NCBI GenBank assembly: GCA_023653785.1
Contig: JAMKCH010041587.1
Location: 47,287 to 111,286 of the forward strand
Direction of reading: 5' to 3'
DNA length: 64,000 bases
Source: Ophioderma brevispina
Lineage: Eukaryota; Echinodermata; Ophiuroidea; Amphilepidida; Ophiodermatidae
The notes under the pieces were generated by a model. It had not been told where the DNA came from, searched no databases, and saw nothing but the letters and a program-made list of their open reading frames with translations. Position numbers and translations under genes: made by a program. Positions 1 through 64,000 of the stretch are shown here, piece by piece. Each line of letters begins with the position of its first letter. Position 1 is the first letter of the stretch.

Positions 1-1473
1 CGTCGTAAGATCTAAGTTCTTCGTCCTCTTCAACTCTTTGTGTCTTTATTTTTCCGCGATATCTTGCGAATTAGTAACATGGTATTTGGTGTTACCAACC
101 AACGGTGACAATATGTCGGCTAAGGTTTTGGTTTGGCTAAGGTTTTGGCACAATTGTAAGTGATGGAACCAATACAACTTACTATCGGTCTGAGCGGTGT
201 GTCTTTCTTGTGAATTTTAGGTATCCCATAGAATTTGGGTGGCGTTTCAGTGGTAGGGTAGAGTTTTCTGTATTAAGAGTCTACTACCAGATTTTTGGTG
301 TCACGTGTCCCAAAGGTCATGTGCTCTTAAATTGCTCTTAAATTGGGTCACTCTGCTGAAGAAGGTCGAAGTATCTCGACTGAAAATTACAGGTACCCAA
401 TATTTTTGTGTTGAGATCAAAAGTTTAAACTAGCCAAATAATGTTATACCAACACAGATGAACTTTCATAATGTTAAAAGTAGTACCATTAGAAATATAA
501 TACTTACTTTTCTACAAATATTTGGACATAATTTATGTTCTAACAGTCATAATCACTTGAAATTTCTTGAACTGCAGTACGTGTTATGAGCCTTAAGTGT
601 ATATTTTGTTTCCAATCGGAGTATTTGTCATAGTCAATAATTAATTGCATGAGCCACTGCACTTTGACTAAATCATAAAAGTGCAAATTCCACTGAAATT
701 AAGTGCAAGCGTAGTGTCTTACCTAATCTGCACTAAATGTAGCTTCTAGTAACAAATTATCTTAAAATTTATACAAATAATCTAATAGATGGCTGGAAAT
801 GCCATTCTGCTCTGTAACCACATCAAGGTGGTGAAATTAATTAAAAACTTTGAAAATAATAAAATCCAATACTGTTATAAAAGTTGACCATTTTCTTGAA
901 AATGAATAAAATGTCACCTTCAATTTTTCCCAATATCAGTGACCAATCAACCCAGTATACGGAGAAAAACACGGCTTACGGTTTATTTTCATCTTTCAAG
1001 TGCAAGACCATTGTTATTGCTAGGCAGTGGAAAATATTTCACGTGTTATCACCTCCCTGACTCAGATCGAGTAATTTGTTCATGACCTAAAGCGCAAAAT
1101 ATCTGTCCTCGTTCACTAATAATAAATCTTGAACTTCTATAGTGTGTGTTCAATTAACTTTGATCGTATATTTCATAATTTATTCGAAAAGGAAAAAAAG
1201 ACGAACAAAAGACATGAAAGAAAGTTGTTTGGCACGGTTTGACCTAACAACTTTGTGAAAAACCAAAATCCTTAACTGAATTGTTTAACTTAATTCCAAT
1301 GAAATTCGCCGCGTTTTCTGAACAAAACAAAAGTCAACGGTATTCAAAGCCCTATATTATAATACATGTAAACTGGTATCGCAAATGGCTGGGATTTAAA
1401 TAAAAACCACAACATTTTAAAGTAAATAATCTCTGCAGATTATAAGTCTTCCAAAAATAGGAGATTCACCTAC
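1..1473. other. Intron or downstream flank, no gene seen
   Basis: This is AT-rich DNA with no open frame resembling the domain repeats. Bases about 890-1365 match, in the same orientation, the middle of the long inverted-repeat element at 40.84-41.79 kb, so this part is an interspersed repeat. The next exon of the minus-strand gene should lie left of base 1. Confidence 0.6.
890..1365 (+). repeat. Interspersed repeat copy related to 40.95-41.47 kb
   Basis: It shares long imperfect stretches with 40955-41465, for example the segments containing TTCTATAGTG and ATTTATTCGAAAAGGA, in the same order and orientation. The other copy sits inside a long inverted repeat, so this is probably a partial copy of a non-autonomous DNA element. 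Confidence 0.65.
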
Positions 1474-1905
1474 CGTTAATGCAATGAATCCTTTGACATG
1501 ATATTAATGACTTCTTGTTTGGCATCGGTCTCAATTTGAAAGAATTATTGCCTGCTACCAGCTGAGCGCACACAAAAGACACATCTCTGCAGTAAGACGA
1601 TCGGAGATTCATAGAATATTCTATGCCACGGATGGTAAAGGGACGTCCTAGAATTAGCGGCTGGGCCGCCTGTTGTCTGGTTAGCGCTTGGTTAACTTGT
1701 GATATCCTCGGTCCACCTCCGTTAGCTCTGTCACTTCCCCAAACTTTTACTCTCCAATTGTTATTTCCATTTATTGCAGCACTATTGCTAACATCGTACA
1801 CTACTTCAAAGTCCATAGTCATTGGATTAGATTGGCCCGATATAACAGGTGTTGGCGCTAAGATTATTGAAACGCTATTGACAACGAGTTCTGGTACTGA
1901 TGCAG
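1474..1905 (-). CDS. Domain repeat d11, complete single exon (last seen)
   Basis: The exon is 432 nt, opens after TTTCTGCAG and ends at G|GTAGGT. Both boundaries are phase 1 and the frame is fully open (143 complete codons). The domain core reads N-N-W-R at about residues 48-51, where other copies have LWR, and is followed by a Gly-rich loop. Cysteines at about 105 and 112 (C-x6-C) and 136 and 141 (C-x4-C, S-C-Q-R-I-H-C) match the family spacing. It belongs to the second subtype (d9-d11), with V-C-A-x-L after the second cysteine and no E-F-x-K-G. The family is unknown to me. The leading residues 1-25 are linker. Confidence 0.85.
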
Positions 1906-2013
1906 CTGCAGAAATGTGGGGGGAAAGAAAATTGTTACAATGTTGAAAAGTTATATACTTTAATGTCCATCACGTCTACATTTACATTATTATTCAAAAC
2001 GAACACTTTTTGG

Positions 2014-2190
2014 ACCGGTGTGAAAGCAGATATAATCCAGTGGGGGCCATAGTCCGGGGCTCCATAGACGATAACGGAATAAAGCGTGAAACTAATGTTG
2101 CGTAAAGAGTCAACTGAATCGATTGCCCTATTGTTCACCATTGTTCCCGGACTATGAGTACGCCGGACAATGGTTACTTCTACACCGGTG
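2014..2190 (+). mobile_element. TCCGG-family MITE, copy a
   Basis: A non-coding element of about 177 bp with terminal inverted repeats: it opens with ACCGGTGTGAAAG and closes with TTACTTCTACACCGGT. It contains two internal TAGTCCGG-type motifs. Near copies lie at 2.18, 16.3, 16.6, 35.7, 61.7 and 63.1 kb. Confidence 0.8.
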
Positions 2191-2352
2191 TGAAAGTAAT
2201 TATAGTCCGGCAGGTATCATAGTCCGGGCTCCATAGACGACAACGGAATAAAGCGTGAAACTAATGTTGCGCAAAGAGTCAACTGAATCTATTGCCCTAT
2301 TGTTCACCATTGTTCCCGGACTGTGAGACCGGCGGACCATATCTTCCTGCCC
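2184..2352 (+). mobile_element. TCCGG-family MITE, copy b, abutting copy a
   Basis: A second copy in the same orientation, starting inside the right terminus of copy a so that the two share one ACCGGTG end. Its right end is diverged (CTTCCTGCCCACACGG). Confidence 0.75.
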
Positions 2353-3582
2353 ACACGGCGCTAGGCCAATGCGGGGTATCACAAACCCAAATTTTAGCGG
2401 TAAAGATTGGCTGTTGTGACATCGCAGCCCACACCAATTTTGTGTGTGAGAAGACCCTACGATATCGGTTTACTTCAGTTCATTGACAAACAGCTAGAGG
2501 CGCGAGACAATATTGTTTAGAAATCTAGGGCAGGTTTCGGCCAGCATGACCTCTGTCTCACTAGCTGTTAGCAGTGGTTCAGCTTCACTGCGCTAAAAGA
2601 ATGAAACCGCTGAAGCGAACCTGGGCTAGAAGTAGCCTTAAATCCAGATAAGTTAAAGTATGGAGAGGAATTCATAGAGCGTGTGATCAGTTGAGATAAT
2701 GGAATACGTATCTTTAAAATGTATGTTATGTTGTGTTTCTGAAAACAATAGCGCATCTGTAATTAACAAATAGCATCTTCTTATTTTTTAAAACCTTATA
2801 CAATGCGCAATAAAGGTACGATCAAGCAAAGAGTGCAGTAAATTTAGCGTTTGTTTTCGACTCTCAACTCGTCCACACATCATTGTTAGTAAATACTGTA
2901 TAAGGTTTAGGTACTACCACTAAAATGTGCGGGTTGTTTCAGCAAGCCCTAAAATCATTTTGCATTTATAGGAGCTACAGAACAAATCTAAACACTTGTC
3001 AGAAATTGTAAATAACGTCCATTCGTTCAACATTACTAGGCTGTTTAAAGCTTTTTAGGGCTACTAGGTAAGGGTACTTTATACACAATAATTGGGTATC
3101 ATTTCAAAGTATAGAATTATTTTGGTGACAATATTTGCTTTAAAAAAGTGCATTTCAGGTCCCAATTTATTTCCTGCCACTTCTCAAAATTTTATGGAAA
3201 TTTTTTCACCAAGTTCCCGTCCTTTTCTACGCTGTGTGTTTCAGTATCAGCTCGAATCTATGCTCTCTTTCTCTTCCTCTCAGGGATGCCATGGCTTAGT
3301 CTCAGCTTTTATACTGCCTTTTCGCGCGCGAATAATTACACCGGAGATTTGAACCAGAGCGCTTGAAATATAATGGTCCGGGGTCATTCGCGAAACGCAT
3401 ACGTAAACCTACATGTATACTCATGGTTATATCCTTACAAAATAGTAACTTTATACCAATTGCACCGTACTTCTGATTAATTGGACCACTCAGGTTTACG
3501 GCTCGGTTTTGCGAATGGACCCCAGTTTACAAAATTACGCATCTTAGGTCAAAGCCACAGTGGGTTCAAGCACATACAGCGC

Positions 3583-4412
3583 TTGGGTGATTGTGTCCGC
3601 CATTTTGAATTTTTAAATAAAATATCTATAACATATGTGATGTCGTCGGAAAGCCTATTTCATTATCTTTAATTTGATGCAAAGATAATTTCAATTGGAT
3701 AAGTATAGGCCGAGCTACAGTCTTTTGAATCAAGTATTGAGCTTTTACCCCTATCCACGGATTCCCATTTGAATGCACGGCGACCAACTAAGCAAATGAC
3801 TCCCCAAAATGATGATAAGGGCATGTCTATGGTTATGTCAAATAAAGTTGTATCTTAAAGGTGTAAAAGTCGGTGATAATGGTAAGTTTTATTTAAAATC
3901 CTTTTTTCAAGATATGGCATATTTTGGTCTACAAATATAGACAAAACTTTAAATTTGAAAAGGTTGTCACCGATGTCTATTCCTTCATACGGTATGATTC
4001 ATTCAACTCCTCCAGAAATTGATACATATATCAAGTATCAAGTTAATTTATAATGCTTTTTATGAGTGATGAGGATGTAGAGGGCATCGATGGTTAATTG
4101 TTACTGAATTTTGTGGGGTTAAATAGCGTCACATCTATTCTGCAGTCAATAAATAGCCCGATTTTTTTTTGGACAGTGATTTGCTACGCTGAACTCCGTT
4201 CACTTGAATGTGAATCCGTGGACAGAGCGCAAAACAGACTACTTAATTCAAACGACGGTAGCTCGGTTTATACCTAATCGATGTGAATGATCTTTGCAGC
4301 AAATTAAAGAGATAATGAACTATTAAGCTTTCAGATGTTACCACATATGTTAGATATATTATATCTCAAAATTCAAAATGGCGGACAAAATCAGGGTCAA
4401 TTTTTTTACTCA
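3583..4412. mobile_element. Foldback DNA element, copy 1
   Basis: Two inverted arms of about 165 bp (3583-3745 and 4243-4412) start and end with TCCGCCATTTTGAATTTT and its complement. The interior of about 500 bp is non-coding. The same arms bound the element at 43591-44739, which shows the family is mobile. Confidence 0.75.
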
Positions 4413-4557
4413 CCTATAGTAGGAAGGGAAATAAAATATAGCATGACTGATCGTATGTGCTTCAGAGTATAATAACCAATAATTAGATTTTAACATTGCA
4501 CACAAAGCAGATCTTATGAGTTATACTGTAACCAAGCACAAAAGAACCAGTCCTTAC

Positions 4558-4999
4558 TTTGACATGTAACCGTTGTACAGCCTGCAATGAACTTTGGTTT
4601 GGAACTCCTTGTAGGTCAAAGTTCGTACTTTGTGTAGATATAGCTACACAAATATATGTGATGTCATTACATCCTGCACGACTCATGTCCAAATCAAAAC
4701 GCACATACTCAAATAACAAATCATTAGGCGGGATAACACTCATATCAGCCTGCTGAGGAATAAGGGCTTGGTCGAGGTTTGAATAACGGGTACCTCCCCC
4801 GTTGGCTTTTCGGCGACCCAGACGTTTAATGTCCATAGTTGAGATCCAGACACAGATTCGCTTTCGGGAGACACGTGGACGTTGACACGTAATGCTAGCT
4901 TATTCACAATGTTTTCTTCAATGGTAGGGATGGCAACTGTTATGCCGCTGAATTTGACCAAGGGTCGACTTGATGGGTGGGCGGAGACTCCATGAGCAC
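4558..4999 (-). CDS. Domain repeat d10, single exon with frameshifts
   Basis: The exon opens after TTGCTCTTGTAG in phase 1 and ends at CAAA|GTAAGG in phase 1. The first half reaches Q-L-W-T-L-N-V-W. The frame then shifts by one base near 4830 and resumes with the Gly-rich loop and a Q-A-L-I-P-Q-Q segment. C-x6-C is present (G-C-N-D-I-T-Y-I-C). A second shift near 4590 is needed to read the closing C-x4-C (G-C-T-T-V-T-C), which parallels d9 exactly. The length of 442 nt is not a multiple of three, as expected if bases were lost or gained. Subtype is as in d9 and d11. Confidence 0.75.
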
Positions 5000-5517
5000 C
5001 TACAAGAGCAATGGAAAGCGATAAGTTAATATTTTGTTATTATTGTGCTACTGCTACCGCTGATTATAATGTTGTTGTTGTTATGATGATGACGATGACG
5101 ATGATGCCGATGATGATGATTGTGCCAAAAGTTTACAGTTTTCACAATAATCATTTTTTGCCTAGGTCTTGCTCTTTTATTTAACACCTCGCTTGTAAAA
5201 AAAAGTGCAAAAATGACTGAGGTGGCTTTTTGTGCCAACTGTAGATACAAGTACGGAAATTATGTGAGAATGCTGTAACTTTACGAAGAGGGTTCTTCGA
5301 AAAATGCATAATTTTAAAATTAAAGTTTCTTTCTTAATGGTAACATTTTATTTCGAACGATTTACTTTTTACGCATTTGTGTTTATTGGTTTTCCATTAT
5401 GATCCAAAATGATGATCATTCACGTAATAAAGCTTATTTGTCCGAAGTTGTTATCAAATGCACGCACAGCCCGACAGTTTCAACATAATGGTTAATGCGG
5501 TGTATTCAGTAACTTAC
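5000..5517 (-). other. Intron between d9 and d10
   Basis: A short intron holding a trinucleotide tract (about 5066-5120) and a MITE fragment (5120-5241). Nothing else is seen. Confidence 0.6.
5066..5241. repeat. GTT/GAT microsatellite joined to a MITE fragment
   Basis: Degenerate GTT/ATG/GAT triplets to about 5120 run directly into a short, internally deleted copy of the TTGGCACAAAAAG-family MITE. It keeps GTGCCAAAAG at the left, the TAACACCTCGCTTGTAAAA segment and GTGCCAACTG followed by TA at the right. Confidence 0.65.
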
Positions 5518-5988
5518 GGTGGCACTGCGTCTTAGTACATCCAGTTAACGCCTGGTAATTCGGTTCTGCAGTTAGATCAAAGCTTGGTTCCAAATGTCGG
5601 AATGGATCATTGGATAACCTCGCGCACACATAACGTGCATAAGAACAGCGATTCCCTCTCATGTCCAGATTCATTCTGATATTGGTGAAAGCAAACGGGT
5701 ATGGTCGAACTAAAGCTTTTCCACTTTGAACATCCGTCAAGGCTTGATCCAAGCTGACCAATCGCGTGCCACTTCCGTCAGGCTTTGGACTTGTCCAGAG
5801 TTCTAACCGCCAGAGATTTGCACCGGTTACTTCATCGCTACGTTGGTCGTACACAATTTCCACGTCGATATCAAGTTGATTCTGTGCTTCTTCTGTAATG
5901 GCAACTTCTTCTGGACGAACACTTCTGATAATCACATGAGGCCTTACATCGGGAGGAGGCCCACGAGTCGTAAGGAAGGTAGATGTAG
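5518..5988 (-). CDS. Domain repeat d9, complete single exon
   Basis: The exon is 471 nt (157 codons) and opens after TCTTTTCTTAG. It ends at CACC|GTAAGT. It is phase 1 at both ends with no stop, one of the cleanest copies. Residues 1-35 are a linker with Thr and Pro. LWR is at about 58-60, followed by a P-K-P-D-G-S-G loop. Cysteines lie at 114 and 121 (C-x6-C, ending R-Y-V-C-A-R-L) and 150 and 155 (C-x4-C). It represents the second subtype: the segment between the cysteine pairs is 28 residues and lacks the acidic E-F-A-K-G-D-N-P-x-P-D-F motif of d2-d8. Function unknown; secreted location inferred from context. Confidence 0.87.
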
Positions 5989-6754
5989 CTAAGAAAAGAT
6001 AACATTAAAATAAAACATATCAGAAACACTATGATACAAGTGTTCCTTAGTAACGCTATTAAAATAAGATCTAGCTTAAGTGGTTTTGCAGTGACAAAAT
6101 CTGAAGGAATAGATTCCATTTTATAACATTAACATCCAACACCTACAGGTAAGTATAAAGTAGTTGTGACTATTCTTGGACAGATGCACCGGATACATGC
6201 AGTGGTGACTGTGTTTTTGTCGTACAAGTTGCTTATGGAATTACAGCATTAAAATTATTTAATCTTGATTTTTCTAATTTATATGGGTAGCCATTCTTTG
6301 GAATTCTGTCGAACACTCCAACTTTTGCATTAGCTACGGCTATATTGACAATGAAGACCCATTACATTAGCATCCTTAAATAGTGCTTGCTTGCACGATA
6401 TTTCAAAGAATATGCTATTACTGTTTATTTTTTGATGGAATGAGTGCAAGAAAGGATGGATGCAAAGAACAGAAAGTCATACTTGTAGGATTATAATGGA
6501 AAGGGCCGATTTAGCATTTTGCTTCATACGTATATTGCAGTTAACAGGTGCTTAAATGGAATGTATTAAGGAGATGGGTTATGAAATTGGTATTCCAATT
6601 TTGAGTGAATAATTACTGCAAGCTGTAATAGTCCCGATTCCCTCTCCCAGAGTTCATGTAATAATGCACCGAGAAATTGACCTTATGATTTCTGATGTTA
6701 TGTTACACATTATGCAGGATATTACAGCTTGTAATTATTGGATTAAATACTTAC
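5989..6754 (-). other. Intron between d8 and d9
   Basis: AT-rich, no repeat or exon signal recognised beyond the flanking splice sites. Confidence 0.5.
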
Positions 6755-7594
6755 ATGAACAAGGTGCGGCTTGACAAGACACAATGGGACCAAGAACTCC
6801 GTCTTCAACGACGAGATCAAACTCAATGGATGGTTGTTCTGCCTTGTCAAATTCTAGACACACATACTTATATCTCCCACAGCCAACTGATTTAATATCA
6901 AATTCCGTATCGACATCAAATTGCAAGAAATTTGGCGGGATTAATGGATTGCTCTGGTCAAATGGAATGAGAATCTGATGTTTGTAGTCATGCTTTGGCC
7001 CAGTGCCTTGTGCGTTTGTACTGCCGAAGATTCCCATCCGCCATAGACCTCTTCCCATAACAGCATTTACCCTATTGTTATGAGGGATTAGCATAACGTC
7101 GAGATTAATTTCTTGAGAACCATCTTGGAAGACTTTCTCAACGCTCGCTTTCCATCGAATTGCAGAGAACCACACGACTTTGCGACCAGGTATTGGGACA
7201 TACCGTCGACGTGGTTCATCCGGATAGGTTTCCTGAATATTCGGTGATACTTCGTGTGGTGAATCTGGTTGTGTTTCAGAATGTGGTAGTTGACGTTGTG
7301 GCTGGGACGATGTGCTTGGTTTGGAAAGATAACCAAGCTGATTTTCACCGACGGGGTTATGTGTTGGTTGATCTTCCTGTTCAGGTTGGTTTGTATATGG
7401 ACGAGATTGAGGTGGCTGCGGTGGTCGTGGTCTCGGTCTTGGCCTGGGTTTTTCAACGGGCTGTTGAGGACGAGGTCTATGTGTGGGCTTTGCTTTGGAC
7501 ATGGTCGGCCAAAGACGATAGTAGGGACTCTCTGTTGGCGCATGTGTAGGTCGAACGGTAGTGGCTCTAGATGTGGGATGTTGTGGTAGTTCTG
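6755..7594 (-). CDS. Pro-rich linker plus domain repeat d8 (3' part of exon)
   Basis: The exon ends at TTCAT|GTAAGT in phase 1. Reading 5' to 3', a long basic Pro-rich linker (P-R-P-R-P-R-P-R-P-P and Q-P-Q dipeptides) comes first, then a complete domain. That domain has G-R-G-L-W-R, a G-T-G-P loop, G-C-G-R-Y-K-Y-V-C (C-x6-C), L-E-F-D-K-A and a closing S-C-Q-A-A-P-C. The frame stays open from the linker through the domain. Upstream of 7594 the sequence breaks into a run of A. The true 5' end of this exon is best represented by the second copy at 8828-8939. The linker should be extended and protease-exposed, typical between extracellular modules. Confidence 0.8.
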
Positions 7595-8260
7595 AAAAAA
7601 AAAAAAAAAAAAAAAAAAGACATCTGATACCTTTGACCCCAGACAAGATGAAATTATGTGTTCACATGAAATTGTGTTTGAAATACACTCTATTAAAAAG
7701 ATTCTTTCGGATCGTGTTTTATTTAAACAGTAACATTTTGGAAATTGCGAATTTTCAGCAATACCAGTTTTGATACTTAAGTTTAACATAAGCGGTTTCT
7801 TCTGCTCACTTTAGTTTTTCGAAGCGTATGGATTAGACATCTGTTAAAATATGGTACCCAGTTGTGTTAGTTAACAATAACTCAAAACGTTTAATTGAAA
7901 CATAAAAAGAATCAGCTTGGATCACGTGAGGTTTTGTGTTTTTTTTTGTAAAAAAACTTGACCTTGGTATTTGTTTCTGCGCTAAAATCTGTCCTATAGA
8001 TTTTAAAATCTTTGTTGTTAAATGCCTATGAAACAATTCACCCTCTTAGGTACTGGGTTTCCATACCCCAAACAATACAACGGTTTTTGCAAGCGATCGT
8101 CATGATTGAAAATCTGACAACCATCGCAAAAAAGTGAGGAAGCGGCATTTTTGTTGTCAGATCTAGGAGCAATTTCTCACTAACACAAGGCAGGGGTCCT
8201 CTCCGTGATTTGTTATGTCAGTTGGGTTTTGAGGATTTAGGGACGTTAGGGACCAATGTC
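7046..8260. repeat. Duplicated segment, copy A
   Basis: Bases 7046-7594 match 8282-8827, and 7619-8260 match 9128-9549 plus 10407-10641, with scattered single-base differences mostly in homopolymers. Copy A lacks about 300 bp present between the two blocks in copy B and has a run of 24 A (7595-7618) in that place. It also lacks the 857-bp insertion at 9550-10406. An assembly duplication of two alleles is the simplest reading. Confidence 0.8.
7595..7618 (+). repeat. Poly-A run of 24 at a join
   Basis: A pure A run lies exactly where copy A loses collinearity with copy B. A second run of 21 A (8261-8281) lies at the join between the copies. Neither run is present at the matching site in copy B. 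Confidence 0.8.
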
Positions 8261-8281
8261 AAAAAAAAAAAAAAAAAAAAA

Positions 8282-8939
8282 GACCTCTTCCCATAACAGC
8301 ATTTACCCTATTGTTATGAGGGATTAGCATAACGTCGAGATTAATTTCTTGTGAACCATCTTGGAAGACTTTCTCAACGCTCGCTTTCCATCGAATTGCG
8401 GAGAACCACACGACTTTGCGACCAGGTATTGGGACATACCGTCGACGTGGTTCATCCGGATAGGTTTCCTGAATATTCGGTGATACTTCGTGTGGTAGAT
8501 CTGGTTGTGGTTCAGGATATGGTAGTTGACGTTGTGGCTGGGACGATGTGCTTGGTTTGGAAAGATAACCAAGCTGATTTTCACCGACGGGGTTATGTGT
8601 TGGTTGATCTTCCTGTTCAGGTTGGTTTGGACGAGATTGAGGTGGTTGTGGTGGTCGTGGTCTCGGTCTTGGCCTGGGTTTTTCAACGGGCTGTTGAGGA
8701 CGAGGTCTATGTGTGGGCTTTGCTTTAGACATGGTCGGCCAAAGACGATAGTAGGGACTCTCTGTTGGCCGCATGTGTAGGTCGAACGGTAGTGTACCTC
8801 TGATGTGGGTTGTTGTGGATAGTTCTGGGCCGTGGTCTTCTTGTAGGGCTTGTTTCTGTTCCTTGGTTGGTTGAGGTGGAGGAGGCGGTCGGGATTCGGG
8901 TTTGGATTTGGTCTGGGCCTGGGACGCGGCGTCTGTGGT
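8282..8939 (-). CDS. Domain repeat d8 exon, second copy, 5' part with true acceptor
   Basis: The exon opens after TTTCAATTTCCCAG in phase 1 and encodes a Thr/Pro/Arg-rich linker. It then covers the same Pro-rich linker and first half of d8 as 7046-7594, and stops being collinear at G-R-G-L inside the domain. Compared with copy A it has one extra C near 8770 that shifts the frame. The real exon is probably 8939-8828 joined to 7594-6755, with the rest redundant. The open frames on the plus strand here are antisense shadows of the biased composition. Confidence 0.7.
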
Positions 8940-11272
8940 CTGGGAAATTGAAAGGATAAATGATGAGTTGAAATGATAGATGGAAGTATGATATGCCGTT
9001 GTTGGGCGAAGAAAAGTCTATGTGATTTCAAAGGTCAAAGGAACATAAACTTGTTACAAAGTTGGGTAGTGAATTCCATAAAATGTTTCCCCTGTTCATA
9101 AATTTTAAACTAAAGGAAGGGTCAAAAGACATCTGATACCTTTGACCCCAGACAAGATGAAATGGTGTTACATGTGGAAATTGTGTTGAAATACACTCTA
9201 TAAAAAGATCTTCGGACCGTGTTTATTTAAACAGTTAACATTTTGGAAATTGCGAATTTTCAGCAATACCAGTTTTGATATTAAGTTTAAGTTAACATAA
9301 GCGGTTTTCTTCTGCTCACTTCTTAGTTTTTCGAAGCGTATGAATTAGACATCTGTTAAAATATGGACCCAGTTGGTTAGTAGCAATAACTCAAAACGTT
9401 TAATTGAATGAAAACATAAAAGAATCAGCTGGATCGTGAGGTTTTGTGTTTTTTTTTGGCAAAAAAACTGGATTTTGTATTTGTTCTGCGCTAAAATCTG
9501 GTCCTATAGATTTTAAAAAATCTTGTGTTAAATGTATTGAAACAAATTCTATGAATGGCCAAGTGGTCCTAACAAACGCGTATAAGATTCTAGCGTAAAC
9601 CTTACACGTTTAAGAGCAAACCTTACACGTCGAAGATGCAACCGAAACGTATAAGATGCAACCTTAAACGTTAAGATGCAACCTTAACGTCTAACTGGCA
9701 TATTATGCGTTGTAAGAATAGGCCAAGTGGTTCAAAAACGCGTAAGGTTGTTATTGTAACCTTACACGAGTAGTACGTATCTTACGCGTGTAAGAATTCG
9801 TTTTACACGTCTTTAGTGTTGAGCGATACGAGGAGATTTTCTTGTGGATGATATTTTTACGCATCATCCCCAAGATTGGGCAACGAGATGACTCTTTAAA
9901 AGAAAAGCAAAAAAATGTCTAATTCTTCGCCCGCGGTGACATACATTACACAATACCACCTTAAAGGAGGGTGAAAATTTGCATAATCTATGGGGACTTT
10001 TTCGTAATTGTAATTACAATGGAATGATTTCAATCCTAAATGTTGATGGCTTTTCTAATTACTTTTCACCATGTTAAAAAAATTGTAGCTTTTTTTAGAT
10101 TAATAATATGTCAATTACACTGGCCAAGTCTGTAATTAATCAGGAGCTACGTCGCATTATACCGCGATCAAATGGTATACGTCCATCACTAACGACACAT
10201 CTACGCGTGTAAGAAATATCACCTTAGATTTCTTGGTGTGCCTGCATTAGTGTAAGATGATTGGCTGAATGTGAGTTTTCACGCTTTCTCATAACATGAT
10301 ACGCAATTCAAGTGTCTCGCGCTATATAAGACGTGTAAGCGTGCATCTTTAACAGTGTAAGGTTACGCGTGAAATCTTACTTTTTTAGGACTGTTTGGCC
10401 ATTTATACAAATTCACCCTCTTAGGTACTGGGATTTCATACCCCAAAAACAATACAACACGGTTTTGAAAAGCGATCGTCATGATTGAAAATTGAAACCA
10501 TCGCAAAAAAGTGAGGAAGCGGCATTTTTGTTGTCATGATCTAGGGAGCCATTTCTCACTATCACAAGGGAGGGGTCCTCTCCGTGATTTGTTATGTCAG
10601 TTGGGTTTTGAGGATCTAGGGGGAAGTTAGGGACCAATGTCAATACGCTTTACACCAAAACACGGAATACATGAATAACATTCAAACTCAACAGGTGCTT
10701 GAGGGGAATGTTGGTCTCAATCCACGCCATGTAAACGTGTATTGTCTTTCCCGATAAAAACATACAAACTTGGAGAGGAATGGAAATCGTCGGAAACTTT
10801 TAGAGAATAAAAACCTACACTAAAAACAGCGTCATTACATTCATATAAGATGAGGTTGAGTTACATGACTGGGTTAAGACCAAGCTTACATGCAGGGATG
10901 CTTATGATGGTGTTCCTGGTATGGTAAAGGTCAGGTATAGCATTATTCATGGTTAAGATTATTGTTAAATTATTTCAGATTAAAGCTTCCATTAATATTA
11001 GTGTAATATTTGGATCCCTTTCGTACATCAGGTCACAAATAACGCGACAAATTCTTATACTAGGATTCCACTACTGTCCAGCTAGCTCTCTTATCTGAAG
11101 GTATTGAAAGAGCAACAAGGCTCTATTCAAAAATTGTATGTGTTGTTTATGTGTAGGTGGGTGTGCTGTGTGGGGGGGGGGTCACAGAGGGGCCCAGAGA
11201 TTTTAGGCGAAACTGTCCATCATCCTCGTCCCCCTCTTCCCTCGCCTATGGCGACACTGCTGTTTTCTTCAC
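8940..11272 (-). other. Intron between d7 and d8
   Basis: It contains copy B of the duplication (9128-9549 and 10407-10641) and a hAT-like insertion (9550-10406). From 10642 to 11272 I see no feature. Confidence 0.6.
9550..10406. mobile_element. hAT-like non-autonomous transposon with empty site nearby
   Basis: An 857-bp insertion flanked by the 8-bp direct repeat ACAAATTC (9542-9549 and 10407-10414). The ends are imperfect inverted repeats: the left begins TATGAATGGCCAAGTGGTCC and the right is the complement of ATAAATGGCCAAACAGTCC. Inside are many copies of CTTACACGT and its complement ACGTGTAAG, especially near the left end, resembling subterminal transposase-binding repeats. No transposase frame is seen. 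The copy A homologue has the uninterrupted site (about 8033-8039). Eight-base duplications are typical of hAT elements. Confidence 0.8.
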
Positions 11273-11494
11273 CTTTCTTGCTATGACTCAAGCACGGGAC
11301 GTTCTGGCAGGAAATCAGAGAATCTCGAATTTAACGGCATTCGGAAGTCAGGTTGTGGATTATCACCTTTAGCAAACTCGAGCATAGGAATTTGTAAGGT
11401 CCACATCCCATTTCTCTCATATCCAGTGTGGTTTGCACATCAACGCTAAGGAGTCCATTTTTGAGTGGTGGTCGGCTTGTGAGTTGGTGCAATA
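11273..11494 (-). CDS. Domain repeat d7, second-half exon with frameshifts
   Basis: The exon opens after TTTAAACAG in phase 1 and ends at AAAG|GTGAAG. It encodes S-V-D-V-Q-T-T-L-D and G-C-G-P-Y-K-F-L-C (C-x6-C). After a one-base shift comes L-E-F-A-K-G-D-N-P-Q-P-D-F, and after another shift S-C-Q-N-V-P-C (C-x4-C). All motifs are in the right order and spacing for the first subtype. It pairs with the first-half exon at 12449-12688 through a phase-1 intron. The donor is the weakest part of the model. Confidence 0.7.
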
Positions 11495-12448
11495 CTGTTT
11501 AAAAATATTTTAAAAATCCTAAAAAGTACAATTTTCACGGACTATGAACATTAAAACTATGTAGGCGTTTGCTTTTTTTTAAATTACCATGTTTTCCCCA
11601 AATCTCTGGTAAATTGGGGTCCCTTATTGTTAGTCTTCTATAATATATATAAATACTAGGAAAATGACGGTTATTCAGTCCAAATAGCAATTTTGGTTCG
11701 CTTCATATATGAAAAGTGACACTGAAAAATCGGGCTTCATGACGTGATCAATTTTTAACATATGCAGAACAATGCTTTATTGTTGACATGTATTTGAATC
11801 AAAGTTATCTTTTTCTGTTTCGCCTGTAAAGAATGCGACTTGAGCTAAGTAGAAAATGTAATCAGATTTAAAATATTTGCCCATGATGTTTGAATTTACG
11901 CCCAGACGCATTGTGGGAAATGTATATAGAGAGCTAAGGCTACAGTCAGAGTTCCTACTGAGAAAATGTTCACGTATTTAGGAAATACGCATCATGGGCA
12001 AAATAGAACAATGATAATATTTTAATAATAGGGGACGAATTCAAAATTCAACCGCCGGGTTAGCAGCGCTTCCGGTCTGTTGAACCGCGTTTCATTGTAT
12101 AAAATAGAAAACGGTTTAAAACGTTCAAACTGGAGGAACCGCCAGGCACCAGTGGTTGAGTTTGAGGGGCCCCTAACAAAATTACAAAATTTTTGAGAAT
12201 TGCCCTCCCCTCCCTATTAACATGAGTAATTGCTAGTAAAATACAAATAAGAACGTGAGAAGGAAAAGTCAAAACACAACCGCCTAAGTGGTTGGGAAAT
12301 GATGGGGTTCTGGATTTCTTGATGTAGATTATGATCTACTACATGATCTGATTTTTGATGATGTAGTTTCGTCATTTATGATGGAGATTGTGCATGGTCC
12401 CCATGGTACCAAAGTCAGGTTACATCCTTACTATCATGGTGATTTTAC
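11495..12448 (-). other. Intron inside d7
   Basis: AT-rich, separates the two halves of the domain. No feature recognised. Confidence 0.5.
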
Positions 12449-12688
12449 CTGGCGTTTGTAGCTGCCCTGGGTTCGGCACCATTGTTCCCTTGGCTACCAA
12501 ATACCCAACCGCCATAGTCGTGTTCCCGCTGATAACGTCGCTGCTCCAGTGAGGCGTGATAGTGAGTGTGAAAGAAACATCACTAGGTCCACGGGTGTTC
12601 GCAGCGGATTCATTTCCCACCAAATGGGCCAAATGCGGTTCCTTGATACTGTGGCTCGACGGTCGTTTGAAGTTGTACTGCGGTAGGT
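12449..12688 (-). CDS. Domain repeat d7, first-half exon with frameshifts
   Basis: The exon opens after TATGATTCAG in phase 1 and ends at CCAG|GTAAAA in phase 1. A short linker with basic and Ser residues leads into V-S-F-T-L-T-I. A one-base shift is then needed to reach T-R-L-W-R-L-G-I-W, and another to reach the loop before the donor. The L-W-R-L-G-I-W core is the best evidence. The second half follows at 11273-11494. Confidence 0.7.
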
Positions 12689-13882
12689 CTGAATCATATG
12701 AACGTGGAATATGACTGTGATGTGTATTCAGAATGCAGTAACATACAATTAAGAAAACAGTTGTCAAATTGCGAGGCAAATATAAAATAAAGGTTGGTGA
12801 GTTGAAAGCAGGGCATGTTAATGAACGACTTTAAAAGCACATTCTGAGATCCATAGCACCGCTGATGAACTATCTTATATCATGTTAAAGTAAAATAAAG
12901 TGGAAACCGAAAAATTAAACCTTGAAATCCCTATATAAATCCTATATGCCATTATTGCCACTTTTCCAAAAATCACGGAGGAGAACCATGCTTGTGTTTA
13001 CGAGAAAAGTGCTCCTAGATCTAACAACACAATACTGCTACCTCTTTTTTTGCGGTGAAGTCAGATTGCTAGTCATTTCCTATAGACTCGTACGGGATAT
13101 GCTCTACTTTTACGTGGATTTCACTCGGTCTGGAAGAATCTAAATTTGCCGCAAACGGACAGAAATTATACAGGAGCCCTATGGGGCACTATATATGAAT
13201 CATGGCTTATAACATCAAAATGTCCAAAAATCGACTGAAAGGTTGATATAAGATCTATTAATTGTGAGACACCAAATTGTACTATAAATTACTACATACC
13301 GAAGGGATCAAATATCTAGGTCATTTAAATTTTTCTCGACGGGGTAATAGAAGCCGAGAGTGAAGCTTGCCGTTAATGCGAGTTTGGACTGATGAGCTGC
13401 AATTTAAGTAACTTACAACCTCAATCACAAATTGATTACCATGACAAAATGTACTCTCATGCTAACATTACATGATACCGTCTTCCAGAGTACCGGTAAC
13501 ATGTTAATTATGTGTTTATACTGTATATAATGGGTCGACTGGTTGCGTCCCCATGCTGTAAACCCCCTTCACCTGTTGTGGCCACATTACCTAAACTGCA
13601 TGCAAAGGAACGACGTCACTTCAGGTCAATAACATGGGACAAGAGGTCTGTATTACTTGGTTGTAAATGGCCAAAAGGTAGATTTCACAATCACAATTCG
13701 TCGTGTCTCTTGATCACAGCCAGTGCACTTTGATATACCTGGTCCCGATGACTTCTAGGGGTCTTTCGCTGCACAGAGTGCATGCTAATAGGAACCAGTG
13801 ACACGTTGCAATGCATTGTGGGAATGTTAAAAGAGTGACTTAAAGTTGTATTTGATTAGATCTGTCTATACATTAAACTTAC
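12689..13882 (-). other. Intron between d6 and d7
   Basis: No exon or recognised repeat seen. Short plus-strand frames here show no family signature. Confidence 0.5.
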
Positions 13883-14422
13883 GATACATTTGGCTTTTGG
13901 CAGGAACTATAGAATCAGCCCGCCAGAAAGGGGAAAATAAAAGTCCGGCACCGGACTGTCCCCTTTAGCAAATTCAATGCAAAGAAGCGATAGTCAGCAA
14001 TCCTATTCCCATCAGGTCAAAGTCAGTTATAGCATAAATGCTCGGTTATAGTAAGGGATAGCAGCCTCGTTCTGATCCTCTTGGCGGAGTATTTGATGAT
14101 GATAGTCGAAGTGAGGTTCACTACCGACGGAGTCAGGCGACTTACCGAAGAGCGCCACTCTCCATAAGCCACGCCCATTGATAGTATCAGATGTGTCTGA
14201 GGGGCGGGTTACTCGGAGACGAATTAAACTTCTTGCATCGTTCATGATTATGATTGGTTGCATTGTCCAGAATAGTCCAGTTAGATCAAGCGAAGTGGCC
14301 GTGGGCCGAGACCACCGCCGTTGGAATTGTCGGGGGGTTAGGAGCAGGTTGGTTGTTGTTAGGATTATAAGGCGAAGGTTGGTGCTGTTGGAGAATGGGA
14401 CATGGACGTGAATTGGGTCGGG
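13883..14422 (-). CDS. Pro/Asn-rich linker plus domain repeat d6, single exon
   Basis: The exon is 540 nt (a multiple of three) and opens after ATGTCCTATCAG in phase 1. It ends at TATC|GTAAGT. It starts with a Pro/Asn/Gln-rich linker (P-N-N-N-Q-P-A-P-N-P-P), then shifts frame near 14295 into the domain with N-G-R-G-L-W-R-V-A-L-F-G and Y-H-H-Q-I-L. Further single-base shifts lie near 14035 and 13985. After these comes C-I-E-F-A-K-G-D-S-P-V-P-D-F and a damaged C-x4-C. A net length divisible by three despite several shifts suggests scattered compensating base errors rather than one lesion. Confidence 0.7.
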
Positions 14423-15393
14423 CTGATAGGACATGAAATGTTTGCCATATGCACACACAGTCACATATTCTCAATATTGAGAAAAATAGTAAAAAGCTAA
14501 CCCTACCGATGGAGTAAATAATTTAAGTCATATCCACAACTAGTGAGTAAAGTATACTCAACTTTGTGTAAAAGTTTACTTCAATATGACTAAGATTATT
14601 TACTCAACAAATGAGAGTGATGTTATTTTACTCAATATTGGTTAACCGTTGGCGTGCTGTGTAGTAAGAGGCAATGTGTAGTGTATTAATAATTACAAAG
14701 TGGTCGGACCATAAAAATGTCCACTCATCGCGATGTAACGTAATTACCAAATCAGTGTGTTCCTAATTGGTGTTAATTGGAATGCTAACTTTTTTGAACT
14801 CTTTGAACACTTCAACGGTCTCGCTTCATTAAGAAGAATAATGAGATTTTTTTCGGTAGTTTATTGGTTAACAATCACTAAGAGCGGCATTTGTTGGGAC
14901 ACGTTGTAGAAACACGAAATGACTTAAGTGATGAATGAGATGTTGATTAGATATCAATGTTGCAAAATTAACATGAATTGATGAAAACAAGTAACAAGTA
15001 ATTATGTAAGGTATGGAATGAATTTGAAGTAGTGAATTTAGGTTTTTATGTAACTTTAAGAAGAACAAAATAGCAATAGATAGCTCATTAACTACCTTTA
15101 TCAGATAATTTTGCCAATCATTTTGCGATTTAGTCAACATTCTGCATATTTTCTGAAAACCAATGATACCTGCTACAACATTCAGACTCTGCAGACTATT
15201 TTGGAAAACGAATTACAAAATGTGTGTTCCAAATGCAACATTATTGAGGTTTATTCGTTATCCACATAAACAGCACTTTATATTGGCTCTAAAGTATCTC
15301 ACCAAAAACCAAGATGAATCAAAAGCAAAATGGTATTAGTTGCATTAAAGATGAATATGACAGCTACTCCGATTGTAAATAGATAAAACTTAC
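14423..15393 (-). other. Intron between d5 and d6
   Basis: AT-rich, no recognised feature. Confidence 0.5.
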
Positions 15394-15500
15394 CATTACA
15401 TGGAACCATTTGACATGTTACCACTGTGTCACCTCCTGGTAATATTAAATTGAAATCGGGAACAGGACGATCTCCTTTACCAAACTCTATGCATATATAC
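15394..15500 (-). CDS. Domain repeat d5, second-part exon
   Basis: The exon is 107 nt and opens after ATCTTGAACAG. It starts in phase 2 (one base completing a codon) and ends at AATG|GTAAGT in phase 1, with an open frame. It encodes Y-I-C-I-E-F-G-K-G-D, then P-V-P-D-F and closes with T-C-Q-M-V-P-C (C-x4-C). The first cysteine of the C-x6-C pair is supplied by the exon ending at 20394, so this intron interrupts the cysteine pair itself, unlike any other copy. Confidence 0.8.
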
Positions 15501-15649
15501 CTGTTCAAGATTAATCGAAAAACAAATGAATTTTGACGTATTCTAAGAATTTTGACGTCTACTAAAATCATTGTAATTTGAAATGTAAGCTTTCAAATGT
15601 AGATTGAAAAGATTGATTAAAAGAGGTATATTGGTATTCTCGAAAGGTT

Positions 15650-16035
15650 AAACCAGGGTTAGTCCCCCAGGAGGCACTCACATATGAAATGGATATAGAT
15701 GTAAGGCTGGCGCTTCCAAACCCATGGGCATTCGGTGACAGAGGACTGAAAAAAATAAGGGTCTTTGGGTGAGAGACAGCTAAAGTGCCCCAAAATAGGG
15801 GCTTTCCGAGTGACACATTTGCAATATTTTCGCAAGAAATGGATTCTTTGGATGAGATTTTGGCCAAATTTTCTAAAAAAAAGAGGTCTTTGGGTGACAG
15901 TGGTAAAATTTTCACAAAATATGGAGTCTTTGTGTGAAATTAAAAAAATAATGGGGTCTTTGGGTGACAACGATGCTGAAAAGGGTGGTCTTAACAGCCC
16001 TACATACGCGTGCCTTCCAAGATGGGAGTGCCCCC
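15650..16035 (+). repeat. GGTCTTTGGGTGACA repeat, copy 1
   Basis: A degenerate internal repeat in which GGTCTTTGGGTGACAG-like words recur about every 60 bases. A related copy is at 35040-35310, starting with the same ATATGAAATGGAT stretch. Confidence 0.65.
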
Positions 16036-16312
16036 CGGATTAGACATTCACGAATGGATCATTATTTCTTTCAACATACTCAATAGCAGGTGAGGAAATT
16101 TTTCATGATGGAACATATCGTATCCATTAGGAATTGTCTCGCCTGTTGCACCACCATCATGACCATTGTATGTTGAAAGAGATTAGGTCCATTCATGAAG
16201 GACTAACTCTGGTTTAAATCCAGTGTAACAAATCGGAGAGTCCCCATGGCTGAGTGTCAAGGCTTGAATTAACATATACGGAATAAACCGCGACCTTGTA
16301 GATGAGGCTATT

Positions 16313-16491
16313 GGGTCCGCAGTGAAAGTAATTATAGTCCGGCGGGAGCCACAGTCCGGGCCGCATAGACGACAATGGAATAAAGCGTGAAACTAATGTT
16401 GCATGAAGAGTCAACTAAATCGGGTGCCCTATTCTTTACCGTTGTAGTCGGACTATGAGTACGGCGGACTATAATTACTTCTACACCTGTG
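16313..16491 (+). mobile_element. TCCGG-family MITE, copy c
   Basis: A full-length copy with AAGTAATTATAGTCCGGC at the left and TATAATTACTTCTACACC at the right. Confidence 0.75.
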
Positions 16492-16599
16492 CTGAAACAA
16501 ACGATGCATACAGCAGACGACGCAGAACACAATACACAGTTGTGCGATGGGACGCTCAATCACAAGGACACTGTATGATACCAATGTGGCGGGAGATAA

Positions 16600-16735
16600 G
16601 AGGCCTCCGGACTCACAGTCCACATGTAACGGTGAAGAATGGGGCACTCCATTCAGTTGATCTTCACGCAACATTAATTCCACACTTTATTCCGTTGTCC
16701 TCTATGGAATCCGTATACGGCTCCAGAGGGAACAT
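16600..16735 (-). mobile_element. TCCGG-family MITE, copy d, inverted
   Basis: The same family reversed about 110 bp from copy c, so the pair could fold back. It keeps the GTTGATCTTCACGCAAC core and the TTTATTCCGTTGTC segment but has degraded ends. Confidence 0.7.
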
Positions 16736-17263
16736 ATCTCAGCTCCGTTTAAAGTTAAGACTTCTTTTCGAGAATACCAACCGTTGTAATGAAACAAAGA
16801 CAAAAAAGATTGCCTATTGTAAGTTCCAGCAAACACTAAAACGTAATTGAATTTTATGAACGTCTAACAGAAAAATGTTTTATGTCAGTTCTCACAGATA
16901 TAAACCATATAACAAATGTTCAAAATGAAAACACTTATTAAAGAATGTAGTTGGATTTAGTTGAAATCCTAGAGAAAATGTCCATACCCTACTGAGATCC
17001 GATATTTAACATTTTCATAACATTCGATGGCGACGTATTTTTTAAATGTTTGTGTTTGCTGGGTGAGAGACGATAATGCATGCGTGTTGAATAATTCATA
17101 ATAGAGAAATGTACACCTGGCACAAAAAGTATCTCGGCATGTTTTTCGATCAGTATTGTGCCAAAGTCAGATCATTTTGAAATATACATTTTGTTCCCTA
17201 GGTCTTGCTCTTTCATTTAACACCTCGCTTGTAAAAAGCGTGCAAAAATGGCTGAGATAGAGC

Positions 17264-18836
17264 CAGTGGCGTAGCTAGCATGTTTGGGGCCCGTGGACAA
17301 AACACCAACCGGGGCCCTTAGGTTAGCACGATTCAATTTGCTTCTTCAAAGCAGTGGCGACTTTTGTAGGGTCCTTCATCATTTTTTACTCTTATTTTAT
17401 CGTTTTAATTTTTTTTTTACCATAGGCCACCCGGCTTATAACGCAAGCGGCCTATTATCTTAACATATTTTGCGTTCTTCGTCGAGATTTGCCCTAATAA
17501 ACGTAATTTTTTATAAATCCTAATGCAAATTTTAGATTCAAAATTAAAATGTGTATCGAAACGGACCTTAGACCAACAGAGTATCATTCATGTGGGCCAT
17601 TTAACAAAAATATTCCTACAATACTACATCTGAAAGCAAATGAATGAACAAGAGTTCGTAATACCTTGGAGGCCCGCCCATCCAACATCTAATGAAATTT
17701 TTTTTATGAAATACGTGTTAATAAGATATGCTCTCTCCTCACTCTCTCTCTGACTTAAAGAGACTGGTCCATCATATAAACCCCTTTCCGCAGATACCCG
17801 CCAATTTGTATTTGAATAAAGTCAATACTACTTTGTCTCTCATTTACTTGAATCTTCGGCTAAAGGATGTTTGGTTTGATGTTATGGGGCGAAATGTGCC
17901 CCCATTTTGGTCGACCAATATAAATTTTACACAAAGCCTTTGGAATTACAAAATCACGTTTTTAATCTCTCACATCACATTGGAATTTGGAAATTCGCGC
18001 TAAAACTTTTAACAGATGGTGTTTTGGATTGAAGTCAGTCTATCAAGATGAAACTTTATATATTTAAACCGGGTCACCCCCCCCCTTTAATGAATAGCAT
18101 TCATGCTGCTGTGCCATTTTGGTGGTCAAATAGGAAAGGAGTGGGTCGAAAATTTAAGAGAAAACACAAGTCCTCTTGGGGGCCATAACTCGTGTCATGA
18201 ATCCACGCTACCGGAGTAAAGCTTATCCTCAGGGCAACTGCAGGGCCTTTTTTTTTCTACAAAGTCCTTGTTTTTCTCTAGAACTTTCGGGGCCCCCAAT
18301 TCCTCATTATTCTAGAAAAACTAATGCTAGGCATTAAAAGTGCATGCAGGTCCGAATTTGCCATTAGGTCAAATATAGGCCCAGAAGGGATCCACAATTT
18401 AAGTACAGAATAAGAACCAACGCAGGGGCCCATAACAAGGGACACTGAATCCAGTGCTATTATGATTTGGTACTTAGGGGCCCTGGAAAATGGCCCATAG
18501 TAATTTTTAAATGCAGACTTGCCTATATTGACATTAAGATAGGGCTCTCGCTTATCAGTATCAAATGCAGACTTGCCTCGCTTATCGGTATCAGGCAGGC
18601 TAGAAGTTCCCCGGTATTAATAATTACAGCGTGGTAGGATTGGGCCCTGTTTTGAAAATTTGCAAAGTCTTAACAGTGTCTTCTCCCTCCCTCCCTTCTT
18701 TCCCTCTTTCTTTTTTCGTTCTTTTTCTCTCTTTCTCCCTCCCTTCTCGATCCTTTTGCTCCATCTTTCTGGGGCCCCTCACCTCTCTTGGGGCCCGTGG
18801 ACTTGTCCACCCTGTCCCTATAGTAGCTCGCCCCTG
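17264..18836. mobile_element. hAT-like element nested in a MITE
   Basis: An insertion of 1573 bp with a perfect 8-bp target duplication GATAGAGC (17256-17263 and 18837-18844). The inverted ends are CAGTGGCGTAGCTA at the left and the complement of CAGGGGCGAGCTACTA at the right. The interior repeats GGGGCCC-rich words and a CT-rich tract. Open frames of about 100 codons inside have no transposase motifs I can recognise, so it is probably non-autonomous. The 8-bp duplication and CAGTGGCG-type end fit the hAT superfamily. Confidence 0.85.
18676..18775 (+). repeat. CT-rich low-complexity tract
   Basis: A polypyrimidine stretch inside the hAT element. It accounts for the Ser/Phe/Leu-rich frames read across it. 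Confidence 0.8.
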
Positions 18837-19500
18837 GATAGAGCACCCGAAGACTCAACCCCCCCAACCCAAAAGTTCAGTTTTTTTTGGATTTTTAATG
18901 GTCACTGTGCGGTACAACGCAATAATACGTGTGTATTGATTTTGCATAAAGGGGTTTTCCGACTGATTGAGCGAGAAATCCCTACTTGCAATATTGATTG
19001 TGGTACAATGTTCTTGTCCCAGTACACTACAATGCCCATTGAAAATCCAAAAACTGCAACTTTTGGTTTTGGGGGTTTGCGTCTTTCAGGCGTTCTATCT
19101 CAGCCATTTTTGCACGCTTTTTACAAGCCAGGTATTAAATGAAAGAGCAAGACCTATGCAACAAAATGTATATTTCGAAAACTTTCAAAATGGTCTGACT
19201 TTGGCACAATACTGATCGAAAAACATGCCGAGATACTTTTTGTGCCAGGTGTATTTGATGACCTTATATGAAGTGTAGCGATAAGGAATTAAGTCATGGT
19301 AAGGCATATTAGTACTGTATTGGACACGTTATAACAATCACCTGCAAGAAAGACCTGCCGTCGAGCCTTTTACTAGAACTAGCCTGAGAGCCCTGATAAA
19401 CTTCTTTGGAATTTCTGAACACCGGAGTCAACTCATACATTTAGATTAAAGGTCTCTTTAGATTAAGAATAATTACGAAAGATGTTTCAACATTTACACA

Positions 19501-20037
19501 CACTTGGCACAAAAGTATCTCGGCACGTTTTTCGATCAGTACTGGCCAAAGTCATACCATTTTGAAAGTTTTCGGATATATGATTTTTGTTGCCTAGGTC
19601 CTGGCCTTCATTTAACACCCACCTCGCTTGTAAAAAAGCGTACACAAAAATGGCTGAGATAGAATTCCCGAAAAGACTTCAAACCTCCCAAAACCAAAGT
19701 TTGGCTGTTTTTGGATTTTTCAATGCACTGTGTGGTCACAAACGCAATATACTGTGTATTGATTTTTTAACACAAAGAGGTTTTCCTATTGAATGAGCGA
19801 GAAAGCCTTATTTTATTCGTGTCCAAGTACACTGCAATCCCAAACCGCAACTTTTGATTGGGGGGTTTGCGTCTTTCAGGCGTTCTATCTCAGCCATTTT
19901 TTGACGTTTTTACAAGCCCGTATTATAATGAATGAGAGACATCCTAGACAATAAAATGTATATTTCTAAACTTTCAAATGTAGGACTTTGGCACAATACT
20001 GATCGAAAAACCTGCCGAGATAATTTTTTTGCCAACA
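19501..20037. mobile_element. MITE, uninterrupted relative of 17114-19251
   Basis: Long imperfect inverted ends (CACTTGGCACAAAAGTATCT and a diverged complement) with the same internal landmarks as the interrupted copy: TTTAACACC, TCGCTTGTAAAA, TGGCTGAGATAGAA, GTGTATTGATTTT and TTTCAGGCGTTC. It serves as the empty-site reference for the nested hAT insertion. Confidence 0.8.
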
Positions 20038-20393
20038 TTAATTTATGCGGTATCTCTAATAAGTTTTAATATATTAAATACAAACTGCGTGAATTAAAGC
20101 AACGAGCATGTTTGCAGGTTGCTTGAACTTTGTGCCTAACCACGATACTGAGACACTCCAAAACTCCGTCGACTTTTTATTGTCGACTTTTTTCATTTGT
20201 TCTGCCCGGGGTTCCGACCCTGATGATCGACTCTAAACCACCGCACTTGGGCGACTGTATGGCCTAACTAACCTGCCGACTTAATATTAATTCGGCAGAT
20301 TCATATCCACGATTAACCTTTATATCCACATTTAAATGATCCTCATATCGTTACAATTAGGCCAACTACTTGAGATTGGAACTCTAAACGTAC

Positions 20394-20798
20394 CTTATTG
20401 TCCACAACCAAGCTGATACATCTCAAAGTAGGTATCGACGTCGAACACAAGCTGACGGGGTGTCTCACGCTTTTCCCTGACCGTTAACGTTTCAATACCG
20501 GCGATTATGCGGGGTGCCAACCTGCTGTCCGTTACGATCACTGCTACCATAAGTCCCAATCGCCACAAACCTTCTCCACCGATACTCTGATAATAGGGAC
20601 CCAGGGGCTACATCGAGCAGTAACTGAACACGACCGCCGGCTTCTGCAATGAAAGTTACTAATGCGAATGGTAGCCATGATGCGGATGGCGTCGTTTTTC
20701 CTCCGGTCCTCGTGCCGTCACCCTTGTGGGTGGGTTATGATTGTAGTCAGTTGTGACTCACCTGCTCCTCCTTGAACCGCCTTGGTTTAATTCACCTC
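20394..20798 (-). CDS. Domain repeat d5, first-part exon with frameshifts
   Basis: It ends at TAAG|GTACGT. The probable acceptor is CTACTCCTTATAG at 20799-20800, though the first 60-80 bases contain stops, so the start is uncertain. The domain reads A-G-G-R-V-Q-L-L-L-D-V, then after a shift G-G-E-G-L-W-R-L-G. Another shift gives the loop G-S-S-D-R-N-G-Q-Q, then L-V-F-D-V-D-T-Y-F-E and Q-L-G-C-G-Q before the donor. One missing base near the donor would make the phase match the exon at 15394-15500. At least three single-base lesions are needed, the most of any copy. Confidence 0.65.
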
Positions 20799-21231
20799 CT
20801 ATAAGGAGTAGAAATAAGAACATAATTATATGATCAAGTTAATGACAAGTTATCATATTAAAATTTTCCCAGTCCGCATGTCATGTAGTGTATAGCTGTG
20901 TGTCTGTGTATTAAATGCTATCAATGTATCAATGTGAAGCCAGTTAAAGAGACAAAATCACTACAAAGGTTGGAGCTTGCTAGGTAATCATGCACATATC
21001 AGGAATATTAGTGCAATATAGAAACATGTAATTGAAATTACATCAAAATGAAATTGAAAATAACATACACGCAAAATAATAGATATAATGCACAAACAAC
21101 AATGCAAAGAACGCACAGATACTTTTTTGAGCAAAAATCAATTACATAAAGAAAACAAAATCACAAAACAATATCCTATCAAAGTAAATCAGTATAAATG
21201 AATCTTTCCAAAACAATTTTCGGATTTATAC
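20799..21231 (-). other. Intron between d4 and d5
   Basis: A short AT-rich intron with no recognised feature. Confidence 0.5.
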
Positions 21232-21708
21232 CTCCATTCAAGCACGGAAATGATCGACACGATACCGCAGCTTCCATTCCATGAGGTAACGGCAGATCAA
21301 AATCAGGCCTCGGGTTCACACCTTTCGCGAATTCTATGCAAATATATCGCCACGTATGGCATCCTAAGCCTGTGACCTCAATGGGCGTATATACATCGAG
21401 GAAAATCATTGGTCGTTGTGGAGCCAACGGCCAATCGGCGTAGTCTTCCGGCAATATTTGCGAGTCGTATTTGTGACGATCACCTTGGCCGTTTGGTTGT
21501 GTGCTGAAAAAAATTCCCAAACGCCAAAGTCCCTCGCCGGCAATGGAATCGGTGCTATCATCCGGTATTACGGTGACCTGTAGGGTTACATTGCTACGAC
21601 TGTTGAAATTCAAATCGTTGATTTTCAAGTTCCAATTTAGATTAGCGAGGCGAGCTACAGATCGTCTACCACTCCCACTGTTTGAGTTTCCGCTGTTACT
21701 GTTCTCAT
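21232..21708 (-). CDS. Domain repeat d4, complete single exon
   Basis: The exon is 477 nt (159 codons) and opens after TTTTCAATATCAG in phase 1. It ends at GGAG|GTATAA in phase 1 with no stop. Residues 1-20 form a Ser/Asn/Gly-rich linker. G-E-G-L-W-R-L-G-I-F is at about 57-66 and P-N-G-Q-G forms the loop. Cysteines lie at 116 and 123 (C-x6-C, G-C-H-T-W-R-Y-I-C) and 150 and 155 (C-x4-C). E-F-A-K-G and R-P-D-F lie between the pairs. This is the best reference copy of the first subtype. Confidence 0.87.
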
Positions 21709-22582
21709 CTGATATTGAAAAGACAGGTAACAAAAAGGATCAAAAAGATAGAGTATGTATAAATTACATAAATATTTTTACCAATAAGTATAAAGTGCAA
21801 CTTTTGTTTTGGGGGCGTTGCTTCTTTCGGACATTCTATCTCTGCCATTTTACACGCCTTTTTTACAAGCAAGGTGTTAAATGAAAAAGTAAGACCTAGG
21901 CAACAAAATGTATATTTTGAAAACTTTCAAATTATCGGGCTTTGGCACAATACTGATCAAAAAACATGCCGAGATACTTTTTGTGCCAACTGAATATACA
22001 TAAAAATATGAAATTTCTTTAAGTTGCTCTCAAATGAGAATATAGGACCTTTCAAGAATACCGATATATTTTACATACAAAAACCTCATACTAACATAGG
22101 AGCCTTAATAAGAGGCTAGAGTCATCTATTAATATTTAGACTTTCTGAGTTTGCCATAACATTAATCAACAAAAGTATCATAGACTCGTACTCATTAATA
22201 TGATATAAAGCCGCAAAGATCACAGACTGGTCAAACAGGCTGGATGTCAAGGGAATCGACTCCGGCATGTGTTTTCTTTTGTTAAACTCCATGATCCGCG
22301 GTCTACCGAATAAAACTACTCCGGAGTGGTTTTATTATAAAATCATTTTGTTTACCCATAAGGGCACTGATTTGGGCTTAATCATTTCAGGCGAAATGCA
22401 AAACTCTCAATTTTGAAAATCTTGAAGGCGCCGTATTTTACAAATGTGCCAGTGTCTCTTTAATTAGAATCCAAATCAGTGGATCTTGGAGTAATTGTTT
22501 GCGTTTCAAGCACAAAAGGGAACGCGAGAACGCACCCCCTAAGACTACAGGACTACTACCATATCATTATTGCTACTATTAC
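21709..22582 (-). other. Intron between d3 and d4
   Basis: It contains a partial MITE (21796-21992) and, near 22310-22466, a piece related to the right half of the element at 49969-50447, including the palindrome ACTCCGGAGTGGTTTTA. Confidence 0.6.
21796..21992. mobile_element. Right half of the TTGGCAC-family MITE
   Basis: It matches the right arm of 17114-19251 from the GCAACTTTTG landmark to the terminus GTGCCAACTG. The left arm is missing. Confidence 0.75.
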
Positions 22583-22781
22583 CTCGACATGGCACACGTT
22601 GACAATTTACAATAGCCTCGCCGCCATTGTCTGGATTAAATAGGAAATCTGGTTCAGGATTATCTGCTTGAGCAAATTCAACGCATAAATAAGCATAATC
22701 ACCACATCCTACACCGGTTATAACGAACTGAGTATCGATTGTAAACTCCATATTGGTTCCTGGTATTAGAGAGCTGTTTAC
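22583..22781 (-). CDS. Domain repeat d3, second-half exon
   Basis: The exon is 199 nt and opens after CATATACAG in phase 0. It ends at CGAG|GTAATA in phase 1, fully open. It encodes a lead of about 24 residues, then G-V-G-C-G-D-Y-A-Y-L-C (C-x6-C), V-E-F-A-Q-A-D-N-P-E-P-D-F and N-C-Q-R-V-P-C (C-x4-C). Its partner first half ends at 24211. The intron phase here is 0, unlike the phase-1 splits in d1 and d7. Confidence 0.85.
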
Positions 22782-24210
22782 CTGTATATGTAAATACATA
22801 TGTGGTCGATATTGTCATGACAGAGAGAAAGGCCAAAGAGAAGGGAAAGGGGGGGGCGGGAAGGAACCGTGGGATTGAGGAGGAGATATAGTGAGTTAGA
22901 AGGGAAAATAGTGAAGGGGAGAGAAAGGAGGGAAAAAGGGAATAGGAGAGATGGGACTTAGGGGCAAATGGGGCAAAAAAGAAAGCTGAGAGCGAAGGAG
23001 GGGAAGAGGAAAAGGGAAGTATGGAATGGGAAATACTGTTGGGATTATTGACATCCAATAACAACCGAGGAATAAGAAAGTAACAACCCCCCGGTTACCG
23101 GTCAATTTCATTGGTTTTTCATAGGGTTTTAAACGTAATTAACCAATCAGAGACTTGTAATAAAGGTACATATCAGATATATAAAAGGTCTATTTTGATT
23201 GGTCACTAAGAAAGTGGTAGACCACAGGAGGTTAAAGGTGAATTTCTTGATTGATTTTGACTTACCTTAATCCGTTTGGATTATGTATGAAAAGATACAT
23301 GCACAATTCCACGAATTGGTCCATAGCCCTTTTTCGTTCTTCGGTTTAGAAAACTTTATACTACAACATACCCCTCCAATTTTATTTTTCTGTTTGGACT
23401 CGGTCCTGGTTATATATGATTTCTATATTTCTAATAAAATACGTTTCCATCCCTCGAGGTATACAAGTCATATGTCATGGCCATTCTGTTTTAGTAAACT
23501 AAAAATTTCAATGATATTTATCACGTTATCCGCAGATCATATAAGTTATTTCAATTCAGATTAAGAATAATGACATGGTGTTTTGTATTTTCCAGTGACA
23601 AACATACTGATATATTTTAAATTATTATACCAAAAATCAGCAAAAATGCCTGGTATTGCATCCTAGAATATTATTAAGCTTTTCTCTCCAATTATTTAAC
23701 TGTACATTCTACAAATTATTAGTTTTAATATGTAATAGTGCGTATGATCGTAGAAACTATATTGAAATATCCTAAATTAAAGACTACAAATTATTTTACA
23801 AATTATTTGTTTTAATATAATAGGTACGTGTGACCTTGGAATAATCTTAAAGACTTAATTAACATCTGTACTGGGCACTGAAATGAGAAAAATAAAATAC
23901 AATACAAAATAGGAATTACGTACATCATCTGGCAAGAAGGCAAAATATGTTCTATATCAATGAAACGATTCGTGTTTATTCTTGTGATGGTGCATATGAT
24001 GCGAATCTTTCCAGAATCACTGCAGCAATTAAAGACTCCTTTTTAAATCGTTGCAGTTTTGTAATAGTTATCGTAATGGAATGAAGTAAAATAATTTTGA
24101 AGAATTATGCATACTTCTACAAGGAATGGGTTATTCAAATTCCTGAAATACACCTTCAAATGGTAGAGCTTGTTATTTATTGCTTAGTACGTGTTATAGT
24201 GCTTCCTTAC
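22782..24210 (-). other. Intron inside d3
   Basis: It begins with a polypurine tract (22818-23035). The remaining 1.2 kb is AT-rich with no recognised feature. Confidence 0.55.
22818..23035 (+). repeat. GGGA-rich polypurine tract
   Basis: About 220 bp of almost pure purine on the plus strand, just after a splice acceptor of the minus-strand gene, where it reads as a long polypyrimidine tract. Frames through it are compositional artefacts. Confidence 0.8.
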
Positions 24211-24472
24211 CTGTTGGTCTGTAATCGTCTTGTCTGCCTCACGTAACTGAATCGTTCATTATCGGTGCCGTCACTTTGACGGTTACCATACATTCCAACA
24301 CGCCAAAGATTACGACCATGAATCTCATTGCTATTGAGTAACACTGGTACAAGAGAGTGTTAATATCGACATTTGATGGTTCCTCCTGTCTTTTGCGCTG
24401 CCAATTCGCGTACCCCCAGCCGAAGGTGCGATTTTAATATAGGCCGTTAGACTTGCCCAGTACCATCACCTT
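24211..24472 (-). CDS. Domain repeat d3, first-half exon with frameshifts
   Basis: The exon opens after TTTTCCGTAG and ends at CAACAG|GTAAGG. A stop-containing linker (G-D-G-T-G-Q) leads, after a shift, to L-V-P-V-L-L-N-S-N-E and G-R-N-L-W-R-V-G-M-Y-G with an S-D-G-T loop. One extra base near the donor would give an in-phase Q-Q end that joins the phase-0 exon at 22583-22781. The N-L-W-R-V-G core and the matching partner exon support the call. Confidence 0.7.
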
Positions 24473-24875
24473 CTACGGAAAATGACAAATGGTCAGACAT
24501 TACATGGTTCATATTACATGGTTCGTATTTCATGGAACACCGTACAGTCTCTGATTAAATACTTGTCTCTTTGATAGCTGCTTATTTACTGTTTGTAACT
24601 TTTTATAATCACGTAAAAAAATCCCATAAATGCCGTGCCGATTCACATCCCTCAGTCCCCATTTCCCACAATTATTGCAGTTGTGAGCATGACGTCATAG
24701 TGTTAAATGTCCTATGGCTCGTTGGAAACCAGCTGAGGGTTTCCGCAGGCGCATTTTGGTATAAATTAATATTTTATCTTATGTGTCAACTTCACACGCG
24801 CAATTTTGGTCTCACATATGAATGGAAAAGATAGGACTCAAAAAAGATAATCTTTTGTGGGAATATCTCTGATAA

Positions 24876-25237
24876 TATAAATATATATATATATATTATA
24901 TATATATAATATATATATATAATATCTTATATATAAATTTAATATTAAATTACAAAGTAGAGACCTCTGGAAAGGCCACCGTTACTCTGGTTTCACGCAT
25001 ACCCTCACTCTTACGATCACTGGGCATCCGATCTTCAGACGGATCCGTCTGAAGATCGGATAGATCGGATGCCCTGTGATCGTAAGTTAGGGTATGTCCG
25101 GTGAAACTCAGAGTACGGTTGCCTTCCAGAGGTCTATACTTGGTAATTTATTGTACGACGCTCTCCTGTAGTGGGGTTGAGCACTCTTAATTCCCAAGAT
25201 AGTCACCTGTATAATACTGTTTTACATGATTTTATAT

Positions 25238-25271
<34 letters not shown>

Positions 25272-25332
25272 GATATATATATCTATATATCTATATATAT
25301 ATATAGCTATATATAATCTATTATATATACCA
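24876..25332. repeat. TA microsatellites flanking a palindrome
   Basis: Two (TA)n tracts, about 24876-24925 and 25234-25332, bracket the inverted repeat. Frames of alternating Tyr and Ile through them are artefacts. Confidence 0.85.
24936..25160. repeat. Long palindrome with near-zero spacer
   Basis: Arms of about 105-115 bp meet at GGATCC (25041-25046). The inner arms are perfect (GATCTTCAGACGGATCC), and the right arm carries a small extra piece repeating CCGATCTAT. The outer arms share ACCTCTGGAA and AAATTAC. It could extrude as a hairpin. It could also be a foldback MITE. Confidence 0.8.
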
Positions 25333-25373
25333 TGTTTTTGAAGAGAGATTTCCCTAAAACAAAGTTTGTTTAC

Positions 25374-25791
25374 CTGGGCCATTGCATGGAGCACTCTACA
25401 GCCAACAATATTCGCTCGCTTTGCCACTCGAAGATCTAAATGGAAAATCCGGTTAGCGTGTTCCCCTTACTGAACCTCCAAACAGAAGAACTTGTAGCGA
25501 CTACAGCCTATCGTTCCCACATAAACTCAACAGTATCAAAAATGGAGATTAATTGGCAAGGCACTTCACTGACATATCGTCTGTGGTAGTTGAGTAATCT
25601 GTACTGTAACCTAGACAGGACCTGACCATCGACATTCTGACTACCAAAGAGACCCATCCGCCAAAGATCTGTACCTGAAACGTCTAAGGTGCCCTCATTG
25701 ATAACTATGGAATCTAATAGCAGTTCGCTTAGACCACGAGAGACGTAGTTAGTAGCTTCAACACTCCAAAAGATGCTTGTAATTGTTACAC
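25374..25791 (-). CDS. Domain repeat d2, single exon with frameshifts
   Basis: The exon opens after CTCCTTTCACAG in phase 1 and ends at CCCAG|GTAAAC. The first half is open and clear: S-G-T-D-L-W-R-M-G-L-F-G, V-D-G-Q loop, I-S-I-F-D-T-V-E-F. Shifts follow near 25505 and in the next 100 bp. Across them one can read R-Y-K-F-F-C (end of C-x6-C), L-E-F-S-K-G-N-T, then V-G-C and a trailing P-C-N-G-P-like end in a shifted frame. The 418-nt length is one more than a multiple of three. It belongs to the first subtype. Confidence 0.72.
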
Positions 25792-26143
25792 CTGTGAAAG
25801 GAGACAAAAATATCCTATGTAATAAACGGTATGAAGAGATACAGGTAATGTTTGGAAATAATATCGAGAGATATGGCCTATAGGTATTGTGGGATGTAAT
25901 GAAACGGTATCAAGAGATAAGGTAATATTATGAAACGGTGTCAATATCACATCACCACTTTCATGAGGCTTGTTTTACCTTTCACTGAATAATGAGTAAT
26001 TAATCTTTGGGTACGTAAATACTTATAAATATTGCTCTTGAAAAGTATCAGATTTTTAACGCTTAAAATTGCTTTCATGTTGAAAAATATTGATATTAAA
26101 AATCAATGAAAGGCAGTATCCAGACTGAGATCAGTCTACTTAA

Positions 26144-27111
26144 AAGGACATAATGGCATGAAAAAAATGACATAATGCAGAGGACCCTTACTGAAATCAC
26201 TTCCACAAGTTCAAAAACAATTTGGATTTTTACATTCTGTAAAAACAGTAAAAACAGGAAGAGTTCCAGGGGGGAGGTGGCAGTTTGTGGCAATTTCTGG
26301 AACAGAAAAGCAAGGTGTTCATACCCCTGACAGAATTTACAGGGTATCTCATATTTTGCGACACAATTCAAAAGCATTCAGACCGGGATTCAGGCATTGT
26401 ACTTTAGGCTTGTAGTAAGATATTGATCTAGCAAGTGAAAGATGGATTAACCGGGATTAGCCCATATACAATTATATGGATCTGAGACCTGGACCATGAA
26501 GAAAGAGCTACAGGATAGACTGGATGGCACCTACACCAAGCTTCTTATGCGAGTACAAAACATATCCTGGGCGTGAACGCAAGACCAAAGCACAGATATA
26601 TGGAGATATCCCTCCAATTTCATCTTCTGTTGCCCAACGCCGTGCACGATTTGCCGGTCACTGTCATCGTGCGATTGACCAAGTAGTCTCAGACGTCACA
26701 TGTTGGAAGTTACCATGCCAAAACAGGGGTCGTCGCCCCTTTAACTACATTGATGTGATTGCTCGAGACATCCAGCAGGATCCATCTGACATCCCCAACC
26801 TAATGACAAACAGGGACATTTGGCGCTACATGGTGAACAGCATCTCGGCTGCGGCCGTTAGATAGATAGACATATACAATAGCAATGGTCTGTGAGCTGA
26901 TGACAACATGCTTTTCAAGTTTGGTAAATGCTGGCAGTAATATCAGCATCCTTGTTCAAGGAATTGCCACAAACTGCCACCCCCCCCGGAACTCTTCCTG
27001 TTTTTACTGTTTTTACAGAATGTAAACATCCAAATTGTTTTCAAACTTGTGGAAGTGATTTTAGTAAGGGTCCTTTTCATTATGTCAATTTTTTCATGCC
27101 ATTATGCCCCT
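26144..27111. mobile_element. Inverted-repeat element with LINE fragment inside
   Basis: Arms of about 180 bp (26144-26330 and 26935-27111) are inverted copies sharing GGACATAATGGCATGAAAAAA-type ends and the CAGTTTGTGGCAATT segment. They are flanked by TTAA (26140-26143 and 27112-27115). The LINE fragment 26455-26870 lies between the arms. Confidence 0.75.
26455..26880 (+). pseudogene. LINE ORF2 C-terminal fragment
   Basis: It translates to Y-G-S-E-T-W-T, L-D-G-T-Y-T-K-L-L-M-R-V-Q, then I-Y-G-D-I-P-P-I-S, R-R-A-R-F-A-G-H-C and N-R-D-I-W-R, an arrangement I know from the C-terminal region of non-LTR retrotransposon ORF2 proteins of animals. It ends with ATAGATAG repeats, as such elements often do. 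It has one frameshift near 26570 and no reverse transcriptase core, so it is a 5'-truncated dead copy. Confidence 0.8.
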
Positions 27112-27115
27112 TTAA

Positions 27116-27205
27116 AGGTGCAACGAGAGGTTTCACAGGTGTCCCTAATAAAATCGAAAGTACTGATTTTTGCCCTGATGTAAAGCTTTATTCTGTCAGT
27201 TCGAA
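27116..27205 (+). mobile_element. Partial TTAA MITE (AGGTGCAACGAGAG family)
   Basis: It starts directly at the TTAA that ends the neighbouring element and matches the left end of the element at 48001-48334. Its right terminus was not found. Confidence 0.55.
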
Positions 27206-28159
27206 CCCCCCCCCCCATTTGAAGGTCAAATCAGAAAGTGGAAACGCCGCTCAGAAGTACACTGCTTGGAATATCTGAGCTTTTTGCAGTGCTTCATAAG
27301 CGCGAGTTTCCCATGCGAGTATTTACAAATGGATCAAATGCATGATGGCAATCCTCAGGAAATTTAGTGTTGTTAGAGAGGCATGAGGACATTTCCACCC
27401 TAAGAAGCTCCCCATTTTTTTCGAACAACCCTTTTATTTTGCATATTCACCTGAAGTGAATAGCCGACTACGCCGTCTTTATGTGTTTTAAGAATGAAGA
27501 TTTATTATTTTCTGTTGTGCACGACAGTAAATCAAAGCACACGTTTTTCTATATGTACGATTCACGATAGCTCAGTGAAGTTCCAAAATAAAGTTTGTGT
27601 TTTCTTTTGCACTTGTTGGTCCAAACACCCTTCGAAACTTTTCGGTAGGTGGTGGATCAACTGATCAAGTGCCATTTAATGAAAACTTCCGTATGCTCAA
27701 TAAATCCTCCCTCCTGTCACTTAAAATTTTGCGTTAATCGTATCCAAGCGGCGCATTGCGATATTTTTCTGCGTCTGGGATATTTGGAACATTATGTGAA
27801 GTGGAGATCTTAAGAATTTCCAGGATATTGACCGTCCTCGTAACCAGATATAAGTAAGTTCTATATTTATCGTGCAAATTCTTTTAAAAATGCGCAGTGT
27901 GTGTTATTTTTCCGTTGAGCCAATGCCAGCTGGCATGCTACGTGAACTGGTTTACTCTCCTGATTTTCCCAATAAAAATACAAAAATTTGCTATATTTAT
28001 TACGATGAAGGGTCGGTTGAGTGTGTTGTGAAAGGGATGTTTAAACATTTCTTAGATATAACAGAGGTGGGGCAAATTTTTTTTCTTAAAGAAATATTGA
28101 TCATATGACAATCGTATTGTGGGACTGGATGTTTGAACATTTACAATAAAAAGGTTGAT

Positions 28160-29190
28160 AATTCGTTTATTTTTCATGCCTATTTTAAATTTCCTAGCCG
28201 TAGAACAATCAGGGTTCAGCCCTGGCCGCTCCACATTGAAACAAGTCTTCGCCCTGAAGCTCCTAATCCCACATCGCCTAGAGAAGAAATATGGAAGGTT
28301 TTTTGCTGTCTTCATTGATTACAAGAAGGCATTCTATCGAGTATGGCACGATGGCCTCTTTACAGTGATCTCATTATGGTGTGCCTCAAAAAACTGATCA
28401 ACATCAACAGAGATCTCTATAACCAAGGCTAAAAGCTTGCATCAGACTTAACAGCAGTATCGTTACTCCGAGTGGTTTGAAACACTAATTGGCGTGCGCC
28501 AGGGATGTCTTCTATCACCAGACCTCTTCAACCGATTTCCTCGCATAATCTTATCATACCTTTTTGAGAAATGTAAAAATTGGGCCTAAACTTGGATGGC
28601 TACAAATTAAAAGACTCCACCCTCTAATCAAAAGCAATAATTATTTGGCATCCACAGCACTAGGGAAATTAAAGAGAGTCTGGAGTCTGGAGTGATAAGG
28701 ACATCTCACTCTCCACCAAATTACGACTTGTTAAAAATTCACTAGTCAAACCCAGTGCTTTCTTCTGGATGGCTCTGAAACCTGGACCATCAACAGAATG
28801 ACATAAGAAGTTGTGAAGCAGTTGATATGCGATTCTCACCGAAAAATCCTTAATAACCAGCCGGAAGGATAAGATCCGGATGAAGAAGTTCTGTCAATAA
28901 TCTCCTCTGCCACTTTCAACCAAAAAGGATCCTATCTCGTTCACTGCCTCACAGCTGACATGGTTTGGTCACTTGTGAAGAATGAACAACAGCCGCCTAC
29001 CACAGCATTTTCATGGAAACGTCGCAGGCCCACACAACAGACAGGGAAGACCAGGGAAGAGATGGGACGATGACATCATTGTTGGCACCACCTTCCACAA
29101 TTCAATATTGGAAGCGCGAGATAGGAATAGATGGTCTAAATTTGTTCTGAGAGCCAACGCCCTATGGGACATGGTGCATAGATAGATAGA
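28160..29190 (+). pseudogene. Decayed LINE with reverse transcriptase remnant
   Basis: Near 28195-28360 the frame gives E-Q-S-G-F-S-P-G-R-S-T and F-I-D-Y-K-K-A-F-Y-R-V, the Q-x-G-F-R-x-G-R-S-T and F-x-D-F-x-K-A-F-D signatures of non-LTR reverse transcriptases. Further along come G-S-E-T-W-T near 28770 and, at 28982-29185, G-R-P-G-K-R-W-D-D-D with a D-R-N-R-W-S-K end, followed by ATAGATAGATAGA. Several frameshifts and stops make it inactive. Confidence 0.8.
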
Positions 29191-29284
29191 TGATTTTAAT
29201 ATTTTGTGACCCATGTATTGAAGCACAATTCTATTTTTTCTAAAGCATCCAAAAGATGATCTCCTGCGTACTACTATTTCTTAC

Positions 29285-29446
29285 CTGCATCACATTCGTC
29301 TCAAAAACAATTTCTAGCTTGAACCGTTGAACATCTTATCTGATTCTCTATCTCACAACTGTTGGGGTACGTCTGTCCATCGTAGCCACACACGGGAGCG
29401 TAAGCATAGGGACCGAGAGGGCGCATGACGGTGATCCATTATGACC
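29285..29446 (-). CDS. Kazal-like domain exon
   Basis: The exon is 162 nt (54 codons) and opens after CTATTCACAG in phase 1. It ends at GCAG|GTAAGA in phase 1, the same phasing as the domain exons on both sides. The frame reads S-P-S-C, then A-P-V-C-G-Y-D-G-Q-T-Y-P-N-S-C, E-I-E-N-Q-I-R-C and D-E-C-D at the end. The V-C-G-x-D-G-x-T-Y-x-N-x-C motif is diagnostic of Kazal/follistatin-type domains, which inhibit serine proteases or act as structural modules in extracellular proteins. An in-frame TGA lies six bases before the final D-E-C. It is the only exon here I can place in a known family. Confidence 0.85.
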
Positions 29447-29771
29447 TGTGAATAGAAATCCTCTGACAAATAAGAAGAGGAAGATCCATTGAGAGAGCGA
29501 AGTTTTAAGAACTGATAAAGGAAGCACAGCTCAGCATGGTTTAAGAACCCTGCTATTTAAAGAGTGAAAATCGGTATTTTGTTTAAATAAAAATAAATTT
29601 TGGGGTTACATTACTCAATCTCCACTTATCAAATTTCATAAACAGTCATGTTAAACTTTGATACTAGCCTTTAGTCAATATCCCTTTCGGTTACATTAAG
29701 CTTACCCTTTTTAACGCATCCTTCACTATCAACTTTTTCGAAGTGAGCTAAAAGCATGCGCAAAGAATCAC
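29447..29771 (-). other. Intron between d1 and the Kazal exon
   Basis: A short intron with no recognised feature. Confidence 0.45.
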
Positions 29772-29970
29772 CTGCTTGATGGTGTCCAGGCGCTGGCAAT
29801 GCCCTCTTCCCTCATATGATGAGGGAATCCCTTCCTGCATGTAACGTTCTAAGTTGAATCTGGCTCGGATTATCCCTTCGCTAATTCCAACAATTAGCGG
29901 AAGTTATCACATCCAAGAGTAGTATAATCAAATTCACCCTCTACTTCAATGAAATTCAAGGAAGTTCCAC
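29772..29970 (-). CDS. Domain repeat d1, second-half exon, degraded end
   Basis: The exon opens after CTCCTTTTTAG in phase 1, matching the donor at 31646. It encodes L-N-F-I-E-V-E-G-E-F-D, T-L-G-C-D-N-F-R, L-E-L-A-K-G, and in shifted frames D-N-P-E-P-D and V-T-C-R-K-G-F-P. An in-frame TAA follows N-F-R, where the second cysteine of C-x6-C would lie, and the last cysteine of C-x4-C is not readable. The end is uncertain: the nearest donor is AGCAG|GTGATT, and a small hairpin (TTCCCTCATCATATGAGGGAA) sits where the domain should close. Confidence 0.6.
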
Positions 29971-31645
29971 CTAAAAAGGAGAAAACGAAGATAGAGAGAT
30001 AGGGAGAGCTGGTTTTTCGCCACCCATATTTCTCTTCGCTTGGTTTTCTTCTTAGTTAAATGAACACCCAGATAAACATACAATAACAACTATGTGGGCG
30101 CTATAATAAATTTCATTATTGATTATTGACCGTGTGAACGAACTTAGTAATCTCAAATGGGCATTTTTTTTAATTTGTCGGTTTTTGTTTTTTGGTATTG
30201 TGGTAGAATTTTGCCATTTTGGTTCACAACATTATTTGGTGGCCGGGTTATTCTCAAGGGAGAATGTGGTATTTTCAATTTTTTTCAATTTTGTCAGCTT
30301 CCCCTCGTCAGAACTGCCAATAATGTTTCGAGGCAATTTGCGATTTTTTTTATAAATAAAAAGTACTTTTTGTCCGTCTACGGATGAATGTTTTTCCAAC
30401 TTAGTGAGTAACATGTTATCTGGAGACAAAGACTCGATGACAATTGCTCTCTGGTGAGTACATTCTCCTATTAATCTTCGCAATCACTAAAGGGGTTATG
30501 TGGTATCAAAACAATATTTGGACACACAACGATACAACATTCATCCCTCTAAGTATTTGAAAAGTATTCTAAGTTTGGGTTTAGCCCTTTTTTTAGCAAA
30601 CCCTGAAAAACCTTCCGTAAATTGGTTCGGTACATTATTACAGTCTTAATCCACCTCTATCTGGCATGCTGTTGGCACATAGTGTCGATCGACATTGTCA
30701 GGTGTTGCCTTGAATTTGCATAGCATGGGAAGGCAATGTGCTTATGCCAGTAGGAAGGTGAATTGACTGTGATGCCACAAACGGAACACTTTAAAATTGT
30801 TTTGAAATATTAGAAAATGACAAGATGAGATCGGTCTTTTAGTTTGTCTTTTAATCTTTTCTTTTCTACAGAATCTAAGATGCGTAACGTGGATCCGCTT
30901 TTATCATGACCATGTCCATATTTCATCTCTTTACTTTCGAGCTGAGTTATCAGGCCATTTGGAACACAATTTTCCTTGTTTTATGCTTGTTGTTACTACT
31001 GAAATGATCTAACATCTGCATCTTCTGGGGTTATATGCATCGCGGATCTAGGGAGGGGGCGGAGGGGGCGCGCTCCCCAGGTAATTCTGCAAATCAGCCC
31101 TTTTGGCCAGTTTACCTTTCAGCCCCCCGGTAACTTTGAAGTTTTTCAATCCGGATCCGCCCCTGTATGCCCAAAACCTCGGTCAAAGGCCATTTTTTGT
31201 TTTATGTCCAGTCTCCAGAGACACCCTTCTGTGCCGATTCCTGTTCAAAATTTCTGTGTCCACTCCCGATATGGAAACTACTCATAACTTGGATCACAGG
31301 TGTCTAAACTGTCGGCCAATGCGAGGAGTAGGAATATAGAAAGATAGCCACCTTAATATGTAATAGACCTGGTGGTTTTCAACAAATTTAAGGTATAAAA
31401 AAAATGACAGCAATTCATTTCATTTTGGTAATATTTTAGGAGTACTGGTACGAACATATCCTACAAACACCACCACAAACAAAGTGAGAACCCACGTTCG
31501 GAGTCAACATGAGACGGAACTAGCTAAATCGTTTAGGTAAATTCAAAAGTGTATAAAAATAGACATATATCAAAATCCTAATTGGATATCATAAACATGA
31601 AAACTACAATTATTACAACAAATATATTTTGATCATTTCAATTAC
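29971..31645 (-). other. Intron inside d1
   Basis: AT-rich, no exon or recognised mobile element. A G/C-rich patch near 31040-31170 carries no clear feature. Confidence 0.5.
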
Positions 31646-31897
31646 CTCTGGCAGGCCGGTTTTGTTGAAAAGCAGTCAGGATCTGTCGCACTTGCGTTGT
31701 TCTTTCTCCCCAGCCATTCGTTCCATTTGCTCCGACAGACCTAACGCCATAGATTGATACCATTGACACGCCCGCCATTGTCTTCTAAGATTGCGCTAAC
31801 ATCATTGAGGATAATAACACTCGGTGAGCCACGAGGGAAATCTCTTTGATGCAAGACCCCATTCAAAACCTCCCTGATAGCTCCAGTTTGGAAGAAG
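31646..31897 (-). CDS. Domain repeat d1, first-half exon with frameshift
   Basis: The exon opens after CTGTTATCTCAG and ends at CAGAG|GTAATT in phase 1. It encodes V-I-I-L-N-D-V, V-N-G-I-N-L-W-R and, after a one-base shift just behind LWR, the loop V-G-A-N-G-T-N-G-W-G and V-R-Q-I-L-T-A-F. Its second half is at 29772-29970. The acceptor gives phase 2 in the domain frame rather than 1, which one more base error in the linker would explain. It is the most 5' domain copy found. Confidence 0.7.
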
Positions 31898-32174
31898 CTG
31901 AGATAACAGGTAGAGAGAAAGGAGAATGGTCATTTACTCTATGCTAATAATGCATTGTAAAAACATTAAATTATTGCTTTTGAAGCTATTGTAATGGATT
32001 CACCTTTGGCGGCAACAAATCGGATTAATTCAACTTGAAGACACTTTGAAATTAAAGCTTGAAATTTAGGAAATTTAAATTGATTTAAAACTATATAACT
32101 ATCAAAACATCTAAATCTAGGCTAACAGTAAGCTTATAATCAACTATTAATCATACAAAAATATGTTTATTTAC

Positions 32175-32283
32175 CAGCACTCTGTTCATCTGTGTCGGTA
32201 GATGTTTCCTTGCGCAACGCACTTTTGTAAACTGACGAACATCTCACAATCGTTGCAGTCACATTGCGTATATCCTTTAAAAT
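32175..32283 (-). CDS. Possible small Cys-rich exon
   Basis: It lies between an AG at 32284-32285 and a donor CTG|GTAAAT. From the AG in phase 1 the frame reads T-Q-C-D-C-N-D-C and L-Q-K-C before a TGA. A second frame, from the alternative acceptor AAAG|GATATA, is open to the donor in phase 1 and ends with a Thr/Asp/Ser-rich stretch. Either could be a linker or small module upstream of d1. No family recognised, and the splice context is average. Confidence 0.3.
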
Positions 32284-33197
32284 CTTGAGTTCAAACGCAA
32301 ATCATTGAAAGTAACTCATGAAAAAAGTCGACCAGACAAGGTTTTTTTAAAAGGATTATTCACGAGAACAATTACTAACACGGAGGTAAATAGAATTTAG
32401 CGTATTAAAAAAACTTTCAGAAATATTGAGGTATTTTAGTAGATTGGTGAAAGCCAGTGTATAACACACATGTGTAGGAGTGAACAGTTTGCAGTTTGCG
32501 TGTTCACAGAAGTTAAGTTAGAATAAAATGGTCATTACGGAAGATGATCAGCTCAACTATATATTTTTAAAAATCGAGGAATATAAGCCTTTTTTTAAAA
32601 GTTTTAGACATGTTTACAACAAAGGATTCCGTGACACAAACTTACACTGACACCCGTGCAACATTATGTTGACTAAACATGCTTCCAAAGTGTTGCATAA
32701 TAAAAGATATTTTGCGATATTCATTTAATAACAAATAGTTTACAAGGCTAATTTAAATTTAATAACAGATAGTAACAGCGTCTAATTGTGGGAGGATTTT
32801 ACAATGTTAGTAAATATTATTTGCCCTGATAAATTTCATGCGAAAACGTCACAATTTAGGAATGGTAGCAATTTGTTACATTAAAGTGCCTACAAAAACT
32901 ACATTTCAAAAGAACAGAAGCCCCACAACAATTATTATGATTATGATTACGTTTCACAAAACAATATTGTGACATCCATGTTTATAAAATGAGTAATAGA
33001 AGAAGGACAATGCACATTTTTGTGGTTTATTGATTTATAGGCATGTGCATGTGCTATGCGGGGCGGCAGCGTGTGTTCTACAAGAGGTACATTGTGGGAA
33101 GTAAATATGGGTAAAAAAAAAGTCCATTGTGGGCGGTTTTGTCATTATGGGCGTACGCCCACACTGAATCTCTTCTCTGCAATGCTGTTTTACCTCT

Positions 33198-33217
33198 GGG
33201 GGGGGGGGGGGGGGGGG
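33198..33217 (+). repeat. Poly-G run of 20
   Basis: An uninterrupted homopolymer of G, a likely site of length error and quadruplex formation. Confidence 0.9.
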
Positions 33218-34040
33218 AGTATATGTCCCTAAGCTATGGGTGGCCCACAGCGTTACAACATGGGTTTTGAATGTCCGCAGTGATGGTGTAAACTTAACAA
33301 CAGAATATTCCCCCAGTGTTGAATATACCTACAAATACCCCCACACTGCACTGTATGTACCGATTTATACACAAACACACAACATGTGTGGGTATTCCCA
33401 CAATGTACCACTTGTCGTATGTTTGTGTTGTGTGTGATTGGTGTTTGTATGTGTGGAGTTAATTCTTTTTGTAGGCGTGGGGGGGCGTGGGGGGCCGTTT
33501 TATTTTCTATTTGTGTTTTTTGCTTATCCATTTGAGATATCTAATCATGTCTATAACCATGCTTTCCCAGACAGTTCTCTTTTAGAGAGTATACTCGAAG
33601 GGTGGGGGGTGGCGCTAACTTAAAACCTGGGTTTAAATCAGTGTTGGTCATAGTCTTCAGTATGAACGCTTTTTTTTCCTAAGTGTTAATTAATAGAAGC
33701 TAGGTGATAAAATTCCTGATGGATGACAATGAATGGATGGGCCGACCTATCCATGATGAATTTTGCTGGCCGTTTCGCGACCCATCCATGGAGAATTATC
33801 ACCATCCATTTTCAGAATGTTCAGCATAGAAAGGTCCACTCGTTAAGAATGCCCCGGTTTAAAGTTAACTTCCTTCGAAAATTATCTGCCTGAATGTTTG
33901 AGTAATAAAGTTCCATTTCCATATTTTTAATTATTTTCTTCCAAAACAAATCTACTTTTAGTAAGTATAATAAAATTTCTGGTTGTAGTCGGATTATTAA
34001 ACTGTTGAATGACATTCTCACTCTAGACCGAAGGGCTTAA

Positions 34041-34410
34041 CGGGGCATTCGTGATCCACAGCTGCGTCCCGACTTACCTAAAAGTTGAGATTTTTATATC
34101 ATCTGATCCATTAGCCTAAGTATAAAGTGTTAGTAATCTTACGTTACATACTCGATCTACTCTGGAAGAAAAAGAAATTTCGCAATTGTATTATTTTTCT
34201 GTCCGTAAACATGGTAAACGGACAAAGTTACGGAACAGACACATTTACGGACAAAAATTACAACACAGTAGCCTTTAGTGGGCAGTTTGCCTTATAACAT
34301 CAACACATTCGACTCATGAAATCAAACTGAATTTTGGAAATAATCTTTTTCCGAGGATATCTAGTTGAACCATGAACAAAATGGAGGTGCTAGAATCACG
34401 AAATGCCCCT
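34041..34410. mobile_element. TTAA-flanked MITE, GGGGCATTCGTGATC family, copy 1
   Basis: 370 bp between TTAA tetranucleotides (34037-34040 and 34411-34414), with inverted ends CGGGGCATTCGTGATC and ATCACGAAATGCCCCT. TTAA duplications are typical of piggyBac-type transposition. No coding capacity. Confidence 0.75.
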
Positions 34411-35039
34411 TTAAGGTACTTCTGTAGGTATAGATGTGGTACAGTCCTATACCAAGACATCGATATAGGATAAACTTCACATTGAGTCTGAGTGCAACAA
34501 ATTCGTCCTGAATATTGGTATGTTTTCAGAAAAAGCCGTTTGTATTCAAATTTTCTTTTTGTCAATTTGACCAGAAAACAGGCCATTTGACCAGAATCTT
34601 GTCAAATCAGTGACTACATTTGGCCCGAATTTTAATAGATTTCCGGTCGAATTTGGACTAAAAAAACATTTTGTAAAATCGTATTTGAGAGGCATTTTAA
34701 GAGTTGTAGGTTGACCTCCCTCTGGCAGAACGACGCGCAACAGATGACATGGTTTTGAATGGTTTATGCATGTGGTGGAGCTATTCTTACCCGTTCCACA
34801 TCGTCCCTCGTGTGCAAGGTTTATGTGTGGTCCTTTACATGCGCGTGTCGTAATTGACACTCATTGCGATAGGTTTTACCATCTGAATGCAACACCACGT
34901 CGTATATGCTTGGTCTTTGGGCATGCTATTTTGTTGCAACATGTTCAAGACAAGGAAGAAAGACGGATTGATACATATCATTGTAAAGTATCAACATAAC
35001 AAAATTAATCTGTTTAACAAGAAACAGCTTCACAATCAG

Positions 35040-35310
35040 GGGACAATTTAGCCATTTGGGACCAATGCCCGGGGGGGGATTACATATGAAATGGATTATG
35101 ATGTTTAAGGTGGCGATTCCAAACAGGGGCATCGATGAACAGGCGACTAAAAAAAATTGGGTCTTGGGGCGAGAGGCCAACATGACCCAAAATAGGTTTT
35201 GGGTGGCAAAATTTGCAAAATTTTCCCCCACAATAGGGGTCTTGGGTGACAGTGGTAACATATTCAAAGATATGGGATCTTTGGGTTACATTTTCAGTTT
35301 GAAGGTTTAG
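35040..35310 (+). repeat. GGTCTTTGGGTGACA repeat, copy 2
   Basis: Diverged relative of 15650-16035 with the same order of motifs. Confidence 0.6.
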
Positions 35311-35729
35311 TATAAAGGGTGGGTTTTGGTTGGAGAAGACATGAGTGCAGCGGGATGCAAATTAAATTGCTGCGTTTGTGGACGAAGGACTGTGAATGAA
35401 AAACTGGTAAAACTAATTACACCAGACAAAGGTGGATTGTTGAAATGGGGAATAATAAGCACACACAGCGAGCTACCCAATTACATTAGAATGCCAGCCA
35501 TTTAGCCTATGAATTGATATTTCATGTGGCACAGTTGTACGATATTAGTTCTTTTGAATTAAAATATGATATTGTGTTGCAGAAAATGTATTTGCGCGCT
35601 AGATTAGATTCAATTACGAGACAGGTTAATAGACATAGTGTGGACGTGTGTGAATAAAGGCAGATATTAGTTCCGAGACTTTTCCACTCGTCCGGTCATA
35701 CGAATAATGACCGTCTTGACTAACCATTA

Positions 35730-35870
35730 CGGTGGAAGACATAGTTCGGGCTCATAACGAATAAAGCGTTAAACTAATGTTGCGTGAAGAGTCAACTGAA
35801 TCGATGGCCATATTTTTCACCGTTGCAGGTGAACTGTAAGTCCGGCGGACAATTATTTCTACACCGTGTG
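35730..35870 (+). mobile_element. TCCGG-family MITE, copy e
   Basis: The family core (AACTAATGTTGCGTGAAGAG) with an intact right end and a truncated left end. Confidence 0.7.
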
Positions 35871-36306
35871 ACTCAAAAAGAACCCACAAAGTGCCCTCTT
35901 TTTCACGAAGAGAAAAGTAAACCATACAACTCAATACACACCTGAAAAATGCATTTCGTTATATATAGTAGATTCCAATTGATGGTAGAGTTATGGGCGG
36001 AGTTTGGACTTCGTCCATTACTCAACATAGGGGATAGAAATACCCAGAAATTCTTCGATTTCTTCCTCGCAATACAAAAGAGATTGGATTGAAAGAAACT
36101 GGCCAACTACAAATAACATACGTTGTTCGTCTAGTCAATACTTTGTATTTTATACTATGTGATGCATAGTGTGTCTACCCCAGAATTGGTTTTAAACATT
36201 GCCTACCAACAACATATCAGGCTTCAGTCACCTGTGTGTTACAATGTAGGACTTTTATCTTCATAATTCATAAAATCAGCTTACACCTGCTTTCACTGAA
36301 GCTATT

Positions 36307-36401
36307 CCTAGAATGTTCAAAGAAAGCGCAAACTAAATCCAGGAATAGTTTCACTGAAACTATTCCTGGATTTAGTTTGCGCTTTCTTTGAACATCCTAG
36401 G
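36307..36401. repeat. 95-bp near-perfect palindrome
   Basis: Arms of 47 bp around a single central base (36354), with one mismatch near the outer ends (CCTAGAATG against CCTAGGATG). There is no spacer, so it can form a long hairpin in DNA or RNA. Confidence 0.9.
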
Positions 36402-36639
36402 GTTATTCTTTGACAATTGATTGGAACTGTGAATGGCCCAACCGCTCAGGGTTGGCTATCATAGCTATATAGCGCACATCATGCCACAAATACACGGACT
36501 AAAGTTTTTATATACTAATTCCCTCAATTCATACCTCCACCTACAAAAAAGTAGAGGCTATTCCACTATCAACTGGAATCTGTGTGTTCTGAGGTCTCTG
36601 GGCTTTGGACCAGACTTATAGCATATTGCTGGAGTTGCT

Positions 36640-37600
36640 TGTAGCTCCATCTATCTGAATGCCTTTGAGCTTCTGCTAAGCCAGATAACATAGCTCGCTC
36701 TGAATGCAATTTTGGCTGCTGTGTCGGTTATAGCCTTTCTCTTTCCTTTAGGAATGCCCAAGGATGCAGGCATTTGTTGACTGATGTATTGCAGAAACTT
36801 CTGCTTCCTACTTCTATTGGGAAGTAGTATACCATCCTCTGCTTTCACGGTCAGCCACTAGATCTTGGCAATACTATTTTGCACTTCTTTCTTGCATATG
36901 CATTGGATAGGACTCGTTCATAGGGACCGTCAGCTCTGTGATGATCACTCTCTTTGTTTTGGTAGAAAAGATTGTGATATCTGGGCTCTTAGCTGTCTCA
37001 GTGATTTCTGGAGTGAGCACTATTTATTTGTGTTCCTCAGCCATCAGGAATATCCAGTCATTGGCTTTATTCAGAATGTTGGTTGGCTCTGTACAAGACT
37101 GGATTTCGATAGGTTGTGCCATCAGCTGTGCGAAAGGCCATTGTAGAGATGTAGTTCAGATTCTCAGGTGCGATGTTTTTTTCTGATTTGCCTCTACGAC
37201 GTACGGTGCCAGACCTGTAGAGATTGCTTCAGTGTTTGGCCATGGCGCCATTTGTATCTTCGGCTTGTAATGAGTCGCTACAACCATTGAGGATGTGGAA
37301 CAGTGTACAATGACGATGATGACATAATTGGCAGAGTCCAAGATTGGTCTTGCCCCACAGCTTCAGATTGGCAGCAGAGGGAAGTTGATCATGAATTGCG
37401 TTGATGTGGAAATTCGAAAGACAGCAGCTCTGGCGTCCAGACATACAAATTCCTTCCAGAGTGTCGACCCTGCATGGCAGACTCCCAGTTCAACCACAGC
37501 CCTTGTTTCGCACATCAGTAAAGGTAACCACATGCTTCCCGCTACGTCTTTTATTAGTCCGGTGAGGCATTTTCCTTTGTTCATTGGCTGCTCATGTCTT
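36640..37600 (-). pseudogene. Decayed LINE ORF2 C-terminal region, minus strand
   Basis: Across several frames the minus strand gives L-P-S-A-A-N-L-K-L-W-G-K-T, C-Q-L-C-H-H, T-L-F-H-I-L-N-G-C, and further on S-L-G-I-P-K-G-K-R-K-A-I and A-S-Y-V-I-W. I know this order from the zinc-knuckle-like and C-terminal part of animal LINE ORF2 proteins. Multiple frameshifts and stops make it a relic. Confidence 0.75.
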
Positions 37601-40600
37601 TGTGCTTTTAATAATAATAAAATTCATAATACTAATACTAATAACTCTAACAGTGGAATAGGGAAATTTTTATTATTCATTAGGTTATAATGAGTTCCTT
37701 TCTTATTTAATTCCTGCCGTCGGAGTGCAGCCTCTTTGGCGTATTGACAATGGCCGCAGGACGAGGCATAGCCTGGGGAATCTCTGTTCAGTTTTTGTTT
37801 TAACGTCACAACCAGAGGTGTTTTGAATCAATCCATGATTGCATATCAATGCCTATAATGTATGTACTAAACCTTGCCATCACTTAGGATAAAAGATTCT
37901 AGAATTTAAGAACCACAAGACATTCATCATCATGCTAAAAATTCCCTAAGTACTAATGCTTTTGTGGGCTAAAATGGGCGTTAAAGTCAGGTTTTTCATG
38001 TATTAAGAATATGATTTTTATGGGATCACATTACCCTAATGAGGTAATTCCAAAACGGTTCATTGTGGGGATTGACTCGGTCGACTAAATTAGCTGGCTA
38101 ATCGGCGATCGACCTGAACGAAATTCATCACACTTGTTGTGGTGAGTATTCGCAGTACGTTCCGCAGGGCACCGCCAAGTCCGAAGTTGGGGACGAGACG
38201 AATAGATTGAGCGTCCCATACGTGTCCGGCTTCTATTTAGAAATAAGGGTGTGCAGTATCGTTTATTGGCGAATAATGTGTCCGGGTCGGAAAAACTAAA
38301 TAATGCGAGGCGCAGCCGAGTCTATTTATTTTAAGTTTGTTTTTCCCGGCCGAGGATAGTTTATGAGCTCATAGATGAAACTGCAATCTTGATTTAATCA
38401 GAAAATGTTTTGCGACCCATTATGCAGATTAATGGGCAGTAAACTGACCAATCAGAATGCTCCTTTTTCTAAATGGGCAGCAAGAGGTAGGTCATATATG
38501 CTAATATGTGTTGCTCCCATCAATAATGCCCGGTGATTGACATCTATATGCAAGAATATCGGTGACACTTGGTCAATATCTTCTTTCCAATATTTACTTT
38601 TCTAAGGTTGTAGGGTTTTTTTTTTAACGGGGGGTATGGGGTCTGAATATGATTAAAAAATGTTCTAATCCAGGAAAATGAGATAATCAAGGCTAAATTG
38701 GTAGACTGTATCTACAAAATGCGTTTTCTCGATCGCAATCGGACTTCGGTCCCGAGATATGGCTGATCAAAGTCAAGAAGTGCTCTAACTTTGCCAAAAT
38801 GCATCATGTGAAAAAATGTTCAAGGGGTTATATTTAAGATATTTTAAAGATATTATTTAGACTTTAACACATTCTTTGGGCTAAGTTGAAGTATATAAAC
38901 ACTTATATTATCCTTTCCATAATTTAAGTAATTAAATGTCACTGGGTATGCATTTTTATGTAATTTTATTGTTTTCTCACCCTGCGATATTTAAGAAAAT
39001 TATTTAAAAATTAATTACAGGACAAGGGATGGACCTAGTTCGAATGATCTTTCATTAATAATTATGATAATTCAGTAAGAAAATGATTTAAAAAACATAA
39101 TCCATATTTCACATCACACGTGCCCTCAATTTTGTCTAAATGTTTCGAGGCCTTTAACTCGTTGCGTTAAAATACCTCAAACTCAAAACTATAACGAACG
39201 TAACTAGCAGAACGCGACATGCTATAACATGAAATTGGCACACATATTAAGCAATACAGGGCTAGTGAACCATTAAGGACCGATTTCCAACAAATTGTGG
39301 TTTTCCAAATTCAAATTACTAAAATTACGGAATTACGGACGAGACGCGCCATGAAATTATGCGATTGGTCGATGCGGTTGCCATGGCAACGGTATTGAAA
39401 ATCCGGCTCATGGTTCCCTCCGTATTTACCTCCCTCATATGTCACCCAGTTTCGTCCATGTGATTTTAAAAACTTTGTGACATGGCTACAATATGATATT
39501 AAATGTATATACCACTATTTTATGGAAAATTAAGAAAAATCACTTTCAAATTCACTGCTTTCAGAAACCCCAGACCCCCCTAAACGACGACATTAACACT
39601 AGTTTTTGACGACATCTGCCTCTGTGGCGACTTGATGTCTTATCTAGATCGATTGAGGTTCAAACATTGTTTTTCTTGGTGAAAGAAGAGCTTTTCACAG
39701 GTGTTTTGTAAAGTTAAGGTAGGTAAAACTGCAAATCAGGCGTCTAGCCTTGATATTACTTAATTTCCCATAATTTCTGTGATCAATTTACCGAATAAGC
39801 TGTTTCTTTTTGACATTCAATAATATTCCTGATTAGTCCCCTGTGGCCCATATGAACCTTGCAAAAAGAGTCTGCACAAATGTTTGATGGTTTCTGGGCA
39901 AGATTGACCTGCTGATTCCAAATCTTGGTTGAATATGCAACTTGGCCTCCTTGAGTTTTTGAGATATGGAAGGGGTTAAATTAACAGGGGGGCAATTTTG
40001 TAAATGTTTCACACCACGGGGTTAAAAGGTGTAATAGACATGTTCATCTGGTTTCTAAGGATTGAAAAAAGTATAGTTTGCTAATATCTAGGACAATTAC
40101 TTTTAACACATATGCTTAAAATGGTTCAGGTTATAATGCAAGGTCTATAGTTCCCGCTGACTCTATAGCGCGCTCACTCCGTGTTTGGAACAAGCCATTC
40201 ATCCATGGAATCTTAACGGCCCTCCTGTGACACATTATTCCCCGTATTATTATTTCTCACCGCCCCTCCCATTACAGGTAATAACACAAAGTCTAACATG
40301 TTTATACGCGATAGAAAAAATGTATGCCGTGTATTTTCCTCTACAATATTAATAAAGCATTTAGAAACCCTCCGCGACTAAAAATAAACATCAAAACACC
40401 AGAAATATCCTGGCATTTCGCACTAATTAATTTCTATACATTTCTTTTGTACTGCTAGTATCGTATAACGCCAATTTGAATTGAACGAGATACAATTCAA
40501 TTGAGGTGCGCAAACGACAGTGTTCTCAGATAAAAAATGGCAAATGCACGTATTTTTAGCGCTTTATAACCATTAATCTCAAGATCGCTTTAACAATTTA

Positions 40601-40839
40601 TGTCCGCTTCACTAGGATAATACTTTTATCATATGGAAAATTCGGCAGCCCAATTATAACGGCGCAAAGTATGACTACCCCTAACATCTCTCCATTACAA
40701 CTCTGTGAAGTGAGACAACAGATAAATAAAGTTACTTGCCCAGGGACACAACCGTTGGCCACGGCGGGGCTTCAAAAACAACTCCACAACCAAATGATCA
40801 TGATTTCTGCGCGTTTCAGAGCTTTTGGGACAATTCCCT

Positions 40840-41790
40840 AGTATGCTGTTGTTTTGTTGTCTCCTTCGGTGGCTAGGGTAAAACCAGTGTAAATTCATAA
40901 TAAATTATTAAAAAAATCATAAATCGTCCTGTTCCCACAAATAAAAACTGGCACATTTTCTTTTGAAAAAGAATAAAATGTCACTTCAATTTAATTTCCC
41001 CAATATCCGTGACCAATGGATGCACATAGACTTCAGCAAACAATGGAGTTAAAGATATTCAATCACCGGACCGGTATGCGGTGTAGAAAACACTTCAGAT
41101 TCCCTTTCATCTGGGAGTGCAGGACCATTGTTATATTGTCGCAGCAGCTGAATAGATTTCAGCTGTTACCGCTCTCCAATTTAGAATGAGTACTTTTTCA
41201 GGACAAAAGACTTAACCTCATTCACAAATAAATAAATATTGAGCTTCTATAGTGCGTGTTCAATTAACTTTGGCCATGTTTTTCATCATTTATTCGAAAA
41301 GGAAGAAACATGAACAAACATCATGAGAGAATGTTGCTGGGCAAGCTTTGGACCTAACAACTTTGTGCAGAACCAAAATCCGTAACTTATTGCTTAACTT
41401 CATTCTATTCAATTTACCGCGTTTTCAGAAGAAAATTTAGTGTCAACGACCTATATTATAATGTACACTGGTTAGTTATTGTGAAAGAGGACGGGTATTT
41501 GTCACTCAACCCGAATCGTGGAGGTGGTAACACTGGCTATAACAATGGCCCCAAATACCGGGCCCATTGTAATATCTTTAGCTCATGGTTTGCTGAAGTC
41601 TATACATGTCCATTGGTCTCTGATATTGGGGAAAAGAAATTGAGGTGACATTTTATTTATTTTTAAGAAAATGTGCCAGTTTTATGTGCGGGAACAGACA
41701 GTTATGTGATTGTAATAATTTATTATGAATTTACACTTGGTTTTAGCCCCTCGATGGGGACAACAGAATTTGTTATACAGTGGGTTATTT
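40840..41790. mobile_element. Long inverted-repeat element
   Basis: Arms of about 230 bp (40848-41075 and 41548-41785) are inverted copies, sharing GTGTAAATTCATAATAAATT, ACTGGCACATTTTCTT and GACTTCAGCAAAC. The interior matches 890-1365. No coding frame with a known motif. Confidence 0.75.
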
Positions 41791-42699
41791 GGTCCACGCC
41801 CTTTAGTCTATTCCTGGACCACAACTCAGTCGACGTTTCAATGGTGGGTTTTCAACTTCGGCTTAAAAAAATTCTTGACAAGTTGTCATACTTGTCATAC
41901 ATGCATATATAGGATCTTGACATACGTGATACAGGCTGTCGCCCCAAATGTTAACACTCGGGAAACTATCCCTATACATGTGCCGATCTGGGAGCAGACA
42001 ACACAAACAGTTTGTAAATTAGCGCCCTCTCCATCAACCTAATGCAACATTGCTGCTGCAACTCAAGCATTATTATAATTTCCAATTTTTCGTTTGTTTG
42101 GGACATAACTAGTATTATATTATCCCACCCTCCATGGTTATATTTCAAACATTTAATAAGCGGAGGTTGCGTCGAAAAAAACTCCACACACGTAAGTTAA
42201 TATAACGGTTTGGGACAGAACGCAAGTCGCCGGGCAATTAATGTCCAGAAAAATTATAGGCAGTGCAAAAAACACGAAATCTCTTATTTCTTCTTGTCAT
42301 TCCTTGTGTGGTATTACTCGGACATCTTCGATGCTTGCAATGTTGTTTTTTTAACATCAAATTTGATTTGTCCCAATAATTCATTCACTCCTAAAACCCT
42401 GTTAATTGCTGAGGCACAAGGCAGCAGCGTTATTGAAATGTACCGCATTGAACAACTACATATCAAAGCTTTATTGAGATAATGTGCTGACACTAATTGC
42501 CCAAACCTCGAACGCATGGTGACCCCATTCAAGCTTCAACCCTCAATAAGGTGAAAACCTTGTTTTTCATTTATTTATATTTCAAACATTTCAAACCTGT
42601 TTGTATATACATCAGTCCTCAGTGGAAAACTCATTTCTTCAGCTGTTCAATTCAGATATTGATATTGAATGTGTACCATGGGCGTTATGTTGGTTTATT

Positions 42700-43020
42700 G
42701 CATTTGGTCTAATCCCTTTTGGTCAATTAGCCATTTGGTCTAACTTCATGGGTCTAAATCCATTTGGGCTAATACCCATTTAGTCTAACGTCCAATTTAT
42801 CTAACAACAAAATGTCTAATCAACAATTTGGTCTAATGACCACCTAGTCATGCCCATTTCGTTTACTACCATTTCTAATAACCACAAAAGCACCAATTTG
42901 TCTAATTCCCATTTGGTCTAAGATCCTTTTGTCTAATATTCAGTTTGGCTAATATCCATTGGTCTATACCCAATTGGTCTAATATCCATTTGGTCTATGT
43001 CCATTTAGTCTAATATCCCT
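42700..43020 (+). repeat. Degenerate CCATTTGGTCTAAT minisatellite
   Basis: A unit of about 16-18 bp around ATTTGGTCTAAT(A)CCC recurs roughly 17 times with variation. Confidence 0.8.
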
Positions 43021-43590
43021 ATGTGTAGGCTAAGTAGGTGGTTTTGTGCTCTTGAAGTGCAATGATTATGTGGGCGTAACAATAGCTGATTTTCCTAAGT
43101 TACCGATTGTTCATTGATATATAGAAGTAGGGGCGAGAGTGCAATACCTGTGTTCAGGCCGTACTCAGGATTATTTAGTGGATGCGGTACTGCGAAAAAG
43201 TGGACTTTTGTCGAAAAAGTGAATCACCTAACTCACCCTAAAACGGCCCCTATTTTTAAAATAAAAAGGTGTAACTTTTTCCCTTTTTGGGAATTTGGGT
43301 GGGGGCGACCACACCCACCGCCCCCCCTGCGTACGGACCTTAACCTGTGACAAATTTTGTTTTTGAAAGGACCCGAACATGACAATAGAGTGTTAGCATG
43401 TTAATTTTGAACATCGGCGCACTCATCCCGTCTATATAGTCTTTAGTAATGGCAATTTGACCGAGGACAAAAATAGCAACAGAAGTGATTTGGGAACTCA
43501 TTATGCGCATTATTGCATTGAGAAGATTTACACTTAAAAGTTATACGTATATATGTTGAGAATACCTTAAAACAGGGGTCAACATTTATA

Positions 43591-44739
43591 CAGGGGAGTA
43601 AAAAAAATTGACCCTAATTGTGTCCGTGTCCCTCCATTTTTTGAATTTTTTAATATATTATATCTAACATATTGGTATCATCTGAAGCTTATTCGTTACT
43701 TAATAAACGATCATTCACACATCGGCTCATATATGCGAGCTACAGTAGTTTTAATCACGTGGTTTTTTGGGGGGTTTTTTTTTTTGTTTTGCGCCCTGTC
43801 CACGATTCACATTACAGTGCACGACGGCGTTTAGCGAAGGAAATCAGTGTCACTGTTAAAAGAGTTTTGTAAATTTTACGGAAATTTTCTGGTCCGCAGT
43901 ATTTCCAGTCCATTTTTAGGGTAAATTTTTTACATATATTTCCTGTCAATTAAACGGGAATTGACAGTAATTTTACAGAAATTTGTCTCATATTTTGGAA
44001 AAAAATGGTGTATTTTCACAAATGTTTCCGTAATTTAAAATTACGGAACCAAAAAAAAAGTCGGAATATTGCTGCCAGAAAATTTTTGAAATATTTTCTC
44101 GTAAAAATTAACATGTTTTTAATGTTTTTGTTTTTTATTTTTATGTTTTTTTGTAAAACATATTTTCCGTAAATTTTACGAAAATCTGTTTTCTTAATTT
44201 ACGGAAATTTTTAAACAGTGTTCAGACAAAAACGGGCTAGTTATTAAACTGCCGAATAAATGTGACGCTATTTAAAATTCACAAAATGAATCAGATTTAC
44301 GCATTGATGCCTTTCACGTTTCTACGGTCCTCATTTACTATAAAATCATTTTTGAAAAATAAAGTAACTTGAATCATGTATCAGTTTCTGGTGGAGTTGA
44401 AACAATCATAACATATGAAGGAACATACATCGATGACAATCTTTTGAGGTTTAAAGTATTGTCTTTATTTGTAGACTAAAATATGCCACATCTCGAAAAA
44501 CAAAGTGTTACAAATAAAACTTACCATTATCACTGGCTTTTAACCTGTAAGATATCACTTTACTGGCTACTTGATTCAAGAGACTGTAGCTCAGCCTATA
44601 CTTAACCAATTGGAATTATCTTTGCAGCAAATTAACGATAATGAAATAGGCTTTCCGAGGATACCACATATGTTAGATATTAATTATTTAAAATTTCAAA
44701 ATGGCTAACACAATCTGGGTCATTTTTTGACTCACCCTG
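43591..44739. mobile_element. Foldback DNA element, copy 2, with nested insertion
   Basis: It is flanked by TA (43589-43590 and 44740-44741). The ends are CAGGGGAGTAAAAAAAATTG and the complement of CAGGGTGAGTCAAAAAATGA. The arms match those of 3583-4412. A further inverted-repeat insertion lies at 43851-44220. Confidence 0.78.
43851..44220. mobile_element. TIR element (CACTGTTAAA ends) nested in the foldback element
   Basis: 370 bp starting CACTGTTAAAA and ending with the complement TTTTTAAACAGTG, with an interior rich in TTTACGGAAATTT and its inverse. I could not define a clear target duplication. Confidence 0.6.
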
Positions 44740-47192
44740 TACATGGGTAAAAATTCAAATCTGTTCAATAAACTTGGAAAGTATGCCATCTTGTTTGTTT
44801 CAACACAAGGATGAAATTAATGTATAGTTTGCCATACATCTGTTGTGTGGTTTAGGAAATAAATAGGGGAAATATCAAATATCCCATTGTCTTTCATACT
44901 ACAGGGGTCAAAGTTTCAAAATACATATTTTTAAGAAACTAATATATGAACTTGTTTCTCAGGTCACGAGGATTTAAAATAAAAAATTAGTGCATTTTTT
45001 TAAAAATATAGGCAACTTTTCTGTTTGACCCCTATATTAACAAATACAATAGCATATTTGACCTCTACCCTATTTTCTTTTATAACTGCATAACCAGTAA
45101 GGCAAAACTATACATTTCTTTAATCCTTATCACATAACAAACATTTTGGTCTAAATTTTAGGTTTGTCAGATGGGCTTTTAAGTTTTTACCTCTATTAAT
45201 AACCGCATTAACCGATGATTTCAAGGCATTCCCCTTCCTACATTTTTCTACTTTTTTGATATACAAGTGCTATTTCCCCGCAACCTAATCCCCAGAGTTA
45301 CTGAGGTGCAATAGAATAAGTACTAGATGGGAGAATAGACACACTTTTTAGCAACTCTTGTATTTGGCAACATCACACTTAAAAATAACCAAGCTTAATA
45401 TGAGATACGCCTTTTTGTCACATACGGGTTAAAGTATGCTATTCAAGATAGTGTATCGCTAAGGTCACCAATAGTACGACAAGGGTAGGCATGCTAGCCT
45501 TCTTTGCGTCATATATAAGTTAGAGCGCCGCATGTGTTCATAAGCAGGCTGTGTTGATTTTGTCAATGACCGTTGAAGCAGGCTCGGTATGAGCCCAACG
45601 TACTGTAGGTTATTTTAAATATGTAAAAATATCTTATTCCATAAATAAGAAATTCAAAGAGATTTTGTTAGTAATTTAAGGGGTTGTGATAGGGTTGGTT
45701 TGAGTGCATCTGTTTTGAAAATAAGAGTAGCACCCCGATATAAAACACATTTCCTACATATCAGAAGGCGGGATTCATTTTGATTCGTTCACACTGGAAG
45801 TAAGCATAATGATCGTTAGCTGGCATCACTCTTGAAATAATCAGATTGCCCGAGCAGATTGGTGCTATTGGTGCCCGATCAAATGACTAAATTACTGAGC
45901 ACCAGCTCAAATCGAAAATATGGACGTTTTGTAATATTTAAGCAAGAAAACCATCTAATAATCTATTGACTTAATTCAATGCGTAAAATGCGCATGCGTA
46001 CTACCTGTGTGAAAGAGTTGTTCAAACATTTCATTCTTAAACTCAAAAGTTCTATATATGTAGAGCTTGATCCATTTTGATTGAGGTAAGCCTATTCAAT
46101 TAAGCATGCGCGCGAAAAACACCCGGGCAACACACATACACTACTTACACACATATATACACGATATACACGGAAAAATACTTATGTGTCTTTTTGAATG
46201 TGTGACTTTCACACACTCATTATTATATCTTTATGTGCCCTTTACATAGGCCCTACTCAATCCTTAAATATACAGCATTATTTAATATTTTTGCACTAAC
46301 AAAGGAGAAAAATGTAATTTGAGCAAAGAAAGTATAATATAGCCAATAAGGAGGAAGTTAGCGAAAACGTTCAATTACACATTTCTATTGTGATATAGGT
46401 TATAAGCCTGTCGAGTCTGATCAGTTGAAATCAAACGTCATCTTTTAAGAGTCTCATCTGACGTTTACCAACTTTGACATATGACATGGGAATAATTTGG
46501 ACGCAATTGATAAAGTCAATAAACAAAAGCCTCAAATACAAGGTGGTCCTATTAAGTGGCATACGTTGCAGTAGAATTGGATTTACAATTTTGACAATTT
46601 CCAAAATCACGCCGAGATTTGATTTACGATCAATTATAATTCAAATTATATTTCAGTATTTTCAGAACAGGGATTTTTATTAATGTTGAAAGCAAGATTT
46701 TAAGAGATATCAATGCGTGTTATAAGTACAGCATAATGTGACAGAAGAATGTACAATTTCATAATTCAGCTTAGTCTAGAATGCTTTACTTTTATTTTCA
46801 CCGTTTCGACACGGTTGTAAAATATGCAAGAAGACAGTAACTACCATATTTTACAAAGATTTATTTTATTATATATATTAAACCGTAGTTTGAAATTACT
46901 AGACAAAAATGATACACAGGCTTTCCTTTTTGAGTCAACGTATAAAGATCTCAAATTTTTGTGTTAAAATTAAGTAAGAATTTTCCGAGCAAAGCTAATG
47001 ACCATGACATTGTCAATTTTAATAGAAAAAAGGACCACCTTGAATCGGTATGCAATACATGGGGAGTCAATAGCATGAATAAACAAAATCACGTCGCCTC
47101 TCATCAATCAATCGTATCCAAATATTTTCTGATTTGTTTAGTCAGATGCATGCAGGAGAATGAAAATTCTTGACCATGGGAAAGAATAATTG

Positions 47193-47322
47193 CACACACA
47201 CACAAACACACACACACGCACAAAGCGTGCACACACACACACACAAACACACACACACGCACAAAGCGTGAACACACACATTCACCCGCACGCGCGCGAG
47301 CACACACACACACACACACACA
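47193..47322 (+). repeat. CA microsatellite with CACGCACAAAGCGTG interruptions
   Basis: (CA)n with a longer unit repeated twice. The Cys/Val-rich minus-strand frames through it are artefacts. Confidence 0.9.
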
Positions 47323-48000
47323 CGTAATAAACGCTGAAAGTTATTTCTTAGGTTGGATTCGGTTGGTTGCAAGTGCAATTTGCATTGACTCTAATGTAAT
47401 GTTTAGTTTTACACAATACATTTCCTCGATTGTCAAAACAGTCACTTGCATTGCATTTTGTCATTGTTCATTGAGTAATCCTATCTCAGCTACTTGTCTA
47501 AATATAATCCCTTATATTACTATTATCAATTTCTTGAGGTCCTTGATTGACACTGGTCATTGGATAGCGCACATTAACCGATTTCCAGCTACTTTGACCT
47601 TCGTTCATTTCAATGCCAATTTCATTGCCCGTCATCCTCCCGAGGTCTCACACCAGTAGTATTGGGTATTTTTGACACATGGGGTGTTGTTCTTGTAACT
47701 CTAATTTGAGTTTAAATAGTTTTAGGCACGTTCATGATAAAGAAACTCATCTTCATTATCTTGGTTATGAAATTTGATGTGGATGACCTGGCGAGCCTTT
47801 GGCTAATTATCGCATTGAATGTTATCTATCATAATATATTAAATTAAATTGTATCATGACATATCGATTACAATTTGAAAGTGTATTCATGGCAAATCTG
47901 TTTTCTCCAATGCACTCTTTTGAAGGTACAGGATTAACTTAAGTTTGTACCGTTATTGCAGAAAGTTGAGTTGGATTATGAGTAGATTAAAGGTGCAACG

Positions 48001-48334
48001 AGAGATTTTAAGGCTATGTAGAGGTTTCATATAGATGAGGCACTCAATAGCCTTCTAAACTTTTATTTGGCTACAGAAATATCTTAAAATTGAAAACAAA
48101 AGGTGATGTTTATATGCTTATATTTCAATATAAAACATACGCTAAATTTCCTATTTACTCAAATTATAGGAAATTAGATATTTCCTTCCTCTTCTCAACA
48201 AAGAAATGAATGTCCCAGCTTAATCTTCCTTTCAGATGGTGATATTTGTGATAGAAAGCTTTACATCAGTGCAAAAATCAGAATGTTTACATTTTTAGAG
48301 ACACCTGTTAAATGTGAAATCTCTCGTCGCACCT
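48001..48334. mobile_element. TTAA-flanked MITE, AGGTGCAACGAGAG family
   Basis: 334 bp between TTAA sites (47997-48000 and 48335-48338), with ends AGGTGCAACGAGAGATTT and AAATCTCTCGTCGCACCT. A partial copy is at 27116. Confidence 0.78.
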
Positions 48335-49104
48335 TTAATGTACGACATAAAATCATTTTTCTCCCCTACCGAAGGAGGGGAGAGGTGAGGAGCGGGGGAT
48401 GGGGGGGCCGAGAACGAGGAGTCCGACGCGGAGGACGGGACGGGGAGGCGGACGCAGACTACCATGAATGTATTATTTCGCATGATGGACAAATATAAAC
48501 AAAGTAAGACAAAGCAATGATGGAACTTTTTTAACACAGTTGTTTTTATTTTTAGCATCGGAACAAATCGTGTTAATTTGATAAGAAACAACTATTCCAA
48601 TTCGCGTATCAGTTTAAGGATCATGCACCTTTAATTGTTCGATATTGTCTTTCACAGATACAATAACAAAAGTTGACGTCTATTGATCCCCTGCAAAGAT
48701 ACAACTATCCCCTCAAGCAGCGCATTCCATGCAAATATGAAATACTTAGATCATTATGACGTTTGGTTCTTGTCAACCAAATCACAACTTATGCACAACT
48801 TGAAATTAATCACATTTGACGCGCGGATCGTGACCAAAAAACAGGTCTCGCCTGTCTTATTTTTATACCAATGGAATTAACCTGTATCACATGGTTAAAG
48901 AAACACAAGGACATTTTCAGAAAAATGCGTCCCCGTTTTTCCTTTTTTTGAAAGCGGGAATTTAGTCTGGGCTTACGTTTTGGTATGTTTTTCTACTCTT
49001 GTCATATACACGTTCTCGTTATTGTTCTACAGCCAACCAAGTGCAAATTTCGGGACATGTATCCTCAGAATATCATCTCCCGAAATAGGGACCTCTAGCA
49101 CTAT

Positions 49105-49507
49105 GAGTTACAATATGCTCATCCACCAAGGACACAGTTCAACGGGTTGTACTTGTACATTGACGTGACATGAACTGACCTTGTGTGATCTGGTATCATA
49201 TATCATACCCAAAAACCAGGGGTGTATTTTCTAAATACATTGGTGAACGAAAGCTACTGAACTGTGTCAAGGGAATTGAGATTTTACTAGCTCATAGTGA
49301 TTAGGTGAACATTCACTGAGTTACAATATGCTCATCCACCAAGGACACAGTTCAACGGGTTGTACTTGTACATTGACATGAACTGACCTTGTGTGATCTG
49401 GTATCATATATCATACCCAAAAACCAGGGGTGTATTTTCTAAATACATTGGTGAACGAAAGCTACTGAACTGTGTCAAGGGAATTGAGATTTTACTAGCT
49501 CATAGTG
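49105..49507 (+). repeat. Tandem duplication of about 190 bp
   Basis: Units 49105-49299 and 49318-49507 are nearly identical. The first has five extra bases (GTGAC). The 18-bp spacer is unique. It is a recent duplication or an assembly artefact. Confidence 0.9.
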
Positions 49508-49968
49508 TAGGTCTCTCGAGTTCTGTCTCCCGCCTCTAAATATACAAATTCTAAAATAAACTGGGCTTAATTGTTTCTATAAAATATTTTCCTTGTTTTC
49601 TAAGTGAAACATTACAGAATCCTAATTCGGATGTAAGACCTAACTGGAATCACAAATAAAATTTAACTGTTTTTAATTTTTTTTTCTGGAAAATTGTTCA
49701 AGATGAAACATTTTAGGGTCTTTAACATGTTTTTTTTTTACTTGAACAAGGCTTTGTGTAAAGAGCAATTATTTATTTTATGCTTTCACATTTCCTCATT
49801 TTCAAACATTTATTTTATTGTCAGATATTTAGTTAACAACAAAGACGTTTTTTTGTGATAGTTTGCCTTAAACTCCAAATCTTTACATCTTTAGATTTGG
49901 GCCAAGTCTACACATTTTGTCACTGTTACTGTAAAAAATGTATTAAGTTATTTGTCTCATCTTTTTAA

Positions 49969-50447
49969 AGGGACACAGGCACATTTGCAGAAAAAAATTA
50001 CAAAATTCCTTGAAAAACTGAAATGGATAGATTTGGACTGTATTGAACGTTTTAAACCAAATTTATAATAGCCAACTAGAAGATCCGTATTTCAAGTCGA
50101 AATCAGTTTGTCATTTCCACCCTTTTCCTATCATTTTCCGTCAAAAGATATTTCTTTTAATAGTTAACTTTATATCCCACCAGTAAATGGAGAACATAAA
50201 TAAATTGGTCATGGACCGGTCTGAATGGTTACAGGGAAATTCGCACAACTCTGATGTGCCTATTCTTGTGTTTCAGATTGTAACCCAAACCATTGCAATA
50301 AAACCACTCCGGAGTGGTTTTAATTTAAAAAAAATCCTATTCATACAAAGAAATCGTTTTAAGGCTTATTTCATTTCAGGTGAAGATTAAGGTCAGTTTT
50401 GACAAACATTGAGGGTCCCCGTTTATGCAAAATGTATCAGTGTCCCT
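49969..50447. mobile_element. TTAA-flanked MITE, AGGGACACAGGCAC family
   Basis: 479 bp between TTAA sites (49965-49968 and 50448-50451). The ends are AGGGACACAGGCACATTT and the complement of AGGGACACTGATACATTT. It includes the palindrome AACCACTCCGGAGTGGTT, also found near 22318 in a truncated relative. Confidence 0.75.
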
Positions 50448-52458
50448 TTAACCAAACACTTCTATCTGGTTTTCTTTGTGAGGACCTAAAAGAGTTTCTT
50501 CGTCGTGACCAAGAAAATTTGCACTACTTTTCATAGACCTATAGGCCTATGTCTTAATTTAGAAAATTTATATTGCTTTACATATTTTCTAATTTAGAAA
50601 CATTTGTTTCGTTTTAGAAAGGAGTAGACTTAATGATATGCTTGAATATATTTGTCAACTTGTCAACTTAATGTAACTCTTGCACCAAAAGAAACCCAGG
50701 GGCATAAAGATTTTTGATTAAAAAAAGAAAAGCTTTGCATAGCAGATAAAACTCACCCAACTCTGCACAAAAAGTATATATGCTGGAAAGAAAACCAATT
50801 AGAGTCAAAGGCGGCAAAAAATCCACCTGACACAAACTCCCATTCCCACAACAGCTACTGGTGCGTTTCTATTGGTTGTACATCGAACAATCTAGGCCAC
50901 TGGTGAACCGCATATCAGCAAGTAATTTGCCAATACAATATGGTTCGCCATCTGTACTCTTTGTACGATATCTAAACATTACATTGGTCTCTTTTAGACC
51001 TGATAGGACTTCTACTATCATTGGTTATTAGTGTGTACATGTGTACCTTGATCTCAGCACTGAGTCTTATTAGACCCTAGGAGCCTGACATAAGGGTCAT
51101 GATTGAGCCCTAAATTGAGGTAATTAACGAACTACAAGTGCTTTGGCTCAGTTACCGTCTGCAACCTGTGAATTGTGGACAAAGCAGACGTTGATACTTA
51201 TCGCATAGCAGGCGCATTAGCTTCCATATTGGATGCTCGTACTTATACGCGAGACATTGAGCAAAATCACTCTACATAGGTAGATGCCTCTTGGAAGCCA
51301 ACTAAGGGTTCCTGATGTGAAATAAAAAGTGGCTCATTTTTGTCAATTGCGTTCGATCTTCCTGCCATAACAATTGTTACATAACACAATAACCACAGAG
51401 TCAGCTAGAACGACCGAGGATAACAGGTATGATAACATTACAATGAAAAGGAACAATACAGTGGATTAAAATAAATCACTTGGGATTTTTTTTCATTTGA
51501 AAAGTGGATCAAATTCGCCGTAGAAGTGCCACGTAATAGGATTCGTTAGACAACAACCTGTCCGAACAAATCAAAAGGCTTATTTATAGCGCGGGGAATT
51601 CAAACCTTTCATTTTGTAGCATGTGTCCTGTGTTTGGATCGATTGCTGGATGAGGCAAAGAATACTATTACAGCGAATTGTATAAAACATGTTTTATTTG
51701 AGAAATAAATAAGTGAAAAAACAACGTCTTGAAGATTTTGGAAATAAAATGGTTTTCAAATATCGCATGAATTTCTCTTAAGCATGCAAATGGTAAAGAG
51801 AGTAATCTTTCAGTTTATTCTCTCAGTATGTCCAATGCGAGCTAAAGTTGGTGTAGCTAACTATTGCAAAGCCCTATAAACTGAAATTGCACAACATGAA
51901 AGAAAATATATTCTAATTGCTTCTTGTCTTCAAATTAAGTTGCATTGACGCATTTTGTAAGGAGAGAAAGATTCAATTTGAATACCACTTAGTTCTTGCA
52001 AATTTTTGTTAAGGGCGGTTACTTAAGGAGGCTTAAGACGTTAGATTACATAATCATTGACATCTTCATACAAAGACATTTTAATGTACTGCATTTCATA
52101 AATGTTTGCTTAAACATTACAATTAAAATTCTCACAATGTAAACTGAAATGAATTACAGTATGACCGTACCTTTCATCAACTCATGAGAATCCTGAAATT
52201 GATTGATTCCCACTCATGGCCCGTGCACAACAAGCATGGGTCAGGAAATATCGGCTTCAACAAATTACGCGCGTCACGTGGAGAAAGAGCTTGGTTTTAA
52301 TTGTGGTTTATCCGAGAAACAATCTTAGCTAATCTTGAAACGAAACAAGATTCTTGTTCATTTTTGCTTCCATTCGTATCGAAAGTGAAATTGTTTGCAA
52401 TATTTAAACATGAAGACGATTAATTTAGTCTTATTGATGATGAATGGTGATGATATTT

Positions 52459-52531
52459 AAATGATGATGATGATGATGATGATGATGATGTGATGAATGT
52501 GATGATGATGATGATGACGACGATGATGATA

Positions 52532-52565
<34 letters not shown>

Positions 52566-52688
52566 CGACGATGATGGTGTTGATGAATGCAGTGATGATG
52601 ATGATGGTGATGATGACGATGATGATGTTCATGAATGTGATGATGATGATGATGATGGTGATAATGATGATGATGGTGATAATGACGA
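52459..52688 (+). repeat. GAT trinucleotide microsatellite
   Basis: About 230 bp of GAT/GAC triplets with a few interruptions. It accounts for the long Met-, His- and Ile-rich frames on both strands, none of which is a gene. Confidence 0.95.
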
Positions 52689-52827
52689 TCATTTTTTATA
52701 TTAAAATACAAATATCAAGAAAAAGGTAAAGGATATCCTGCTGCTCATTAGGCAATAGCCATTTTTTTTAAATTAGAAAGTAAATTTAAATAAGTGGAGA
52801 AAAAGAAACATAATGTGGTTAACTTAC

Positions 52828-52912
52828 TGCTTCGTTTTGTTCCAGCAAGGACATCAAAAAGACAGCTACAAATAATTAGCAAATGCAAGACAGCTCTCCA
52901 CTCAGTTATCAT
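52828..52912 (-). CDS. Signal-peptide exon, candidate first coding exon
   Basis: An ATG at 52912, preceded by an in-frame TAA four codons upstream, opens 28 codons plus one base before the donor AGCA|GTAAGT. The peptide has a short polar N-terminus (M-I-T-E-W-R), a hydrophobic core V-L-H-L-L-I-I-C-S-C-L-F and small residues at V-L-A-G for signal peptidase. It ends in phase 1, exactly what the downstream domain exons require. It is on the same strand and nothing else on that strand intervenes. Linking it to the gene 21 kb away is inference; it could start a different gene. Confidence 0.6.
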
Positions 52913-53003
52913 TATGACGCGTTAGGTTTACTCCTCGAACCAGAAAATTGGACAACTACCTTTCGATAAGTAATCCAGTCAGTAGTTATGAAATAGAAAA
53001 CAG

Positions 53004-53333
53004 TCAACTCCTGTGAAAGCGAGGGACGTGATACAACTGTGAGCGCTGAATAACAAGTGAATCCGACTTTCCCTTAACAGTTTCAAACAGTGATTGTATC
53101 TCGGAAGTACACAGGGGCGCAGAGGAGCCACTTGCAAGGCGATTAACGTGCTTTGCATGTGTAGAGGTCATAATGTTAAATCTGTGGTTAAACTCTTTGA
53201 AAACTGTAGTAACGAGACTACCATCGGCCCAATCAGGTTCCTTGTCAGGGATCAAGGATGCACATGCGTGAAGTTGTGGTAGATAGAGACATGAGTACTG
53301 GGAAATCGAAATGACTGCTACCGAAGATTCCAA
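53004..53333 (-). CDS. Unrecognised 109-codon ORF upstream of the signal-peptide exon
   Basis: A complete ATG-to-TGA frame of mixed, protein-like composition, ending about 90 bp before the signal-peptide ATG on the same strand. No signal peptide, membrane segment or known motif. It may be a chance frame in the 5' leader or promoter, or part of a separate exon. Low confidence that it is translated. Confidence 0.2.
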   Translation of the reverse strand: MESSVAVISISQYSCLYLPQLHACASLIPDKEPDWADGSLVTTVFKEFNHRFNIMTSTHAKHVNRLASGSSAPLCTSEIQSLFETVKGKSDSLVIQRSQLYHVPRFHRS

Positions 53334-54180
53334 GTATTTATTAGGTCATCTCAGTGATGACTAACGCTTTGCTTTGTTCTTCATTTTGCGTTGTGTGCTT
53401 TTTATCTTTTTTGAAAGGATTAATTTTAGAAAGGGAGAAAAAAAGAAAAATATCGCAGCTAAGCACATAGCCTTGTCCAAGGCGCTCTACCAACTTCATT
53501 CATTGGTTCACACGTCTGATATACTGTCATCCATATATAAAGGATTGGAGCATAATCCCCTCCCTAAAACTAAAAAATGGCAAGAATTCACTCTATTAAA
53601 CACTAATTTGAGGCCTCCATTCCATCTGGCCTATGTTCCATGCTTCCACTAGTGAGTTCAATAAGTTCAACTCAGGCAGAGCGCCTTGTACAGTCTGTCA
53701 GACTTTTTCTGCATTTGCACAAATTTTGTGGTTGTTTTGTACAGGGAAGATTAAAACCACAAAGCAATTTGATCAAGGCTGTCGCTCTGTCCCTCTGAGT
53801 AGTACAACCACTGCACCTGACCACAACAGGTGTTTGTGGTTTTATACCTTGACTAGTAGGAACCTGGATCCAGCCAGTGTGGACAAGAGACCACCTTGCA
53901 GTGTGCCATTTTTTCTATTTCTTTCTTTAACAGGGTAGCCCTAAAATACTAAAGCACTGATTTCATACCTGAAACACAATGTTTAAAATAATTGAGAATA
54001 AATGTTAATTATGCAGTACAGTGTGAAAAATAACAAGTTTGTCGGTTCTTAGCAGACAGCCTTGATCAAGGCTACTAAGCACACGGCTTCCACAAGTCTT
54101 CCAAACAATTTTGATGATTTTAGCCTTTTGAGTCCTGCAGTTGCTTTAGGCTGGTATTCTAAAAACGGAGTCTAACTTAA

Positions 54181-54520
54181 AGGGGCATTTCGTGATCCAC
54201 AGCCTCGTCCCCCCGACTTACCTCAAAAGTTTTTTTTTAAGATTTTTATATCATCTGAACCGCCGGGCTAGGTTAGTATGATGCCAATCTGACGTGCAAA
54301 TTCGATCGTCTCTGCAGGAAATTTGCAATTTTGTATTTTCTGTCCGTAAACAGACACAGAAATTACTGTACAGTGGTCTATGGGATATTGTGACACGAAT
54401 TTTGCTCATAACACCAAAACGCAAGATCAGAATCAACTGAAATTTTGGGATTAAGCTTTTCTTAAGGATATCTAGCGAAATATGAACAAACCAGAAGGTG
54501 TTAGAAACACGAATGCACCT
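54181..54520. mobile_element. TTAA-flanked MITE, GGGGCATTTCGTGATC family, copy 2
   Basis: 340 bp between TTAA sites (54177-54180 and 54521-54524), collinear with 34041-34410. Confidence 0.75.
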
Positions 54521-55579
54521 TTAAACTCGGGTCTAAACAAGGGTTAATCCTTCACGAGTGGACCTATTTCCCCTTTCAACATCTGTTGAAGTTCCTCGTG
54601 GATATGGGTCAGAAAACTGTGGCTCGGCCAATCCATGATGAATTTTCTCAGCTGTTACATTTAACTTTCGTATATGTTGAAAGTCCACTAATGAAGAACT
54701 ATATAGCTTTGTTTAACTCAGGTCTAAAGTTGGGTTCTCAAAGTGGACACTTTGTTTAAAAATCATTATTCTGACTATTTTTAAACGAAATGACTGATTT
54801 TGGGTCCAGGCAATTGTCATCAATCACTGAAACACAAATGAGCTGGGAACCATACAGAAACCATCTGGGAAACATCCAAACTGTCCACTTTTGTTTTAAA
54901 ATCATTATTTTGACCATTTTGAACCAAAATATCTGAATCGGCAATGCTTATCAAAGATTGAAACACACTAGGAGTAAAAAGCCGGGAACCATCAAGAAAC
55001 CATCCTGTAACCATCCAAATTGTCCACCTTTCTTTAAAAATAATTATTTTTATCGTTTTGTTTGTTACTCTTTTATGACAATTCCAAAAAGGTGGGAAAC
55101 CAAAACAAACCACATCATCTTGCGCATGCATTTAACAACGTCATGACTAAAGTCAACCTTATTCCTATTCATTCAATGCAATTATGGACACATACATCTG
55201 GGAAAAAAGGGTCCATTTCCGACCTAGTGCACTTTGAAAAGTGTACCATCTGTACATATGAAATACAAGATATCTATTTCAACAGATTTTCTTCGTTAGA
55301 AAATATTCAGTAAATAAATAGATTAAAATAATTTCCAATGAAAAAGTATTGAAAATGGGAAATTATTTTAAATTTATTTTAATTTGCTTTTGAAATGGTA
55401 CAGAGACAGGCAAGGGAAAAGGGATGACAGTTAAACGTTGAATGTGATGTTCAAATAATTATTGTCTCCGGAAATCCCCCTCCGGATTTCAGATTTGGAA
55501 AAAAATGAAAGGCCCGTATTTGCATCAGGGCAAAATGATACATACAGAGAAAATGATGAGCTTGCGGGCATAAAACGTC

Positions 55580-55705
55580 GAGTTTGTAAAACCATGGCGA
55601 GTTTGTAACAATCGTGTCGAGTGTGTAACAACCGCGTCGAGTTTGTAACAACTGCGTCGGGTTTGTAACGACCGCGTCGAGTTCGCAACAACCGTGGCGA
55701 GTTGA
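55580..55705 (+). repeat. GCGTCGAGTTTGTAACAAC minisatellite
   Basis: About six units of 20-22 bp. Frames through it show repeated T-R-x-x-Y-K-L-type peptides that merely mirror the DNA repeat. Confidence 0.85.
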
Positions 55706-56559
55706 TTTTCACACACACGCGCACACGAGCCGAAGTTATAGACGTGGTTATAGTTGCAGCATAATATAGTCGGGTCACATTCTCAAAACGAGGAGAGGAC
55801 GTTTGCTCAATGAAGAATATTTGGGTCAACTTTAAGAAAAATAAGGTGGACCCAAACATTCTTTTTTTTTTGAAAAAAAATCTCAAAAATGGGTTAATGA
55901 TACTATTAATATGGATATTCAGAATAAGATAATGAATTATGTGTTGGTACCAGAAACCCAAGTCACGGTAATGACTCTTTTCTCCTTTTATGCAGTTTTC
56001 ATATATTTAACATGAAATGATGGGGGGAACCATCATCTTCTTTGTCTATTGGTAAAAAGGAGATTAGGAGATTATTCTTGAAAAGATATTTATACAAGGA
56101 ATGAGAACCTCCATCTTTTTTATAAGAAGTGCGATTACCTTCAGTGTTAAAGGTGTACTGGCTGATTTTTTTAGAATGTTAAATAAACAGCATGTTATTA
56201 ATATTGATTAAAGATACGTATATGAAGGGGCGGGGAAGGGGTGGAAGGGGGGAGTTTGGATGTCTCTGTTCTGGATGTTTGGTACTCAGTGTTGAATACC
56301 CCATCCAGGCGGTTGCCACGCGCAGTTCTGTTGTTTATGAGTTTCTTTTGGTTAACTGGGGGCAAACTACTTTGCTTCCCAAGTGGAGGGAGTCAGGATC
56401 GGGGGGATTGTTGTGTAGATTGTTGGTGTGTGTGGTTTGTGTCACCTGCTTAGAACAGGAGGACATATGGGGATTCTTCGTCCAAGGTTGGGGATGTATG
56501 TGTCTAGGGATGTTATGTGCAGAAATTGTGGATGTTTGTTTGTGGTGTCCATATGCCAA

Positions 56560-57200
56560 CTTAACAAGGTCAAATGTAACTAGGCAAAGGTCAGAGGTCA
56601 CCTCTGCAGGGGTCAAAGGTCACTTGCCAACGTTAAAGGTCATATGGCAAGGTCAAAGGGTTCGTATGTCAGGATCCAAAGGCCATATGCTAAGGTCAAA
56701 GGTCCACTTGCAAAGGTCGAAGGTAGGATACCAATGTAAAAACGTTGTAATATAAGGTCAAATGGCATTATCACAGGTCAACGGTCGTTCGTATCCAAGG
56801 TCAAAGGTCCATACAAGGTCAAAGGTCATACACGGGTCCCAAGGTCCTCGCCAAGTTCAAAGGTTATCTTGCCTGGGTCAAGGGTCATGGTCCGAGGTCA
56901 TTACCAAGGTCAGAGGCCCATTACCAAGGTCAGGGCCACTTTACCAAGGTCAGAGGCCACTTACCAAGGTCAGAGGGCAACTTACCAAGGTCAAATGTCA
57001 CTTACCAAGGTCCAAAAGGCCAAGTACCAAGGTCAAAGGTTGTGTGAGATAAAGTTGTGGGATGGGCTGGGGATGTGAAAACTGACTCTCTGAAGAGTTG
57101 GAGTTCAGTGAACTGAAATTTGGTTATGGAGTTTCGCAGCGAACCCTCATTTGATTATGAGGTCCAAGGGTTACATATCAAGGTCGAAGGTTATGTGAGG
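56560..57200 (+). repeat. AGGTCA-rich minisatellite
   Basis: Irregular units of about 18-22 bp around ACCAAGGTCAAAGGTCACTT. At least fifteen exact AGGTCA hexamers occur in one orientation. AGGTCA is the nuclear-receptor half-site, and two exact or near-exact DR1 arrangements are at 56610-56622 and 56816-56828. Frames with Q-G-Q-R and T-K-V-R repeats are artefacts. Confidence 0.8.
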
Positions 57201-60200
57201 CCTATCATTCACATAATCGCGACGGCAGACGACACGAGTGGTCCGAGGCAGATGTATTTATTGTTAAAAAAATTTTGCTTCCTTACATTTGGAGGGAGTA
57301 TTTAATGTTGGCTCTGTGGTCGACTGCCCCAAGTGCACTCTTTTGCAGCGTATATGGAATAGTCTAAAGTAAACATTATGAGCGATTGTATCTTAAATCT
57401 GATGGATTTTGGATTAATTTTTTGTAAAATTGTATAGATAGGGAATAATTGAATAAAGTTCCTTCGGCTGAAAAAAAAATAAGGAACATCTGTTTCCAAA
57501 ATAAACCGCTGACAACACGTGGTTATTGGAGTGTGTTTAAAAATACCTAGTCTGTTGTGTAGCGGTTAATCCTATTTCTCGTCTGAAAATAAGAGGACTT
57601 ACTAGTAGTGAACGTACAAGTTCATATTTCAAGAAGAGGATTGGAAAGCTGCCCGTCAGAGTGGTCGTCCTGACGAAACTTCTCGGGTTGTTCCAAAACC
57701 CGTTATTTTGAGACTGAGGAGTCCCATAGTTGTACTACTAGTAACGATTACACCAAGGATCACAGTATTATTCACGGTACCATTTGAACGGAGCAAATCT
57801 GTCAAATTCCGAGGCATTGCTAGAAATTTTTATATGACTGGTGTGATATGGCTAGCCTTTGCAATCTCTAACAATGGTCCCAAAGCCATGGTAGGGGATT
57901 GGGGTCATACTCTGTTAGCGTATTATAAGGTGTTCTCAAAGGGACTAGTTTTACTCAACGGAAAGGTTCCCTTTTTAACCAATATTGTAGTAAAAATTGT
58001 ATCAACATGAGGACAATTTTTCAGTATTATACTATTTACATTATATTCAAATTAGGCATTTATGGCCATTTTGGAATCAGCATGAAAAATACATTCAATG
58101 AGTTCCAAACAAGGGCCTAGTCTAGGGCAGTGTTTTGGGATGCGCTTTCCATGTGAGTGCGTCATTGTGGATATGACTAGGTGTGTATAAACTGGACGGA
58201 ATCTACCAGGGAGGATGGGTTAAAAGATGAATCGGACTTGTCTGTAAAATAAAAATCTCAGTCCAACGTTGAGTTAGTTACGTAAGCGGAGGGGGATTAC
58301 AAGCTTGTCTCAAATAAAATGGTACAATCAAAAACCCCGATGTTTTTTTCAATATATATTTCACATTAGTAAGTCTTTTTGTACATCATATTAAAGAGAA
58401 AAGACCAGGACTTTTCCGGTTTTTGTGTGTCATCTCATTTGCTTGTTTAAACTCGAGAGACAAAAATCGAGTTTGTTGCCACCTTTTGTTGATTGAAAAA
58501 CGGTGATTGAAAAAAATCGTTAACCTAAGTTATTCACATTTGAAACAAATATGAAAGTATTTAAAAGGGACCCCAAACATAAAGAAGAAGAAAGAAACCT
58601 AAAAGATACGAAAGAGTTACGAACTTGTGGAAGTATGATCATACCGTTCTGGCTTAAGATTAAAGTGCATGACATTTTTGTTAGGAAGAGAATACTGAGC
58701 GTTACAGCCAACATGTGGAGCAGGAGAGAGAGTTTTATTTGTCGTGACAGTAGAATGAAATGCAAAATTCCTACCAACACATTGGATGCTTTGCTTCACC
58801 ACATTAAAAATTTTTATTGAGGGTCAACATAGATGCACAAAGATCGTGCAATATTTTATTTATACCTTCTTTGGATTTAAAGTGTTTATTTGGTTGCAAT
58901 TAATTCCTTCTGGCATGATTTTACAACAGATACCAATCGTATTTAAATTCAAAATGCTCCATTTCATTGACGTGCAATAAATACTTTGTATTGTTGATTA
59001 TTTATGAAAAGAAGATATTTATTCATTGAACTGATTATGATACTATTAAAACTCGTGTAGATAAAACTTAGGAATTCCTTTGTTTACGCAAAACTCTGTG
59101 TTTTGTTTCTTTTTGTCCAAGTTGCAATCTTTTGTCAGCTTCAAGACCAGTGGTATAACTGCGCGAAACAACTCTGCCATGCATAAAAGTGGCACAAACA
59201 CGATTTTGTGTCTATGCAGTAAAGGAAATTGCAGGACTCGGGAGTGACAAAAGCAATAAGATGAAACAAACACCATTGGAAAGTCTTGGTCGTGGTCTTT
59301 AATATTATGCCAGTAAGAATGAATATTTTGAAATTCATATTTAACCAATTTTTTTCGATTTACCACTTTTTTTGAGACAGGGTGTATTTAGCCAGGCCAT
59401 CTAAAAAATAAAACAAGAGAATCGGCCATGTCTGTAGAGTTAAAAATCAAGTGAAAGTTGAGGATAAGTTACGTAAGACGGATGACTATATTATCCAGGG
59501 CATAAAAAGCAACAAAACAAAACAAAACAAAACAAACAAACATCGAAATACTTGCAAAAAAAGTGAATAGGAGCAAGAAAGCAGGTTTAAAATAAATGTA
59601 GTACAATAAGGATGATTTGTCCACGGTTTTAAAAAGATGTATGTAAACGTTGAGGTGTGGATTTATCACGAAAACTATTAGACACTCTCCTCAGAGGAAA
59701 TAAACTATCCGCAGGGTTTTTTTTTTAAAATAACAACTTTTTATTAAAATTACTAGTGGATGCTCTTCCTTGTTAACTTGAATAAACATTGAGGAATAAA
59801 TCATTTGTTCAGTTTACGGCAATTGTTATTGATAATATTTGTTGTAGAAGAAGAAGACGAAACATAAAAATAAAAAGAAGGAGGAGGGGGGAAGAAGAGA
59901 ATAAGAAAACCATGGAGACTCGATTAAGTTTTTTATAAAACGGGGATCTCTACAGTACCCCTAAAATGGTCACGCTTTTTACTGTGAACAATTCCTCAGC
60001 ACCAATATGAAGTGGCATTTCTTGTAAAATTTTGATTTTTCCCTTTGGCTGGAATGTGGACTGCATCCCCACGCACCCTCCACGTACGGCTCGGCCTATA
60101 AAATTTACAAAGCACATAAAATCTTAATTGTTTTAGAAGCACAAGTGATTGTGGTGGGTTGGTTGCAGCCGTTCTCGGTCTGCTCCAGCTGGCCAACGAT

Positions 60201-60274
60201 ATTGGGGGAGTAATTACATTTCTTTTGCGTGCTGTAAGGGTAATTTTTAAATAAATTGAAAGTATTCAAAGATA

Positions 60275-60375
60275 GATAGAGGGGAGAGAGGATGAGAGGG
60301 GGGGAGAGGGGGGGATAGAGAGAGAGGGGGATGAGAGAGAGAGGAGAGAAGAAGAAAGAACGGGAGGGGGGGAAG
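60275..60375 (+). repeat. GA-rich low-complexity tract
   Basis: GAGAGG and GGGGGA runs, non-coding. Confidence 0.85.
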
Positions 60376-61702
60376 AAGGGAAACAAGACTATATAGCAGA
60401 TTTATGTTTCAATTGGCAATGCACGTCTACAGCATATGACTGCCAATCAATTTCATTAGGATCATGAGACCTCGAAAAGAACCAAAACCACCGCGAGTGT
60501 TGGGTGTTTAAAAACTTGTTACTGGCTAAAATTCCTTTCGTGAACAAAACCTACAGGTGGCAATGCTAGTTTTCAGATTAATAAAATGTGTTGTAAATTT
60601 AAGTCCTTAAACATTTGGTGCTTTCGCATTTATAAGGCGAATGCCTGTATGAGTTACTCATATTCCGTAACAAAAATGCAAATGTTCAGCAAGGTTCGAT
60701 TTTTGCGTAAGATACACGCTGTGTTGAGTTTAGAAATGGTGTTGTGATTTCACTGGATTTGTAAAAAAAATTCCAAAGGTTTGATTGGCAATTTGTTGAT
60801 TTTAGCAGTGCGGAGTTTCTGTTACCTTCTCTATTCGTTTCTTATTTGTTATTTTGGGTGAAACTTCCATTATTTGATACAAATAGGTGTGTGTTGTTTG
60901 GGCAACTTAATATTATTTCGTAACTGGATCATTTTCATTTAAGTGGGCCCTGCGTGGCATTATCTCTTGATCAAGGACTGTTCAATAAGTTCAATTGGCA
61001 ATTACCAAATAAATGGATATGAGGGGTGGTCTGCGGCAGAGCATGCATATCAAGTCTGGTTGTTCTAATTAGCTCATCCCAACCGGCGTCATAATAACCG
61101 CTGCGTTGATAGTGCACCACAGGCGGGTATGCTCAGATCGCGTTGCACAGGTACCAGTGATGTGGATCCGCCCAGGGTCTTCAACTTATATGACTTTGAG
61201 TATAAACATCACTACAAATTACAAAAATGGTTGCTTACAAGACATGTTGTGAATTACTTGACCGAGTTCTGTCTTGCAGAGGTCTTTGAGCACACCTAGA
61301 TTGTCTTTCCTTGACCTTCATAAATCGGGTTAGTTTGCCTGTAAGCTAAGACAAAATAAAACACACCGAATAAATAAAGAACATAATAAAAAAATAATAC
61401 ATAACCCACAGAGTGAAAGATTACTAAATCATATTTGTATCATTAAAATAATTTACATACAAAATGTATAAAAATATTAGGCTTACCAATAATGTATAAA
61501 ACGTATGTCTAGATAGTAAGAAAAATGAAGGTATAACACCAATAACAAGTTTAATCCTCATCCGCTTGAGCTCTTTTCTACTAGGTTCTAGGCTGGGGCG
61601 GGGTGTTAGACACCCATTCCTCGGTAATTCTAACTAATACCCATACGTTTGGTACCACTGCATAGCTATGATCGCCCTATGTCCATTGACACCAAAATAA
61701 GA

Positions 61703-61882
61703 CCGGTGTAAAAGTAATCATAGTCCGGCATGTATCATAGTCCTGGCTCCATAGACGACAACGGAGTAAAGCGTGAAACTAATGTTGCGTGAAGAGTCAA
61801 CTGAATCGATTGCCCTATTGTTCACCATTGTCCCCGGACTGTGAGCCCGAAGGACTATATCTCCCTCCACACCTGGCAACCA
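61703..61882 (+). mobile_element. TCCGG-family MITE, copy f
   Basis: Left end ACCGGTGTAAAAG and family core intact. The right end is diverged as in copy b. Confidence 0.75.
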
Positions 61883-62192
61883 AACGGATGGCACAAAGAA
61901 CAGAATTACAATTTTGATTGCAATGAACCATGAATTGCCCAAATTTCTTGCAAAACAACTTATACTTGATCAAATAACTGCATTTACATAATTATTATTA
62001 AGTGATAATGGTAAAAAATCATTTATTTGGTGATAAAATACATTTTAAGATAAAAACTGTGACTAAGTCATCCACAAATTCCACGTTACATAATATGAAT
62101 GCGTTGGGTTGCAACTTGCTTGTTACATTCTGAACTTTATGAAGTAAAACATGTTTTCAACACAAAATTGAATAACAATATCAGTGTATTAA

Positions 62193-62488
62193 AGGTGTAT
62201 TTCGTGATTTCAACACCTTCTGTTTTATTCATTGTTCACTAGATATCCCTGAGAAAAGCTTATTCACAAAGTTTGAGTTGATCCCGATCTGGCGGTTTTG
62301 TGTTATGAGCAATCGCTTGTCCCATAGGCACCTTGCTGTAAGACAGAAAATACAAAATTGCGAATTGATTACAGATACGACCGAATTTGCACGTAAGATT
62401 AGGTACACGCGGATTACTAAGGCTGACGGTTGAGATGATATGAAAATCTGAACTTTTTTAGGTAAGTCGGGGGACGAGGTTATAGATC
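62193..62488. mobile_element. TTAA-flanked MITE, GGGGCATTTCGTGATC family, inverted copy
   Basis: Between TTAA sites (62189-62192 and 62489-62492). Reading the complement, CCTCGTCCCCCGACTTAC matches the left part of the copies at 34.0 and 54.2 kb. The terminal CACGAAATGCCCC is lost at its right end. Confidence 0.65.
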
Positions 62489-63116
62489 TTTAATTCTGTC
62501 ATTCAATATCGTGTTAAGATAACTCTGTGTGCTGTCACAAACGTTGATGATTGATTAGTTGTAATCCAATGCTGTCTAATTTGGACAAGTGAGGTGTTTG
62601 TTGATTATACATTCCTAATTCCATCATAAGTGTGTTAAAATGCACGTTTATTAGCTGTTATTACCAATGGAAACGTTCATATGTTAATATTTATTGCAGC
62701 ACCTGTCATTAAAAAAATGGTAGATAAATAAATAAATAAATAAAAAAAAAAATCGAAAAAAACCCCGAAAGTGCTCAAAATTTTATGTTACCGTGACATA
62801 TATAACTTTTGAATCCATCTTTGATTGTCTAGAAAAATAAGACTAGCACGCGTGACGTGACTTCAGGGCTCCTAATCACACGTTGCTTTTCTATATCCTC
62901 GAATGAAAATAATTTTCAAATCTGTTTAAAAAGAATTGGGTATCTTTTAAACCCTAAATATTCGATCAGCATATTTTTATATACATATATGTCCGTTCGA
63001 ATAGAAGTAATTTCAGTCTCTCAAACCTATTCCGTCTAAAAATAAAAGTATTAATTAAGTGTTCATGGGTGTATCTATTTTGACTTTTTGATGACGTAGC
63101 CAGGGCCCACCAAAGA

Positions 63117-63295
63117 GTGCCGATGTGAAAGCAGATATAGTCCGGCGGAGCCACAGTCCGGGGCTCCATAGACGATAACGGAATAAAGCCTGAAACTAAT
63201 GTTGCGTGAAGAGTCAACTGAATCGATTGCCCTATTGTTCACCATTGTTCCCGGACTATGAGTACGCCGGACAATAATTACTTCTACACCGGTGA
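63117..63295 (+). mobile_element. TCCGG-family MITE, copy g
   Basis: A nearly intact copy of the family core, with right terminus ATAATTACTTCTACACCGGTG. Confidence 0.8.
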
Positions 63296-64000
63296 AACAG
63301 TCGTACAGGTGTCCTACATTGAAATACATGTAAATAGGAAATACTAAAACATTTCTTTGTGATGGTGAATTGCTGCTATTCAAAACATTCCATGTGTATT
63401 TAAAAGGCATTCAGTACATACAGTCGTATTTGCTCAAGCTCAATTAACTATAGTAGATTTCAAATTACGTGAGACTCCATACATAAATCCATAGGGATGA
63501 TGGTTCAATCTCCGGCCATGTGGAGACTAGACCTTTGTTGCCATCACAAAACATATTGTGTCCATGGTACAAAGTTACTTTACAGAATCGGCTTATGGAA
63601 ACTGATGCATTCAGTTCTACAATGGTCTGTTAATGATAGAAGGACTTGTCAAATCCGCTTTGTGCTAATCTCTTTTACAAGTTTGGCCCACTTTTTATGG
63701 CAAAATAAAAACTTAGTTGTGATATGTGTGCATTGTTCTAAGAATGCATTATTTCTCAGTAGTGTGATAAAGAATGATATTTTGTAGTGTCAAAGATAAG
63801 TTATGTTCAAATAACAGCATTTAATGAAATATTTGCTGGTGTTTTCATCCTGATACTTCAAATGAAACATCCAAGCTATCTTAGATGTGAAACAATGTAT
63901 TTTATGTCATCATTTATTTACTAGCTCCATTACTGTACATTGTATGAGTACCATAAAACTTTTCTACCTGTGGCCATTGAAATATTTCCTCTTACCTCTC

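What the first reader, a model, noticed from the sequence alone, without database searches (positions are those of the whole stretch)
1474..31897. An apparently undescribed repeated extracellular domain in a large modular gene
Eleven copies share L-W-R, then C-x6-C, then C-x4-C, in exons with mostly phase-1 boundaries, around a Kazal-like exon and Pro-rich linkers. The three cleanest copies (d4, d9, d11) keep both cysteine spacings exactly although the rest of the sequence diverges widely, so the fold is under selection. I know no named family with this signature.
Basis: partly seen in the sequence, partly recalled or inferred. Interest (0 to 1): 0.88.

Follow-up and report, generated by a model that had tools for sequence, protein, structure and literature searches.

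The report
Echinoderm SURF-module matrix gene
The repeated domain is real, but it is almost certainly the SURF module already described in sea-urchin collagens; here it sits in an echinoderm gene that also carries a Kazal protease-inhibitor-like exon and a proline-rich linker.

Summary
A repeated ~140-residue four-cysteine domain lies on the minus strand of window 1.4-31.9 kb. An HMM built without window copies hits 13 of 2921 window ORFs (all minus strand) and 0 of 2921 reversed ones. Exons are mostly phase 1-1. Four copies are intact in one ORF, one is split by an intron, six need frameshifts, one is a truncated duplicate.

It is not undescribed. COX1 of the genome reads as an echinoderm's. 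On contig C2660 two arrays of 18 and 10 copies each lie in the order VWC exon, copies, Gly-X-Y tracts, fibrillar-collagen C-propeptide exons. That is the published plan of echinoderm procollagens, whose four-cysteine repeats between VWC and minor triple helix are called SURF modules (PMC2852846, passages). No Pfam or NCBIfam model matched, which explains the missing name.

Possibly new is the window gene: SURF modules with a Kazal exon and a Pro-rich linker, no collagen or EGF exon found, three module positions 69-82% identical in relatives. Probably a secreted interfibrillar matrix protein. Neither a published SURF sequence nor a structure prediction was available for comparison.

The parts
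1475..1900 (-). SURF module, intact; last copy towards the 3' side that was found
   Evidence: 69-81% identical to P0007, P0008, P0010, P0011
4559..4943 (-). SURF module readable only with 2 frameshifts
5516..5953 (-). SURF module, intact
   Evidence: 75-82% identical to P0005, P0006, P0009
6753..7187 (-). SURF module, intact
7188..7600 (-). Pro/Gln/Arg-rich linker in the same ORF as the 6.75 kb module (limits approximate)
   Evidence: translation
8280..8420 (-). N-terminal third of a module: truncated tandem duplicate of the 6.75-7.6 kb exon, cut at a homopolymer
   Evidence: 95.8% identity over 554 aligned columns
11292..12614 (-). SURF module in two pieces, 5 frameshifts, presumed intron
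13934..14284 (-). SURF module, 4 frameshifts
15392..15502 (-). C-terminal part of a module (profile 107-144), perhaps the end of the 20.4 kb copy
   Evidence: the pairing is inferred
20395..20589 (-). N-terminal and middle part of a module (profile 40-109), 2-3 frameshifts
21236..21667 (-). SURF module, intact
   Evidence: 69-70% identical to P0013
22581..24335 (-). SURF module split by an intron (profile 38-144 without frameshift; columns 1-37 not recovered in frame)
25395..25801 (-). SURF module, disrupted: 1 frameshift plus 1 stop, or 3 frameshifts, by the penalty used
29304..29438 (-). ORF with Kazal-type domain
   Evidence: PF00050 E 4.7e-7, 30.1 bits, cut-off 21
29897..31803 (-). SURF module in two pieces (31653-31803 and about 29.9 kb), 1 frameshift, presumed intron

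Best explanation
The repeat is the SURF (sea urchin fibrillar) module, a secreted four-cysteine module of about 140 residues, in an echinoderm genome. Shown by computation: homologous copies, conserved cysteines, exon phases, and two loci in which arrays of it stand between a VWC exon and Gly-X-Y tracts with COLFI exons further downstream. The window holds a further SURF gene without collagen exons found: modules, a Kazal exon and a Pro-rich linker. Inferred: it encodes a secreted, non-collagenous matrix protein that lies between collagen fibrils and interacts with SURF-bearing collagen N-propeptides, the Kazal domain restraining serine proteases in the matrix. The symmetric phase 1-1 exons would let modules be gained, lost or skipped without breaking the frame.
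For: HMM without window copies: 13 of 2921 window ORFs, 0 of 2921 reversed. C2660, all minus strand: VWC at 308.0-308.4 kb, 18 modules at 290.4-307.8 kb, four Gly-X-Y tracts at 285.1-287.9 kb, COLFI exons at 267.3-273.2 kb; and VWC at 135.3-135.5 kb, 10 modules at 112.4-134.2 kb, two Gly-X-Y tracts at 109.2-109.3 kb, COLFI exons at 41.4-44.2 kb. Six other stretches scanned the same way, the window included, gave no Gly-X-Y tract. Published plan: SURF modules between VWC and minor triple helix (PMC2852846); 11 SURF modules in 5alpha, also in 2alpha and fibrosurfin (PMC10817530). Echinoderm by mitochondrial code. C18777: three ORFs over the EGF cut-off beside a copy, as expected of fibrosurfin (its EGF content is recalled). 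Window positions 1.48, 5.5 and 21.2 kb have relatives at 69-82% identity against about 20-35% between window positions.
Against: No published SURF sequence could be aligned: the primary papers are not held. The Gly-X-Y tracts are short; the one longer ORF reached only E 0.025 for PF01391, below cut-off. COLFI at 41-44 kb is tied to the second array only by order and strand; the 44-98 kb between were not read. Six of eleven window copies carry frameshifts and the Kazal frame a stop, so a working protein from this gene is not shown. Function of SURF modules is unknown in the literature seen.
Confidence: 0.88

Rival explanations
1. A truly undescribed extracellular domain, perhaps Ig-like, distinct from SURF, that happens to sit in collagen genes.
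For: No Pfam or NCBIfam family. The only PDB profile hit is an Ig domain, SIRP gamma 2jjw, E 1.7, not significant.
Against: Same cysteine number and same place between VWC and triple helix as the named SURF module.
Confidence: 0.04
2. The window gene is a decaying pseudogene, or at least most of its 5' modules are dead exons.
For: Frameshifts in 6 of 11 window copies against 4 of 28 modules on C2660, one each; a Cys-to-Arg change in the 20.4 kb copy; stop in the Kazal frame; the 21.2 kb position has a longer end branch (0.34) than its relative P0013 (0.10).
Against: Key residues are kept nearly as often in disrupted copies (54 of 77) as in the 32 full-length ones (398 of 506). The 1.48 and 5.5 kb positions have short end branches (0.075, 0.055). 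The two tandem copies at 7.0-7.9 and 8.3-9.4 kb differ by 17 substitutions but 20 gaps, which looks like assembly indels rather than decay.
Confidence: 0.2
3. The window gene is the fibrosurfin orthologue itself.
For: Non-collagenous SURF protein in an echinoderm.
Against: A regular-expression scan found no convincing EGF-like ORF on the minus strand at 1-33 kb, while C18777 has EGF ORFs beside a copy. Fibrosurfin's EGF content is recalled, not read.
Confidence: 0.1
4. The window gene is the N-propeptide part of a further fibrillar collagen whose helix lies outside the stretch seen.
For: Two other arrays in the genome are exactly that.
Against: No Gly-X-Y tract in the window or in the next 10 kb downstream; none of 12 COLFI matches is on C41569, though only best candidates are scored; the 37 kb of the contig further downstream was not read.
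Confidence: 0.06

Closest known systems
SURF module of echinoderm fibrillar procollagens (sea urchin 2alpha, 5alpha; putative long 1alpha)
   Same: Four cysteines, repeated, between VWC and minor triple helix, echinoderm
   Different: The window gene has no collagen part found and has Kazal and Pro-rich parts
Fibrosurfin (interfibrillar SURF protein of sea urchin catch connective tissue)
   Same: Non-collagenous SURF protein; C18777 in this genome, with EGF ORFs, is the better candidate orthologue
   Different: Window gene: Kazal instead of EGF, as far as found
Kazal-type inhibitor domain (PF00050)
   Same: One ORF at 29304-29438 over the cut-off
   Different: Only profile positions 10-35 of 49 matched; stop in frame before the likely donor
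Ig V-type domains
   Same: Y-x-C-like motif; weak PDB profile hit to SIRP gamma (E 1.7)
   Different: Not significant; fold not predicted

Membership tests
SURF module | Four conserved cysteines | tested here: met
   26 of 32 full-length copies have all four
SURF module | About 140-145 residues (length recalled) | tested here: met
   32 copies as cut: 139-158 residues with margins
SURF module | Array between VWC and triple helix of a fibrillar procollagen | tested here: met
   Two loci on C2660; definition in PMC2852846 passages
SURF module | Found in echinoderms | tested here: met
   COX1 under table 5 shows Lys (AAA) where Asn and Met (ATA) where Ile is expected, with TGA inside the frame: echinoderm/flatworm code; COX1 reference recalled
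SURF module | Sequence similarity to a published SURF module | not tested
   Primary papers not held; no echinoderm protein collection at hand
Fibrillar procollagen (window gene) | Gly-X-Y helix and COLFI domain | tested here: not met
   0 tracts in 64 kb plus 10 kb downstream; 0 of 12 COLFI matches on C41569; 37 kb of the contig not read
Fibrosurfin (window gene) | EGF-like modules with SURF (EGF recalled) | tested here: inconclusive
   No convincing EGF by regular expression at 1-33 kb minus strand; no profile scan of all exons
Kazal domain | PF00050 over curated cut-off | tested here: met
   30.1 bits against 21
Ig superfamily | Ig-like fold | tested here: inconclusive
   PDB profile search E 1.7; structure prediction never ran

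The most novel reading that the evidence does not exclude
The window encodes a conserved class of SURF protein not in the literature seen: SURF modules with a Kazal inhibitor domain and Pro-rich linkers, an interfibrillar component of echinoderm (mutable) collagenous tissue that couples SURF-decorated fibrils and guards them from serine proteases; conserved module by module between species.
Probability: 0.4. Interest if true: 0.5.

Novelty: new member of a known kind. Interest (0 to 1): 0.3.

Why it matters
It settles that the 'unknown' domain is a known echinoderm collagen module that lacks a Pfam model, so automatic annotation leaves it nameless. The alignment of 32 copies plus 36 homologs could serve as such a model. 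SURF proteins are suspected of a role in the variable stiffness of echinoderm tissue (PMC10817530, passages); a non-collagen SURF gene with a Kazal exon would add a testable candidate.

Tried and rejected
Mollusc origin: looked for mollusc haemocyanin PF14830, 0 matches, but the control rang nowhere, so this says nothing. Early paper searches for a new mollusc or echinoderm domain and for sponge aggregation factor gave no name for the domain. Viral contigs: 12 pattern matches, none confirmed. Genome-contig scan with A3 was not possible: no conserved stretch. CHRD, WIF and Ig folds were considered from memory and not pursued. HSP70 as a control for assembly quality: one full-length open frame of 640 aa, many broken or split matches, not decisive. 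Kazal in the own genome, a haplotig check by DNA and a second copy-count search did not complete (112, 120, 124, 126; 69, 80, 85, 114).

It was cut short by a formatting fault, and that same turn held a call to a tool that does not exist.
Full report
What was checked. The window is the last 64 kb of contig C41569 (111,286 bases) of a 2.51-Gb genome in 65,844 contigs. Four ORFs on the minus strand (window 1.48, 5.5, 6.75 and 21.2 kb) align over about 140 residues with invariant G, W, R, G.G, Q, L and four cysteines. A profile from these four finds 14 ORFs above HMMER's inclusion threshold in the window, the four included, all minus strand. A profile from the 28 non-window copies finds 13 of 2921 ORFs and none of 2921 reversed ORFs. 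So the repeat is real.

Copies in the window. Intact in one ORF: 1475-1900, 5516-5953, 6753-7187, 21236-21667. Split by an intron and in frame for profile positions 38-144: 22581-24335. Six copies need frameshifts: 4559-4943 (2), 11292-12614 (5), 13934-14284 (4), 20395-20589 with perhaps 15392-15502 (3), 25395-25801 (3, or 1 plus a stop), 29.9-31.8 kb (1). 8280-8420 is a truncated tandem duplicate. On C2660 4 of 28 modules carry one frameshift each. Disrupted window copies keep 54 of 77 key residues against 398 of 506 in the 32 full-length copies. The two tandem copies differ by 17 substitutions and 20 gaps. I read this as assembly indels more than decay, but it is not settled; the Cys-to-Arg change at 20.4 kb and the stop in the Kazal frame speak for decay.

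Spread in the genome. A tblastn-like search with the 5.5 kb copy gave 56 matches at E<=10, of which 29 at E<=1e-3. Twenty stretches around them were fetched and gave 32 full-length copies including the 4 of the window. Best-scoring donors are phase 1 in 31 of 32 and acceptors in 29 of 32.

Relatives elsewhere. Three searches of 5.8 billion predicted proteins gave 8, 4 and 24 homologs, none named, none with a Pfam domain; each search sampled other words, so these are lower bounds. In a tree of 67 rows (one homolog left out as too short) P0005, P0006 and P0009 group with the 5.5 kb copy (75-82% identity), P0007, P0008, P0010 and P0011 with the 1.48 kb copy (69-81%), P0013 with the 21.2 kb copy (70%). 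P0007, P0009 and P0013 report the same longest contig length, 9432, so presumably stand on one contig in another animal. Likewise P0018, P0025 and P0037 (contig length 288,270) pair with C2660 copies at 304.2, 296.7 and 302.9 kb. Module positions are thus older than the split of these animals and constrained since. The deep branches of the tree are weakly supported.

What the domain is. Pfam gave only scattered matches, one member each and none better than E 0.036, for 32 copies; NCBIfam likewise, none better than 0.02. The PDB profile search gave one hit at E 1.7. The decisive evidence is the company. On C2660, same strand and order: VWC (E 1.3e-10), 18 modules, four Gly-X-Y tracts (one an 18-residue, 54-base tract flanked by AG and followed by GTGAGT), COLFI exons; and again VWC (E 3.7e-10), 10 modules, two Gly-X-Y tracts, COLFI exons 65 kb further on. 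The COLFI matches lie at four places in the genome (C9238, C34859, two on C2660); [quoted passage not shown] PMC10817530 (passages) gives 11 SURF modules in the 5alpha N-propeptide and says they occur in 2alpha and in fibrosurfin. C18777 has three EGF ORFs over the cut-off (2e-7, 6.5e-6, 1.7e-4) beside a copy, which fits fibrosurfin as I recall it. The animal: COX1 on contig C3 has TGA inside the frame, and under table 5 shows Lys at places where COX1 has Asn and Met where it has Ile (the comparison is from memory), that is the echinoderm code; flatworms share the code but not, as I recall, this kind of COX1. The class is not determined.

What the window gene is. It has SURF modules, a Kazal ORF (PF00050 4.7e-7) and a Pro-rich linker, no Gly-X-Y tract in the window or the next 10 kb, no COLFI match on its contig, and no convincing EGF by regular expression. 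Start and end of the gene were not found. A search for papers with sea urchin, collagen, SURF and Kazal as whole words gave 0, in a library that lacks most subscription journals. So a SURF-Kazal protein may be unreported, but I could not search annotated echinoderm proteomes.

How it may work. Shown: homology, constraint, architecture. From the papers: the 5alpha N-propeptide stays at the fibril surface, cleaved 2alpha N-propeptides were located at the periphery of fibril bundles, and SURF proteins are suspected of a role in variable tensility (PMC10817530). Inferred: the window protein is secreted, sits between fibrils, and touches SURF arrays on the fibrils; the Kazal part restrains serine proteases there. 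None of these last steps was tested.

Verdict.

Noticed in passing
window 28137-28394 (+): Reverse-transcriptase fragment (PF00078, E 8.2e-7, 29.4 bits, just under the cut-off 29.6).
   Followed up: partly
window 7045-7899 and 8281-9408: Tandem copies that differ by 17 substitutions but 20 gaps, with a module cut at a homopolymer: possibly an assembly artefact.
   Followed up: partly
L018:4320-4589 (C6657): LDL-receptor class B (YWTD) ORF about 2 kb from a SURF copy on the same strand (PF00058, 21.6 bits against cut-off 21); perhaps another SURF architecture.
   Followed up: no
L025 and L026 (C14194): Split SURF modules and a weak VWC match (E 0.032, under cut-off): perhaps a further SURF gene.
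   Followed up: no
C46017:70301-71626 and C36015:3136-4345: Broken COX1-like stretches besides the mitochondrial contig C3, probably nuclear copies.
   Followed up: no
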